Source: Lepidostoma basale
Taxonomy: Eukaryota; Arthropoda; Insecta; Trichoptera; Lepidostomatidae
Length of the DNA stretch: 64,000 bases
Assembly: GCA_022606425.2 (NCBI GenBank)
Contig: JAHDVF020001018.1
Location: 682,001 to 746,000, forward strand
Direction: 5' to 3'
Within the stretch, counting starts at the first letter, position 1, and each line of letters begins with the position of its first letter. Shown here piece by piece: positions 1 through 64,000 of this stretch. A program made the translations under genes and the position numbers. The notes below the pieces were generated by a model. That model did not search any database. It was not told where the DNA came from and saw only the letters and a list, made by a program, of their open reading frames with translations.

Positions 1-140
1 TTCTTCTCATGTCTCTCGGTCTCCAATTCAGCAGTATTTTGGTCCATCTTTCCTCTGCAGCTCTAGCGACATGCCCTGCTCATATCCATTTTCTGTGACT
101 CTTGTTTTATCCCTCACCGTTTCGTTCCTGACTCTATCTC
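1..140 (-). mobile_element. RTE-C LINE 3' fragment, cut by window start
   Basis: Read on the minus strand, this resembles the C-terminal and 3' part of an RTE-type LINE, with codons like those of the better copy at 17625-18090 (a WxxKIxxWRP-like stretch). The frame is broken. It runs off the left edge, so its 3' end is not visible. Confidence 0.45.
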
Positions 141-145
141 TATTT

Positions 146-231
146 TTGTATACAATTATTATTAATTCTCATGATATGTGATGGGTAGATAATATATCGC
201 CATTTTTATTTTCACCAGAATTCTACCAGAG
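146..231 (-). mobile_element. SINE1 body fragment (no tRNA head)
   Basis: The stretch with gtgatgggtagataatat and cgccat matches the body of the tRNA-derived SINE seen at 41868-42090 and 47565-47790, in the same minus orientation. The tRNA-like head is missing. It abuts the LINE fragment at 1-140. Confidence 0.55.
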
Positions 232-279
232 CTTAAGAGTTGTATACATTATTCGGGTTCAAATTATCTGCTATATACA

Positions 280-345
280 AATGTGGAAAGCAGCGGAAAA
301 CTACCACATTAAAGGCCCAAGTGGCATCCCAAGAACCAGCAAACG
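280..345 (+). repeat. Dispersed repeat, pair with 45766-45832
   Basis: Contains ctaccacattaaaggcccaa followed by gtggcatc. The same unit recurs at 45766-45832 with few changes. Both lie in non-coding DNA. It could be a LINE 3' region or an unclassified interspersed repeat. No tRNA-like head or inverted ends were seen. Confidence 0.6.
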
Positions 346-1134
346 ATGTTTTCAAGATGAATGAAAAATTAGATTTTTTTTAGAAAGAAAAGTAAATATT
401 CAAACGTATTGATATTTCAAGAGAAGGTTTTGTTTTTATTTTCTACGTTACTCTTGGATTATTATTTCGTGTTTTAAAGTCTTTGTTTCTTTGATGGATA
501 TCTGACAACCGTTTGATGCTAGAATGTTCCGGCTCTGAAAACGAAAGAAGGCTAATAAAAATAACACTTTGGCGAAGTCACGAGGCGTGAGCTAAATTAC
601 GCGAACGGGAAACGAATATGTATTTATTATTACTATTTCATAAAAATACTTGTACGAGTGCCATGCTCTAATTTATTACGACGATTTTTCTTTATTATGC
701 AACATATTTTAACGCTCCTTCACAGCTGATAAATCAAAGCGAGATTTTTTCTCATATCCGCGATGATTCCAAAAGCTGTAAAGCCGTATATTTTCAGGGC
801 AATAAAATTATTATGGGATCCAATTTTCAGCATATCTTAAAGGACGTTACTTATTTGAAATATAGATGCCAAATTAAATCATTAATGGGGTATTATTTTA
901 CAAAATAATATGAAGTTTATTGCACGTGAAATTTATTGATACAGTTCATATCCGGTACTAAAACGATATTTTAATTTCTCAATTGATCATAAAAATTAAA
1001 TGAGCCATCATCTTTATACGAAAATGATTTGTTTATTAAATTCCACTCGATTTACTTGCTAAAACAGTATACACAGTATAATAATATTGTTAATTAAAAT
1101 TTCTTAGTAGATGTTCACGTTAAATAATGAAAAA
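346..1134. other. No feature recognised
   Basis: AT-rich, intron-like sequence. I see no long frame, no RNA gene and no repeat shared with the rest of the window. Confidence 0.5.
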
Positions 1135-1400
1135 AAAATCATAGTCCATTGTTTTGGCCGAAACACTATGACACTTTAACATCTCAAACTGTTTAATTAT
1201 TATAAATAACTTTGTTTTTGTATCATATTGTATTTTATTTTAAGTGACAGCTGTTTGACATCATCAGGTGTTACAATAATATATCAAATGTAAAATTTTT
1301 GTGATTTTTCGAATCTTTATGTGTATTTGTTCCTATGTCAATTTGAATAATTTCAAATTGACAATTTGTAATACAAAAACAAAGTTATTTAATTTAACAG
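1135..1400. mobile_element. P2 palindromic element
   Basis: Starts with the P2 end (ttgttttggccgaaacac) and holds the P2 core on the minus strand (gacagctgtttgacatcatc, then aggtgttacaat). It ends near tttaatttaacag. A short duplication (aaatcat) may flank it. The hairpin arm of the core is partly deleted, so the ribozyme-like fold is not intact here. Confidence 0.65.
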
Positions 1401-1737
1401 TTTAAAACAAATCATCTTAATATACTATAAATAGGCAAAAACGATAGAGTACAAAATTTGTATTTTTACTGCAAAAGAGAGATATTCTCTGCGAAAGTAT
1501 TTCGAAATGAACACAATTCGCATGTCCGAGGACGTTTCTGTTTTTTATAAAAAAATGTTCTGATTATTGTTGTAATGTAGTAATACTTATTTGGCTTTAT
1601 TTTACTTGATCTTTACTTTCGACCGGTCATCTATAAAAAGTCAACTAGATATTCTGGTTTTGCAGAAGATAGCAACGATATACGATATATTTATAATCTC
1701 ATCATATGTTAATTCGATTTCAATCGTTTTCTATAGC

Positions 1738-1975
1738 ATTATTAATATGAATGAAAAAACGATAGTTTTCAAGGAGTTTTATTATAATATTTATGTATGA
1801 CACGTTTCGCCCTTCTAAGGCATTATCAAATGTCATTTGATAATGCCTTAGAAGGGCGAAACATGTCATAAATAAATATTATAACAAAACTCCTTGAAAA
1901 CTATCGTTTTTTCATACATATTAATAATTTATTATGGAGTTTTACATCATTGTTCAAGAAACAATAAATATTCTA
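1738..1975. mobile_element. P1 palindromic element
   Basis: Two inverted arms meet near 1834. Each arm carries gaaaacgatagttttcaagg-like sequence and ccttctaaggcattatc. The plus-strand core at 1834-1867 reads TTGATAATG, hairpin CCTT-AGA-AAGG, CGAAAC, ATGTC. The right end has the P1 terminal sequence atcattgttcaagaaacaat. No coding capacity. Confidence 0.75.
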
Positions 1976-2014
1976 TAGCAGTTACTATACTTCTATCACC
2001 AAGCGAATAATCCT

Positions 2015-2135
2015 CAAATACAAATACTTATTATATATTTATTGTCGCTTGAATAACTTTAATTGATAAATGTCTTAACAAGGCAAAACACGTTATCTCA
2101 AAAAAATAAAAACTTCTAGAAAACAGACGTTTTAA
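2015..2135. mobile_element. P1 half-element
   Basis: Carries a decayed core, TTGATAAATGTCTTAACAAG, then GCAAAACACGTT (2063-2098), followed by the P1 arm aaaacttctagaaaacagac. The opposite arm is absent, so this is a single-arm or truncated copy. Confidence 0.6.
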
Positions 2136-2224
2136 TTATTTATCAACATTTATACTTTCGTATCAAGCACTTAATTTGTGGTGTGGTATTATTAAATATA
2201 ATATTAATACACTTGTAAATTTAT

Positions 2225-2300
2225 ATTAACATCACTTTATTCTCTTCAACAACTAACCGGTTTCGCTCTCGCTGGAGCTTCGTCAGGGTTACAAAAGACA
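2225..2300 (-). mobile_element. P4 element core
   Basis: On the minus strand the order is CTGACGA, A, helix GCTC/GAGC with loop CAGCGA, GAAA, CCGG, TT. The hammerhead-like order is complete. Flanking AAC and GTT can pair as helix I after one mismatch. A poly-A run follows at about 2312. Confidence 0.6.
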
Positions 2301-2339
2301 CTAAATGACAATGAAAAAAAAAAAAAAAAAATTTAACAC

Positions 2340-2540
2340 AAAATGTTCATTTTGGATTGGTGCACATATTGTCTATTTAATTTGTGTTCCATGAATCCAC
2401 CGTTTTTTTAATTTAGCACATAATGTAATAACACATAATGTTTTTTTCGATGTTGCACATGTTGACATGGACGATCCGGACTTTTGTGTTTATTTAATTT
2501 ATGTTACACGTATCCACCGTTTTTTTTAAATTAGCTGTAA
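2340..2540. repeat. Imperfect direct repeat, about 120-bp period
   Basis: Two copies of a block with atccaccgttttttttaa and attagc lie at about 2363-2417 and 2483-2535. They are preceded by similar ctatttaatttgtgtt sequence. No coding sense. It may be part of the P4-associated element to its left. Confidence 0.55.
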
Positions 2541-3642
2541 TTAGGCACTTAACCAGCAAGAACTTAAAAATAATATTGATGAAATTGGAATGTCATTGGA
2601 ACAAATGAAAAATTTATTTTGACACCTGTCAAAATTCTTTATTAAAACGAAAAAACATATTATATGATAGTTTAAATGCTGGTTACAATAAAATCTCTAG
2701 CGATATAAACAAAATCATGTTTATTAACAAAAATGTTTACTTATTTTCGTTATAAAGTGAGTTTTCAATTTAATTATTATAAATCGAGTATATAAAGTTT
2801 TTAAAACGTATACAGCGTAATTCTGTAAATATTAGTAAATACGAAATTGCTTTGATCTCAAAGCCACAGCTTTATTATCCTATTCTATCTAATTGTAAAT
2901 AATATTAAATGCGTTATCAATCATAAAAGTAAATAATTAAACGGATGATAAAGCAAATATATACGAATATGTACTTAAAAAATAACATAAATATTGTGCG
3001 CATACTAAAATGATACATTTTATTGTTTTCATTAAATTAACCAAAAGTGTTCTTTATGTTTTCGAATGAAGTTTGAATTTGGCATGGTATGATTTTTTTC
3101 TGGTTTGTATTTACATGAAAACATTTTGTTTCGTGTTTTATTCGCAGGTTATTATTTACTGTACGTTCAGGGTAAGTACTTTTTTTACTTGTTTTTTTTT
3201 ATGATATGTATGTAAAACATTAGGTTTTATTCGTTCTCATATAAGTTTAGGAATGTTTTATTGTTGTTGTTATATTTATTTAAGTCAGTTTATAAATAAA
3301 GGCTACTACTAGTAGTAATGTTAAGGTTTAAATTGTTCTGTGCTTGTTTGGGTGAACGAAATCACTCAAAATAATTTGATTAAATTATCTAATTTACGTG
3401 TTCCTGTATATAAATCAGTATCTAGCTATTCACTAATATAATATATACATTTTACGTCTTTAAAAATCATTAATTTAATATCTCGAAAGTGCCATTACAT
3501 CTGCTTATGCTTAATAGTGATACTTTAGAAAAGAAAAGGATGTGGGGCTCTGACCAATATTTAAATAATACTCAAAAGTAGCAAATCATTTAAATAAGAA
3601 ATCCTTTATGAAACGAAATGTTCCTATGATAAACTTATAGGA
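2541..3642. other. Intron-like DNA; holds one microexon candidate
   Basis: AT-rich and without recognised repeats. The only notable item is the splice-site pair around 3148-3171, listed separately. Confidence 0.5.
3148..3171 (+). CDS. Candidate 24-nt microexon
   Basis: A pyrimidine-rich tract ends in ttcgcag at 3141-3147. It is followed by 24 nt and then by a strong donor, gtaagt, starting at 3172. The 24 nt are open in all three frames and keep phase; frame 1 would read VIIYCTFR. Splice-site quality is the only evidence. Such pairs arise by chance in AT-rich introns, so this is a weak call. It is on the same strand as the exon at 61164-61263. Confidence 0.2.
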
Positions 3643-3960
3643 TTGCATTGTTCCATTAATGACATTTCACCCCCATCTTTCTGCCTTTATTTTATCTCGA
3701 ACGTTGGTGTAATATCGATTCTACTGACGAAAGAATTTAATAAATATCAAGGGTCGTATATGAGTAGGTACCCCCTATCACCCGATTCTGATTTCGAATC
3801 GAATAACTTGAAATTGACACACATCACTCGTCGTTCTAAATTTGTAAAGAACTGGGATATTTTAAATGAAAAGATAAAACATCTCAAAGGAATACTTATG
3901 CCTCGGAGGAAGAGTATCTCTAAGAGGCATATTCAATATTTCTCGCGTGAAATTGTTTAA
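3643..3960 (+). other. Open frame of 105 codons, unrecognised
   Basis: This frame stays open for 318 bp in AT-rich DNA and ends at taa in 3958-3960. It begins at a TTG; the first ATG is about 40 codons in (around 3760). The product has a hydrophobic N-terminal stretch and a basic C-terminal part (MPRRKSISKRHIQYFSREIV). I recognise no domain, splice site or repeat. It may be a decayed element ORF or chance. Confidence 0.2.
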
Positions 3961-4044
3961 AGCTATCTTCAAAATATTTTATAAGCTGACGAATCCATAG
4001 TCGAATAAAAAAACAAATAAAAACTTCAAAGATATAATTACATT

Positions 4045-4160
4045 TATTTTGCCTTACAATAACTGTGATGCCAACACAGGTTGGCGAAGCAACTGTCGTG
4101 ACAATCTAATAAAAATAAATTATGACACTTATAATAACAGTGTTTCAAATTTAAACAGTT
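4045..4160 (+). mobile_element. P2 element, single core
   Basis: Plus-strand core: TGTGATGCCAACACAGGTTG, then GCGAAGCAACTGTCGTGAC. The hairpin is GCCAAC-ACAG-GTTGGC, followed by GAAGC. The CTGATGA part has decayed to ctgtgat. The tail continues towards gtttcaaatttaaacag. Confidence 0.6.
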
Positions 4161-4913
4161 AATCAGTTCTTTAAGAAATTACGAGTAGTTGATACGAATG
4201 AAAACGTCCGTTTTCTAGAAGTTTTACTATATTTTATGTGAATTTTATGTAATTAATATTCGTACCAATAAAAATCGCTCTTTTCTAGAAGTTTTTTTTA
4301 TATCTGACTGTTTCTTAAACAATCAAGTAGAGTTTATTAATTATTGTTTTCATCAATTTTTAAAAGGTTTGTAAATTTTTTTGCAACATTGGAAAAATAG
4401 CTTTTATTAAAATGTAAATGGTGTTTAAATACGATTGTGAAAAACATGTCTAGAAGAATGTTACGGCAACTTAAAACCTTCACTTATTTTTTTTTATCTC
4501 ACAGAATACGCCAAATTTTAAACATTTAAAAGAAAATGAATGATATAACACACTTGTTATTCGAATGTCGATTTGACCTCACGCTGGGATACACTTTTAA
4601 AAATATCGCTACTTCAATGATGAAAACCACTTGACTTTACTGATCTCGTATTTCTCTGCACAGAGAGAGACTTAAAAACCGTGAATGCCGGAACTAGGCA
4701 CGATGAAGTGGTTTTTAAGGGAGGTTGCTGGAGATGAATCAGGAAGGAATATGTACGAGTATATCTTTATATATACTACGAGATGGTAAAAAAGAATTCA
4801 GTAGACATTTTTATGCATAATTAAAAGAATCCCTGTAATATATGCACTGTAAAATTCGAGATATTTAAATTAAAGACGTTTTTTTTATGTTACAGAGAAT
4901 GTAACAAATCCGA
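4161..4913. other. Mostly unassigned; two P1 arm scraps
   Basis: Short P1 arm pieces lie at about 4192-4240 (atacgaatgaaaacgtccg, ttttctagaag) and 4258-4296. The rest is AT-rich with no recognised gene or repeat. Confidence 0.4.
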
Positions 4914-5179
4914 CTTTGATATAGTATCGAATGGAAATATGATATAAAAAGATAATGCAATGCGAATGAAATTGAAAAATGAAAGGATCATTAAGATGCT
5001 TTGGACACATGGAAAGAATGAATGAAAAAATAATGGTAAAAAGTTTATGTTAACGATGTAAATGGAACTAGAAATAGAGAATGACCGATGAAAACGTGGC
5101 ACGATAAAATAAATCAAATATTGAATGTCGGGCACGAGTCGGAGAAATCGACATACGTGCATGACACGATGTATGAATG
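4914..5179 (+). mobile_element. RTE-A LINE fragment, left part of a split copy
   Basis: A degraded C-terminal reverse-transcriptase ORF region of RTE-A. It contains the equivalents of KGSLRWFGHMERMNE and KTWHDQINQILNV, with frameshifts. It stops at gtatgaatg and resumes at about 5881 (ttgaggaatcgag). The 5180-5880 block is an insertion, flanked by aatg on both sides. Confidence 0.75.
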
Positions 5180-5312
5180 AACGACCTTCGTGGCCGAGTG
5201 GTAAGTGTATTAACTGCCACCCCGAAGGTTCAGGGTTCGATTCCCGGCGAGGGCAGTGTGATTGTCACACTGTCTTTGGTCTGGTGTAGAATTCACGTGA
5301 CAATTAAATGGC
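5180..5312 (+). mobile_element. SINE1, 5' part with tRNA-like head
   Basis: A tRNA-like head lies at 5181-5258. It has an A box (tggccgagtgg, 5191-5201) and a B box (ggttcgattcc, 5234-5244), which are RNA polymerase III promoter elements. The SINE body follows (tgtgattgtcacactg, gtctggtgtagaattcacg). It breaks at aaatggc (5306-5312) and resumes at 5742-5748 with the same 7 bases, so it is interrupted by a LINE. It is not a tRNA gene: the acceptor arm does not close and the body is transposon-like. Confidence 0.75.
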
Positions 5313-5741
5313 ATTCACTTCTTATATTGCCATTTTATTGTCACGTGAATTCTACACCAGACCAAATATAAGAAGTGAAAATATAATAAGTGAATGCGGT
5401 GCGAATGATGGTATCATGAACAAAATAATGAAAGGATCATTAAGATGGTTTGGACATATTGAAAGAATGAATGAAGAAAGAATGGTAAAAAAATTATATG
5501 TTAATGATGAAAATGGAACCAGAAATAGAGGAAGACCGAGGAAAACGTGGCACGATCAAATAAATCAAATATTGAATGTCGGCCATGTGAGGAGTCAGAG
5601 AAATCGACGCGCGTGCATGACACGATGTATGAATGTTGAGGAAGCGAGAGAAATATGTCAGAAAAGAAAAGTGTGGCAGTCCGTTCTTTCTGCCTACCCC
5701 TTCGGGGAGACGGCGTGATGTTAGTTAGTTAGTTATTTATA
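5313..5741 (+). mobile_element. RTE-A LINE with inverted 5' end
   Basis: From 5365 the copy reads as RTE-A: SECGANDGIMNKIMKGSLRW, then FGHIERMNEERMV and NRRACMTRCMNVEEAREICQ. It stops at tga 5716-5718 with a GTTA tail. The segment 5313-5327 is the same RTE start inverted, and 5329-5364 is SINE sequence inverted. A 7-bp duplication (aaatggc) flanks the insert. This fits target-primed reverse transcription with a twin-priming-like 5' inversion. Confidence 0.75.
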
Positions 5742-5880
5742 AAATGGCGATAGATTAGCTAACCTATAACATGTCACGAGAATCACTATGATAGCCATAA
5801 TACCCTTTACATCGATTTGGCTCATGCTGTCATGATGTAAAGAGCGATTCAACAAACTAATAATTAAATAAATAAATAAA
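5742..5880 (+). mobile_element. SINE1, 3' part
   Basis: Resumes at aaaatggcgatagattag and runs through a 3' module at 5805-5857 (tttacatcgatttggct, atgatgtaa, attcaac). It ends in an (AAAT)n tail. The 3' module matches the end of the LINE at 34300-34620, which suggests the SINE borrows that LINE's machinery. Confidence 0.7.
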
Positions 5881-5968
5881 TGTTGAGGAATCGAGAAAAG
5901 CTTACCAGGAAAGATTAGTAAGACAGTCTATTCTTTCTAAGATGGCGTGATGGTTAGTTAGTTAGTTT
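5881..5968 (+). mobile_element. RTE-A LINE fragment, right part of the split copy
   Basis: Continues the copy broken at 5179. It starts ttgaggaatcgagaaaag, has the ILSAYP-equivalent stretch in damaged form, and ends ggcgtgatggttagttagtt. Confidence 0.7.
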
Positions 5969-6624
5969 ACAATAATATTTACTGACAATCAAAAAATTTA
6001 AGCAAATCGTTTCTTCGATCGGGATTTTTATAATTTCTTTGTTTAAAATACTTTCCACCGATGTCATCACTTGAATATGTTATTTTGTGGGCTTTTTTTG
6101 AAAGATATATTAAGTGCAATTATAATTTTATTCTTGTATCTCAGGACTCATTATTTATGTTGCTTGTAAATCAACTATACGCGATATTAATACGATAAAT
6201 AAAGTTATTTACCATTTTTTCCTGTTTACCCATTGGGGACTACGACGATTGATTAATAGGTTTGTGAGATCCGATTAAAATAAATATAACTTTGATTCAC
6301 GATGATCAAATGCGAGTAATTCAAGGTCCTTATAAATACACGTCGGATTCCTATATATTTTTTTCCTTTAGTTATTGGGAGCACTCAAATTATTTTTGAA
6401 AAATCAGACATTGCCGTCATAACTAATTTATCCAATAAATCATTTCCTGGCTTCTGAGAGCCTGTGCCTGAGTACAGATATAAAACTTCATAAAGTCACC
6501 TGACATGGCACTTTGAGAAGAAGAAGAAAAATAGGGCATTATCAAACGCTTGGAAGGATTTTTTTTTACACTTAATACAAATATTGAAAGCTAAGGCATT
6601 AACACTGTGGAATTCCATAGTAAT
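5969..6624. other. No feature recognised
   Basis: AT-rich sequence with no long frame and no repeat that I can match elsewhere in the window. Confidence 0.45.
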
Positions 6625-6770
6625 TCACTTAGGAAATTGAAAAAAACTTTGTTAATTTTCTATACCGATACCTCCATCTTCAGGGGTAAATATATAATAA
6701 AAACTAAACAACGAAAGACTTGTATAAAAAAAGCATTTAAAATTCGATACATTAAACTCAATTTAAAAAT
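6625..6770 (-). mobile_element. P6 element
   Basis: Minus-strand reading gives tttattatatatttacccct, then gaagatggaggtatc. This matches the P6 copies at 22420-22560 and 50740-50870. The GAAA side of the core has decayed (cggtatag). The outer sequence ggaattccatagtaattca also matches the P6 flank at about 22570. Confidence 0.55.
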
Positions 6771-6842
6771 TAACCTGGGCTAATTGTTATAAGTACTAAT
6801 AATATTTTTTTATCAGTAAGAACTGATAAATAATCTTTCGCT

Positions 6843-6927
6843 ATTTTATTGTCACGTGAATTATACACCAGACCAAAGACAGTGTGAATCGAACCCGGGA
6901 CCTTCGGTATGGTAGTCAGAGAGAGAA
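6843..6927 (-). mobile_element. SINE1 copy with internal deletion
   Basis: The body (gtcacgtgaattatacacca, gaccaaagacagtgtga) is joined directly to the B-box part of the head (atcgaacccgggacc) and to ttcggtatggtagtcagag. About 25 bp between them are missing compared with 47565-47790. A P1 scrap (ataaggcgaaacatgtc) follows at 6941-6958. Confidence 0.7.
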
Positions 6928-6999
6928 GGTCTTATGTCATAATAAGGCGAAACATGTCAGCTTAAGTAAACAAATAACAATGCCTTCTACTTCTTCAGT

Positions 7000-7345
7000 T
7001 TTCTTCTCTCCACTGCTGTATATAGGCCTATTCTATTTTCTTCACTCATCCCTGTCTTGTCCCTTTCGCATCCAGGTCGTTCCAACTATTCGGGCAATAT
7101 CGTCATTCCTTCTTTTAGGTGGCCTCCCAACACTCCTTTTCTTTGTCCAAGACCTCCACTGAAGTATTCTAGATGTCCATCGGGTACTGCCCTGTCTTGC
7201 TATATGTCCAGCCACTTTAATTTATCTGTACGATCCATGATGTCGGCAACTTAGGTTCAGCGTCTTATTTCTTCATTTATTATTTTGTCTCGGGGACTCA
7301 CGCCGTGCATTTGTCTCTCCATGGTTCGTTGTGTGCTTTTTAGTA
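7000..7345 (-). mobile_element. RTE-C LINE 3' fragment
   Basis: The minus strand encodes pieces of the RTE-C C-terminus, the region equivalent to DIMDRxxKLKWxGH and ARQGSTRWT, with frameshifts. It continues into a 3' region that starts at ttcttctctccactgctgta and is shared in style with 44950-45118. Confidence 0.6.
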
Positions 7346-7374
7346 TATGACACTTTTTGCTGTTAGGGTGGTAA

Positions 7375-7965
7375 TATTATTCTTCTTCTTCTTCTGATTG
7401 TAGATCTTGCGATCTGTTTATGCAGGATATCAACTTTCTTCCTGTGATGAAGACTACCAGCCTTCTCTCCATCTCTTTGGTGGTCGTCCTGGTGGTCAAC
7501 GGCCCTCTGGAGTCTCGTGCATAACGATATTAGAAATTCTTGCTGGATCCATTCTCTCGATGTGGTCCCTCCAGAAACGTCTACTTTGCCTACTGCATCT
7601 CAGTATATATTCAATTTTGCAGGATTTGCGAATTTCTTCATTGGGTATCCTATCTCTAAGGGTTCTCCCCACAATAGGTCGCAATGTTCTCATTTCTGCT
7701 ACTCTTAAAAGATGTTTGGTTCTCACAGGCCTGATGCATGTTTTATAAATTCTAACTTTGCTTTCTACTAGCATATGCTTATTGTCCCAGACAGTGTCCC
7801 TTAGACATCCGGAGATGACTGCAGCTTTATCTGTTTGGTTTTTAACTTCATTATATAGATCGCTGCAACTAGATATATCCACACCCAGATATCTGAACTT
7901 CATGACCTGTTCTATGGGTTTATCGTCTACAACCAATTTGCATGTGAGAGGCTGTCTGGATATTT
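7375..7965 (-). mobile_element. RTE-B LINE C-terminal fragment
   Basis: A minus-strand frame at 7496-7936 (146 codons) carries the C-terminal part of an RTE-type reverse-transcriptase polyprotein: FRYLGVDISSCSDLYNEVKN, then KVRIYKTCIRPV, TLRPIVGRTLRDRIPNEEIR and FWRDHIERMDP. The RT catalytic core is absent because of 5' truncation. The 3' end carries a (GAA)n tail on this strand (ttcttcttcttctt at about 7381-7394). Confidence 0.7.
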
Positions 7966-8555
7966 AGGGTGGTAATAATATCTTAAAACACATTAACTTC
8001 ATAATATGTGATGATTGATGATTGCTCTATTTTGGATTATAAGATCGACAATATTTGAATCTTCCTTCCTCTCAGTGTCTATTGTACTTGTAATATATAA
8101 TATTATATAATACGCAGCTCTTGTAGATAATTAGCCAAGTTGGCTATCAACTATGAGCATGCATAGATCGCGCTGATTGCTGAGTCCTCATTACGTGACG
8201 GGAAACCGTGATGAAACCGAACTGATCTAGCCCGGGACGAACAATAAACCATTGTTGAAGATGTTACAACGCATTAATTGAGATTTCTCACGTCATTGCA
8301 AGATTAGCTTAATTAAAAACAGTTATCGAATTAGTTAATATACACATCTTATTAATTTATAATTACGCGTCCCGGATTAATGTGGTAACAAAATGAATTT
8401 TGATTATTGATATTGCTCGGTAGAACAAAGTAAATCGAGAAGAAAAAAATCTTTATAAAAATGTTTAATTGTATTTAGTGTTTCTTATATAACGGAGTAA
8501 TAGTAGCTATGTAAGTAGAGTTTATTGTGTCTTGTACAATAATGTAAAACTCAAT
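7966..8555. other. No feature recognised
   Basis: AT-rich, apart from a less AT-rich patch around 8150-8240. No repeat or gene was matched. Confidence 0.4.
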
Positions 8556-8700
8556 ATAAATAAATTAATACGAATGAAAATGTTTTATTATAATTTATGG
8601 ATATGATATGGTCATTTGTATTGAATGAACAAAGAGACAAGGACATTTGATATTGCCTTGATTAGGCGAAACATCTCATTCACATATATTATAATACATC
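8556..8700. mobile_element. P1 element, decayed
   Basis: The plus-strand core at 8642-8677 reads GACATTTGATATTGCCTTGA, then TTAGGCGAAACATCTC. The left arm begins atacgaatgaaaatgtttta at about 8569. Outer GACAT and (A)TCTC no longer pair fully. Confidence 0.6.
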
Positions 8701-8744
8701 TTCAAGAAATCGTTTGCAACGTTTTTATCGATTTTTCTCAATAA

Positions 8745-8944
8745 TGCATAAATAAATAATTATTACGAATGAAAACATCTGTTTTCTAAAAGTTTTATTA
8801 TATTTTATGGGATTTCCATTTTTCGCTCTGTTAAGGCATTATCAAATGTTTCAAAATCATTTGATATAAGGCGAAACATGTCATTTTCTGTATAATCAAA
8901 AGTTTTTATTGAATTAATTTACGGAGTTTTACATCATTGTTTAA
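8745..8944. mobile_element. P1 element, interrupted at its right end
   Basis: Left arm acgaatgaaaacatctgttt, right arm continuing to tacggagttttacatcattg. The right terminal tail is split at TTAA and resumes at 9181 (gaaacaataaaaac), where a 232-bp element sits. Confidence 0.65.
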
Positions 8945-9176
8945 CCCCCATAGTACGGTTGGCTACATTTGTGGCCCAAAAACAATGTTTCGAAATGCCG
9001 CAGACTACATTTGCAGCTCATATTTGAATGCATTTTAAATCATTTTTGCTTTAGTTCCTTACTAATAAATTGTACGTAATATTACGATGAACCGGAACTA
9101 TCTGTCTGAGATGGAAATGTAGTCAGACGCAGTTCGAGATCAATTTCGTTTTACTGCAAATGAAGCACAATTGGGG
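8945..9176. mobile_element. piggyBac-like MITE, TTAA-flanked
   Basis: TTAA occurs on both sides (8941-8944 and 9177-9180). The ends are CCCCCATAG on the left and, on the reverse strand, CCCCAATTG on the right. Only a few terminal bases match as inverted repeats. Removing the insert restores the P1 tail around it. No coding capacity. The superfamily is inferred from the TTAA target. Confidence 0.6.
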
Positions 9177-9288
9177 TTAAGAAACAATAAAAACTAATGC
9201 ATTTCATACGTATACATGTAACATACGTTCTAAGCGATGGAATTGCCAGGCGAGATTATTTAATATCTTCATGGCAATTAGCGCTGAA

Positions 9289-9530
9289 CATTCTTCTTCA
9301 TGTTTACAATCCTGCGGATTGGTCTGCAACTATCCTTACTCGTTCCCTCCACTCAGTCCTGTTTCCAGCCAGTCTTTTTATACCTGTGTAGCTGCCACAG
9401 CGCATGCCTCTTATCATCTGGTCCATATATGCGTCCCTTGGGCGGCCTCTGCAATTTCTGTCTACAACCATTCCCTCTGCGATAGTTATAAACATGCCCG
9501 TATGCCGAATGTTATGGCCTATCCAGTTTG
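9289..9530 (-). mobile_element. RTE-F LINE C-terminal fragment
   Basis: The minus strand encodes IGHNIRHTGMFITIAEGMVV, then DRNCRGRPRDAYMDQMIRGM. This is the usual post-RT end of RTE-type LINEs (GH..R...G with a basic RGRPR motif). It is truncated and ends in a GAA-rich tail (ttcttcttca, 9291-9300). Confidence 0.6.
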
Positions 9531-10551
9531 CTAGTTGTTAACCCTCCCTTCCCTGTGATGGGTATCTTCTACACGTTGCTTCTAAAAACCATCAATATCT
9601 CTATAAATATAATAAATACAAGGTTAAGATTTTAGGTATTCCTCCATAATATATTTACGCATTGATTTAAAAATAATATTAATAATAATCAGAATTTATC
9701 GGGTACATCGGAGGTATTTTGTGAAAATCGAAAACAAAGTCGCGTATAAACAGCGCTTTCAGTGCGCCACACTATATTCGCATCTCACTCTTGCATACAT
9801 TCTAGCTCAATATTCTCACTCTCGCCGTCCCGGCGGCAGTCGCTTTCGGGCTTGCAACCAGAGCGGGTCTATGCCCGTTCCGTGAGCGTTGCCAGATGTT
9901 TTTTTAATGTTTTTAGCAATTAAATCTCAATTATTATAATTTTTTTATTTCAATTATAATTATATAAGGGGATTAGCTATGAATGTTCCTATTTTTCCGA
10001 TTTAAAATCACTAATTTTTTAACGCGTACTGACTACCCTACACCGGAACGCACGTTTTTATTTTAGCACAGTGAGGGAAAGGTTAAGCAAACCTTTTGAG
10101 CATTTGACTCGTTTCTCCGGCCCTTCTCTAAACATTACCTACAATTACCCTTTAATTTTTTTGTTAATAGCAATGAATTTGTGCGCTACTAATTTAATGA
10201 TTTTTTTAGAATACTAACAAATTTGGTATGCGCACTTAACAAGTGAGTTAATGTATAGCTTTTGGAGTGAGAGTGACGCATGTCTCGTAGGGACATATTC
10301 GGATTCTCGTAAATCGAATTATTTGTATAGGAATAAGGTTATTTGATAAAATCTCCCCCTTTGGATCAACACGCCACTCCATTATAGAAAGTTTTATAAA
10401 AAGGTTGTGTTAACAAAGGAAACATCAAATAATAATGTCCTGTTATTTCTTCACATGGTTGACTTTTTTATACACAGTTCACGTTTTTATCCCAAATACA
10501 TTTTTATATTCCCATGCCTTGGCATACTTCTACTCTTCATGATTTGCTGTG
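9531..10551. other. Unassigned; GC-rich island at about 9780-9890
   Basis: Most is AT-rich. About 110 bp around 9780-9890 are much richer in GC (ctcgccgtcccggcggcagt and neighbours), with no open frame that extends and no splice pair. It could be a fragment of an old element or a conserved non-coding block. Confidence 0.35.
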
Positions 10552-10628
10552 ATGACTTTGAGTGCACAATTTATAACAAAATAAATAGTGCACTCAAAGT
10601 TATCACTGCAAATAGAAATCTGTCAATA
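10552..10628 (+). mobile_element. RTE-A scrap in inverted duplication
   Basis: aataaatagtgcactcaaag, then ttatcactgcaaatagaaat matches the RTE-A segment encoding NGALKVITANRN (compare 46543-46578). Immediately upstream gatgactttgagtgcac is the same segment inverted. It is a tiny 5'-inverted insertion or a rearrangement that joins P1 at about 10630. Confidence 0.5.
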
Positions 10629-10629
10629 A

Positions 10630-10815
10630 TTAATATGAATGAAAACATATGTCTTCTAGGAGCCTTATTATATTTTAGATGAAATCATATGTTTCGCCCT
10701 TCTAATTCATTATCAATTGTCTTAGAAGGGCAAAACATGTCATTCCATCTAAAAATACAATAAAAGTCCTAGAAGACAGACTTTTTCATTCAAATTAATA
10801 AATTAATATGGAGTT
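10630..10815. mobile_element. P1 palindromic element
   Basis: Arms: atatgaatgaaaacatatgt on the left; acagactttttcattcaaat on the right. Centre: tatgtttcgcccttctaatt and cttagaagggcaaaacatgt. The inner loop is shortened, so the core pair CTGANGA is lost. Confidence 0.65.
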
Positions 10816-10828
10816 TTAAACAAGTGCA

Positions 10829-11065
10829 AATAACATAACAATTCCAGTCAGAGCCAATAAAGCAAGTTTCTATGATCGTGCTTTCAGCGTTGCGGGTCCG
10901 TTGGCGTGGAATAGCCTCCGTGTTAGTATTAAGTATGAGGATAGTGACGTTAAATTTAAGAAACTTCTAAAGATTGCACTTTCGGTCTGTCATTTTGTAG
11001 TGTGCCCTAGGAGTAATTGACTTTACGAAACGGCGCACTTAAAATATAAGTCATCAAAATAATAA
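10829..11065 (+). mobile_element. Jockey/CR1-like LINE 3' end
   Basis: An open frame runs to tga at 11018-11020: NNITIPVRANKASFYDRAFS, then VAGPLAWNSLRVSIKYEDSD. The pattern FYDRAFSVAGPLAWNSL is the usual last segment of Jockey- and CR1-type reverse transcriptase proteins. A short 3' region and an (AAT)n tail follow. The copy is severely 5'-truncated. Confidence 0.65.
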
Positions 11066-11278
11066 TAATAATACGTGCCCAATCCATGCTAGTCGATCGT
11101 TCTCACGGTGCTCATTGTAAGCTGCTCTTGGTTGATCCTATGTTTCAAAGTTCCCGCTGCAATCAAGTCTGGATTATGGTGTTTTGTTTAAGATCGATCT
11201 ACTGGACCAGAAGATGGAACTAGAAGTACAATATTCAAATGCTTTCAACAACACAAAACATGTCAAACCCATAAAAAA

Positions 11279-11745
11279 TAACAACAAACCATCACGCAGA
11301 AGGGTAGGCAGAAAGAATGGACCACTACACTACTCGATTCTGACATACCTCTCTAGCTTCCTCCACATTCACATACAGCGAGTCATACACGCACGTCGAT
11401 TCTTCCGGCTTCTAACATGACCAACTTTTAAAATTTTATTAATTTGGTCATGCCATATTTTCCTTGGTCTACCTCAACTTCGTACTCCATTTACATCGTT
11501 AACGTATTCTTTTTTAACCATTCTTTCTTCACCCATGCGCTCCATATATCCGAACAAACGCAACGATCCTTTCATAATTTTGTTCATAATACCTTCCTTC
11601 CCTCTACACTCCTTTCTAATATCAGCATTTGAGATTCTGTTGTACATCGTTCTACCACACATATGTCTTAGGGACCTCATCTCTACCACATTTATTTTGC
11701 TCTCATCTTTCTTCAGCCAGTTCCATGCATCGCTTCCATATATAA
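11279..11745 (-). mobile_element. RTE-A LINE, 5'-truncated
   Basis: A minus-strand frame at 11474-11752 encodes GSDAWNWLKKDESKINVVEM, RSLRHMCGRTMYNRISNADI and KGSLRLFGYMERMGEERMV. It breaks by frameshift before the RGRPRKT segment. The 3' end at 11279-11310 has the GGTAGGCAGAAAG equivalent of the YP-Y stretch and a (GTTT)-like tail. Confidence 0.75.
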
Positions 11746-11859
11746 AATACAATAAACTTTCTATAAAACAGATGTTTTCATTTGTATTAATTAAATATAA
11801 ACGAGTTTGGTGAACTATTTCTTAAAATTAAACAAATATTATTCTTAAAATATCTTGTT

Positions 11860-12400
11860 TTTAAGGATCAATTGTATCTCAATAGAGACGGAGATGTAAA
11901 TTGTTTTTTTGGAAACAGAATATGGTGGTCGAGGCGCTTACAGGACTTATGACCTATCATTGGTTGGGTTAAGCGATCGCTTTATGTTAACAATATTCCC
12001 CGTTCCGCCCTTCTTACGACCACCACGTCTGACAATTTTTTGGCAGATGTATATATGCCACCATGTTGAAAAACACTTCACATTTTTTAGTTCAACCTAC
12101 ACAAGCGCCATCCATTAAGATTAGGTGTAAGCATTAAGCAATTATCTCACATTGCTAGATAACGCCTGTAGATGGCTCTCCAATTTTTATTCTTTAACTT
12201 GGGCCAGCTTTTTATACAACATTTTGAATGTATAGAAATGCTTGTAGACAAATTCTGGATTAACCCATTGGAAGATGAATATATGCCACCATGTTGAAAA
12301 ACACTTTTTTCACATTTTTCAGTTCAATCTACACTAGCGCCATCCATCATCCATCATCCATCTTGTTTTATTTTGTTTCAATTAAGTTTGTAATGGAACA
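11860..12400. mobile_element. P7 element
   Basis: Starts aaggatcaattgtatctcaa at 11862 with the P7 internal markers ttgggttaagcgatcgcttt and cgaccaccacgtctgac. Part of the interior (accatgttgaaaaacacttc and ccatccatt) occurs twice, at 12056-12118 and 12286-12350, an internal duplication. A (CATCCAT)n-like run lies at about 12341-12362. Confidence 0.65.
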
Positions 12401-12974
12401 TAAATTCATGTGTTTTGCTAAAATAAATTCACGATTGCTAAGGCAAGAGTAAATAGTACGTTTAAAGTATTGAATGAAAATGAAATAACCAAAACTTGAA
12501 TTCTACGTAAATCTTATTTTTTTTAAATCCAGTAAAACCAAAGAATAAAAACAGCGAGTATTCCGGTGTTAGTGTGCCTTGTATTTTATTATATTACTCG
12601 ATAAAAGAACGCGCTCTTGGCTTCCAATTCATGTCTTAAAATCCGATTGAAATCCTTAAGAAAATTGTAAATGAAGTTATTGTACGCCAAGTTTAATTGA
12701 GTTTGTAGGGATTTCGACTTATTTCTTAGAATTTCAGAAATAAGAACTGAAAGAGCGGCTTGAATCAGTGTGATTTGATTGGGTGAAGACTTCATTTTGG
12801 AGATTCCATTGATTCTCGGATGAGCTTAAATGAAAGTCTAACTCCCTTACATACGGGTGCGTTAATTACATAAAAAAAGAACACAGTTAATTTCCATTTT
12901 CAAGTTTTGAATATAATCTTTTAATCATTGAGAGAACGACAAAAACTTATATGATTCTTCAAACTGTTAAGGTT
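12401..12974. other. No feature recognised
   Basis: AT-rich. A 68-codon minus frame at 12589-12795 shows no recognisable domain and is probably chance. Confidence 0.35.
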
Positions 12975-13660
12975 TTCAGAGATACACGGGTCCTAAGAAC
13001 TCTATATAACTCTTTAGTCAGAAGCAGGCTCGAGGGAGGTGCCGTGATATAGAGTCCTCATGAGGCTCAGTATTCTCTCACGTTGGAGAGGGTTCAAAAG
13101 AAATTCTTGAGAGCCCTCTACATGAGAGAGTACTAGGTACATCCTTGGCTCTATCCAACGGCATTTCTCTTGGGTATGTGGGGTATAATTCCCTCGAACT
13201 AAGGAACTAAGGATTAATGTCAAGGCATATTTTCAAACTTATCAGGGGATCTATTGAGAACCCTTATGTTCTGGAGAAAATAGGTCTTTTTGTTCCTGAT
13301 AATTACCTGCGACAGCGCCGACATCAATTGTTCTTTGCTCCGTCACGCAGAACCAACCTGCCTTTGGTGATGCCAGTAGGAAGATAAATTCAGACGATGA
13401 ATCTTACGTCTCGAAGTTGGACATTTTCAGTGTCAGTGAGGCAGTATTCATAAAAAAATATTACGAATTCTGGAAAGAGTACTGCCTCACTGACGTCGAC
13501 ACATTTGGGTTCCTTCTGATATGTATGATTTTTTGGTTTTATGTTGTTTTATCTTATCTTTGTAACACCGTTTTGTATCCAAATGAGTCGCCTAATTTTT
13601 TTTATTTTGTTATGTCTTATTTGTGTATTATGTATAAATAAAAAATAAAAATAAATAAAT
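12975..13660 (+). mobile_element. Jockey-like LINE 3' end, pseudogene
   Basis: Translation with stops and frameshifts gives VLRTLYNSLVRSRLEGGAVI, then LERVQKKFLRALYMREY, PTAFLLGMWG and RTNLPLV, the C-terminal region after the RT palm of Jockey-type LINEs. The copy at 15895-16540 on the other strand is homologous. A 3' untranslated part with a strong hairpin (13432-13494) and a terminal (AAATA)n tail follows. No intact ORF. Confidence 0.75.
13432..13494 (+). other. 15-bp perfect stem-loop in LINE 3' region
   Basis: Left arm gtcagtgaggcagta (13432-13446) and right arm tactgcctcactgac (13480-13494) are perfect reverse complements around a 33-nt loop. It sits in the 3' region of the Jockey-like copy. 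3' stem-loops in some LINE clades serve as reverse-transcriptase recognition sites; whether this one does is unknown. Confidence 0.6.
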
Positions 13661-13661
13661 G

Positions 13662-14338
13662 ATCGTTTAGCAGTTTATACAATTCTCCCTGTCATGAAGG
13701 TAACAGTATCTACGAAACATGTTTAGAATAATAAGCTCAAGAAATAAGAAAACAATCATTTTGTAATCCCCCAGTTATAACGCATAGTTTTAATGCTGGT
13801 ATATAAATTAAATATATATTATACCTTCAGAAGAGAAGTATGAAATAAATTATTATTAAGTAAAATTAATTTAATTTTTCCTTTCAAACGATGATTATTC
13901 ATTATGAAATCTACAAGTATGGCAAACATAACTAATATTATATATTAACATTTTTATAACAATGTACATCTCAATTTTTAAATTGACCTAAAATCATAGA
14001 TTAAATTTTTTTTTTAAACCAACACAACCTTTTTATAATTTATTATAGTTTATCACCTCGAAATGACCATTATAATTGTTTAAACCGCCGACCTGGGACT
14101 TCATACATGTATTTTATGAGGACTTTTAAACCTACGACATAATATTCGCATTAGCTTTACATAATCGCTTAACTTTTATGCAAACTTTTTAAGCTAAATT
14201 CATTGACGCCAAATTGTACATTTTTTTTATTATAACAAAATATATGCAGTTAAAGTTCTCTTTAGTATTACTGGAATATATCATAAAAACCAATTTATTT
14301 TATTTGATTTGTAGAACCCACCCAAAACATATAACCTG
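13662..14338. other. No feature recognised
   Basis: AT-rich intron-like sequence with no long frame or matched repeat. Confidence 0.4.
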
Positions 14339-14339
14339 G

Positions 14340-14766
14340 TTATAGAAAATCAACCCAAAGAACAGGTCGGACCTTCAAGTATCTAGGCATAGACTTGGTG
14401 GGAGGAGCTGATCTGCGGGAAGAAATACAAGCCCAAGTAAATAAGGCAGCTGCAATCTCTGGTACTCTTTTAAAATCTACAATATGGAAAAACGAAGACA
14501 TGACCATTAAGATTAAGATGAGAATCTATAAAGCAAGCGTAAGACCAATAATAACACGTCGAAACAAGGACAGACACAGTAAGAACCAAAAAAGTTTGGA
14601 GGACTTCCTAGATGGAGACGCTGAGGACGATAGCAGGCAAGACAAAGAGAGATCGCATGAGGAATACCAGAATAAGAGAGATATGTGAGGTTGAGGATAT
14701 TATAAGATGGAGCAGACAGCGAAGAAAAGACTGGTACGCTCATCTTCAAAGAATGGACACCACCAG
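14340..14766 (+). mobile_element. RTE-B LINE fragment, interrupted by hAT element
   Basis: Frame at 14395-14688 encodes VGGADLREEIQAQVNKAAAI, then TIWKNEDMTIKIKMRIYKAS. A frameshift moves to a second frame at 14612 (METLRTIAGKTKRDRMRNTR, EVEDIIRWSRQRRKDW). The coding line stops where the hAT element starts and resumes briefly after 15016 (accccttta). Post-RT C-terminal region only. Confidence 0.7.
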
Positions 14767-15015
14767 CAGTGGCGGTACTCCCATAGAAGCCCAGAAGCCC
14801 GGCTTGCGTAAGAAATTTTGAATCAAAACCCCCAAATCTAAGTAATCCTGCCCCCGCATAAACCAACAACCTACCAAATCACCTTCTTACAATGTTCCCA
14901 TCAGACTTTAGAGAAATAGCCACAAGAGATGAACCTTTGTAAGCCAGAAGAGGTTTTTATTAAAAATTTCTTACGCAAGCCGGGCTTCTGGGCTTCTATG
15001 GGAGTACCGCCACTG
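14767..15015. mobile_element. hAT-like MITE, 249 bp
   Basis: Ends are CAGTGGCGGTACTCCCATAG on the left and its reverse complement on the right, with further matching through aagcccggcttgcg. A perfect 8-bp target duplication, accaccag, flanks it (14759-14766 and 15016-15023). CAGTGGCGG ends plus an 8-bp duplication are typical of hAT elements. It is inserted in RTE-B and has no transposase. Confidence 0.85.
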
Positions 15016-15052
15016 ACCACCAGACCCCTTTATATTGCACTACATACGAGTA

Positions 15053-15635
15053 TGACTAGGGGACAAAATGCTTGACTAAGTCTGGATAAGACCCGTTTTT
15101 TTCCTCATAATAATGACGTATTTTATGCTCATATTGGAAATTGAATATAAAATTCATATGATATTCTTGGTTATGGTACTTTTTAAATATAAAAACTGTA
15201 CATTCTAGAATATGCAATTTTCCAAGCTGTAGATAAGTTGAAAAAGTAAGCCTTATGTCACAACAAAAAATGTAATGACATGAAAAATGTATACTTGGGA
15301 TGATACTACATGTAAGATCCAAAACGATCACATTTTCGCCCTTACCCCGCTTTCACGCCATTTTCTTTATCATTCCCTTTTTCTTCTGACTTGTATATGT
15401 ACGTTGGGTGCCAAAACAGCACAGATCGCATCTCTTTACCCTACCGTAATATATGTACTCGTATATTTTCTGAAATGGATAGATAAAAGTCTATCTCAGA
15501 ACCTCAACACTGTAAATCACACGACTACAGGGTCACTATGTTCTGGCTCAGTCCTCCAGTCTGCAACAAATTATGAATCATTTCTTAAAAAAATCGTTTT
15601 AAACAAAACGTCATACAGATTAAGCAGCTTTTAAG
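15053..15635. other. No feature recognised
   Basis: AT-rich. Frames on both strands here have no recognisable domain. Confidence 0.35.
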
Positions 15636-15775
15636 AAGGATCCCCGAGATATGGAATGAACGGATGAGAGAATAATGGTTAAATGTTGTATACAAGCAGT
15701 GTAAGTGGAAAAAGACACATTAAAAGACCAAGGAAAGGAAGATTATGGCCAACTTAATCAAACACTTAAAATCAA
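15636..15775 (+). mobile_element. RTE-A LINE scrap, degraded
   Basis: aggatccccgagatatggaa, gaatggttaaa-like and aagaccaaggaaagg keep the order of the RTE-A C-terminus (compare 46800-46940) but with many gaps. No tail visible. Confidence 0.5.
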
Positions 15776-15894
15776 ATCAGTTTATCAACTCAAAAGACAT
15801 TACAAACAGCCAAATGTTTAAGTCATCTATTGAGTACAGGTAAAGTATTATAAAAATACAACATAATACCAGGAACGCATTAGAGATGGTTCGA

Positions 15895-16540
15895 CATTAG
15901 GGAGACAAGATACTTTTTAAAGTCAAGAATATTTGCCTCCTGAACGTACCTTCACTAATATGAATGACGTCGAACTCCGAGCAGACCGCGTTCAGCAGAC
16001 TAATTGCTCTTCTCATCTGTGTCACCAGAGGCAGATTGGTTCTGGCGGCCGGTAGGTAAAACAATCTGTGCTGTCGCTGTCGGAGATATCTATCAGGAAC
16101 AAAAAGACCAACACCCTCTAGCACGGCCAAGTTCTCGAAATATCCCTTGATTAATCTAAAGAAATGGGTAATGAGGTGCCCATCTCTTGCAAAGAAGAGC
16201 GAAGCTGCAAAGAATTGGTTCCGAACATTCCCAAAAGGAATGCCGTGGGATAGAGCCACGGATAATTACGATACTCTCTCATGTAGAGATACCTCATAAT
16301 TTTTTTCTGAACCCTCTCTAGCATAACGGAATATCTCGCCTCGCGAGGACTCCATATCACAGAACCACTTTCGAGTCTGCTCCGAACCAACGCGTTGTAT
16401 AGGACCCTGAGCACATTGGCATCTCTGAAAACTCTTTCGGTCTGAATGATGAAGCCCAACATCCTCAGTGCAATGTCATAAATCCTCTCGATATGTGCAC
16501 GAAAAGATAGCCTACTTAAAGGTGGCTGAGCGTGCATGTT
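15895..16540 (-). mobile_element. Jockey-like LINE C-terminal fragment
   Basis: Two overlapping minus frames at 15897-16259 and 16151-16537 encode MHAQPPLSRLSFRAHIERIY, NALVRSRLESGSVIWSPREA, LERVQKKIMRYLYMREY and RTNLPLVTQMRRAISLLNAV. This is the C-terminus of a Jockey-type RT protein with one frameshift. It is better preserved than the 12975-13660 copy. The RT catalytic motifs lie upstream and are missing. Confidence 0.75.
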
Positions 16541-16545
16541 GCGGT

Positions 16546-16625
16546 GGATAAATATAGAGGAAGCTAGAGATGTAAGTTAAGACAGAGCACCAAACAGTGT
16601 GATGATTAGTTAGTTATTTAAGTAG
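16546..16625 (+). mobile_element. RTE-A LINE 3' scrap
   Basis: atagaggaagctagagatgt is the VEEAREV segment. The copy ends cagtgtgatgattagttagt, the terminal GTTA tail. Very short, 5'-truncated. Confidence 0.6.
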
Positions 16626-16647
16626 TTAGTCACATCAAGGTTAATGT

Positions 16648-16957
16648 GGTGCCAATAAAAGTGCTATGAATAAAATAATAAAATGATAAAAGGGTCGAAA
16701 CGATGGTTTTGACACATGGAAAGAATGAATGAAGACAGAATGGTGAAGAAAGTATATGTAAACGACGTGAACGGAGCTAGAAATAGAAGAATGCCTAGAA
16801 AAACGTGGCACGATCAAATCAATTAACGTGCGTGCATGACACAATGTATTAATGTAGAGGAAGCGAGAGAAGTATGCTAAGACAATATAATGTGGTGGTC
16901 CATTCTTTCTGCCTACCCCTACAGAGACGGCTTGATGATTAGTTAGTTAGTTAGTCA
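16648..16957 (+). mobile_element. RTE-A LINE 3' fragment
   Basis: Broken frames give the equivalents of RWFxHMERMNEDRMVKKVYV and NDVNGARNRRMPRKTWHDQI, then CINVEEAREVC and ILSAYPY. The end is gatgattagttagttagtta. It is followed at once by a SINE1 head. Confidence 0.7.
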
Positions 16958-16962
16958 TAGTG

Positions 16963-17050
16963 CGACAATCACACAATCATCGCTGGGAATCGAACTCGGG
17001 ACCTTCGGTATGGTAGTCAGAGCCCTTACCACTCTGCCGTGAAGGCCGTC
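16963..17050 (-). mobile_element. SINE1 head, minus strand
   Basis: tgggaatcgaactcgggacc is the B-box region and taccactctgccgtgaagg the A-box region, read on the minus strand. Only the tRNA-like head and a few body bases are present (cgacaatcacac). It abuts the GTTA tail of RTE-A. Confidence 0.75.
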
Positions 17051-17624
17051 CATCTCAGCTTATAAGAAAATACTTGTAGAACACATAGTTCCAGATTAAG
17101 CATTCCTGCTTGTTGTGGAATTTATACAAATATTTGAATGATTTAGAATTTTTTAAGAATAGATTCCATATTTAAAATTTTATAAATACGGACGGTTTTC
17201 TTTTGTTAAATTAGTAGTATATTTACGCATACGAGTCCACATGATATATCGTAAATTTTAAGATAGCGAATTGAATTTGACTCGAAACGTACAGTAAATT
17301 TGGTAAACCATCTTATAAAGCTCTAGCTAGTTCAAGTATTGATTGATTATTGATTTTTCCCTTCGGTTGCTTTCGCCATGTTGTGTGATTGCGAGAATCT
17401 TGGCACGACCAGTGAAGAGTTCTTGCCAATGCACATATTCAGTGCCTACTTAAATTATTATGGATGACATGGGACAAAAGCATACATATTCTATATATAA
17501 CCAGTATCTATATTATTTCAGTATACATTTATACATTTACCTTGAATTCAAAAAGCGTTAAATAGACGATTTGTTTATGTCTTGATCTATACAAATTCGT
17601 AACATTTCGAACAGTTTGTGTAAA
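17051..17624. other. No feature recognised
   Basis: AT-rich intron-like sequence. Confidence 0.4.
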
Positions 17625-18090
17625 TTATTACTTGTGGACATATAATATAATATCATATGACCCGGACATCTTGCCTGTGATGACACATGGTTTGAAAACA
17701 ATGTCCCTGACCATAAATACTGTCCACAAATTGAAATGTGCGCAACGATCCATGGAGCGGCAAATGTTGGGCATAAGTCTGAGTGATAGAATTACAAATA
17801 CAGAAATCAGACGCCGAACAAAAGTCGCCGATATCATGGATCGGATCGCAAAATTGAAATGGCAATGGGCAGGACACGTAGCCAGACAGCCAAGTTCAAG
17901 ATGGACTCCCAAAGTCTTAAATTAGAGGCCATGAGAAAACAAAAGGGGGTGTCGGTTGGCCACAGAAGAGATGGGCCGATGATTTTGTTGTGGTAGCCGG
18001 AAAAAAATGGATTGAAGCGGCACAGGATAGAGAAACATGGAGACAGATGGAAGAGGTCTACATCTAGCAGTGGAGGGAAGGCTAGGAAGA
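17625..18090 (+). mobile_element. RTE-C LINE C-terminal fragment
   Basis: Frame at 17632-17925 encodes QRSMERQMLGISLSDRITNT, EIRRRTKVADIMDRIAKLKW and QWAGHVARQPSSRWTPKVLN. These are hallmark post-RT motifs of RTE-type LINEs (ERxMLGISxxDRI, KWxxAGHVAR). A frameshift follows, then METDGRGLHLAVEG-like sequence. 5'-truncated; no RT core. Confidence 0.75.
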
Positions 18091-18104
18091 AGAAAGATGA
18101 AGAA

Positions 18105-18285
18105 AAAGACCCGGACATTGAAATAAAATGCAAAATTGAAGTTGCACGAGCTGCATTTAATAAAATGAGAACCTTCTTTTGCAACGATAAACTTAACCTG
18201 AAACTTCGACAAAGAATGATTAAATGTTATATGTGGTCTGTTCTACTATATGGCTGCGAAAACTGGACTCTAAAAGTGTAAAGTG
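18105..18285 (+). mobile_element. RTE-D LINE fragment
   Basis: The frame at 18012-18281 encodes DPDIEIKCKIEVARAAFNKM, then CNDKLNLKLRQRMIKCYMWS and VLLYGCENWTLKV. This is the connection region after the RT palm of RTE-type LINEs. It is joined directly to RTE-C, in the same orientation. Confidence 0.7.
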
Positions 18286-18985
18286 TAAAATGACTGTAGA
18301 AAGGGGTGGTTAATTTAATGAACTTACATATATGTTATAATATACGTATTGATTTTATTAATGTGTGATGGTATGTGGAATATTCGTATATCCTTTATAG
18401 TCTTGGATGTTTATGCATTAGCTCACGTAAATCTTGATGGATACGTTCACGCGACTCATCAATCTTATTTGTAAAAGTCTTATCCGTTTTGAATTCTCCC
18501 ACGAGGATATTATGTACTATGGAGAATTCTTCGACTGAAAAAGGGGGAAGGCTCCAAAGTCGACAGTGACTTATAAAATCCTGTGTCGATAAGAACAACT
18601 TTTAAGACAAGTATTAATTAATCATGCAAAATTTTGGCAAATTAATTAAAAGTAATACGAAATCAATGAACATTATCTGATATTTCTAATCTATGTAAAT
18701 GCTTGGAGTGATTTACAGTAAGTGATTTAATTATCAAGAAACTTTAGCCAAATTAATTTTATTTTAAAAGTTTATTAAAAAGATAGCTTTCTGGAAGTTT
18801 TATAATGTTTTTTAGAATGATATTAATAAAAATGATAATGGTCTAGCAAGTGAAAAAAATCATTCACATTAAAGATATCAGCATCACAGGACGAGAATCC
18901 TCTTACACCCGACTCTTAAGTCTTAAGAAGAAAACAATAAATATAATAACACTATAAAATGGTAGTTGTCACAAGTCCACTGTGT
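18286..18985. other. No feature recognised
   Basis: AT-rich. A 67-codon minus frame at 18395-18598 (MFLSTQDFISHCRLWSLPPF start) has no domain I can name. Confidence 0.35.
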
Positions 18986-18989
18986 TAAG

Positions 18990-19170
18990 TCCACGATTAA
19001 TACGAATGATAATGTCTGTTTTCTAGAAGTTTTATTATATTTTATGGGAATGACATGTTTTGCCTTGTTAAGGTATCTGACAATGCTTTAGCAAGGCAAA
19101 ACACGTTACTCCAATGAAACATAATAAAACTTCTCGAAAACCGTCGTTTTCCTTCAAATTATTCATTTAA
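18990..19170. mobile_element. P1 element, left part (interrupted)
   Basis: Left arm acgaatgataatgtctgttt, core CTGACAATGCTTTAGCAAGG then CAAAACACGTT (19077-19108), right arm aacttctcgaaaaccgtcg. The right tail is cut at TTAA (19167-19170) and resumes at 20756 with ttaattaagatttacac and ttcaagaaataataaat up to about 20800. Confidence 0.7.
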
Positions 19171-19412
19171 CCACCCTACGTATTTGAACGTACGTGATAC
19201 GTTCACTGTGACTGTACCATTCCGCGCTATCCTGTATCACGTACGCGCTTGAGAAAAAGTAATGTACCTAAAATGTACAAACTGTTAGGGATACGCGCGT
19301 GTGCCAACAACACTCGAGTACAAGTCTTCATAAATAAGATAGTTTTACAAGGGGCAGGCGAAGTATGCGAGCGAGTATTTGACGTTTCGTAATTTAAAAA
19401 ATAAAATTAATA

Positions 19413-20680
19413 TTAGGTCCTTACATATGAAATTGGCGTTTTGCCGTACTGGCAACTTTGATCTCAAATATCTTCTCTTTTAAATTTATACAGCTATTAA
19501 CTCAAGTATTTGTGTTTTGAAAATTATAATTCATTTGTTTTTTCCTCAATTGTTTTTTTTCTTTGCGTCACTCAGTTTACAAAATGGAAAACTTAAAATA
19601 TCGAGTTATTTACGAGTACGAGTTCCACCGTGGCACCAGTGCTGCAGAAACGGCTCGAAGGATTAATGATGTGTATGGCGACGGTGCCGCAAAAGAAAAC
19701 ACAGTGCGTTTTTGGTTCCAACGTTTTCGTTCTGGAAATTTCGACCTGCAGAACAAGCCCCGTGGACGGCCGGAGACCAAAGTTGATAATGAAGAATTGA
19801 AGGCTATTGTGGAAGCGGATCCATCGCAAACCACGTCCGAGTTAGCTGCAGGCTGCGGTGTTAGTGATAAAACTGTTTTAATCCACTTGAAGCAAATTGG
19901 GAAGGTGAAAAAGCTTGAAAGGTGGGTACCTCACGAATTGAGTGAAGCAAATCAACAAACGCGCGTTGACTGCTGCGTTGCATTACTCAACCGGCACAAT
20001 AATGAAGGGATTTTGAATCGAATCATTACCTGTGATGAAAAGTGAATCCTGTATGATAATCGGAAGCGCTCATCGCAATGGCTGAACCCTGCCGAACCAG
20101 CCAAACCATGCCCCAAGCGAAAACTGACTCCAAAAAAGTTACTTGTGAGCGTTTGGTGGACTAGTGCTGGTGTCGTTCACTACAGCTTTCTTAAATCTGG
20201 CCAGACGATTACGGCAGATGTCTATTGTCAGCAACTGCAAACCATGATGGAAAATCTAGCTGCTAAACAACCGAGGCTGGTTAATCGCTCTAGGCCACTG
20301 CTGCTTCATGATAACGCTAGACCACACACTGCACAACAGACGGCTACCAAATTAGAAGAGCTTCAATTGGAATGTCTAAGACATCCACCGTACTCTCCGG
20401 ACCTTGCCCCAACAGATTACTATTTTTTTCGAAATTTGGATAACTTCTTGCAAGGGAAAAAATTCAACTCCGATGGGGCAGTCCAAACCGACTTCAAAGA
20501 TTTTATTGATTCCCGTCCGAATGGTTTTTTTAGTAAAGGGATCGATGAACTACCTATGAGATGGCAAAAGTGCATAGATAGCAATGGTACATACTTTGAT
20601 TAAATAAATATATTATATTAAAAAAAATCAACTTTATGTTCCTCCCATACAAAACGCCAATTTCATATGTAAGGACCTAA
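19413..20680 (+). mobile_element. mariner element, full length
   Basis: Perfect 31-bp inverted ends, TTAGGTCCTTACATATGAAA onward at 19413-19443 and the reverse complement at 20650-20680, with TA on each side (19411-19412 and 20681-20682). The 1268-bp length, TA target and D,D34D transposase fit the mariner family of Tc1/mariner. It is inserted in a TTAA element, so it is a late arrival. Perfect ends suggest a young copy. Confidence 0.95.
19584..20603 (+). pseudogene. mariner transposase with one in-frame stop
   Basis: One frame from ATG 19584 (MENLKYRVIYEYEFHRGTSA) to taa 20601-20603, 339 residues long counting one TGA stop at 20043-20045. That TGA replaces the Trp of the usual DEKW motif (CDEK, stop, ILYDN). 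Domain order is normal: N-terminal helix-turn-helix DNA-binding region (about residues 1-110), linker WVPHEL, then the catalytic domain. The DDD34D acid residues are all visible: D of CDEK, D of LLHDNARPH, and D of PDLAPTDYYFF, with 34 residues between the second and third. The transposase cuts and pastes the element by binding the ends. With this stop the product would be cut near residue 153, before the second acid residue, so it should be inactive unless the stop is read through. A longer frame begins at a TTG at 19563, but the mariner start MEN favours 19584. Confidence 0.93.
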
Positions 20681-20800
20681 TATATAATTAAATTTCATTA
20701 ATAAAAAACTTGCTTTTTTGCACGTTTTTTGGAAAATAACCCAAAGGTAGGGCGGTTAATTAAGATTTACACTATTCTTCAAGAAATAATAAATATATTA

Positions 20801-21292
20801 TATGAAAAATAATACCGGTTTCGGGAAACAAATTTTTTCGTTAACATTATGATTAAATTGAAATAGTGAAATGATTTACTGTCAAAATTTATAAAATAAC
20901 TTTTTTAAATCTATCAATTGCGTATGAAGAATTACGCGTTTCTAATATACCTCCCGTTTAACAAATCATTCCTTGTTTTTCTTGTTCAAGAACGTTATTT
21001 TTATTGTGTATAAATATAGCAACATTTAATGATTTGCGTCATATTCCAAAAACAAAAAATAGCTTCGTAAGAAATGCTTATGTAGAAAGTATCTAACATC
21101 CCTTAAGATAATATTATATTTCTACCCTTTTGTTATTTCTAAAATTAATTAATCTGATTTATTCGGATTACAAAACTTCACGTGTGTCAATCAAGATGAA
21201 AACAATGAAGATATTTTAAGACGTGAAAATAATGTAAAGCCTGTATTTAATTTATATAAATTATTACGATTTTCGCTAATATTTTCAATAAC
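20801..21292. other. No feature recognised
   Basis: AT-rich. ccggtttcgggaaac at about 20816 looks like a scrap of a P4- or P5-type core but is too short to assign. Confidence 0.35.
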
Positions 21293-21530
21293 AACAACAA
21301 AACATCGGGGTAGGCTGAAATATGGACAGCTACACTCCTCTATCCTGACGCACATCTCTAGCTTCCTCCATATCAAGCAGCGAGTCATACACGCACATCG
21401 ATTCTTCCGACTTATAACATCGCCGATATTTTAATTTTGATTAATTTGATTATGCCATGTTTTTCTCGGTCTTATTCGACTCCAAACTCTATTCACATAG
21501 TTAATGTATACGTTCTTGACTATGTTTTTC
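21293..21530 (-). mobile_element. RTE-A LINE 3' fragment, degraded
   Basis: Minus strand: YPD-region equivalent at 21307, then RESEESMCVYDSLL-like text (cgagtcatacacgcacatcg) and KTW-DQINQ equivalent (attaatttgattatgccatg). Frames are broken. The tail starts at aacaacaacaaaac (21290-21303). Confidence 0.6.
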
Positions 21531-21774
21531 CTTTCTGCTTTCTAATACGATACTTAATAACAATGTTCTAATTTTAATCATTTTACAATAGTGAAGTTTC
21601 ATAGTGTTTCAGTCAAAACAATTAATTATGTAAACACGGGAATTTAATAATCTAAATTTTTCAAATGTATTAAATTACCCTTTTATAAGATTTTGATTTT
21701 CAGTTTCTCGAAACGTTTCGATGGTTTTATATATTCATCATCGATAAAATTGTTATTCTCTTCTTCTTTTGAAG

Positions 21775-21910
21775 GTCTATAGGTCTCCCCGACGTTGAAA
21801 ATCACCAAAAGGGTTCTCTATCTTGCCATATGGAATAACTACTCCACGTTCCCTATTCCAGTCCAATCTTTGATGTTGCACAGCAAAGACGTTTGTCTTC
21901 AGCCATCCTT
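21775..21910 (-). mobile_element. Possible LINE C-terminal scrap
   Basis: The minus strand contains GLKTNVFAVQHQRLDWNRER-like text with gaps, in the style of RTE 3' ends. No tail. Low confidence. Confidence 0.3.
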
Positions 21911-22078
21911 AATATTGCCAATTAGCATAAAATGGATACATTTTTTTGAAATTTACACTCTTCTCTGATTATGAAAGTGCGAAACCTTCAAAAATAGACA
22001 AGAAATACTAAAATTTGAAAAAAAAACTGTTTTCAATTAATGAACAAGTATTTTTTTTAGGAAATGGAAAATAACTTT

Positions 22079-22341
22079 AAATAATCCATTGTTTTGGCCG
22101 AAACAATATGATACTTCAACATTATTACTGTTAAAATTTAAAACACTGTTATAATATCACAATTTCTTTTTAATCACCGAGAGTGTCGCAACAGCTGTTT
22201 CGCCAACCGATATTGGCATCCTCAGGTGTTACATTGAGTTTATTGTAACACCTGATGATGCCAACATCGGTTGGCGAAGCAGCTGTCGCGACACCCAATG
22301 AAAAAAAAATGTGATATTATTATTATTTAAATTTTAACAGT
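22079..22341. mobile_element. P2 palindromic element with 12-bp duplication
   Basis: Flanked by gaaaataacttt on both sides (22067-22078 and 22342-22353). The two arms carry inverted copies of the core: minus at 22188-22230 and plus at 22248-22290. The plus core reads CTGATGA, T, GCCAAC-ATCG-GTTGGC, GAAG, CAGCTG, TC. The minus core has CTGAGGA and GAAA. The outer ends have ttgttttggccgaaac. No coding capacity. Duplication length excludes standard cut-and-paste families. Confidence 0.85.
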
Positions 22342-22419
22342 GAAAATAACTTTGTTTATTATCCATCAAATATAAAAAAAAAACACGACATCTTTTTAAT
22401 ATTTTATGGATAATAAATA

Positions 22420-22560
22420 ATATGAATTTTAAATGCGTTTTTTATATTAGTCTTTCTTTGTTTAGTTTTTATTATATATTTACACCTGAAGATAGAGGTA
22501 TCCTCCGAAACATATCGTGTTTTTAAATATTTTGTGGATAATGAACAAAGTTAATAACAA
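22420..22560 (+). mobile_element. P6 element
   Basis: Core at 22482-22519: ACAC, CTGAAGA, T, helix (A)GAGG-TAT-CCTC(C), GAAA, CATA, TC, GTGT. The outer ACAC and GTGT can pair as helix I. Homologous to 50740-50870. Confidence 0.65.
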
Positions 22561-23935
22561 TTTCCTTAGTGTATTACTATGGAACTCCACGCTGTAAATG
22601 CATTAGCTTTAAATAAGTTAATTTAAAAAATATATTTGTCTTTTTCCTTTTTTATATACTTCGTATATACGAGTACAACACTTACTTTAAAAATATTATA
22701 TTAAATAATTTTATTTTTTTAAAGTTAGTGCTGTATATACAAAGTATATAAAAAAGAATAAGACAAATAAAACATCTACAACACATAGTATGGCATGAAC
22801 ATGGCAGAAAAAAAATATGTTTAACGAAAAATTGTATGTTGGTAAAAACAAAGGTTTATGATTGTTAAATTTTTTTTTATCTGAAATACAGAATCTCGTG
22901 ATTCCGAAGTGGGCATTATGTTACTTTATTGCAATTCTTTTCCAACCTCCAAGTGTTGCTCCAGTCATGGCCAGTGTACAGAAGCAATAGTATTCCAGCC
23001 ACGCAATGGCAAGTAGAGGACGTTCAAGTTAATAACACGCATATTTATTTCTCAGTGGTTGAACAACCCTTTAATCTTTTCGACTTCTACAAACTACACT
23101 TGAAATCGTATCATAAAAATAAATGTTACCCAGACCGCGTACGACGTTAAATTGCCAACCAAAATTATTAAAATTGAATATGGATATATCGCCTCTTTGC
23201 AAGAATACGTGTTATCTCGAAAAAAATATATTTTTAAAAATGAAACAAGGTATCAAGGTTTTGACACAAGTCCTGGCGCTCTGTAGCTGCCGGACGTTTT
23301 TTCAAATAGCTCCCCATTTAAATAAAATTTTGAGGGTCTGAGTACTCCATTTGCGTCTATTTAACATCTATTATCACCTTTTAATGAATCCAAAAAAAAC
23401 TGTGTATCCAAAATTAATTATTTACGTATAGTTTCAGTGAAAAGAACAAATTAAGTTGAAATACGTGAAAGTTTTAAATATAAAGTGCATCGTGTAAACG
23501 TCTCTAAACGGCTATTTCCGAGTCGAAACCTCAAAGATGGTTGTCATATGTGTGTCCGAGTGTCCGAGTGTCCAGTGAATTGTGTGAAGTGCAACAGGAT
23601 GATTTATGAGGGAACGCCCAAATTCTTGGAAATAATTTGTGAACTTTTACTATGTGCCAAAACATTAAGATTGATAAAACGGAGCATCTTCTACAGCGCC
23701 CTTGAGATGAGCAATTCATAAAAATGGCGCTTTATAAATTATCCAATTTATTATTATTATCCGTCTGAAAGAGACAACGTGACGACACAATATACCACTG
23801 TTGGGTTGTCTCTTTCCCTCATAAATTCTCTGATTTTCACTTTAAAAATACCATGTTTTTGTAGAAAATAATTGAACACGGCGGATTTGATTTTCGAAAT
23901 GTCACGTTATTCTTGCAAAGAGGCGATATATGTTT
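22561..23935. other. No gene recognised; scraps only
   Basis: A short inverted repeat with cttcgtatatacgagtacaacacttactttaaa and its reverse complement lies at 22660-22775 (two arms around attatattaaataattt). gtgtccgagtgtccgagtgt at about 23550 is a short tandem repeat. Frames at 22929, 23123 and 23485 have no recognisable domain. Confidence 0.4.
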
Positions 23936-24395
23936 GTGCATATCTGTGTATGATAGAGTGTCGAATGAAAACATAAGAAATGAATACAGTACGAATGAAA
24001 GTGTTATGAACAAAATAATCAAAGGATCATTAAGGTATTCGACCAGTCTGTCGATGCCAGCGAGCCTGGCGAAACCGGTCGCTGTCTAAATAAAGAAAAA
24101 AATGGAAGTAGTTAAAAAACATCGTTTTATTTAATTATCATTAAGGTAGTTTGGACACAGAAATAATGAATGAAGAAATAATGGTAAAAAAAGTATATGT
24201 TAACGATGTAAATGGAACAAAAAATAAGAAAGATTAAATGTTTGCCACGGGAGCAGTCCAAGTAATCGACGTGCGTGCGTGACACGATAAATGAATGTTG
24301 AGGATCCGAGAGAAGTATGTCAGGAAAGAACAGTGTGGCGGTCCAATCTTTCTGCTTACCCCTTAAGGAAACGGCGTGATGGTTAATTATTTATG
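23936..24395 (+). mobile_element. RTE-A LINE fragment, split by P5
   Basis: Left part ends MNKIIKGSL (aaaggatcattaag), right part resumes at 24141 with taagg-tagtttggacac and continues to NVEDPREVCQERTVWRSNLS and ggcgtgatggttaatta at about 24373-24390. Several frameshifts. The 24038-24136 insert is P5. Confidence 0.7.
24038..24136 (+). mobile_element. P5 element, 99 bp, complete with 12-bp duplication
   Basis: Duplication atcattaaggta at 24026-24037 and 24137-24148. The element is little more than the motif and a tail: CAGT, CTGTCGA, T, GCCAG-CGAGC-CTGGC, GAAA, CCGG, TC, GCTG, then an A-rich stretch. Outer CAGT and GCTG can pair (4 bp with one wobble), as helix I. CTGTCGA differs from CTGANGA at the fourth base. 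Two related copies lie at 28925-29030 and around 36990-37316. Confidence 0.8.
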
Positions 24396-24544
24396 TATAT
24401 ATTATACATATTTTTTACTACGGATTAATCAACAGTATACTTGGATCACAAACATATCAAGTAAATTCAAACATACCTTTTCTGATACTATTACTAAGAG
24501 GATTTAAAAAAAAAAAAGACTAACATCAAGAATTTATATCAATG

Positions 24545-24697
24545 ATATTAGAATTTTTATTTACAATCTTCAATGTGAGCAAAAAATAGCTCATTATTAT
24601 GAAGAAGGAATCCGGTCGTGTCCAGGCTTGAACCCATGTCCCCTAGATCAGGAACCAAGCGTTCTATTCCCTAGACCACCACCCGGTCAAATATTTA
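24545..24697 (-). mobile_element. SINE2, tRNA-derived, minus strand
   Basis: Minus reading: gggtggtggtctagggaata, gaacgcttggttcctgatct, then B-box-like catgggttcaagcctgga, and body ttccttcttcataataatga. Matches the plus copy at 49996-50135. The tRNA origin is inferred from the A- and B-box-like sequence and spacing. Confidence 0.65.
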
Positions 24698-24719
24698 ATA
24701 TTTATCGTCAGTTTTCTAG

Positions 24720-25030
24720 CAGTTTTGTTTTATGTATCACACTTGTATTTTTATTTTTCGCGACAGCTGTTTCGTTAACCTATATTGACATCATCAGGTG
24801 TTTCAATGATAAAAATTATCAGTCAACCTATGTTGACATCATCAGGTGTTACAATAATAATAATAATGATAATTATTGTAACACCTGTAGATGTCAACAT
24901 AGGTAGACGAAACAGCTGTCCCGAATAATAAAAATACAAATTTGATACATAAAACAAAGATTTTGAAGTTTAAAGTTAGTAATGTTGAATTATTATAGTG
25001 TTTCGGCCAAAACAATGAACTATTTAGTTT
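24720..25030. mobile_element. P2 element with three cores
   Basis: Two minus-oriented cores (24762-24812 and 24830-24852, the second partial) and one plus core (24880-24925, cacctgtagatgtcaacata, ggtagacgaaacagctgtcc). The outer end (agtgtttcggccaaaacaat, 24999-25018) is present on the right only. An extra arm suggests a rearranged or dimeric copy. Confidence 0.65.
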
Positions 25031-25619
25031 TTTTATATTTAATGGGAGTGAAATGATATTTGACTTGCTAGGGAATTATCAAATGTTAAAAATGCCCTAT
25101 TAAGGAAGAACACTCGTTTCATAACTCCCATAAAATATTATGGACCTTCTAGAAAAATGCTCTTTTCTCAAAATCAAATACTTGGAGTTTTATATTATTG
25201 TTCAAGCGATAGGATAGAAAGGAATTCAATAGATTTAGCGAAGTTATCTTAGTAAGCAACGATCGCGATCATTTATAAGCTTCAACACGTGATCCAGAGT
25301 CAAAATAGATTTTTAGAATATTTAAAAATATTGGATTACTTAATTGGATTCGTATACCTCTTCGCAATAAGCAAATTAATATCGGACGAAAAAATATACT
25401 TAGATTTTCCTCCGGGCTAATAAATATTATTCTTGTCTTCTTGCCAATACGAATAGAAAATAGTAAACCAGAGGTGTTTGGGAAATATGTTCAGGTTCAT
25501 AGTTATATTGATTACAGTCCTAGCGGAACCCATTAAAATTCTGTTGTTCAAATGTTTAAACGAGTGTTTGGTTCTGCTTAAGAACGAACTGTTTTTTACC
25601 GTACATATATAATTTCACT
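25031..25619. other. Unassigned, with a decayed P1 scrap
   Basis: About 25045-25205 has P1-like order (atttaatgggagtgaaatga, aatgccctattaagg, aaaatattatggaccttcta) but with heavy change. The rest is AT-rich. Confidence 0.4.
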
Positions 25620-25800
25620 AACTTACTAACCATCACGTCCTTTTTCTGAAAGGTTAGGCAAAATAATTGATCTTCACTGTTATCTTTGATTTCTCCGACT
25701 TCTCAGGTGGGCAACTTATTCGTGATCCATTCAAATCGTTAAACTATACATTTTTCACATTTATTTCACGTGTCCAAACCATCTAATCTAGTTTCGCATG
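25620..25800 (-). mobile_element. RTE-A LINE 3' fragment, degraded
   Basis: Starts aacttactaaccatcacgtc (reverse of the GTTA tail and stop region) and ends near cacgtgtccaaaccatcta, the RWFGHM segment. Coding frames are broken. Confidence 0.6.
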
Positions 25801-26017
25801 TTCCTAAATTTACTGTAGTAAATATATTCACAATATTATAATTATAATCAGATATCTTTATATATGAATGTGGAATAAATCGCCAATAAATATTTAAGCA
25901 CCAAAGATGACGCTAACAGGTAAATGTGGGCAACAATACTGTTAGATATTTATCTATAAATCAAAGGAATATTCTATGTAAATATGGCATAACATAGAAA
26001 AAAGTAGAATAGTCATA

Positions 26018-26345
26018 TAGAATTGAAGTTACACGAGCTGCATTTAATAAAATGGAACCTTATTTTGCAACAATAATCTTAACTTGAAACTCTGACAAAG
26101 AATGATTAAATCTGTTCTACTATATGGCTGCGAAACCTGGACTCTAAAAGTGAATGTAATGAACCGGTTGGAGGCTTTTGAGATGTGGATATACCGCGGA
26201 ATGCTCCGTATAGTATACTGTGGACCGATAGGGTCAGTAATGCAGACGTACTACAGAGAACCAGAGCCAATAGAGAGCTGTTGTCGAGTGTGAAAATTAG
26301 AAAGGTCTCATATTTAGGTCATGTGCTAAGGGGAGAAAAATTCCA
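26018..26345 (+). mobile_element. RTE-D LINE fragment
   Basis: Encodes, with frameshifts, IEVTRAAFNKME, then MIKSVLLYGCETWTLKVNVM and NRLEAFEMWIYRGMLRI (frame 26102-26293). VLLYGCETWTL followed by LEAFEMWIYRRMLRI is the standard RTE-type post-RT sequence. Confidence 0.75.
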
Positions 26346-26694
26346 CCTCACTTGACTCATATGAATGACGAGAATGAGTACGAGTCATATGAAGATAATA
26401 AAATAGCCCTTTAAAGATGGTACATCATTAATTTTTGTCACTCGTTTATAACTTTTGACTCAAATTTGCGGAAAAGACTACATTTAATAAAAATGTAACA
26501 TGTTGACCAAAAACCATCTTTAAAAACTTATACTTTCATATGTAGCATAGTTTTTGGTTAATACATAATATTAATTTACAAAACAGAAGAATATTACCCA
26601 AAATAATTGTTGATTCAAACTCCAACTGGTTTTCTTCATTATCAGGCTTCATCAATGAAAGCAACTATTGTTTCACTGTCACGACAAAGTTTGG

Positions 26695-26885
26695 TCACTT
26701 CTTCTCAGGCGCTACAACCCTTGGTGGGTCTTAGCCTCCTCCAAGAAACGTCTCCATTACGTCCTGTCCCTGGCCGTCACCTCCCAGTCTTGCTGCTCCA
26801 GGATCCGATAGTGTGCCAAGGCACCATCCAACCATCGCAGTCTCAGCCTGCCGACGCTTCTTCGCCCTACTGGATTGGCTTGGTC
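26695..26885 (-). mobile_element. LINE (RTE-type) 3' fragment
   Basis: Minus strand: PSRATRRSVGRLRLRWLDGA, LAHYRILEQQD, WEVTARDRT and WRRFLEEAKTHQGL. This is a usual RTE-type C-terminal end (GRP.LRW.D..., WR..L..A...GL). It ends in an agaag-rich tail. Confidence 0.55.
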
Positions 26886-27726
26886 ACTTAGGGTATATAA
26901 ATCTGTGGAAAAAACAATGTCAGTATCTTAAATTGAGGTACCTTTTATATCCATATATAAATACGCAAAAAACAATGAGGTTTTATTATAACTCAAGTTT
27001 CATCTAAACATAAAAATTTCTAAATAACCGATTTTATGTTATTTAAAAACACAAAAAAATTCACAAATCTTAACAATAGGTTAGCAAGATGTCTTGCCAT
27101 GGATTCAAAATAAAATATTTATAGATAAAAAGTTTATTTCGTGCTCAAAGGTCACAGGTTGTCATAATTTTTAAAAAAAATAGTACCGAGTAATAAAACA
27201 TACCTTTACATTTTGAATATGGGCACACCTAATATTTATTTAATATTTAAAATGAAATAAGAATACGGATTTGAAATGTCTTAAGCAATCACGAACACAA
27301 AACACTACAAGTAAAACAATAGAGATGAATGCATATTTTTGTTTTCTTCATGAAGTTATGTGTTAGACACTTGTGTCATGTGAAATTATCTTTATTAATG
27401 GACATGTCGCGCTTTTACGAACCAAACACAAATATCTCTGCTATTCAAGATGGTTGCCAAGTATTATGGTGATGTCGACATGTTTAAAGGATTTAACATT
27501 GTAATATTGTTTGAAGATAAGTGGTTCATTTAATTATACATTCAGAATGTCCAGTATTTACACTGGTAAGTAATCATGTATAAATATTACATATTATTTA
27601 AAAAAAAATGCAGAAGTAAATAATTTTGTGATGTACGATTGTGAAATATTTTATGACATTAATCAACTATTTATTCTGATTATTGAAATTTAATTTTAAC
27701 CAATGAGAATAAAAATTAATATAATA
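26886..27726. other. No feature recognised
   Basis: AT-rich intron-like sequence with no matched repeat. Confidence 0.4.
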
Positions 27727-28000
27727 CTTCTTCTTCTTCCTTGTTGTAAACCTATGTGGTCTGTTCTCCAGAGTGTTGCTCCTCCTGTGAGGTAGACTGC
27801 AAGCTGTCCTTCCATCTTTTGGAGTTATTGGAGGCTGATTATGCAATGCAATATAGGGGAGTCTGGTGGTGTCCATTCTTTGAACATGTCCGTACCAGTC
27901 CCTTTTTCGCTGTCTGCTCCATCTTATAATATCCTAAACCTCACATATCTCTCATATTTTGGTATTCCTCACGCAATCTCTCAGTGTCTTGCCTACTATA
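27727..28000 (-). mobile_element. RTE-B LINE 3' fragment
   Basis: Minus strand: REIA-EEYQNMRDM, EVxDIIRWSRQRKRDWYGHV, QRMDTTRLPYIALHNQPPIT, then a 3' region (gttctccagagtgttgctcc) and (GAAG)n tail. Close to 53633-53895. Confidence 0.7.
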
Positions 28001-28111
28001 AATATACAATATTTATTTTATTATTTTTATATTATTAGTGTTTATTTAATGATCTCTTACCGGATCCATTCAAAATATAGCATTATTTAAAATACATATT
28101 ATATTCCTCTT

Positions 28112-28345
28112 CTTTGGTTTCAATCCTGGGGATTGGTTTGCAGCAATGATATGCGTCTCGTCCCCATGCCGTTCGGTCATCCACAGCCTACTTCAGCTCC
28201 TGAGATGCAGCTCATATCATCACAAATTTGCGCCAGATATTCTCGCCGAGAGCGCCCTCTGGTGTTCGTCCCCTCAAACACCCTCCAATACAGTATGCAG
28301 GAGGTTTTCATGACGCATTATGTGGCCTATGCATTTGGTTCGCCA
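28112..28345 (-). mobile_element. RTE-F-like LINE 3' fragment
   Basis: Minus strand: RTKCIGHIMRHENLLHTVLE, GVxGTNTRGRSRREYLAQIC, with the ending that matches 9289-9530 (cctggggattggtttgcag). RIxGH.MRH and RGRxRREY are RTE-type landmarks. Confidence 0.5.
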
Positions 28346-28924
28346 GATGGTATGTTGTTGTTGTTTATTTAATTAAATTATATTATTTAATAACATCAGG
28401 AACGAAATTTATTTCAATTAAACTGTTTTATACCTAATACATGTTTTAATTTTGAAACACTAATACAGACGTTTTGTTTCAAAATAAAAACATTTAATTA
28501 CATCATTTTAATATTAATGTATTGTAGTGTGTCTGCCAAAATAATGGATAATGCAATATATTCGTTTAAATTTTTTTCATATTTACATTTAAATTTGATA
28601 TAAATATGTTTAGGGTCGCTTAGCTTTTCTTTAGTGTATTTTTTAAAATTATTTAAATATGAATCTACAACCTGAAACGATGGCAAATATAAAATTCATA
28701 TTTTTATAAATATATTAATCCAATATATGACCTAGTACGGCTTAAAGGTAATTTCTATACAATATAACGTAAAAAGTACAATTTAGGATAAAGTAAGAAA
28801 TGGGTTTTATCCAAAGACACTTCGGCCTTCCCTTAGGAATTGATCCGTCATGAAGTCGGTCAAATGCTCTGGAATATTTCATTATATTACTGGAAGATAA
28901 TTTTCATCTTAGATACATGTTAAC
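28346..28924. other. Mostly unassigned
   Basis: gtagtgtgtctgccaaaata at about 28524 resembles a decayed P2 terminal sequence. Nothing else was matched. Confidence 0.35.
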
Positions 28925-29030
28925 TATACATATGAAATAATAATTAAATATAAGGATATTCTTTAACTACTTCCACTTTTGTCATTATTTCAACAGAGAC
29001 TGGTTTTGCCAGGCTCGCTGGCATCTAAAT
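28925..29030 (-). mobile_element. P5 element, minus strand
   Basis: Minus core at 28991-29025: GATGCCAGCGAGCCTGGC, AAAACCAGTCTCTGTTG. The hairpin GCCAG-CGAGC-CTGGC is intact, but the upstream CTGNCGA side is only partly present and GAAA has become AAAA. The tail cttccacttttgtc matches 24110 and 37026. Confidence 0.6.
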
Positions 29031-29039
29031 ATTATACTT

Positions 29040-29300
29040 TTCTTTTTCTTCTTCTTGTCTTGCCACACCTCCGTGGTGCATAGGGCTTCAATGATCCTTC
29101 TCCACTTAACTATATCGCATGCCTGATACCTAAAACCATTCCAAGTGAGGCATGCTACCTTAACTCGCCCTGCAGGGTTATTCTCCAGGTGGCTCAAGGT
29201 CTGCCTCGCTTCTTCTTTCCACCCACAGGAGACCAGTCTAGTGCGCCCTGAGCGATGCAGGCTAGGTTCCGTCTCAAGATGTGGCCGTTTTATAGCCATT
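29040..29300 (-). mobile_element. RTE-E LINE 3' end
   Basis: Minus strand: PSLHRSGRTRLVSCGWKEEA, RQTLSHLENNPAGRVKVACL then VKWRRIIEALCTTEVWQDK and a (GAA)n tail (tttctttttcttcttcttg). The same family, longer, is at 29443-30225. The two are in the same orientation about 400 bp apart. Confidence 0.6.
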
Positions 29301-29442
29301 TGCATTTTAGGACTTATTTTCTGATTGGCCTTTGCCTACCATGATACAGAGAATGGCATTTGACACTGTTTGAAGCTAACAATCTTGAAAATTGAACAAA
29401 AACACATATATAAAATATTAAATTTGAAATTAAGTTATGAAA

Positions 29443-30225
29443 CTCTTCTTCTTCTTCTTCTTCTTTTAGTACTGTCACACCTCTGTGGTGCATAGATCTT
29501 CATCTTCTCCACCCGACTCTATCGCATGTCTGATGCCTAACATCATCCCAAGTGAGGCCTGCTGCCTTAACCTCGTCCTGCAGGGTTCTTCTCCAGGCGG
29601 CTCTAGGTCTGCCTAGCTTTCTCTTTCCCCCCATAGGGGACCAGTCTAGTGCACCCTGAGCGATGCAGGCTGGGTTCCGTCTCAGAGTGTGACCGATCCT
29701 CTGCTATTTGCGTCTAGCGACTTGTTCTCTAATTGGCTTTTCGCCTGCCATGGTCCAGAGAATGGCATTTGACACTGTTTTGGGGCCAAGAGATTTGGAA
29801 TATTGAGCGAAGGCACCTATTTATAAACACCTGGAGTTTACCAATAACGTCCGCAGTAGACTTCCGAGTCTCACATCCGTACAGCAGTACGCTTTTAACG
29901 CTACTGCTGAATACTTGGAGCTTCAGCTTTCTCGAAATGATACCGGAGCGCCATACAGAGCGAAGCATAGCCAAAGCTCCCCTTGCCTTGTTAAGTCTGC
30001 TGGCTACATCTTCCTCCATACCTCCCGACCTGCTATCATACTACCGAGGTAGCAGAAGCTGGTTGTGCTCACAAGAGGAACACCGTGGAGAAAGATTGGG
30101 ATGGAGTCATTTGCGGATGGATACGTAGGTCTACTGCCTTGGACATGTTAATCTTGAGACTTACTTTTGCAGCTTCCTCGTGAAGTCTACAAAGCTTCCG
30201 CGCTGCATCCTGAGTTATGTAACTC
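29443..30225 (-). mobile_element. RTE-E LINE C-terminal fragment
   Basis: Minus frame at 29729-30019 encodes EEDVASRLNKARGALAMLRS, VWRSGIISRKLKLQVFSSSV, KSVLLYGCETRKSTADVIGK and LQVFINRCLRSIFQISWP, a very standard RTE-type post-RT sequence. Further frameshifts lead to a 3' end with (GAA)n tail at 29443-29466. Confidence 0.75.
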
Positions 30226-30524
30226 TATGTAACTCACAACTATTCTCGAGTTCTAATTGATAATAAATATACATTTACATTGTATATAAACCATATATTT
30301 TAATATACCATATACGTCAATTGCTTTTATGATCAAGTTTTATCAGGGGAAGAACTGATCTAACTAATTTTACACATTAGTCAAACAATACATTATAATA
30401 AAACAGTATACCAAAGCACAATGACATTACAAATTCCACAGTGTTAACGCATTAAATTAATTTTGTCATAAATATTATATTTCTGTTTTTACGAGTGTTG
30501 CAATTAAAAGAAAAATATGTGTTA
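30226..30524. other. No feature recognised
   Basis: AT-rich. ttccacagtgttaacgcatt at about 30436 matches terminal sequence found near P6 copies (22590, 60585), so a P6 flank may be present. Confidence 0.35.
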
Positions 30525-30737
30525 ACTACCCAACCATCACGCCGTATTCCGTAGGGTTAGGCAGAAATAATGGACTGACACACTTTTCTTTCCTGACATA
30601 CATTCTTTCGATTCCTTAACATTCATACATCGTGTCGTGCAAGCACGTCGATTTCTCCGACTCTTTACGTGGACGATACTTAATATTTGATTGATTTGAT
30701 CGTGTCACGTTTTCCTCAGTTTTCCTCTATTCATAAA
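30525..30737 (-). mobile_element. RTE-A LINE 3' fragment
   Basis: Minus order is kept: caaccatcacgccgtattcc at the 3' end, then the equivalents of CMNVKESK, SEKSTCLHDTMYEC and KTxHDQINQ. Frames broken. Ends abruptly in AT-rich DNA. Confidence 0.65.
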
Positions 30738-30875
30738 TAACTAATAAGGAATCGGAGAATCGTGTTTTAACGTGTAATTATTTTGTGTATTTTTTAAATG
30801 TGCAAAATAATTACAATTTAATATAAAAGTATAGTGTAATTACACATAGTAATTAGGAAAAATAAAATATTTTAC

Positions 30876-31079
30876 TTATTGTTTCTTGAACAATGCTGTA
30901 AAACTCCATTTTAAATAATTAATACGAATGCAAACGTCAGTTTTCTAGAAGTATTATTATATTTTATGGGAATGACATGTTTCGCCCTTCTAAGGCATCA
31001 TTAAATGTCTGGCAAAACATGTCATTCCCATAAATATAATAAAACTTCTAGAAAACTGACGTTTTCATTCGTATTAATT
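30876..31079. mobile_element. P1 palindromic element with near-perfect duplication
   Basis: Arms ttctagaagtattattat and ataataaaacttctagaaaa, each flanked by gaatg(c/a)aaacgtcag. Centre gacatgtttcgcccttctaa ... ggcaaaacatgtc. Flanks aaaatattttac (30864-30875) and aaaatatattac (31080-31091) match at 11 of 12. The loop is shortened, so the core hairpin is incomplete. Confidence 0.75.
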
Positions 31080-31091
31080 AAAATATATTAC

Positions 31092-32059
31092 ATTTTGTAC
31101 AGAACTGAATATGCTGCGTTTCAGTCGTGAACTATTATTACACGTAACGTGTTGAATTGGGTGAGCTTTCAGAAGAGGCGTTACTTCCACAGCCCCGCCA
31201 CGGCTCGGGTGAAAGGTTCCCCAATCATATTATCTTCAAATGTTTGAAGTTCTAAACTTTTCCACCTGCCCGAACATCGGGGGATGGCCGTCTGTTTCGT
31301 ACCGATGGTTCGACTACAAACACATCATTTCATGCGCCCATCCCCGAAGAAAACAATTCATATTCTAACTGAAAAAAATAATAATGGTAATCTCAACTGG
31401 TAATCGAAATAGAGCAAACCATTTCTGCGCTGAGATTTCAATTAAGTATTTTCACTGTACACAGCACAATTTTTTAACAAACCTTCGTAGCGTTCTTCCC
31501 TTTGTTGTAATAATATAGCAAAATATTTTCATTACAATTCTCCATTTTCAAACGCTAACAACTTTCTATTCACTGCACTTATTTCGATGTTTATACACTC
31601 AAAGTTTCGTTCAAAGTGTCACCTTTCCAACGAGCGTTTAGTGGTGTCGCTACGATCTATGTTTCCTGGGTTCATTTGCAATTGAAAACGTCTCGAACTT
31701 TTCCCAGAATAATTAATTTCCATTTTTAAGTTTTTTGTATAAAACACGACGACCTTTGTGACAGAGTAGTAAGAGCTAATACTGCCACACCTAAGGTCGT
31801 CCCATGTTCGATTATCTGCGATGGCAGTGATAAAAACAATGTAATAAACAATAGACAAACAATGCATTGGTGTCGTATTTGACAAATGATTGTATCTCAA
31901 TTTTATTATAATACAATATAAAATATTCAAAAAATATATTTTAAATTAATCCGCAAAACGTGTAGGTACTTTAATACATATTGTAAAATCAAATAACTAT
32001 CTTTAAAAAAAAGTTTGTTTGGACAGTTACTTATTTTTTTAAGTTTGGCACTTGTTTTT
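31092..32059. other. No feature recognised; GC-richer patch at 31160-31350
   Basis: The patch (agccccgccacggctcgggt) has a base composition unlike its surroundings. A minus frame of 103 codons (31619-31930) has no recognisable domain. Confidence 0.35.
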
Positions 32060-32470
32060 TTTTTTACAACACTTTATTTTTTTTTTAATAAATATAATTA
32101 TACTCTGTATTACAACATTTTTTATTTCTACTGAACTCAGACATGTTTCGGTTACAAGTAACCTTTATTAATGTATACAATTATCACATATAACGTATAT
32201 AATGTTAAAATTGTATACATTGATAAAGGTTACTTGTAACCGAAACATGTCTGAGTTCAGTAGTAATAAGAAGTGTTGTAATACAAAGTATAATTATATT
32301 TATTCAAATATGAATCCACAACACAAAGTAAATGCGAACATAGAAAAACTATATTTAACTTTTCAGACATGTTTCGGTTATGATATAACCTTTTAAAATT
32401 TTATCGTATCTGAAACATGTCTGTGAAAAGTGTAATAAAGTGTTGTAAAAATATATGTCATACTAACAAT
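32060..32470. mobile_element. P3 palindromic element
   Basis: Two inverted copies of the core: minus at 32140-32175 and plus at 32217-32252. Plus core: ACA, TTGATAA, A, GGTTAC-TT-GTAACC, GAAA, CATG, TC, TGAG. A second, more decayed pair lies at 32363-32425. Ends carry cactttatt and aataaagtgttgtaaaa. Non-coding. Confidence 0.75.
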
Positions 32471-32614
32471 AAGTGCAGTTATATTTATTCAAATATGAAT
32501 CCACAACACAGAGTGAAGGCGAATATAGATGAAATTGTATTTTATATTACTCGTTTCTTAATCTCTCGTATAGTATAAGGTATCATAAATACCAATATAT
32601 TATAACAACAACAA

Positions 32615-33255
32615 CAACAAACCATCACGCAGCAAACGCACAACAGCAAACACCCGTAGGGGTAGGCAGACAGGATGGACCGCCACACAACTCTATCCTG
32701 GCACACCTGTCTAACTTCCTCCACATTCTTAAAGCGAGTCATACACGCACGTCGATTCTTCCGACTGACCAACCGACATGACCAACCTTTAAATTTTAAT
32801 TAATTTGGCCATGCCATGTTTTCCTCGGTCTGCCTCGACTCCGTACTCCATTTACATCATTAACGTATACTTTCTTAACCATTCTTTCTCTATCCATGTG
32901 CTCCATATGTCCGAACCAACGCAGCCAATTTTCATTATTTTGTTCATAATATCTTCTTCCGCACTACATTCATTTCTTATATCAGCATTCGAGATTCGGT
33001 CGTACATCGTTCTACTTCACATACGTCTTAGGGATCTCATCTCTACCGCATTTATTCTGCTTTCATCTTTCTTTTGGCAGTTCCATGCTTCGCGTATACT
33101 TTCTTAACTATTCTTTCTCCATCCATGCGCTCCATATGTCCGAACCAACACAGCGATCCTTTTATAATTTTGTTTATAATATCTTCTTCCGCACTACATT
33201 CCTTTCTTATATCAGCATTTGAGATTCTGTCGTATATCGTTTTACCATACATACG
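32615..33255 (-). mobile_element. RTE-A LINE, 5'-truncated, with a duplicated segment
   Basis: 3' end near 32617 (caaaccatcacgcag). Minus frame at 32542-32772 has KNRRACMTRFKNVEEVRQVC. The segment for ADIRKEC and MNKI, WFGHMERMDGERIVKKVYA is present twice: about 32870-33020 and 33091-33250 (frame 33052-33252). The join is at tgcttcgc/gtatactttc (33090). Either a local duplication or a second copy inserted in tandem. Confidence 0.7.
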
Positions 33256-33914
33256 TTTAAATTATATTTTATACAAACATATATATACTGGCTAGAAAAT
33301 AGTAAATGCATCGTTATCATCTCATTTAGGATTCGGCCTTTTTTTTCCTATTCCAACCATTTTACGACTTGCGTGTTGAATGGGCATATGACTACAAGTT
33401 CCCGAATGCATCGCATGTCTCCTCATAGTATAGATTGAAATTAATTATAAGTTCGGTAGATTGCCAAAACCGAGGTCATTTATTATATAATATAAACAGC
33501 GGTTGGTAAATCACTCACAGTCAAAGTTTAGCCATTTATCACTGAGAATTTCAATTTATCTCTACAGAGCTGAAACCATACTCACCTCTCGAGGATCTCA
33601 CCTTCCTACGACGGGATCACTTCTCGTGTTCCTGTTATTAATTAATTCAAACTTTACACATTTTCATTACCGATCTACGGATAGTGAAGCCGTGAAACTA
33701 ACGTACTGCTAATTACTGCCGTAATACGTGGAGGCTTACCCCATTCTCGCTAATTAATTTTATCGGACAGAAGCAATAAACATACCAACCAATCGCATCG
33801 TATAATACACAAAATACACCTTTCGTAACATACAATATTTAATTACGCTAGTTTCAAATTGTTAAGTCTCTGATTTTTTTTAAAGCATAATAAATATTTC
33901 GTCTTTGATACGAA
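33256..33914. other. No feature recognised
   Basis: Base composition is mixed. A 69-codon plus frame (33503-33712) has no domain. Confidence 0.35.
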
Positions 33915-34280
33915 ACTCACCAGCTCTTTAGCATCGTGAGAGCTAGTCGCCTTGTATGGATTGGTTACGTATGCTGAACTGGAGAACAAAGCAATTAAGA
34001 TCTCGTACATTTCAACTTGGACTTGGATCTGTGATTTGTTGGAGTGAGACTCGGAAGTCTGTTACTCCTTCCCATTGACGAGTTATGTGGTTTGTGGGTG
34101 TGGTTTTTGGGTTTGTGTGTGGTGTAGTGTGTGTGACTTTATGGGGTTGAGTTTAAGTACATTTCAAGAAGACGCTTAAAATGACCTCTGAAGACTTAGA
34201 CAGAGCCGGGAACGGGACTGATAGAAGCCAATGCGCAGGGTCTAGAAACATAGAAACACATCATCAAGAAGATTAAAACT
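33915..34280 (+). mobile_element. Possible RTE-type LINE 3' fragment
   Basis: Broken frames resemble SIVRASRLVWIGYVC (compare RLRWxGHV) and later KMTSEDLDRAGNGTDRSQCA, like an RTE C-terminus. GT-rich tract gtgtgtggtgtagtgtgtgtg lies at about 34114. Assignment is tentative. Confidence 0.35.
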
Positions 34281-34299
34281 CTTCACGACTTGTACGACC

Positions 34300-34620
34300 A
34301 TGTGAAGTAAGTTAGAACTAGGATATTAAAAAGAACTTTAATGACGTGCAACAACAGAGGCCCTTCGAAGTTCTCCTGTATTGAAAGCGATTCGTCTCTT
34401 AAATGAGGTTGCAGAAGAGATAGACCTCTTTGGATGCAATTATGGCGAATTCGTAAATACCCTTATGATAAAGGCAGCAAGCAAATAACTGGCTTTTCCT
34501 ATTCATAAGGTTCTTTGTATATTTCCTTTGATATTCTTTTTTTTCAACCTTTACATCGATTTGGCTTGCGCTGTAATGATGTAAGGAGTTTTTTCAACAA
34601 AATAATAATAATAATAATAT
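34300..34620 (+). mobile_element. LINE 3' end shared with SINE1 tail
   Basis: Reads as a decayed LINE C-terminus (LNEVAEEIDLFGCNYGEFVN) followed by a 3' module at 34550-34605 (tttacatcgatttggct, atgatgtaaggag, tcaac) and an (AAT)n tail. The module matches the SINE1 3' end at 5805-5857. Confidence 0.55.
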
Positions 34621-34904
34621 CGAAATTGAAATAATAACTTTTTTACCAAGTTTATTATATCATCCAATAGGTTACGCGTTACACAATAGGAAAATCAGTA
34701 ACCGTACGTCGATGTCATAATATAATATGTAATTATGGGAGCAGTCATTTTTATTGAGTTCCCACTGAATGAAGCCATCCAACTACATACTCACACATGC
34801 GGTTAATCCGTTTATGTGTCGATACTTGCATACATAGTATGTTATATGTTATACATATAGCATTGGAACCCTGCATATACGTACAATTGTATACTTCTAT
34901 TGAC

Positions 34905-35378
34905 TTTACTCAAATATACAAGTGGAGTTCTGGTCCCATCCCTAATTTATGGAAGCGAAACATGGAACTGGCAGAAGAAGGATGAAAGTAGAATAAATGC
35001 GGTAGAGATGAGGTCCCTAAGACGTATGTGTGGTAGAACGATATACGACAGAATCTCAAATGCTGATATAAGAAAGGAATGTAGAGCGGAAGAAGGTATT
35101 ATGAACAAAATTATGAAAAGTTCGCTGCGAATGGTTAAAAAAGTATACGTTAATGATGTAAATGGAGTACGGAGTCGAGGGAGACCGAGAAAAACATGCT
35201 ATGACCAAATTAATCAAATTTTAAAGGTTCGTCATGTTAGAAGTCGGAGGAATCGACGTGCGAGTATGACTCGTTGTATGAATGTGGAGGAATCTAGAGA
35301 GGTTTATCAGGCTAGAGTAGTGTGGCGGTCCATTCTCTCTGCCTACCCCTACGGGGAAACGGCGTGATGGTTTGTTTG
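34905..35378 (+). mobile_element. RTE-A LINE, 5'-truncated, open frame
   Basis: Frame 34900-35367 encodes VPSLIYGSETWNWQKKDESR, INAVEMRSLRRMCGRTIYDR and then, after an in-frame deletion at SSLRMVKKVYV (the RWFGHMERMDEE block is missing), RGRPRKTCYDQINQILK and ILSAYPYGETA, stop. Tail gatggtttgtttgttt differs from the GTTA tail of other copies. Confidence 0.8.
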
Positions 35379-36206
35379 TTTAGAGTAATAATTTCACGTT
35401 ATTCTAGAAAAAAAAATTTCAATATATTTTTTTAATTAGACAATTTTCAATCACATGGAACGATTATTAGCCTAATAACCCACCGTAGACTACCAGTGAG
35501 ATTCTCCGATCTTTGTCCAATATGTTTTTGGTCATTGATGTGTTTTCCAAAGGACAAGTTAATTGGTTCACTTTGTCAAAATTCCATATCAGCGTAATTT
35601 TGGGTTCTTCTGAAAAATTAAACGCATTTCCTGGAAACGTGTTGATCGGTCGGTCGCCTTATTTTTTTGTCACCAACGTAATAGGTAACAATCAATTTAC
35701 AAATCGCTATTTTTGAAATGGAAACATTAAAATGAGTGGTGCACGTTACTCGCGCTTAGTATTTTCTGACAGTTTTAACTTGTGTTTTTGGATGTGCTTA
35801 TGCAAATACTTTTATTTACTAAAAATGATTGTTACTAAAAACGATTATTACTAAAAATGATTGCGACTGTATTGAAAGACGGAGGGCTCGAAAAAAGGCA
35901 ATCAAGAAATACGCAGAAGCTATGATTCCAATTTTAAGATTATGGTAATATATGCTGGAGAAACAACCAACAACTGCGTGGGTACCAGATAATTTGTTCG
36001 TGGAAAATAGTGTTAAAAATTGGCGTTTACAAGAATATGACACAGTTAACACATATTCCTTCATAAATTTATTTCGGGAACATAAAAAAGGGCGAGATAA
36101 CTGATTGTTAAGAAAGTATTAAGCAATGGGAATCAAGTTAAGGAGGAGAATAGGATTACAATCAGGATCACGCCAATCAGACCAATTTGTTATACGCCTT
36201 GTTAAC
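35379..36206. other. No feature recognised
   Basis: A minus 81-codon and a plus 67-codon frame show no domain. aaaatgattgttactaaaaa at about 35821 has short internal repeats. Confidence 0.35.
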
Positions 36207-36207
36207 T

Positions 36208-36448
36208 AAATAGTCCATTGTTTTGGCCGAAACATTATGATACTTTAACTTGATAAACTGTTAAATTTAAAAAACTTTGTTTTATGTATCACAATTGTAT
36301 TTTTATTTGACGCGACAGCTGTTTCGTCAACCTATGTTGACATTGTAACACCTGATGATCTCAACATAGGTTGACGAAACAGCTGTCGCTTAAAATAAAA
36401 AGACAATTGTGATACATAAAACGAAGTTTTTTAATTTAACATTTTACT
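36208..36448. mobile_element. P2 palindromic element with 9-bp duplication
   Basis: Flanks ttgttaact at 36199-36207 and 36449-36457. Plus core at 36348-36389: CTGATGA, T, (C)TCAAC-ATAG-GTTGA(C), GAAA, CAGCTG, TC. The minus arm (gcgacagctgtttcgtcaac) faces it. Terminal sequence ccattgttttggccgaaaca on the left. Confidence 0.8.
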
Positions 36449-36709
36449 TTGTTAACTTTAAAAAAATTAATCATCATATTTTTCTTCGTGTTCGGCAACC
36501 AATCACAATGAAGGGCTGATTTATAACTCTTGGCATTGTGGTTAAAAGTTCGGTTGATTTTTTTTATTATTTTTTCCATGGGTACCGGACATTATGAATA
36601 ATAACACCACACCTTCTTTGCCTACAAAAACAAGAATGTGCGGAATAGTTGTAATCCTTCATTAGCGTAAACTCCAATATATGCCTACCACAAATAATTT
36701 GGTTTTAAT

Positions 36710-36815
36710 AGAAGAATGTTGAGGGAATTAGAAAAGTATGTCTGGAAATAAAAGTGTGGCGGTCTATTCTATTTGCCTACTTCTTCGAAGAGAAGGCGTG
36801 TTTGTTAATTTTTAG
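36710..36815 (+). mobile_element. RTE-A LINE 3' scrap
   Basis: agaatgttgagggaattag is the NVEE segment; tctattctatttgcctactt the SILSAY segment; end ggcgtgtttgttaatttt. Very short. Confidence 0.6.
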
Positions 36816-36989
36816 TTATTTAATTGTGAAATTTTTTACTACAAGAAAAATTGACAAACATCCAAAACATATAATTTTTTGAAGTGAATAAAATGTTGTA
36901 AAAACCCCAACACGCACATTAATATTTATTAAAATATACAAAAGAATCAAATGATTTAACTGAAATCTCTTGATTGAAATATATTTTAA

Positions 36990-37316
36990 ATAATAATTAA
37001 ATAAAACGATGATCTTTATAACTACTTCCACATTTGTCTTTATATCGAAATAAAGAACATAAAGAACATCGTTTAAATTAATACGAATGAAAACGTCAGT
37101 TTTCTAGAAGTTTTATTATATTTTATGGGAATGACATGTTTCGCCCTTCTAAGACATCTGATAATGCCTTAGAAGGGCGAAACATGTCATTCCCATAAAA
37201 TATAATAAAACTTCTAGAAAACTGACGTTTTCATTCGTATTAATTATTTAATATGGAGTTTTACATCATCGTTCAAGAAACAATAAATAACATCGTTTTA
37301 TTTAATTATTATATAC
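36990..37316 (-). mobile_element. P5 element interrupted by P1
   Basis: The stretch ataactacttccacatttg and tctttatatcg resembles the P5 tail on the minus strand; aacatcgttttatttaatta resumes at 37289 after P1. The P5 core itself is not recognisable here. Confidence 0.5.
37075..37288. mobile_element. P1 element, nearly perfect palindrome, 10-bp duplication
   Basis: Duplication aacatcgttt at 37065-37074 and 37289-37298. Left arm from attaatacgaatgaaaacgt (37078) and right arm to acgttttcattcgtattaat (37243) are almost exact reverse complements over about 75 bp. Plus core at 37153-37188: GACAT, CTGATAA, T, helix GCCTT-AGA-AGGGC (one G-U), GAAA, CATG, TC. Outer GACAT and ATGTC are complementary. 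The least decayed P1 copy here. Confidence 0.85.
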
Positions 37317-37326
37317 GTTAATATAT

Positions 37327-38455
37327 ACGTTAATAGAGAAAAGTTGTGGGAAATATTGTCTGAATATGGAATAAGTACAAAACTGATCACGGCAATTAAG
37401 TCGCTATACACAGAAAGCACTGCTAGTGTCAGAGTAAATGGAGATCTTACAGCCTGGTTTGATATCAATAAAGGTGTCAAACAGGGTTGCGTAATGTCCC
37501 CGTGGTTATTTAATCTGTATATGGACAAATGTATGAAAGAGCTGAAAGGGTTGGATGTAGGTGCCAAATGAGCGGAGTGTCAGTAAGCTGTCTCTTGTAT
37601 GCGGATGACGCTGTCCTTCTTGCAGACAACGAGCATGAACTACAAGTCCTGGTGAATTGTATGTATGAGGTATGCATGCGAAATGATCTGATGATGAATG
37701 TTAATAAGTCCAAGGTAATGATTTTTGAAAAGGAAGAAACCATGACAGTCTGCAACATTAGCGTGAATGGTGAAAATTTGGAGCAAGTAGTTGAGTTCGT
37801 GTATTTAGGTAGTATGTTTACAAGAGATGGGCGAGTGGAGAGGGATATTGAAAGAAGGGTTGGGGCAGGCAACAAAGTGAATGGTGCCCTTAAAGTTGTC
37901 ATCGCAAACAAAAACCTATCCAAAAAAGCTAGAATGGCAGTGCACAATGGTGTTCTTCTACCGACCCTTATGTATGGAAGCGAAGCATGGAACTGGCAAA
38001 AGAAGGATGAAAGTAGAATAAATGCAGTTGAAATGAGATCTCTTAGAAGAATGTGTGGATACTCTGTGTATGATAGAGTGCCAAATGAAAATATAAGAAG
38101 TGAATGCGGTGCGAATGATGGTGTCATGAACAAAATAATGAAAGGATCATTAAGATGGTTTGGACATATTGAAAGAATGAATGAAGAAAGAATGGTAAAA
38201 AAATTATATGTTAATGATGTAAATGGAACCAGAAATAGAGTAAGACCGAGGAAAACGTGGCACGATCAAATAAATCAAATATTGAATGTCGGCCATGTGA
38301 GGAGTCAGAGAAATCGACGCGCGTGCATGACACGATGTATGAATGTTGAGGAAGCGAGAGAAATATGTCAGGAAAGAAAAGTGTGGCAGTCCATTCTTTC
38401 TGCCTACCCCTTCGGGGAGACGGCGTGATGGTTAGTTAGTTAGTTAGTTAGTTAT
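37327..38455 (+). mobile_element. RTE-A LINE, longest copy, with RT domain
   Basis: Frame 1 (37344-37571): LWEILSEYGISTKLITAIKS, then NKGVKQGCVMSPWLFNLYMD. Frame 2 (37529-38428): SVSCLLYADDAVLLADNEHE, VEFVYLGSMFTRD, LMYGSEAWNWQKKDESRINA, MKGSLRWFGHIERMN, then ILSAYPFGETA and stop. GVKQGC and YADD are RT palm motifs of non-LTR retrotransposons; the fingers and the endonuclease domain are missing by 5' truncation. One base appears lost at about 37566 (GAK/MSGVS), joining the frames. The product copies element RNA into a nicked target. Tail (GTTA)n at 38429-38452. RTE clade is inferred from the short tail and post-RT motifs. Confidence 0.85.
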
Positions 38456-38910
38456 ATACAATAGAACACTGGGATTTCACAATTCGAAATATTTTATTTT
38501 TTTAAACTATCTTTTATATCTTCTTTAAAGTTATAATGCTTTGTCAACATGTCATAATTATAATAAAAAAAATCGTATTATGACAGCTTAAAAACGGTGT
38601 TCATACAAATGAAATGAGTGAATTTTTAAATATAGAATCCTGGAAGAATACGTGGTTTCGGATTCCTTTATTCAAAATTAAAATATTTTCGGAAAACCGT
38701 TTATATTGGTTTCATTAGCATCTGTAGAAAAACACATTGGAATTTAAAGTACTTCATGTCGTTGAGCGGTTCATGTTTTGATATTTTCTTGATCAAAGAA
38801 TAAATATTTTTGTATTTTAAATTGACGTAGACTTGGAAACATCTCAGTCGACATTGACATAACGAGGCATAGATATATAATTACTAGAAGAAAGTTTTCT
38901 TGTATTTTGT
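38456..38910. other. No feature recognised
   Basis: AT-rich intron-like sequence. Confidence 0.4.
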
Positions 38911-38918
38911 GTACGGAG

Positions 38919-39772
38919 CAGTGGCGTGCCTAGGGTCAACCAGTAAGGCAAGCCCGTCCGACTTTTTGTGTTATGATATTAATAGAGGGTCACGATAATG
39001 TATTTTTCCGGATTAAAAGAGTTTTATCTTTCTAAATTAATTGATTTTAAATCCCATTTTAGGCGCATATTAAATCTAACAAATACAAAAAATAAATTCT
39101 GCGTCGTGAAACTCATGTTCTTGTATAATATAATAATGTATTTACAAATACAAGAAGAAATATAATAAATAATAAATAAGCTGTAAATAGACAATAATTA
39201 TAAATTTGTTAACACCGAAACACGAATTGTATGACATAATCTTTCTTTTCATAACATTTCTGCACATAACGTAAAAGACAGATAACATTCTGACAATAGA
39301 AATGAAGTTCGTGACACATCGAATAGTAACATACTTCAGAGTGATTTATCACCCGGCTTCAAATCCATAAAAAAATGTAGATATCTTCTGGTATACTCGT
39401 ATATGCACCTAGCTATATGATTACAAGCCAAAAATACATAAGTGCGACAAAGACCCTTTTACATTTTGCAAGCCCAATATGAAGCCCATCGAAAATATGA
39501 AACAAAACATATTGACGCAGGCGATTTCGCGGGCATCTCACCTACGGTACGTATGAGTGGAACAAAACATACTCTTAGGTTATTAGCGGAGTCATTTGTC
39601 AGTTAGGTAGCGGAGTCATTTGCAACACAACGAATTAACTCGCGTTAACTCGCGCGAAAATTCAAAATATTATTTTATCCGTAGACGGCTCAAACGCGCA
39701 AAAAACAGGGTTTTATTAAAGACTTCTCAAGGCAAGCCCGGCTTTTCGGCTTGTATGGAAGTACCGCCACTG
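38919..39772. mobile_element. hAT-like element, 854 bp, perfect 8-bp duplication
   Basis: Duplication gtacggag at 38911-38918 and 39773-39780. Ends CAGTGGCGTGCC on the left and CAGTGGCGGTAC (reverse of right), followed on both sides by ggcaagccc-type sequence. The right end resembles the hAT MITE at 14767-15015. Interior is AT-rich; a 91-codon frame at 39620-39895 runs out of the element and is not a transposase. Non-autonomous. Confidence 0.85.
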
Positions 39773-39780
39773 GTACGGAG

Positions 39781-40389
39781 CTACGCATTAGAAAGAAGCG
39801 TTAGATATAATATAATGTTATTGAGTGAGCGAATCCTTTATGGGCGGATTGAGAGAAGCCGCAAGCATTCCGCCCCCCGAGTGATCCGGCGTTGAAATAG
39901 GTGAAGACTTTGATAAGCGGCCAAAAATGTGGCCATTATTAAGCAAACGGTCCGTTTTACACGTTTCCAAGTTACCTCGCGTCCATCGCGAATGTTTATT
40001 TTAGTGGACATTAAATCACGGAGAATTTATTCCGGTCGTGTTTTGATTCGATTTTTGTGTCATCGGACCGGACCGCTCCCGGGGGAAATAGATGAAACAA
40101 CGCACTCGACAACGATTTTAAAGAAGAATTTTTTTTTGTAAAGCTTTCGTAGTATAATTTATCGCCGGTTATATTTTCGCGGCGTAGTTGCAATGTCTTC
40201 ATTAAAATATTTCGAAGCGAGATTTTAAGAAAAATGTTTAATTTTTTATAACCGATGGTGAGAAATGCCGGTAATTTAAGAACCCACACAAACCGTTATA
40301 TTCTTATAGTAAAAAATACATTTAAAATTAAACAGTTTTTCTGTTTGGAAAAATAAAAATATGCTAAAGGAGAGCAAAATTCGAATATA
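39781..40389. other. Unassigned, less AT-rich stretch at 39780-40130
   Basis: About 350 bp with mixed base composition (cattccgccccccgagtgat, atcggaccggaccgctcccg) and no matched repeat. No frame with splice sites. Could be unique, possibly conserved, intron DNA. Confidence 0.35.
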
Positions 40390-40790
40390 CAACACATGCG
40401 TAATCCTATAATGACATATGGAATAGAAACGAGAGCTGACACCATCAGAACAAAAAGTCTCCTAAGAACCACAGAAATGAAGACTCTCCGATCCGTTGCG
40501 GGAACGACACTCCGAGACAGAATAAGATATTCTGAAATAAGAAAGATCTGCAACGTGGAGGATGTCGTGCGATGGGGAAGACTGAGAAGACGCTACTGGA
40601 GAGATCACGTGGAAAGAGCATGCTCTGAAAGAGTGATAAATATAGCCGCAAATAAAATACTAACAGGAAATAGACCTGCAGGAAGACCACCAAAAAGATG
40701 GCGAGACAGTTGAACATCTGCATTCCAGGAATAGGCTCCGTGAAATAACAGGACACAGTCCTAAATAAATCAGAAGAAGAAGAAGAAGCA
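40390..40790 (+). mobile_element. RTE-B LINE 3' end
   Basis: Frame 40396-40713 encodes MRNPIMTYGIETRADTIRTK, RTTEMKTLRSVAGTTLRDRI, YWRDHVERACSERVINIAAN and AGRPPKRWRDS, stop. Then a 3' region with ataggctccgtgaaataaca and (GAA)n tail to 40788. Post-RT end of an RTE-type LINE, intact over 105 codons. Confidence 0.75.
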
Positions 40791-41553
40791 GTTTTTCTAA
40801 CATTGAAATGTTTTTATTTTATTCAATTTAGGAAGTGCTGTTTGAACGTGACGATTTAGTACAACTTTATTTACATATTTGAGTGCGTTTTACGACATGT
40901 TTTAGGATTAGAGAACTTATTCGTTTTCCCGAGATTAGGCAAATCCTCTTCGAGTCGTCTTCGAATCCATTAGTAAACAAAGCGTTTGATTGGTTTAATG
41001 GGATTAGAGTTTCCCCGAGGACTGTCAGTCAATTTATTATACAAAGCTACATAGTTCACGTCATTTAGTGGAAATCTAATTTCCATTGTAAATAACGGTT
41101 GTATCATGCCAAAGGGCGTTTATTTATTCCCGAGACTTTCAAGTCTGGCTCCTGTATAACATATATTCGGGAGATCAAATACAGCGTTGACGGATCTTTT
41201 TTGTCTGGCAAATTGATCTTTGTAGTTTTTTTTGTTCATTCCTTTTAATATTATTAATTTACCTTAAATATTTATCTTCATTACTGACATTGATCTGTCT
41301 ACAACGAGACCTCTCACGTGTGTGTACTGGCACGAAAGTATTAATACTTAAACATAGTATTCCACCCGGCTAATTACCACGTGCAATCTGCTCGAATTAA
41401 TCGTCTAAATGAATGTTGACAAGAATTTAATGTCTTGGCTCATAGTGTCTCTCTTACGATCTATTAGTGATTTACTACCAAGTATCAAATAATAACGTAT
41501 GTGACGTCTACCGGCGCTACTCCAAATGTTGATTTTATCAAATATTTATCATA
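40791..41553. other. No feature recognised
   Basis: Intron-like. No matched repeat. Confidence 0.4.
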
Positions 41554-41555
41554 TA

Positions 41556-41863
41556 GGGTGTTTTTTTTTAGACTTATCAATACATATTCAAATGAAAAAA
41601 AAAACACACATTAAAATGATCTTAATGTCTATGTGATTGGCTTTATTTAATAGAGAATTTTATGCCAATATTGTTTAAATATGATTTCGGGCATATGAGC
41701 GCCACGGCTAACTCCAATGAAGCGCAATCCTGAAGTCTAATTGTTTGAGCAATTGAGTAAATGGCAAAGCGTTTTGACAACAAATCAACTTTTAACTTTC
41801 AAATTGACAGTCTGTAGAAACAATGTTGCCAGTTTAAAAAACAAACCTCTAAAAAAAACACCC
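41556..41863. mobile_element. MITE with TA target, 308 bp
   Basis: Inverted ends GGGTGTTTTTTTTTAGA (left) and TCTAAAAAAAACACCC (right), TA on each side (41554-41555 and 41864-41865). No ORF. TA target and short size suggest a Tc1/mariner-mobilised MITE. Confidence 0.75.
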
Positions 41864-41867
41864 TATA

Positions 41868-42090
41868 CGTGTTTTTTTTTTCTTATATATAACAGGTCGT
41901 TTGAACCCAATTACTGAATACAATTTATTTTTAGCTATTATATTGATTCTTATGACATGTGATAGGTAGCCAATATATCGCCATTTTATCGTCACGAGAA
42001 TTCTACACCAGACCAAAAACAGTGTGACAATCACACTGCCATCGCCGGAAATCGAACCCGGACCTTCGGTATGGAAGTCGGTACGGTAGT
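41868..42090 (-). mobile_element. SINE1, nearly full length, minus strand
   Basis: From 3' to 5' on plus: tail hairpin-like aggtcgtttgaacccaatta, body catgtgataggtagccaata, ttctacaccagaccaaaaac, agtgtgacaatcacactgcc, then head B box (aatcgaacccggacc). Head A box is altered. The tail differs from the SINE1 tail at 5805-5880. Confidence 0.75.
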
Positions 42091-42889
42091 CGAAGGTGTT
42101 ATTTCAGCATATAATCTTCAGTTTCACACATTCATATTCCCGTGAACTTGACTGCGAGCGAAATATTTTATGAATCGGGTAAAAAAACGTCAAACAATCA
42201 TGGCTATTGTAAAGTTGCAGTATCTACAATGATCACGTTTTAAGACTTGACCTCCACCGATTGGCTGAGTGAACCTGGCACGGCATGAATGCTTGGCCAA
42301 TGACACCGACACCGAGGTTATTATCTATTCACTTTGCTCGCTGTTCGTGTTGTGTGCAATCGACATTGGTTTTCCGATGTCGTGCCACAGCCGCCACAAC
42401 AATCACAAACCGTAATATAATTAGGGCGGCTGTTAATAGACACGAAGCTTCTACAACTATTGCCAAACACTATAAATTTTGTCAAAATTAAACATTCAGC
42501 TCTGTTAATTGCGTAACGAACTTAAACTTTCGTAGTTAAATAACATTATCTCAGAAAACTTTTAATTCGATCATGTTTATTACCCAATTTGTGATGGAAT
42601 TGTTTACTACTGTTTGTAAAATATTTCCGAGTAAAAAAATCTCAAGAAATACCAAGAAAACCTTTTACTAGAAATCAAAAAAAAAAACATTCCTTCAGTC
42701 AGATAATGGAATTTTTAAGTGTAGTGACGCCGCTCAAACATTTGTGTCCGCGTGAAATATTTAATTAATACAAAACATATATACGATTTGGCATTGAATG
42801 TATTGTTTTTAAATTGTTACTTTTATAATATTTTATATGAAATAGGGGCCAAAAGATATGGGCTGTCATCGAATAAGAAGAAGATAAAC
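42091..42889. other. Unassigned; GC-richer patch at 42240-42440
   Basis: The patch includes cgattggctgagtg (42259) and ttggccaatgacac (42293), two CCAAT-type boxes in opposite orientation about 35 bp apart. No frame or splice pair. A regulatory role is speculation. Confidence 0.3.
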
Positions 42890-43362
42890 TAAACTAAACT
42901 TAACTAACCATCACACCGTCTCCCCAAAGTGGTAGGCAGAAAGAATGGACTGCCACACATTTCTTTCCTGACGTATTTCTCTCGCTTTCTCAACATTAAT
43001 ACATCGTGTCATGCACGAGCGTCGATTTCTCAGACTTCTCACGTGGCCGACATTCAATATTTGATTTATTTGAACGTGCCACGATTTCATCGGTCCTCCT
43101 CTATTGCTAGTTCCATTTACATCATTAACATATATATTTTTTACCATTCTTTCTTCATTCATTCTTTTCATGTGTCATGTGTGTGTTAATGATCCTTTCA
43201 TCATTTTGTTCATTACACCATCATACGCACCGCATTCACTTCTTATATTATCATTCGACACTCTATCATACATAGAGTATCACACATTCGTCTAAGAGAT
43301 CTCATTTCTACTGCATTTATTCTACTTTCATCCATATTTTGCCAGTTCCATGCTTCACTTCC
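42890..43362 (-). mobile_element. RTE-A LINE, 5'-truncated
   Basis: Minus frame 42911-43171: KRMNEERMVKNIYVNDVNGT, SNRGGPMKSWHVQINQILNV and LRNRRSCMTRCINVEKAREI, stop. Upstream frames broken but keep MNK and SVYDR segments. Ends at the join with RTE-D at about 43362 (gcttcacttcc). Tail aactaaccatcac. Confidence 0.75.
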
Positions 43363-43640
43363 CCCCGACGTCGGCTATCACTCGGAAGTACGCTTCTCTG
43401 TCCTTTTGCTACCCGGAATAACTCCCCCAACCTCCGAATTTCGATCCATTCTTTGATGCTCTCGAACCAGGACATCTGGGGTCTTCCCACATCGCATCTA
43501 TCCTTAATCTTCCCTTCACGATGAGGTGAACCAGACCGTATTTCTCGTTGCGGAGAATGTGTCCCAAATATGCAATCTTTCTAGTCTTCACATCAGACGA
43601 CAGCAATTCTCTTACTACATTGGCTCTATGTAGAACCCCA
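43363..43640 (-). mobile_element. RTE-D LINE C-terminal fragment
   Basis: Minus frame 43409-43606: MLSSDVKTRKIAYLGHILRN, EKYGLVHLIVKGRLRIDAMW. KxRKxxYLGHILRNxKY is the standard RTE-type sequence. Truncated at both sides, same orientation as the RTE-A piece next to it. Confidence 0.75.
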
Positions 43641-43669
43641 TAAATGAAAAATTATGTATTTATATTATT

Positions 43670-44215
43670 AGGATTAATTGTATCTCAATAGAGACGTAGA
43701 TGTAAATTGTTTTCTGGGAACAGAATATGATGGTCGAGGCGCTTACAGGATTTAATACCTGTCATTGGTTGGGTTGAACGATCGCTTTATGTTTAACAAC
43801 ATTCCCCATTCCGCCCTTCTTACGACCACCACGTCTGAGAGATTTTTGGAAGTTGTATATATGCTAGGATGCTGCGCCTATTTTCACATTTTTTAGTTCA
43901 CTCTACACTAGCGTCATCTATTACGATTGGGAAGCATTAAGCAGAAAATCTTTATTAATGCACCGTGAAAGGCTCTGCAAATCATAGAGTACTAGATTAC
44001 ACCTGGAGATGTTTATCCAATTTTTATGCCTTTAACTCGGACCAGTTTACACAACATTTTGAATGTATACAAATTCCTGTAGACAAATACTGGATTTTAC
44101 CCATTCTCAATTGAGATACAATTAATCCTTATAAAAAAATATTTTTTCCGCAATGGGTAAAATCCAGTATTTATCTATAAGAATTTGTATATGTTCATTC
44201 AAAATGTTGTGTATT
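43670..44215. mobile_element. P7 element, full length, plus inverted partial copy
   Basis: Inverted ends AGGATTAATTGTATCTCAAT (43670-43689) and the exact reverse complement at 44110-44129. Interior markers gggttgaacgatcgctttat and cgaccaccacgtctgaga. Right after the end, 44137-44215 carries an inverted copy of the right end (gcaatgggtaaaatccagta). Non-coding. Confidence 0.75.
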
Positions 44216-44717
44216 TATATTGTTAAAATGTAATTTTTCTATTTTAAGTATTTATATTGTACGTCAACATCTTAGTAATAGCAAAATTATTTAGTTTTAG
44301 AATATCTTAGGCACGATACAATGCAAGTCAAATATATATATTTTTGTTTACGATTATCTATTGTGGTATCAGTTTATTAAAGAATGAATCAATCCCTGCA
44401 TATTGTGCTAGTGAAAAAAAAACCCTATTAATTCTTAATACCCTATTGTGTATTAAAGATCGAATAAAAACGTTTTTTCGTGATTATTAGAGCATATTGT
44501 ATCCACCAGACACAAAAGAATACAATAGAATTTGTAACAAATAACAAATTATTTGAAACTTTGTTTTTCTTTTTTCTTTAGAAGCTATTGAGTTCCAAGA
44601 CGAAGCTAGTTTTTATTTTATTTTTGTTTTAAGGCCTACAGAAAAAAACATAAATATATGCACTATAAAAAACCTTTTATTAACAAGAAATTTCAAAACT
44701 AAAATATGGTAATAATA
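44216..44717. other. No feature recognised
   Basis: AT-rich. No matched repeat. Confidence 0.4.
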
Positions 44718-44856
44718 ACTATATCGACGTGCATGCATTACACGATGTATCAATGTTGAAGAAGCGAGATAAGTATGTCATGAACGAAAAATATGGAAGT
44801 CCATTATTTCTGAATACCCCTTCGGAGAGACGGTGTGATGGTTAGTTTGTTAATGT
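44718..44856 (+). mobile_element. RTE-A LINE 3' scrap
   Basis: tatcgacgtgcatgcattac (RRACM segment), caatgttgaagaagcgagat (NVEEAR), then the YPFGET equivalent and gatggttagtttgttaatg. Confidence 0.65.
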
Positions 44857-44869
44857 TTCTTTTTTATAT

Positions 44870-44948
44870 ACTTTTATACAACACTTACATTTATTAAAAA
44901 ACAAACAATATTAAACATGTTTCGGACTAACCAGCCCTTCATCAAGAT
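44870..44948 (-). mobile_element. P-type core, separate family
   Basis: Minus core at 44914-44946: TTGATGA, A, GGGCT-GGTT-AGTCC (one G-U), GAAA, CATG, TT. The hammerhead-like order is kept, with T for the first C. Flank acacttacatttattaaaaa resembles P3 ends. Confidence 0.5.
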
Positions 44949-44949
44949 A

Positions 44950-45118
44950 TTCTTCTTCTTCTTCTTCCTCAGCCTATTCCTGTCCAATCCTGGACAAAGG
45001 CCTCCTCCATTTGCTTCCATGTCATTCTGTCCTGTGCAGACTGCATCCAGGTTATTCCGACGTGTCTGTTTAGATCATCCTTCTCTTCGCCGTCCACGGT
45101 CTCTAAGTCAGCAGTCAA
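44950..45118 (-). mobile_element. RTE-C LINE 3' end
   Basis: Minus strand: DRGRRREG-like text, DAVCTGQNDMEANGGGLCPG and ending DWTGIG, stop, then a (GAA)n tail (ttcttcttcttcttcc, 44952-44967). Fits an RTE-type LINE 3' end; frames are broken. Confidence 0.55.
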
Positions 45119-45444
45119 GATGTTATATAAATATTTAAAATATTTTAATTTGTTTACAAATATGGTCAGTTTTGACAGATGTTAATTTTTTTAATAAATG
45201 TGAGTGTTGTTGTATACAAGTTATAAAAAAAGAAACATTAAACATCTACAACACAAAGTTATGGTGTACATAAAAGAAAAGTTAGTTTGTTATGTAGTTT
45301 AAATATTGTATTATATATACAATCGAACTCGATTATAATTAAAAATAAAAAATTATTTCAAAAACATATGTGATTGAATATTATAAACACATTTATTTTA
45401 CTTTCATATACATATTTTCTTAAATAATAAATGGATAATTTATT
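45119..45444. other. No feature recognised
   Basis: AT-rich; aaaaaaagaaacattaaacatctac at 45225-45250 resembles the sequence at about 22775, a short unassigned repeat. Confidence 0.35.
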
Positions 45445-45655
45445 TATTGTTTTTTGAAGAATGGTGTATAACTCAATATTCAATGCGAATATATCATATC
45501 AATTAAAACATCTGCTTTCTAGAAGTTTCATTATATTTTAAATGAATAACATGATTCACCTTGCTGTTTTTCAATTCATAATGCAAGGCGAAATATGTTA
45601 ATTCTGAAAATATAATAAAACTTCTCGAAAACAGACTTATCGTTCATTTTAATTA
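45445..45655. mobile_element. P1 element, decayed
   Basis: Left end attgttttttgaagaatggt, arm atctgctttctagaagtttc, centre attcaccttgctgtttttca and aatgcaaggcgaaatatgtt, right arm aaaacttctcgaaaacagac. Core hairpin mostly lost. Confidence 0.65.
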
Positions 45656-45765
45656 AGGGACTATTCATATTACCAAGAGCACAAAAAACTACAACTACGT
45701 AATTAATAAAAATAACTAAGAGTCAGAATTATATATCAGATAAGAGTTTCCATTCCCTATGTTAC

Positions 45766-45832
45766 AAATGTGAAAAGCAATGGGAAACTACCACATTAAA
45801 GGCCCAATTGGCATCTCAAGAACTGGCAAAAG
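45766..45832 (+). repeat. Dispersed repeat, pair with 280-345
   Basis: aatgtgaaaagcaatgggaa, then actaccacattaaaggccca and attggcatctcaagaac. Matches 280-345. Confidence 0.6.
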
Positions 45833-46397
45833 ACATTAGACTTTACTGCATATCAATTCTTAGGATTGAAACATAAAAAAGGTTCAAATTTTATGTTAGA
45901 AAATTATTTTAAAAAACGTTATAAATATATGGAAGAAGTTTTACGTCCTTTGTTTTAATATTATATATCTACATACGTTTAAGATTAGGTATTATGTAAT
46001 AATATGAATAATTTTATGAGCTTTATGATTTTTATATTGGGTAATAGATTTTATTCTCCGTGTATTGGCGACGGTGGGGAATCGATATAACAGATGGAAT
46101 TCGCGATGAAAGTGGGCCAATAGCGAAGGTTAGGGTCAATCGGAACTCCGTAGAGGGCGGGGGCGGGACGGGGTGGGCGGTAGCAGAATGTGGGGTACGT
46201 GACTCGTCCTTCGCCAGATCGATTTGATAAATCATTCCTATATTATTATCACGAATTATGCCACATCGAAGCGTTACTCTTCCTCATTCGAAAACAAAAA
46301 TCCAGTGTATATGTATATATTTTTTGATACACTTAAAATTGGAATAACGTAATGACGATTATTTTTATGAATTAATACATTTTTTAGATTTTTTTTT
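45833..46397. other. Unassigned; GC-rich patch at 46130-46215
   Basis: ggagggcgggggcgggacgg-like sequence (46150-46172) stands out from AT-rich flanks. No ORF with splice sites. Not matched to any repeat here. Confidence 0.35.
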
Positions 46398-47215
46398 TGT
46401 ATACAAATACTTGTAGACAAATACTGGATTTTCACAAGAAATTGGAGCAAGTTACTGAATTTACGTATCTGGGAAGCATGTTTACAAGGGACGGAAAAAT
46501 GGAGAAAGACATCGAAAGGAGGGATGGTGCTGGGAATAAAATAAATGGCGCACTCAAAGTCATTACTGCAAATAGAAATATATCGACAGAAGCAAAGATG
46601 GCAGTACACAATGGAGTTCTAGTGCCAACCCTCATGTATGGAAGTGAAGCTTGGAGCTGGCAAAAGAAGGATGAAAGCAAGATAAACGCCGTAGAAATGA
46701 GATCACTAAAAAGAATGTGCGGGAAAACGTTGTATGATAGAATACCAAACGATGAAATAAGAAAGAAATGTAAGGCAGATGACTGCATCATGAATAAAAT
46801 TAAAAAAGGATCCCTGAGATGGTTCGGACATATGGAACGAATGGATGAGAGTAGAATGGTTAAAAAATTATACACAAGCAGTGTGAGTGGGAAAAGAAGC
46901 CGAGGACGACCGAGGAAAACATGGCATGACCAAATTAATCAATTACTAAAAGGCGGCCACATTCGAAGTCGGAACAATCGATGTGCGTGCATGGTACGAT
47001 GTATGGATGTAGAGGAAGCTCGAGAGGTATGCCAGGACAGGCCAGTGTGGCGATCCATCCTCTCTGCCTACCCCTCCGGGGAAATGGCGTGATGGTTAGT
47101 TAGTTAGTTAGTTTACCCATTGTGGGTTAATCATATTTTAAGGATTAATTTAATTTAACTACCATATTCTGTTTCCAAATAATTTACATCTTCGTCTCGT
47201 TTGAGATACAATTAA
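46398..47215. mobile_element. P7 element split by RTE-A
   Basis: P7 right-end sequence gtatacaaatacttgtagac and aaatactggattttcac (46398-46434) is followed by RTE-A. P7 resumes at 47114 with tttacccattgtgggttaat and an inverted left end (catcttcgtctcgtttgaga, tacaattaatt). Removing the LINE restores ggatttt-acccattg. Confidence 0.65.
46436..47113 (+). mobile_element. RTE-A LINE, 5'-truncated, uninterrupted frame
   Basis: Frame 46397-47092 has no stop over the LINE part: LEQVTEFTYLGSMFTRDGKM, INGALKVITANRNISTEAKM, LMYGSEAWSWQKKDESKINA, KGSLRWFGHMERMDESRMVK, RGRPRKTWHDQINQLLKGGH, VWRSILSAYPSGEMA, stop. Post-RT region only. Tail (GTTA)n at 47093-47112. Its sequence differs from the 37327 copy at many residues, so it is a different subfamily. 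Confidence 0.85.
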
Positions 47216-47564
47216 TTAATACATTGTTTTATCCACTTTTGACGAAGAAGATTTTTTTGATGTTTTTCGAAGTTTTACGTCATGAAAGTTAATGTGTAAC
47301 ATAAGGTGGATCTTTTGTTTAAAATTGCTTTGTATAAATGTTTTTGGCAACTTGTTGGGTGAAATGGCAATTTGTTTTCTGTCTTAAGCGGTTCATTTGC
47401 TATATCAATAGCTATGTAATAAATTGCACTCAATCCAAAACTTGCATTCAAAAAATTCTTTTCATAACTCAAAACCCCATTGATCTCGTGTTAATATTAT
47501 GTATTTATTTATTTAAATTCTATTTAATTTGAATAATCTATCATATGAAAAGAGATTTTTTTTC
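47216..47564. other. No feature recognised
   Basis: AT-rich. No matched repeat. Confidence 0.4.
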
Positions 47565-47790
47565 CTTGTATACAACGGGTCATTTGAACCCAATTACTGT
47601 ATACAAATTATTTTAGCTATTACATTGATTCTTATGACATGTGATAGGTAGACAATCTATCACCATTTTATGGTCACGAGAATTCTACACCAAACCAAAG
47701 ACAGTGTGACAATCACACTGCTATCGCCGGGAATCGAAACCGGGCCCTTCGATATGGAAGTCAGAGCTCTTACCACTCTGCCACAGTTTG
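47565..47790 (-). mobile_element. SINE1, nearly full length, minus strand
   Basis: The best SINE1 copy. Tail at 47570-47605: gtatacaacgggtcatttga and acccaattactgtatac, whose ends are inverted. Then body cttatgacatgtgataggta, ttctacaccaaaccaaagac, agtgtgacaatcacactgct, head B box gggaatcgaaaccgggccc and A-box region cttaccactctgccaca. Confidence 0.8.
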
Positions 47791-48019
47791 TAACAGTGTT
47801 CCAAATAAGACAGTTAATAATCTTGATGTATTATAGTATTTCCACTAAAAGTATTAATTATTAAAACCTGTCTGATTTATATTTATTATATAAAACTTTG
47901 AAAAACTACTTCCGGTAAATCCGATGCTTAATCATAAAGGATAAAAAATACAAACAAACACTACAATAAAGTTATATTTTTTTAGTAATTGATTCAATTG
48001 CATCATGTACGTTTTCTTT

Positions 48020-48450
48020 TTCTTTATTCGTTTCTTCTTTACTGAGGGTCGTGATCCCCGGAGCTGTCCGTGGCTAAAACAAAACGCCTCCAATCATCTC
48101 TGTTCTCTGTAGCCCGCATCGCCGAGTCGAGGTTTCCTCAAGTCATATATCCTTAATCTGATAACTCCACCGCGCCGGAGATTTGCCTCTACTTATTTCC
48201 CACTTATTTCCGCTTATATCCCGGTTACCCAGGTCTCATGGCTATGTGACCAAAAAAACTCAATCGCCGACTGCATGTTACAGATCTTCCTGTTATTTTG
48301 AGCTCACTAAGAACTGGGTCGTTCGTCCTTTTTGCAGTCTACGATATCTTCATCATGCGACGTCATCACCACATTTCAATGGTGTCCTGGCGCGGTCACA
48401 GGATTTCATTATCTAAGTTTCAGCAGCGTAAAGAAATATTGGGAAAATGA
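48020..48450 (-). mobile_element. Probable LINE 3' fragment
   Basis: Minus strand has broken frames with LRWSYRIRIYDLRKPRLGDA-like text and a 3' tail rich in GAA (tttctttttctttattcgtt). Less AT-rich than surroundings. Fits an RTE-type C-terminus, weakly. Confidence 0.4.
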
Positions 48451-49249
48451 GGGTGCGTATCATGTGATTAGTAATAACAAATAAGTACCGGCCTATAAAA
48501 TAATGTTTTATTATCACAGGTAAAATTGTATTTAAAATTTCGTAAACATAAGGCATTATGCTGTGGGATTCCGTTTTTTTTTAAACGAAAATAATTTGAC
48601 ACTTTTGAGTTTATTTATACTAACATGTTTTAATGTATACTATCTTATAGTTTAAAGATATTCTATACTTAACATGTAAAGATAAATGAATTTAAAAATA
48701 GCATCAGTAACGTTTCCATCACTAAAAATGTATTTGTTTACATTGGTTTTTTTGTTTACATTTAGATTTATTAGTCTGTAATGTAAACTTTTTTAATCGT
48801 TTATATTTGGGGTAGCATGCAGATGGTCTTATATTATTGTTTCTATGTTACCCTTAATAAGCTGTTCAGATAAATAAAATGATTTCATAAAACATTATAT
48901 GTACATTAAAACTATTAATGTCATATTACTTTCTAGAAATCACGTTTCAATTCTCATCATTTCTTTCGACAAGCCATTACAAGTAAAATGACCTTCGTTG
49001 GAAATGGTTCCTTCTGTTTATATTTAATACCAAGCAAGGTTAGCGCATCAATCGTTGTGGGAATAAGTTCTTACTGCAAAGCAAACTAAAATAAATTAAA
49101 ATTGATGTAATTTTACAATTGATTTATTTTTTCAAGAACGTTTTATAGCGCATTTGTGATATAATATTGCGCAGTGATAATTATAAATAAGGCTTTTTAT
49201 TTAGTTAATTATATTAGTTAATACTCAAACTTTGGACTATAGAAGAGAG
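48451..49249. other. Mostly unassigned
   Basis: cataaggcattatgctgtgg and gattccg at 48547-48574 resembles the P6-associated terminal sequence. Otherwise nothing matched. Confidence 0.35.
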
Positions 49250-49640
49250 AGTGTTCCTATTATTTATTGTTTCTTGAACAATGAAGTATAACTCCATATT
49301 AAACCATTTATAGGAATTAAAACGTCTAATTTGTGAATCTATAACTATAATAAGAATGCTTATCAACGTTTATTATTGTAGTAAGCGGAAGTGAAATGTT
49401 TTACGTGCACCTACGAAAATGTTACATTTTTGAATAAAAACATATGTTTTCTAGAAGTTTTATTTTATTTTACACGATTGATTCGCCATGCTTAGGCAAT
49501 ATCAGATGTCAAATACCTTAACAAGGGGAAACGTGTCATTCCCGTAAAAATTAACAAAACTTCTAGAAATTTTTATTTCATTTCTGTTAATGATTTAATA
49601 TAGAGTGTTACAAAATTGTTTGAGAACGATAAAATATAAT
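49250..49640. mobile_element. P1 element, decayed and enlarged
   Basis: Left end ttattgtttcttgaacaatg (49261). A 100-bp unrelated stretch lies before the arm acatatgttttctagaagtt (49440). Centre gattgattcgccatgcttag and accttaacaaggggaaacgt, right arm aacttctagaaatttttatt. Confidence 0.6.
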
Positions 49641-49659
49641 AATATATATTATTGACACT

Positions 49660-49990
49660 TTCCTCATTTGCAATGTTTCAAGCATCTTCTACGAGTACTC
49701 AAGTATTTGTAATCGTGGTCTCAATCGTATAATTATTAAACTTTAATATATTTATTATTGAATGAACAATGATGTTAAATTAATGTACATTAACACATTT
49801 AAAAAAAACCTAGCTAACGTCTGGGATAGTTATTATTTCACAATGCGAAAAATTGTCTTCGTAAATTTACATAAAAATATTTACTGCAAATGTCAAATTT
49901 CATGGCAGCAATCTCTATTCCAAATATCAAATTTTATTTCAAAACAAAATCACATTTAAAAAAATATGTATCTAAAATCTATCTAACTAA
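49660..49990. repeat. Local duplication, partner at 50908-51300
   Basis: 49668-49735 (caatgtttcaagcatcttct, acgagtactcaagtatttgt) is an inverted copy of 50908-50990. 49820-49990 (atttcacaatgcgaaaaatt, ttactgcaaatgtc) is a direct copy of 51135-51300. Non-coding. Confidence 0.75.
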
Positions 49991-49995
49991 TACTA

Positions 49996-50135
49996 AATCG
50001 GGATCTAGGGAACAGATGGCTTGGCTCCCCCCGATCCAGGGGACATGGGACAAGCCCGGACACGACCAGATTCCTTGTTTATAATGATGAGCTATTTTCT
50101 GCTTACATTGAAGATTGTAAAAAAATGCCATTGAT
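49996..50135 (+). mobile_element. SINE2, tRNA-derived
   Basis: Head cgggatctagggaacagatg, gatccaggggacatggga, caagcccggacacgaccaga, then body ttccttgtttataatgatga and gctattttctgcttacattg. Matches the minus copy at 24545-24697. The B-box-like stretch is more altered here. Confidence 0.65.
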
Positions 50136-50154
50136 TCAAATTCATGAGTTACCA

Positions 50155-50235
50155 TGAAAGGTATGACAGAAATGAAAAGTGAGGCAGTCCATTCTTTCTG
50201 CCTACCCCGGCGTGATGGTTAGTTAGTTGGTTTAG
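50155..50235 (+). mobile_element. RTE-A LINE 3' scrap
   Basis: gaaaggtatgacagaaatga, gtgaggcagtccattctttc, tgcctaccccggcgtgatgg, with gttagttagttgg tail. Follows SINE2. Confidence 0.6.
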
Positions 50236-50739
50236 TAAATATATTAATAAATATTTATTTTGCATCATGGCTCAAACAACAATAAATAAATATTTATTGG
50301 TTCGAACACAAACAAGCTTATACCAAACATAATATTTTTTTCTGAGATGGCCAACCATTGTATTGAATTTGACCATAGTTTTGACAAAAATGACACAATA
50401 TTTCTACACATAATTAACAATAGCAACAAAAAAAAAACGTGGATGTTTAGAAATCCTCAAGTCGGTGAAATTAGGTTAAAACATAATTAATAATCAGATT
50501 CCTCCTTTTACTCCTTTCTCCTTAAATGCTTTGTCTAATTTTAGTCTTCCAAGCTCCCATTCCCTATTTTATGCAAATTAATCTGTTATTAATGTCAATA
50601 TTACTTATAATTATTGTTTATTATTACATATTATTTCTTACTGATAAAAATAAGTATTTGTGCTTAAAGCAATTAGTCCAGGTTATTTTTAAATTTTTTA
50701 ATGTATCGTTCCTTTATATTGTATCGATTTTTAAATGCT
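50236..50739. other. No feature recognised
   Basis: AT-rich. A 94-codon hydrophobic plus frame at 50526-50810 is composition-driven and runs into P6. Confidence 0.4.
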
Positions 50740-50870
50740 TTTTTATTAGTCTTTCTTTATTTTGTTTTTTTTATTATATATTTACATACGAAGACGGAGG
50801 TCTCCTCTGAAACATGTCGTGATTTTTAATATTTTAGTGGATAATAAACAAAGATATTTTTCAGTTTCCA
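50740..50870 (+). mobile_element. P6 element
   Basis: Core at 50784-50818: ACAT, ACGAAGA, C, GGAGG-TCT-CCTCT, GAAA, CATG, TC, GTG. ACGAAGA replaces CTGAAGA. Flanks ttagtctttctttattttgt and agtggataataaacaaag match 22450 and 22535. Confidence 0.65.
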
Positions 50871-50907
50871 ATGTGTATAACAATAAATAAATTAAAGTTA
50901 AATATTT

Positions 50908-51300
50908 GCCTGAGACTACGACTACAAATACTTGAGAACTCGTAGAAGATGCTTGAAACATTGTAAGTGAGTGAGGAAAGTGTCAAGAAACGAGGACATT
51001 AATTTAATTTGCCTCGGATCATTAAGTGAGCGCTGTGGGCGGCGCGAAGGATATTTTCTCTCTGCCGAGAATAAGCGTGAGGCGCTCCTCGTTCTGTGGG
51101 AACAGACAACACTTTTATTTGGATGCGCCGGGGATGGTTATTATTTCACAATGCGAAAAATTGTCTTTGTAAAATTTTACATAAAAAAAATATTTACTGC
51201 AAATATCAAATTTCATAGCAGCAATCTCTATTCAAAATATCAAAATCATTTCAAAACAAAAACATATTTGAAAAAAATATGTATCCAATATCTAACAACA
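50908..51300. repeat. Local duplication, partner at 49660-49990
   Basis: The inverted part (gtagaagatgcttgaaacat at 50941) and the direct part (51135-51300) are separated by a GC-richer, apparently unique 130 bp (gcgctgtgggcggcgcgaag). The direct part is cut by RTE-A at about 51296 and resumes at 51766 (aatctacctaactaatactc). Confidence 0.7.
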
Positions 51301-51765
51301 ACAAACCATCACGCCGTTTCCCCATAGGGGTAGGCAGAGAGAATGGACCGCCACACTACTCTATCCTGACATACCTCTCTAGGTCCTCCACATTCATATA
51401 GCGAGTCATACACGCACGTCGATTCTTCCGGTTTCTGACATGACCAACCTTTAAAATTGGATTAATTTTGTCATATGTTTTCTTCGGTTTACCTCGACCC
51501 CGTACTCCATTGACATCGTTAACGTAACTGTTTTAACCATTCTTTCTTCACCCATGCGCTCCATATGTCCGAACCAACGCAGCAATCCTTTCATAAGTTT
51601 GTTCATAATACCTTCTTTCGCTCTACATTCCTTTCTTATACCAGCATTTGAGATTCTGTTGTACATCGTTCTACCACACATACGTCTTAGGGACCTCATC
51701 TCTACCGCATTTATTCTGCTATCATCCTTCTTCTGGCAGTTCCATGCTTCGCTTCCATACATAAG
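51296..51765 (-). mobile_element. RTE-A LINE, 5'-truncated
   Basis: Minus frame 51451-51762: MYGSEAWNCQKKDDSRINAV, EMRSLRRMCGRTMYNRISNA and KGLLRWFGHMERMGEERMVK, then a frameshift before VTLTMSMEYGVE. The 3' end is near 51303 with GTTGTTGTT-type tail. It lies inside a duplicated block whose other copy (49970-49990) lacks it. Confidence 0.8.
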
Positions 51766-52040
51766 AATCTACCTAACTAATACTCTTTATCGTCATTTTT
51801 AATTGTTTTTTATTTTACAATTTTTTTTTAAATATATTAATTTAAGCAAAGTTAAAAAAAATAAAGAAAGCTTTATTAAAATTAAAATATGTTCAGTAAA
51901 AGAATTTATATAAAATAACGTTGCTTTTTTTAAATTAGAATATATCCCTATAAAATCTTTCATTAATCATTTATGTATTTTATTATGTATTTTATTTAGG
52001 CTTAGTTTAAATTTTACGATTGAAAAACCGAATATTCTGT

Positions 52041-52426
52041 AATCAATTGTTTTGGCGGAAACACTTTGATATTTTAACATTATTCACTGTTAAATTAAAA
52101 ACACTGTTTTAATATCAACAAATTAGTTTATTTTTATATATTTATTGTAACACCTGACGATGGTAACATCGGTTACCGAAACAGCCGTCGCGACGATTTT
52201 ATAAAAAAATAAACTAAATATTTGATTAATTGTATCTCAATAGAGACGAAGATGTAAATTATTTGGAAACCAAATATGGTGGTCAATTTTTCAATCCTAA
52301 AATTTAAACTAAGCATAAATTAACTACCGAATGATTAATTTAAGTTTTTATAAGGAAATTTTCTAATTAAAAAAAAAGCAACATCAATTTTTTTATATTA
52401 AAACAGCGTTTTTAATTTAACAGTGA
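52041..52426. mobile_element. P2 element with 12-bp duplication and P7 inside
   Basis: Duplication cgaatattctgt at 52029-52040 and 52427-52438. Plus core at 52150-52195: CTGACGA, T, GGTAAC-ATCG-GTTACC, GAAA, CAGCCG, TC. The left terminus tcaattgttttggcggaaac is altered slightly. A P7 piece interrupts at 52222-52340. Right terminus tttttaatttaacagtg. Confidence 0.8.
52222..52340 (+). mobile_element. P7 fragment
   Basis: gattaattgtatctcaatag, agacgaagatgtaaattatt, aaccaaatatggtggtc. Only the left P7 end is present. Confidence 0.55.
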
Positions 52427-52438
52427 CGAATATTCTGT

Positions 52439-52914
52439 TTTAATCGGTTCATGACCCTGTCTTGGAGCCGGGTGATGGAAAGAGCAGTAAATAACCCTCG
52501 TAGCCACCTGTTAGTCACTCTCTAAAACTAACAATACGAATGGTTCAAACCGCCGGAAGATATTCGTCTTGCGAGTATTAAATATATTCCCACATTATTG
52601 CCGCGCCGATGTATCGGGGGTGGGACGAATCGTGTATTTGAGAAGAATTATGTAAGCTGTACGAGTATATGTAAATACTGTATGTACGACGGCAGATAGA
52701 AAGGTGATAAAAATTCAAAATGTTCCCAGAGGACGTAGTTAGTTATGACAAGAAAAGGGTCACATCCCATAAAAAGTTAAGGAATACTGCTTTTTATAAG
52801 TTCGATGAACTCTTTTATAAATGGAAATAATGTTCAAAAGACATTTGAAATAAGTTTTAAATAAATTAAACATACATATTGCTTCTTCTAAGTATGGTCA
52901 TATAACCTGTTTGT
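52439..52914. other. No feature recognised
   Basis: Mixed base composition near 52450-52640 (tgaccctgtcttggagccgg). No matched repeat and no frame. Confidence 0.35.
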
Positions 52915-52985
52915 AACGGTGACCTATCCTGGAATGATGATGTCCAGCCATCTCTCCATTTCTTCGACGGCCTTCCTGGTAGTTT
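52915..52985 (-). mobile_element. RTE-B LINE 3' scrap
   Basis: Matches the order at 7430-7500: ggaatgatgatgtccagcca, tctctccatttcttcgacgg, ccttcctgg (minus: RKAVEEMERWLDI-like). Confidence 0.45.
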
Positions 52986-53017
52986 TTTACTGCTGTGGTT
53001 TTAATTTTTAACAATTG

Positions 53018-53400
53018 TTAACTAACTAACTAACCATCACGCCGTCTCTCCGAAGGGAAAGGCAGAAAGAATGGATTGTTCTTTCCTGACATACTTCTGT
53101 CGATTTCTCAATATTGATACATCGTGTCATGCACGCACGTCGATTTCTCCGACTCCTCACGTGTCCGACATTCAATATTTGATTTATTTAATCGTGCAAC
53201 GATTTCCTCGGTCTTCCTCTATTTCAAGTTCCATTTACATAGTCAATATGTCCTTTTTTACTATTCTTTCTTCATTCATTATTTTAATGTATCCAAACCA
53301 TCTTTATGATCCTTTCATTATATTGTTCATTACACTTTCATTTGCACTTCTTATTAAAATTCATATATCGTGTCATGCACGCACTTCGATTTATCCGACG
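53018..53400 (-). mobile_element. RTE-A LINE 3' fragment, minus strand
   Basis: Starts with the reversed GTTA tail (aactaactaactaaccatca), then equivalents of ILSAFP, NRQKYVRK, DTMYQY and KSLHDxINQILNV. Broken frames. Its 5' side meets another RTE-A scrap in opposite orientation. Confidence 0.7.
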
Positions 53401-53431
53401 TGGAAAAGCTTTATTAAAACAAATCATAGAA

Positions 53432-53578
53432 GTTGAATGGGAGAAATCGACGTGAGTGCATGACACGATTTATGAATGTTGAGGAAACGAGAGAAATATG
53501 CCAGGAAAGAAAAGTGTTGCAGTCCATTCTTCCTGCCTTCCCCTCGAGAAGACGGCGTGTTGGTTCGTTAGTTATTTA
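53432..53578 (+). mobile_element. RTE-A LINE 3' scrap, plus strand
   Basis: gaatgggagaaatcgacgtg, atgttgaggaaacgagagaa, agtccattcttcctgccttc, end ggcgtgttggttcgttag. Faces away from 53018-53400. Confidence 0.7.
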
Positions 53579-53632
53579 TTAGTTAGACAGTAACTAGGCG
53601 TCAATATTTTAAATGATTGAATTTTTGATATC

Positions 53633-53895
53633 GCGTGAGGAACACCAGAATAAGAGAGATATGTGAGGTTGAGGATATTATAAGAAGGAGCAGACAGCGA
53701 AAATGGGACTGGTATGGTCATGTTCAAAGAATGGACACCACCAGACTCCCCTATATTGCATTGCTTAATCAGCCTCATGGGACTCGTCCTCGTGGAAGAC
53801 CTCCTAAAAGATGGAATGACAGCTGACAATCTACCTCACAGAATGAGCAACACTCTGTAGAACAGACCACATATGTCTACAACAAGGAAGATAAA
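53633..53895 (+). mobile_element. RTE-B LINE 3' end
   Basis: Frame 53635-53826: MRNTRIREICEVEDIIRRSR, QRKWDWYGHVQRMDTTRLPY, IALLNQPHGTRPRGRPPKRW, NDS, stop. Then the 3' region cacagaatgagcaacactct and an A/G-rich tail. The post-RT end is intact over 64 codons. Confidence 0.75.
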
Positions 53896-54249
53896 AGAAA
53901 AACAAGATTTTTTAAACATATCAATAATCTATTCGAAACTATTTAAACCATATCAGAATAAGTGTTTAAAAAAATTAAAGCAAAGTTATTCTCAAGCTTT
54001 CTGAGTTTATTTATAACTCAACCGTTACTTCATAGCTCGTGCTTTATAGATTCTCGGGTAGTGTCTCACGAGCAAAACCAAAGGCTTACCTTGATACGCT
54101 AAATTTGTAAACGGATTATAAAGTGCTTCAAAGCTTATTATGGGACTGCTTATGCAATTTATGCAGTGGCACATTTGGTTATCGTAACAAGAATATGCCT
54201 CGTTATTCTGGTATAGAGTTAATCTGAATGTTTGAATAAATATGTTATA

Positions 54250-54345
54250 ACTACACTTCGTATTTTTACTACACTTTATTATACTTTTCACAGACATGTG
54301 ACAAAAACCTTTATCAGTGTTCAAAATGTTAACAATAAAATAAAA
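54250..54345 (-). mobile_element. P3 element, single core
   Basis: Minus: GAACA, CTGATAA, A, GGTTTTTGTC, ACATGTCTGTGAAAAG. The hairpin is damaged (GGTTTTTGTC) and GAAA is lost, but flanks (actacactttattatactttt) match P3. Confidence 0.55.
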
Positions 54346-54479
54346 TAGAGTAATCACTTATTTCATATACTAAAAAGGGTGGAGTCATATATAAAGGTGG
54401 AGGGGGGTATTATTTGGATTGAGGAGAGGGGATGGTTAACCGGAACATCTCAAACATAAGAATTTAATTTAACCCTTAA

Positions 54480-55247
54480 CGTACCGTGTTCAAAACAAAA
54501 CGCTCGCTCCCATGTGGTCAATTCAGTTTACCGCTAACTTTATTTAAATATCAAGCATATGACTCGATGAATCAAAATTTAATTTATGTCATCTTGTAGG
54601 GAATTTCATGAGAATAGATCGATAACTATAACATACATGGATTATTTGAAAAACATATCATTATTAATTTTTTTCTGGAACCATGCGATTTCTGATATAG
54701 AATGCGAGACAGCATATGAACAACTGACACCAAGTATGAACTTGTCTCGCCCCGCCGCGCCGTGGCGCTATAATTTTACGTATGATAAAGGCACCTAGGC
54801 AAAATGTATGGTACGTTCAAGACAACGAGTACGTATTAATATTTGTCCCTTTTGGTAAAGTGTTAATATTTTCACAGTTCTGATATTATTAAGTTGCGTG
54901 CTGCGTTTCCGTCCACAGTCGGTATTATTACGTACCTATGAGAAAAGGCCAAACATATAATTTATAATACGTTCAAAACAGTGAGTAAGTATTTGTCGCT
55001 TTTGATAAAGTTGTAAATATTAGCAAAACAAATTCTACCTTAACACGAATGAAGGTGAGGGCAGTCTTAAAAAATTTTTTTTTTGGGATGAAGGAAGTAA
55101 TTTTTTGCTTTTTTTTTATTACGAAATATTGAGATCATTTCAATGGAGAATTACAATTTTTTTGATAATATTAGGGTCCATAGGTTTTAAGAAAATCAAC
55201 TTTAAATTGGCAGTGGAAACTCAATTGACCACATGGCAACGCGACGG
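54480..55247. mobile_element. TTAA-flanked element with subterminal inverted repeats
   Basis: TTAA at 54476-54479 and 55248-55251. The block ccatgtggtcaattcagttt (54510-54529) recurs inverted at 55215-55234 (aactcaattgaccacatgg). Interior has two direct copies of about 75 bp (54803-54880 and 54950-55027: acgttcaagacaacgagt, atttgtcccttttgg). Frame 54586-54798 has no domain I can name. Possibly a piggyBac-like derivative. Confidence 0.55.
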
Positions 55248-55251
55248 TTAA

Positions 55252-55554
55252 AATAAATTGGTTGTTTACTTTTGAGGTCTTTTTAATTTCTAAATTATTT
55301 ATTGTTAATAAATTGAAATGATTTTAGAAATTAAAAAATCTATCAAAAATAATGAAAACATAATAAACAATAAATAAAATTAAAATTGTATTCCCATGCT
55401 CGAAATGTTCCCCTCAACTCAATTCTAATAATACCCCCTACACGTTTATACATAACTCTACGCTTTTTAGTGTATAATGAACACTCTTTTTTATTTTATT
55501 GTTAAACATTTGTAAATTACTTTATTTTAAAAACATTTAAAAATTGTCATCATC
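55252..55554. other. No feature recognised
   Basis: AT-rich; attaaaaaatctatcaaaaa and neighbours form a short imperfect inverted repeat around 55270-55370. Confidence 0.35.
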
Positions 55555-55680
55555 AATCAAATGTCTTAGAAGGGTGAAACATGTCGATACTTCTAGAAAA
55601 CTGACGTTTTCATTCGTATTAATTATTCGATATGGAATTTTATATCATTGTTCAAGTAACAATAAATACATTTTAAAAGT
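55555..55680 (+). mobile_element. P1 half-element
   Basis: Core aaatgtcttagaagggtgaa and acatgtc (55559-55585), arm acttctagaaaactgacgtt, terminal tattcgatatggaattttat and attgttcaagtaacaataaa. The left arm is missing. Confidence 0.65.
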
Positions 55681-55810
55681 TTGGGTTACAACCGAAACAT
55701 GTCTGGGAAAAGTTTAATAAAGTGTTGTAAAAATATGAAGTGTAGTGTGTAGTTATATTTATTCAAATATGAGCCTACAACACAGAGTGAAGGCGAGTTT
55801 AGAAGAAAAA
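55681..55810 (+). mobile_element. P3 half-element
   Basis: ttgggttacaaccgaaacat, gtctgggaaaagtttaataa, agtgttgtaaaaatatgaag, then atttattcaaatatgagcct. Matches 32395-32515 order. It follows the P1 half directly. Confidence 0.6.
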
Positions 55811-56195
55811 TAATCTGAAAGTATTTTAATTTGTTAAATGACGCTTCTGAGCTGGCCATATTTGTTGAAGGATCGGCAGCCGATAGGGAAGACGAGTTCT
55901 GGAGTGGAAAACAGTCACAGGATTCTGTGGATTTGGACTCCCCTGTTCGCTAATCGGACGAAATTGTAAGAATTTCTGAACGTGGATAGATGGGAGTAGC
56001 TATCGATAAGAGGTGGTGTCGTGCTTTGAGAGAGGCACACGTTCAGCAGTGGATGATAGACGGCTGATAATAATAAAAATATAATCGAGTAGTTAAACAA
56101 ACAATAAATCGCAAATGGACAAAAATTTTATAAATCTAATTTGGTATTATTGTTTTGGCATTTATGAAATATTTTTTAAACAATTATAATGAATT
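55811..56195. other. Unassigned, possible old LINE scrap at 55860-56060
   Basis: Text such as ggcacacgttcagcagtgga and tgatagacggctgataataa resembles a LINE 3' end in style. No clear frame. Confidence 0.3.
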
Positions 56196-56660
56196 ATAAT
56201 GGAAGCGAAGCATGGAACTGGCAAAAGAAGGATGAAATTAGTAACAATGCAGTAGAAATGAGATCTCTTAGACGAATGTGTGTTACTCTGTGTATGATAG
56301 AGTGTCGAATGAAAATATAAGAAGTGAATGCGGTGCGAATGATGGTGTTATGAACAAAATAGTGAAAGGATCATTAAGATGGTTTGGACATATGGAAAGA
56401 ATGAATGAAGAAAGAATGATAAAAAATATATGTTAACGATGTAAATTGAACCAGAAATAGAGGAAGACCGAGGAAAACGTGGCACGATCAAATACATCAA
56501 ATATTGAATATCGGCCATGTGAGGAGTCAGAGAAATCGACGAGCGTGCATGACACGATGTATGAATGTTGAGGAAGTGAGAGAAATATGCCATGAAAGAA
56601 AAGTGTGGCAGTCCATTCTTTCTGCCTACCGCTTCTGGGAGACGGCGTGATGGTTAGTTT
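56196..56660 (+). mobile_element. RTE-A LINE, 5'-truncated
   Basis: Equivalents of YNGSEAWNWQKKDE, NAVEMRSLRRMC (two frameshifts), SECGANDGVMNKIVKGSLRW, FGHMERMNEERM, KTWHDQI and NRRACMTRCMNVEEVREICH, ILSAYR. End ggcgtgatggttagttttat. The frames change at 56285 and about 56428. Confidence 0.75.
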
Positions 56661-57442
56661 TATAATTATCCTGTTATCATACTGTTGAAAAGTGTTTCTA
56701 GCTTATTTTTTCTTGACAAATCATCGATCATTTAGGCAAACGTTAAATTGTCTGCTATTTGCAAATGAACGCGATTGACACATTTTTGGCACGTATTCCA
56801 AGTGGATGGAAATAAATGTTTATTTCTTACAGCATCTTAGTTTCACGGCAAGATTAGATTCAGCAAGTACTTTTATAATTATTTTCTAATTGTTTTGAAG
56901 TAAATAACAGCAAAACAGATCGTCTTTTATAATTAAATCTGCGACTACTCGGTTTTACAGCAGAAGTTATTGTTCATGCATGTTCTGTTAATCCTATACG
57001 AGTATAAATTTCAAAGGATTTGATATTTTTAGGAGCGCAAAGTATTCTTGTGATCTCGTACACTTCCGGTAACAATGCGGGATAATATTATCTTGACCGG
57101 GTTTACACGTTTTGACATTTAGCGCCGCGCGAGATGTTAGTCTCAAATGATTTTTCATGACCACTATTTGGCACGGCGGGATGGGCATTTTGACAAATGG
57201 ACACATTCCAGACACCAAATAATATATTTCGCAAGCTTCAAGTATTTTCTGAAGCGACACGGCAATTTTCTTCTTCATTATTTTTAAACAGACGGACAAC
57301 AGACTGCGAACTCGTGTTAGCGTGTTGTTTCTGTGAACTGTGTTTTCGTTAAAAGGTGTGAAGTTTGCCGGATATCGAGTTGGGGTAGACGGTTAACCCT
57401 ACATTTCATGATTTTTTTAAAAATTGTAACGAAAACAATGTT
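56661..57442. other. Unassigned; minus frame at 56994-57299
   Basis: A 101-codon minus frame (MSVCLKIMKKKIAVSLQKIL, then CKPGQDNIIPHCYRKCTRSQ) lies in less AT-rich DNA. I see no domain and no splice sites. It may be unique DNA or chance. Confidence 0.3.
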
Positions 57443-57670
57443 AAGGATTAATTTTATCTCAATAGAGAGGAAGATGTAAATTGTTTATTGGAAACAGAAT
57501 ATGGTGGTCGAGGCGTTTACAGGACTTATGACCTGTCATTGGTTGGATTAAGCGATCACTTTATGTACAATTTTTTGAAAGATGTATACATGCTAATATG
57601 TTGAGGAACACTTCACATATTTTTGTTCAATCTACACTAGCGCCATCTATTAAGATTAGGTTAAAACAGT
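57443..57670 (+). mobile_element. P7 fragment
   Basis: aaggattaattttatctcaa, gatgtaaattgtttattgga, ggcgtttacaggacttatga, ctgtcattggttggatt, tctacactagcgccatctat. Left half with internal deletion around the GATCGC block. Confidence 0.6.
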
Positions 57671-58477
57671 GTTTTTAATTATCTATTGCAAATAAAAAAC
57701 GGGATGTTTTAAATTTACTAAGTTTATTTATATACCTACCTATATTGTTAAAATTATGTTTATAGGAAATTTACTAGAGAGTATTTTACTATAACATATA
57801 ATAAAAGATGGATCGTGATGTAAATTTAATACTCACTTGGCAATCTCTAATTTATTAAAAATAACGTTTTTTAAACTCAAAATGTGTCTAATAAACTGAT
57901 CGAAGCCGGTCAACCGTCAACCAAATGTCAAAGTAATTTTTTTTAAATATATTTTAACTAGCACCACTAGCAACTGCTTGTATACCTTAACCCTTCATTG
58001 CATGGTGTGGAAAATTTGATACAAACCGTTATTATTCTTAATACATATTCTCTTTGTACCCTACACTCTACATTCCCATCTACCTATTACGATATACAAA
58101 CCATTGCTAATGACGCTAGTTTACAAATACATCAATTTTACTTTGATATTTACTTGACAGTTGACCTGTTTCTTTTACTGCTAGTTTATAAGACACATTA
58201 TGAATTTAGAAAAAAAAAATGTTTCTAATTAATAATGAAAATCTTCATTGCCAGATAAGTATTTATATCATGTTCAATCATTTATTGTGTGTAATAATCA
58301 AATATACTATGAAATATTATCAAATTCAGCTTTCTAGTAAATTTGTTACACACCATTTTTTTAATTGATACAGGTATATAAATAAATAATATTTATATTA
58401 TCATTTTTCCCATATTCTGTTTTGTAATAGATAACTAAAAATATAATTTTTGTTCAAATTATAAAAAATATATAAAG
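57671..58477. other. No feature recognised
   Basis: AT-rich. A 76-codon plus frame (57998-58228) has no domain. Confidence 0.35.
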
Positions 58478-58628
58478 GAAGTCGTGGAAGACCAAGGAGA
58501 GATTAGAAATCGGAAGAATCGACGAGCTTGCATGTTATGATACGAGAGGTATATGTCAGGACAGAACGGTGTGGCGTTCCATCCGCTCTGCCTACACTCC
58601 GAGGAAACGCTGTGATGGTTAGTTAGTT
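58478..58628 (+). mobile_element. RTE-A LINE 3' scrap
   Basis: ggaagtcgtggaagaccaag, ggaagaatcgacgagcttgc, gtgtggcgttccatccgctc, tgcctacactccgagg, end gatggttagttag. Internal deletions. Confidence 0.65.
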
Positions 58629-59928
<1,300 letters not shown>

Positions 59929-60137
59929 AACACGTTGACTGCCAAGGTAATTTTAAGGATTCCGGTTGTAAAAGGCTATTTTAACTTAACCATATTATAT
60001 TAGTAAAACTCCGTTAACGCGTGACTTGATGACCTTTACTATAATTCAACCGTTGGCAGTCACATATGACTGCCACGGCATATTTTTAACAATTCAATGC
60101 AGTCACATATGCTGCCACGGCGTGATACGTGTTAATT
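59929..60137. mobile_element. Short element with inverted ends, direct internal repeats
   Basis: Left ctaacacgttgactgcca; right ends in gatacgtgttaat. The block gcagtcacatatgactgcca (60056) and gcagtcacatatgctgccac (60100) repeats directly and is itself palindromic. Non-coding. TTAA-like right flank suggests a piggyBac-like MITE, uncertain. Confidence 0.5.
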
Positions 60138-60193
60138 GTAACCGAAAATGACCAGTCCCTGGTACCCAAGTACTAATTTAAACTAAAACATAT

Positions 60194-60466
60194 GACATAT
60201 CGTACTCATACCTTCGGTAAGACAAGGGCACAATTGTACGCTTTGTAATTTTTCATTTTAAACATTTAAAGTTTTTTGAAGAATAATATCATGTTATTCT
60301 GGCTATATTGATAATACACTATCGCCCTCTGGCTAAATGAGACTGAACTTAATGGGCGACTTTGTTCCTCCAGATAAAGCGATGTTTTTAAAATACATTG
60401 GCATACTTAACTCATTTTGAGAATTTTTAACAATTATGCCCTTGTCTTACCGAAGGTGCGATATGT
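60194..60466. mobile_element. MITE with about 37-bp inverted ends
   Basis: Left acatatcgtactcatacctt and cggtaagacaagggcacaat; right attatgcccttgtcttaccg and aaggtgcgatatgt. The arms are near reverse complements with a few mismatches. Interior has gccctctggctaaatgagac. No ORF. Target duplication not clear. Confidence 0.7.
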
Positions 60467-61163
60467 ATTACACTTAGGTTCTTGTATTTCCATACTGTTG
60501 TTTACAGAGCAAAATAAACTTAAAAGTGAAAAAACGTTTTTTTATTTATAAAAAATACGTCATTATGGAATCCCATAGTGTTAAGGCCCTAAATTTATTT
60601 AAAAAATATATAAACAGCTTTTATATAAACTTAAATAGTTAACACTATAGAATTAGATAATGACGATTTTTTAATGAATTCAAACACTGCTTTTTAGTAG
60701 AAAAAAATAAACTCAAAATTATTAAATAATATTAATCCTAATCGGACGTTAGCTTTTGTATCTTTGTATATATTATTCTATCTATAATTAAATTTAAAAG
60801 GGACTGCGTATGATAATTTCTCCATCGCTAATATTCAACTGGCAAAGTAATAACGTGCAGATTCCACAGAAAAGATTCAACATGATTCATCATGTCACCT
60901 CACATGCGCCATACAACCCCAGTGACAAAGTTCTGTTGTCACGTCAGAGGTGACTTACGTTCGTGAATGGTTAATTTATAAAACAAATCTATATTAAATG
61001 TGTTTAATAAAATCTCCTTTCAAATTAACGATTTAATTCCACAATTTTAACGCCTTTACCTTCAATAATAAATCATTCAATGCGTTCTAAATAAATAAAT
61101 TGCGGCCATTATGAGATTTCGTTTTATTATTTTTATATCATCTAATTATATGTTTTTCTGTAG
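60467..61163. other. Intron-like, upstream of exon
   Basis: ggaatcccatagtgttaagg (60568) matches P6-associated ends. A small inverted pair gtcacctc/gaggtgac lies at 60893-60954. The pyrimidine tract just before 61164 serves the exon. Confidence 0.35.
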
Positions 61164-61263
61164 GAGGATGAGAAGAAATCGAAGAGGAAGGCTGGGAGCA
61201 CCTCCCAGCCACCGCCCGAGGAGCTGGCGAGAGTGCCGGACCCGTCTGACGCCAGTTTAAATG
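61164..61263 (+). CDS. Internal exon of an unrecognised host gene
   Basis: A 100-bp block far richer in GC than its flanks, bounded by a good acceptor (tttttctgtag, 61153-61163) and donor (gtgaga from 61264). Only one frame is open throughout: it starts EDEKKSKRKAGSTSQPPPEE and ends LARVPDPSDASLN plus one base (phase 1 at the 3' side). The other two frames contain stops. The segment is acidic, then basic (KKSKRK, nuclear-localisation-like), then proline- and serine-rich, as in disordered regions of nuclear or regulatory proteins. I do not recognise the family and see no domain. No second exon with a matching phase was found nearby, as expected for a long-intron insect gene. Alternatives are an exon of a recent gene duplicate or a chance block; composition and splice signals make this the best host-coding call here. 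Confidence 0.7.
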
Positions 61264-61530
61264 GTGAGAAAACCCCATTCCATCTCCCTCTTTATTCACA
61301 AAAACCAAAATAAACAATTCATTCATAACTTTGCGAAAATCAATAGAGGTGGGCGCTCTTAGAGTGTTAAGTGCTCTTGCTTATTTTATAACGCAGAAAA
61401 TTCTAATTTCTAAACACGCTTTCAAAATACGGTTTGAAAATTGAAATGCTAATTTTCTGATGTTTATTTTACCATGTCAGTAAGAAATACCGAACGTATG
61501 TTTTTATAAATGTAATAATAATCGTGTTAT
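61264..61530. other. Intron after the exon
   Basis: Starts with the donor gtgagaaaacccc and turns AT-rich. Nothing else seen. Confidence 0.5.
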
Positions 61531-61720
61531 TTTCTTTGTTTCTTGAACAATAATGTAAAACTCATTTATTGTTTCTGGAACAATAATGTAAAACTCATTT
61601 ATTGTTTCTTGAACAATGATGCAAAACTCCATATTAAATCATTAATACGAATGAAAACTTTTCTAGACAGCAGCGAGTTCGAAACATGTCATTTATATAA
61701 AACATAATAAATCTTATTAT
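61531..61720. mobile_element. P1 element, left part, with terminal triplication
   Basis: The P1 end (ttgtttcttgaacaataatg, taaaactca) occurs three times in tandem with a period of about 34 bp (61531-61630), then attaatacgaatgaaaactt and a short core remnant (cgaaacatgtcatttat). Continues beyond an RTE-A scrap at 61915. Confidence 0.65.
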
Positions 61721-61845
61721 TTTATTTTTATATCTTATTAATATTAATATTTTTTAAGCGCCTATTGGTGGCGATGAGGTTCGCAACCCATCACACCGCG
61801 TCTCCCGCGGAGCGAAAAGAGAAGGGTGGAGTGTCGCATCAGTAA

Positions 61846-61912
61846 AGTGTGACAGTCCATTCTTTCTGCCTACCCTTTCGGGGAGACGGCGTGATGGTTA
61901 GTTAGTTAGTTT
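61846..61912 (+). mobile_element. RTE-A LINE 3' scrap
   Basis: agtgtgacagtccattcttt, ctgcctaccctttcggggag, acggcgtgatggttagttag. Only the last 67 bp of the family. Upstream 61780-61845 has catcacaccgcgtctcccgc in opposite sense, suggesting a second inverted scrap. Confidence 0.7.
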
Positions 61913-61914
61913 TA

Positions 61915-62140
61915 ATAAATCTTCTAGAAAACGATCGTTTTCTTTCGTATTAATTAATGTAAATTCTATATTAAATTTGTCTCGTCCGTTTGCCAGAAAT
62001 TTTATTATAATTTATGGGAATGACATATTTCACGTTGTCATTTTACAATGCCTTAACAAGGATTAACATGTCATTCAAATAATATTTTGTATAATCAAAC
62101 TTATAGAAAGCATACGTTTTCATTAGAATTAATAATAATG
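61915..62140. mobile_element. P1 element, right part, decayed
   Basis: tcttctagaaaacgatcgtt, then a second arm pair ttgccagaaattttattata and ataatcaaacttatagaaag around acaatgccttaacaaggatt. Probably two overlapping P1 remnants. Confidence 0.5.
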
Positions 62141-62414
62141 TTACTCTGATGACATGGAAAACTCCTAGTAATAAGTATATTGTATTTAAAAAATATTAAT
62201 ATGACTCACCTTAATATTTATTTTCATAAGCCCTACGAGATTCTATAAATAGGAACAATTGTGAATCAAGACGTGTGTTAAAATTTTTATGAATCTATTT
62301 ATCTCGAACAACTTTTGTATAATCGGGATAAATACTTTTCTCGGGAATGAAGATAGACAACCCACACAATATGTCGAAATAAATAAACCTATGCTCTTTT
62401 GCCCGTGTCAACAT

Positions 62415-62523
62415 AGCAGACGTAATCTCTGGTACTCTAAAATCCACAATATTAATAAATACATGTATGGCCATTAAGAGTAAGATGAGAATCTATAAAG
62501 CATGCGTAAAACCAATTATAACA
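62415..62523 (+). mobile_element. RTE-B LINE, piece 1 of 3
   Basis: gcagacgtaatctctggtac, taagatgagaatctataaag, catgcgtaaaaccaattata: the ISGTL..., KMRIYKACVKPIIT segment. Continues at 62787 after P4, and at 63578 after P7. Confidence 0.7.
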
Positions 62524-62786
62524 CTTTGGTACGAAGCCAATACTTTGTGGTTTGACATATTTAATAATTGATTTAAACATTTTTTTAATACATTGTATTA
62601 AAAACCACTTTATTATGATTAAGTAGCGCCAACCGGTTTCACTCTGTAGCGATATTTCTCAGGGCTATACACAAAAAGTTTTTTATATCCCCGAGGAAGC
62701 TCGCTACAGAGTGAAACCGGTTGCCGCTACTTACTCATAATAATGAGGTTATATACAAAGTTTTAAAAAAACATTAAATTAAATTT
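62524..62786. mobile_element. P4 palindromic element with 12-bp duplication
   Basis: Duplication ccaattataaca at 62512-62523 and 62787-62798. Minus core at 62625-62665: CTGAGAA, AT-type linker, hairpin, GTGAAA, CCGG, TT. Plus core at 62689-62722: C(C)GAGGA, A, GCTC-GCTACA-GAGT, GAAA, CCGG, TT. The core sequence is shared with 2225-2300. Non-coding. Confidence 0.8.
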
Positions 62787-62929
62787 CCAATTATAACATA
62801 TGGTGTTGAAGCAAGGTCAAACACAACAAGACCAAAAAAATTTGAAGACTTCCGAGATGAAGATATTGAAGATGATAGCAGGCATGACGCTAAAAGAACG
62901 CCAGAGGAACACCAGAATAAGAGAGATAT
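62787..62929 (+). mobile_element. RTE-B LINE, piece 2 of 3
   Basis: Encodes in pieces ITYGVEARSNTTRPKKFEDF and EDDSRHDAKRTPEEHQNKRD. Broken by P7 at aataagagagatat. Confidence 0.7.
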
Positions 62930-63577
62930 AACAACATTTTGAATGTATACAAATTCTTGTAGACAAATACTGGATTTCACCCATTGCGGATAAATTATTT
63001 TTATTTTACAAGGATTAATTGTATCTCAATAGAGACGAAGATGCAAGTTGTTTTCTGGGAACAGAAGGTGGTGGCCGAGGCGTTTACAGGACTTATGACC
63101 TGTCATTGGTTGGGTTGAGCGATCGCTTCACGTTTAACAACATTCCCCATTCCGCCGTTATGACCACCACGTCTGACAAACTTTTTGGAACTTGTATATA
63201 TGGTAGGTTTCTACAAATATTTTCACAATATTATGTTCACTCTACACTAGCGTCATCTATATTAAGATTAGAAAGCATTAAGCAGAAAACCTTTATTAAT
63301 GTACTGTGAAAGTCTATGCAAATCATACAGTACTAGATTTCGCCTGGAGATGTCTCTCCAATTTTTTGCCTGCATGTACCAGTTATATTTATATAACAAC
63401 ATTTTGAATGTATACAAATTCTTGTAGACAAATACTGGATTTCACCCATTGCGGATAAATTATTTTTATTTTACAAGGATTAATTGTATCTCAATAGAGA
63501 CGAAGATGCAAGTTGTTTTCTGGGAACAGAAACAACTTGCATCTTCGTCTCTATTGAGATACAATTAATCCTTGTAA
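62930..63577 (+). mobile_element. P7 tandem insertion with 14-bp duplication
   Basis: Duplication aataagagagatat at 62916-62929 and 63578-63591. Inside, the block starting aacaacattttgaatgtata is present at 62930 and again at 63395: a head-to-tail repeat with a 465-bp period. The second unit is truncated and ends in an inverted copy of its left end (caacttgcatcttcgtctct). Repeated junction gcggataaattatttttatt links unit end to unit start. Confidence 0.85.
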
Positions 63578-63730
63578 AATAAGAGAGATATGTGAGGTTT
63601 AGACGAGGCCTTAGAGGCTGAAGACCTCCTAAAAGAAGAAAAGACAGCTGGGAATCCAGCTTACAGGAGGAGCAACACTTTGGAGAACAGACCACATAGG
63701 TCATAGCAAGGACAAATAAGAAGAAGAATT
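63578..63730 (+). mobile_element. RTE-B LINE, piece 3 of 3
   Basis: gagatatgtgaggtttagac, ggcctta, gaagacctcctaaaagaaga, aaagacagctgggaatccag, gcaacactttggagaacaga, and an AAGAAG tail. The C-terminal EICEV and RPPKR segments with a gap. Confidence 0.7.
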
Positions 63731-63789
63731 TGATTAGATAAATAATGTATGTGATAAATATGTATGTAAATCTGTATGTATCTTCTATA

Positions 63790-63960
63790 TTCGCCTTCAT
63801 TTTGTGTTATAGAGTCATTTTTGAATAACCATGAAAATATATTGTGTTTTCACAACACTTTATTACACATTTCAGGCACGTTTCGGAAGGCTCTCCTCTT
63901 TCCCCGGTGTGAAATTTTAAAGATTATAATTTGTCTGACACATGTCTATGAAGAGTGATA
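63790..63960 (-). mobile_element. P3-like element, cut near window end
   Basis: cacaacactttattacacat, ttcaggcacgtttcggaagg, ctctcctctttccccgg. Minus core: GGGGAA, A, hairpin region, CCTTCC, GAAA, CGTG, CC. The order is kept but CTGANGA is lost. A second arm (tctgacacatgtctatgaag, 63932-63951) follows. Confidence 0.5.
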
Positions 63961-64000
63961 TTTCATCCATAAATTAATTAGATTAATATAATTAGGACAG

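Follow-up and report, generated by a model that had tools for sequence, protein, structure and literature searches.

Variant type I hammerhead-like motifs in palindromic repeats of Lepidostoma basale and their probable origin in Penelope-like elements

The palindromic repeats scattered over 64,000 nucleotides (nt) of the caddisfly Lepidostoma basale genome (the window; GenBank assembly GCA_022606425.2, contig JAHDVF020001018.1, positions 682,001 to 746,000, forward strand) pose a simple question. Why would at least six families, held in the initial annotation to be unrelated, present one order of short elements, that is, a core box, one base, a hairpin, GAAA, a small palindrome, and then TC or TT? 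Very probably, the repeats are 5′-truncated insertions of several Penelope-like element (PLE) families, which bear near their 3′ ends a dimer-forming type I hammerhead-like motif and were copied from templates left uncut there. All copies quoted in that annotation were read where it had placed them, and most present the shared order. The copy at 44914-44946 belongs on the minus strand, like P4, and the overall span of 1135-63960 was too wide, since matches at E<=1 to a custom covariance model (CM R1) run from 1238 to 62730. Among deviating copies, P6 at 22482 has CATA and the copy at 36344 has C at the expected G10.1; individual motif copies decay freely. The features are as follows, in window coordinates and with CM R1 E values.

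1238..1275, minus strand: P2 fragment, most of helix II absent (E 0.066)
1791..1837, minus strand: P1 core, U3/A8, minus match overlapping 1829..1875 in one palindrome (E 4.8e-4)
1829..1875, plus strand: P1 core, U3/A8 (TTGATAA), plus match of that palindrome (E 5.5e-6)
2247..2294, minus strand: P4 core (CTGACGA-A-GCTC..GAGC-GAAA-CCGG-TT; E 4.3e-7)
22182..22233, minus strand: P2 core, left arm of a head-to-head pair, CM training member (E 7e-7)
22244..22295, plus strand: P2 core, right arm paired with 22182..22233 (E 2.3e-4)
22478..22524, plus strand: P6 hammerhead-like core (CTGAAGA-T-stem-GAAA-CATA-TC), helix I ACAC/GTGT (38.1 bits, E 7.6e-8)
24026..24037, plus strand: left 12-bp target site duplication of the P5 copy, ATCATTAAGGTA
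24040..24088, plus strand: P5 core (CTGTCGA-T-GCCAG..CTGGC-GAAA-CCGG-TC; A6 = U; E 3.5e-6)
24038-24136, plus strand: 5′-truncated PLE end holding the P5 core; near-identical sequence lies behind RT/GIY-YIG genes
24137..24148, plus strand: right 12-bp target site duplication of the P5 copy
24754..24805, minus strand: P2 core, left arm of the pair with 24877..24928 (E 7.7e-6)
24877..24928, plus strand: P2 core, right arm of the pair with 24754..24805 (E 0.002)
30974..31001, minus strand: P1 core, partial (E 0.0029)
32132..32179, minus strand: P3 core, left arm (E 0.0017)
32212..32259, plus strand: P3 core, U3/A8 (TTGATAA-A), right arm (E 1.7e-5)
36344..36395, plus strand: P2 core (E 1.3e-4)
37133..37159, minus strand: P1 core, partial, minus match overlapping 37150..37196 in one palindrome (E 0.029)
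37150..37196, plus strand: P1 core (CTGATAA-T), plus match of that palindrome (E 1.4e-6)
44906..44954, minus strand: TTGATGA-A-stem-GAAA-CATG-TT copy, earlier given as 44914-44946 (E 4.5e-5)
50780..50826, plus strand: P6 copy, core decayed (E 3.1e-6)
52146..52197, plus strand: P2 core (E 1.2e-5)
62623..62670, minus strand: CCGG-type core, left arm, mirror copy of 62683-62730 (E 0.28)
62683..62730, plus strand: CCGG-type core, right arm, CM training member (E 3.3e-6)

Two model searches had been proposed for the window, with divergent outcomes. CM R1, built from 21 families, returned 18 window matches at E<0.01 and 29 at E<=1, its training set holding two window copies plus other members of the same families and its calibration being short. 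The Rfam hammerhead models gave zero window matches at the gathering score or at E<=10, and zero at E<=10 across 14 loci. A loose rule (core with <=1 mismatch, stem >=4, GAAA) found 15 matches in the window, which equals the maximum over 30 Markov controls and is not significant overall; the sole class standing out is that with a one-base insert, at 9 matches versus a Markov mean of 2.0. With a perfect palindrome added to the rule, 360 kb of DNA from the same genome yielded 50 matches with an insert of 1, two with an insert of 2, one with an insert of 4, and 0 with no insert, while five Markov replicates yielded 0. Those 360 kb are no random sample, because the loci were fetched mostly via motif or gene matches and some overlap. 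Across the whole genome (769 Mb), exact motif matches number in the thousands, versus 0-1 per strand for reversed-pattern controls, and copies with one extra A or U in the core reach tens of thousands.

The motif is classed as a hammerhead variant because one base separates A9 from the G10.1-C11.1 pair closing helix II (G-C in 19 and G-U in 2 of the 21 family representatives). That base is single in 112/112 copies, insert length 1 having been chosen over 0 in ties, and in exact genome matches it is A about 7,548 times, T 3,978, C 87, and G or none 110. An additional A or U at this place, with 11,526 exact copies together (about 98%), is the standard form in this genome; the CTGAAGAAGG family, for one, carries an extra A. 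The base was at first thought odd, and it is indeed present throughout, but it has a precedent in the plus-strand hammerhead of CChMVd, where an extra A10 occupies the same place (PMC3705267). There, A slows the reaction moderately, U speeds it up, and C and G are detrimental (PMC3705267), kinetics with which the genomic A/T bias agrees. The CChMVd hammerhead differs in being a viroid ribozyme, and in the present motifs helix III is nothing more than a palindrome.

P1 (mostly TTGATAA), P3 (TTGATAA) and P5 (CTGTCGA) deviate from the CTGANGA box. The quoted P1 copy has CTGATAA. Genome-wide, exact matches with C3-G8 (the CUGANGA core) number 11,526 and those with U3-A8 13,904, against 750 for UG and 700 for CA, making U3-A8 the commoner core in this genome. 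U3-A8 is a natural covariation reported before. Another 8,465 exact matches carry A6U, the P5 type, which is expected to impair catalysis. The label "degenerate" may suit P5; it does not suit P1 and P3, since the joint C3U and G8A change retains the core base pair. GAAA and A15.1-U16.1 are present by the selection rule. H17, which lay outside the selection, is C in 14, T in 5 and A in 2 of the 21 representatives and G in none; the full set of 112 copies gives C 98, T 12, A 2 and G 0.

Two families can be tied to genes. At one P5 locus (L169), a single 758-aa frame contains RVT_1 (1.4e-13) and GIY-YIG (6.6e-5; 23.6 bits, cut-off 22.6), and homologues from Diabrotica, Schistocerca and Phthorimaea stand among the best 120 of 1,343. 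The P5 motif lies 414-471 nt (about 460) behind GIY-YIG in 17 of 30 GIY-YIG loci and the P6 motif 363-387 nt (about 375) behind it in 3; by the rule used, 9 of the 30 have no motif behind the gene, two of these being bacterial uvrC. Linkage is thus through RT plus GIY-YIG for P5 and GIY-YIG alone for P6. P1-P4 are tied to none, and we infer that they, too, are PLE members. The initial annotation is borne out in its proposal of type I hammerhead-like cores of variant form on PLEs, each with a single base ahead of helix II and with a helix III that is no more than a small palindrome. Two of its descriptions need changing: the families, with P5 and P6 as 3′ ends of PLEs, are probably related, and "non-autonomous" is too narrow because the PLEs that end in P5 and P6 have genes of their own. 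P5 copies are mostly 97-99.8% alike, and the family is seemingly young.

A complete pLTR-ORF-pLTR copy was not seen, the fetched loci giving only 5′-truncated and inverted copies. The tails begin MNFHQ or MEFHS, resembling two of the listed homologues; in a short comparison with the best 120 of 1,343 homologues, P0030 alone has 6 of 14 residues in common with the P6 tail peptide. The ORF would seem to start about 60-73 nt downstream of the predicted cut site of the motif. The extra T was considered as part of the start codon, as for Anolis, and rejected, in P5 because the frame from that ATG ends after 11 codons and in P6 because the tail peptides place the start those 60-73 nt beyond the cut site. 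The P6 frame from that ATG meets an early stop in some copies and is open in others. The Anolis Poseidon element PAc likewise has its hammerhead close to the ORF start; it differs in that the start codon is inside the motif, the ORF beginning at stem II with G8 before the start codon (PMC11167929). Judging from the stated positions, the PAc hammerhead probably has one extra U as well.

Close inverted motif pairs are head to head in 36 of 38 cases. Target duplications of 11-12 bp flank five of the seven P5 head-to-head pairs checked, as well as the P5 copy of the window; L171 has no duplication, and L169 was unreadable. "Palindromic" therefore describes an insertion form, two head-to-head copies that in those five P5 pairs share one duplication, and not a family trait. 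Similar head-to-head inverted pLTRs are found in Adineta vaga Penelope, with 8-10 bp target duplications and an optional 31-bp tail on one arm (PMC3846280). The present insertions have duplications of 11-12 bp and a tail near 43 nt. PMC3846280 does not use the word ribozyme in its main text.

These forms are best explained by the following scheme. Helix III is the palindrome alone (A-CATG-U, A-CCGG-U or A-CAGCUG-U), such that it can form only between two motifs, and in an intact element the motif would precede the putative ORF start by about 60-70 nt. The PLE protein would cut both target strands and presumably prime RNA copying at each end, starting roughly 57-113 nt beyond the predicted cut site and leaving two head-to-head copies inside one target duplication. 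In PAc, the protein cuts as well as extends both strands, and the hammerhead of this element shows activity in vitro (PMC11167929). For this scheme to operate, the RNA being copied would have to be intact at the motif.

The ends of genomic copies bear directly on that point. When P5 copies are found by an upstream anchor, 39 of 40 extend beyond the predicted cut site and 0 end there, a count made with a longer reference than the downstream-anchored one. When they are found by a downstream anchor, 0 of 51 start within 5 nt of the site; this anchor cannot detect copies ending at the cut site, and its reference ends at +108. The P5 3′ ends fall in two classes, one between about +57 and +75 and the other from +107 onwards, and P6 copies likewise cross the predicted site. 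Because P5 copies continue beyond it, their RNA templates were uncut there, or so the end positions suggest. The 5′ ends of P5 copies also looked clustered shortly before the motif, but P6 shows no such cluster and the idea was dropped.

Cleavage of the motif RNA would presumably require a dimer. Cervera and De la Pena reportedly described small hammerhead variants of Penelope-like elements in 2014, and Lunse, Weinberg and Breaker are said to have noted in 2017 that small PLE hammerheads "cleave RNA as dimers". Dimer action of PLE hammerheads is thus known, and their role is termed "still a mystery" in PMC7761336; PMC6155905 and PMC7761336 describe small variants as minimal type I hammerheads with helix III reduced or absent, pLTR-borne, present in their thousands in animal genomes and proposed to act as dimers. 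As far as these citing papers' descriptions go, the minimal type I core, tiny helix III and thousands of copies are shared, and the extra A/U, U3-A8 dominance and A6U are features of the present motifs. The additions made here are the U3-A8 majority core, the A6U core in the seemingly young P5, and P5 ends beyond the cut site. Three large classes of natural origin (C3-G8, U3-A8 and A6U) and a near-constant extra A/U occur together in one genome, a ready set for asking if cleavage matters to PLE movement.

Conceivably, the motif is retained for RNA dimerisation or for binding a protein and not as a ribozyme: the palindrome would pair two template RNAs, to be copied next from the two ends of the break, with cleavage a by-product or lost. 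This is unlikely, though it draws on several observations. Of 34 copies of the seemingly young P5 found by their 3′ flank, 30 have GAAACCGGTC intact and 32 have CCGG, whereas CTGA is present in 0, and the A6U type has amassed its 8,465 matches. The P5 ends that pass the cut site and the head-to-head insertions also fit, as does the finding that hammerhead mutants of the Anolis PLE leave in vitro insertion unchanged, the hammerhead not being needed for it (PMC11167929). Against it, the other large classes keep or compensate the core, including the C3-G8 pair, needlessly so under a pure dimerisation role, and a few P5-like motifs with intact A6 exist (CTGACGATGCCAGC... at C11:879696, and at L131). 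In a bolder version, quite improbable on present evidence, the fold has turned from cutter to coupler, its palindromic helix III joining two templates so that both target ends are copied; head-to-head insertions under one target duplication would then follow from joined templates. The A6U P5 family suggests, in this version, that amplification continues although the standard catalytic core is lacking, the pairing parts staying intact.

Even less probable is that the shared core reflects common descent of PLE 3′ ends only, the copies being fossils of no present function. The free decay of copies and the common single C3 or G8 changes (the 750 and 700 above) are in line with it, and the 21 families were delimited by our own similarity cut, several possibly being close relatives. 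However, C3/G8 changes are mostly joint, the extra base is nearly always A/T, and helix I, which played no part in motif selection, varies among families yet remains paired: 67.9% of its cells are paired versus 40.6% in shuffles, and its covariation score of 0.608 versus 0.188 was reached in 0 of 500 shuffles. The count of helix I cells with two-sided change exceeds shuffles; the count of pairs changed on both sides has no excess (412/500). Helix II and the palindrome vary as well, although their pairing was a selection criterion. In some families helix I is 2 bp only. The signal for a conserved hairpin 3′ of the motif is weak, at a mean of 5.4 pairs versus 4.9 and with 6 of 200 replicates reaching that value, and the idea was dropped.

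It is very unlikely that the repeats belong to the retrozymes of animals, which are short, non-autonomous, arranged in tandem and freed as RNA circles by their hammerheads. In favour, a palindromic helix III could work as a dimer, retrozymes and PLE hammerheads occur side by side (PMC7229834), and one array of three units in direct orientation, spaced at 269 bp, is among the listed U3-A8 places (C1:1464007-1464575). Against it, of the 43 neighbours in the listed places that lie no more than 500 nt apart, only 5 are in direct orientation, P5 and P6 copies cross the cut site, where retrozymes would show tandem units of 170-400 bp delimited by cleavage sites, and P5 has target duplications.

Exact motif matches also occur in 2 viral and 101 prokaryote-genome stretches, 66 of the 103 with a 1-bp stem. 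The match that looks real, with helix I CCCC/GGGG, is in L033, a contig of a MAG from termite gut that has eukaryote-like sequence. Stems of 4-7 bp are seen in six others (L006, L044, L058, L084, L094 and L100).

Every copy of the hammerhead-like core that the initial annotation had named, in the palindromic repeat families P1 to P6 and at 44914-44946, is present in the window. By structure, a copy consists of a 7-nt core, one unpaired base, helix II (G...C), GAAA, a palindrome, U and H17. The annotation had placed one base between the core and helix II, that is, between A9 and G10.1, and this is borne out in 112 of 112 copies with at most one core mismatch (own-genome loci, the window and the fetched locus L033), under a reading that favoured one insert when zero and one tied on the stem. 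The extra base is T in 87, A in 20 and G in 5 (56, 18 and 5 among the 79 distinct strings), counts that are not independent, given that the fetched loci overlap one another or were retrieved through the motif. The total for a loose regular expression is not above chance, at 15 matches in the window versus a maximum of 15 in 30 Markov controls; its one-inserted-base class yielded 9 versus 2.0. With the palindrome required, exactly one base was inserted in 50 of 53 matches in 360 kb of own-genome DNA, and five Markov replicates gave none.

The containing assembly, a 769-Mb animal genome, was searched throughout with the exact pattern CTGANGA-X-G-N(8-14)-CGAAAC(A/C)(T/G)GTC. T at X gave 3,978 matches and A or C gave 7,635 (C 87, hence A about 7,548), while G, whether inserted or signifying no insert, gave 110; many of the 100 places listed for the G class fit an inserted G by eye, uncounted. 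Reversed-pattern controls returned 0-1 matches per strand. This usage matches the rule of a viroid: in the CChMVd plus-strand hammerhead, an A inserted between A9 and G10.1 lowers the rate moderately, its replacement by U raises the rate 3-4 fold, and C or G is strongly harmful (PMC3705267). In the Anolis Penelope-like element (PLE), the published account has the ORF beginning at stem II, with the start codon preceded by G8 (PMC11167929); we infer that this hammerhead also has an extra U. Dimeric action of small PLE hammerheads has already been described (PMC6155905, PMC7761336). Beyond these stand the extra A or U as a rule, a U3-A8 core that outnumbers every other class counted, and an A6U family that seems young. 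The literature searched, with the original small-PLE-hammerhead papers lying outside it, held no printed account of an extra base in PLE hammerheads, and novelty is not claimed.

A similarity cut grouped the 112 copies into 21 families, nine of them single copies. Because copies were selected partly on helix II and the palindrome, the 100% pairing of these two elements is no test, though the kinds of pair vary among families. Helix I lay outside the selection rule, and among the 21 representatives, one of which (L033) is probably from another animal, 67.9% of its cells are paired versus 40.6% in shuffles, with two-sided changes in 27 cells versus 12.6. Its covariation score was reached by 0 of 500 shuffles, and sliding it by 1-3 columns lowers pairing to 23-44%. 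All four helix I pairs show some two-sided change, a count not above shuffles (412 of 500). A one-insert covariance model of the kind the annotation had proposed, built from the 21 representatives, yields 29 window matches at E<=1, of which 18 lie below 0.01; the Rfam hammerhead models, also proposed, found none even at E<=10 in the window and 14 loci with clear copies. The L033 copy (6574-6623, minus strand) is near-perfect, with a CCCC/GGGG helix I, extra T, GGCG/CGCC helix II and CATG. Its contig is catalogued under a Zoogloeaceae MAG (isolate Cf509, a name that we read as pointing to termite gut), and the copy is probably host DNA in a bacterial bin.

By structure, positions 3 and 8 in fetched DNA (n=108) are CG in 76, UA in 13, CA in 5, UG in 2 and otherwise in 12. 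Genome-wide, with an extra A or T, C3-G8 occurs 11,526 times and U3-A8 13,904 times, the single changes 750 (U3) and 700 (A8) times, although the copies descend from few ancestors and are not independent events. C3 pairs with G8 in the active fold, natural U3-A8 pairs are reported, and swaps of this type are active in vitro (PMC3088659). P1 and P3, which carry U3-A8, are therefore not simply broken: the core pair is kept. Of the annotation's "degenerate or variant", variant holds for these two, and degenerate may suit P5, whose core CTGTCGA has U at position 6 (8,465 exact genome-wide matches to that type). Among 34 P5 copies found by their 3′ flank, none has CTGA, 31 have CTGTCGA and 3 are further decayed; P5-like motifs with CTGACGA also occur (C11:879696 and locus L131). 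A naturally occurring A6C hammerhead showed little activity (PMC3088659), and the P5 hammerhead is therefore probably weak or inactive.

The suggested Penelope-like carriers are upheld for P5 and P6 by gene linkage; none of P1, P2, P3 and P4 could be linked to a gene here. Scoring 150 of 541 GIY-YIG candidates gave 62 matches, and 30 loci, some overlapping, were cut out and read under a relaxed rule that allowed two core mismatches and a stem of only 3. A P5 motif lies 414-471 nt behind the gene in 17, a P6 motif 363-387 nt behind in 3 and a P2-like motif at +828 in 1; 9 have no motif behind the gene under this rule. Two of these nine, L139 and L141, read from translation as bacterial uvrC. 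Their contigs (C102 and C729) hold long uvrC-like frames beside other bacterial frames, which suggests that bacterial contigs, from a symbiont or a contaminant, are included in the assembly. Four others of the nine, L148, L149, L154 and L155, nevertheless hold P6-like repeat sequence. In many P5 loci the rule also matches, more weakly, some 86 nt upstream of the first hit; we attribute this to chance. The 758-aa P5 frame joins RT and GIY-YIG, with homologues in Phthorimaea, Diabrotica and Schistocerca, and the family is seemingly young because copies are 97-99.8% alike over most loci. In copies that carry the tail, the terminal bases encode MNFHQEISVKSFD in P5 (L169, L172) and MEFHSVNVLAFN or close in P6 (L106, L128, L130). 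These peptides start 60-73 nt past the cut site and resemble the starts of two homologues, MEFHQV (P0005) and MDFHQV (P0030).

The tails bear on whether the template was cleaved. With an anchor 71-101 nt upstream of the predicted site of cleavage, which also captures P5 copies that stop there, 39 of 40 pass it (23 to +57..+75, 16 to +107 or more), the remaining one ends at -8, and none ends within 5 nt. Anchored downstream, 47 of 51 cross, 4 start 7-27 nt downstream and none starts within 5 nt. In this analysis the reference itself stops at +108; the P5 tail is placed as ending near there because L169, aligned to seven further loci, matches them up to 6307-6309 and duplications adjoin. For P6, 31 of 33 upstream-anchored and 30 of 35 downstream-anchored copies cross, many of these loci being motif-fetched and so biased toward crossing (P5 loci were mostly gene-fetched). 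Two P6 copies end before the site, one starts at +3, and none of the 33 upstream-anchored copies ends within 5 nt. Because copies run past the site, the sequences indicate that the P5 and P6 RNAs were still uncut at the 3′ motif when they were copied. The authors of the Anolis study came to the same view in vitro, where hammerhead mutants left insertion unchanged (PMC11167929).

Neighbouring motifs are chiefly opposed. Within 500 nt, among the first 100 places of each search (four listings), 36 neighbours are head to head, 2 tail to tail and 5 direct (by set 22, 0, 0; 7, 1, 3; and 7, 1, 2), so that 36 of 38 inverted pairs listed are head to head (binomial P 5e-9). Five of seven P5 pairs, picked partly because both arms matched GIY-YIG, have an 11-12 bp target duplication (L172, L173, L174, L175, L178); none was found on looking at L171, and L169 lies in a TA repeat. 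The one P5 copy in the window is likewise flanked:

24026-24037 and 24137-24148, target duplication ATCATTAAGGTA of a P5 single copy

Two opposed copies inside one duplication imply a single insertion event. The PLEs of Adineta vaga likewise show head-to-head copies, tails and duplications, and a model of self-priming on an antisense template has been put forward for them (PMC3846280). The Anolis protein is described as cutting and extending both target strands (PMC11167929), and such extension would be a simpler route to head-to-head copies than self-priming; it is the route we would favour. Elsewhere, three direct U3-A8 copies spaced by 269 bp form a retrozyme-like array (G000:C1:1464007-1464575).

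Other features of the window are as follows.

19530-20603, mariner-type transposase (HTH_48, Transposase_1) lying in two frames with a stop between them
37514-38428, 46388-47092 and 34861-35367, repeated coding fragments of another retroelement
59300-59518, long AT dinucleotide repeat, which dominates inverted-repeat searches

RVT_1 falls just under the cut-off in 37514-38428 and has no match in the other two fragments. An AATAAA-like word, perhaps a poly(A) signal, stands about 10-35 nt past the cut site in P1, P2, P4, P5 and P7, as seen by eye and uncounted.
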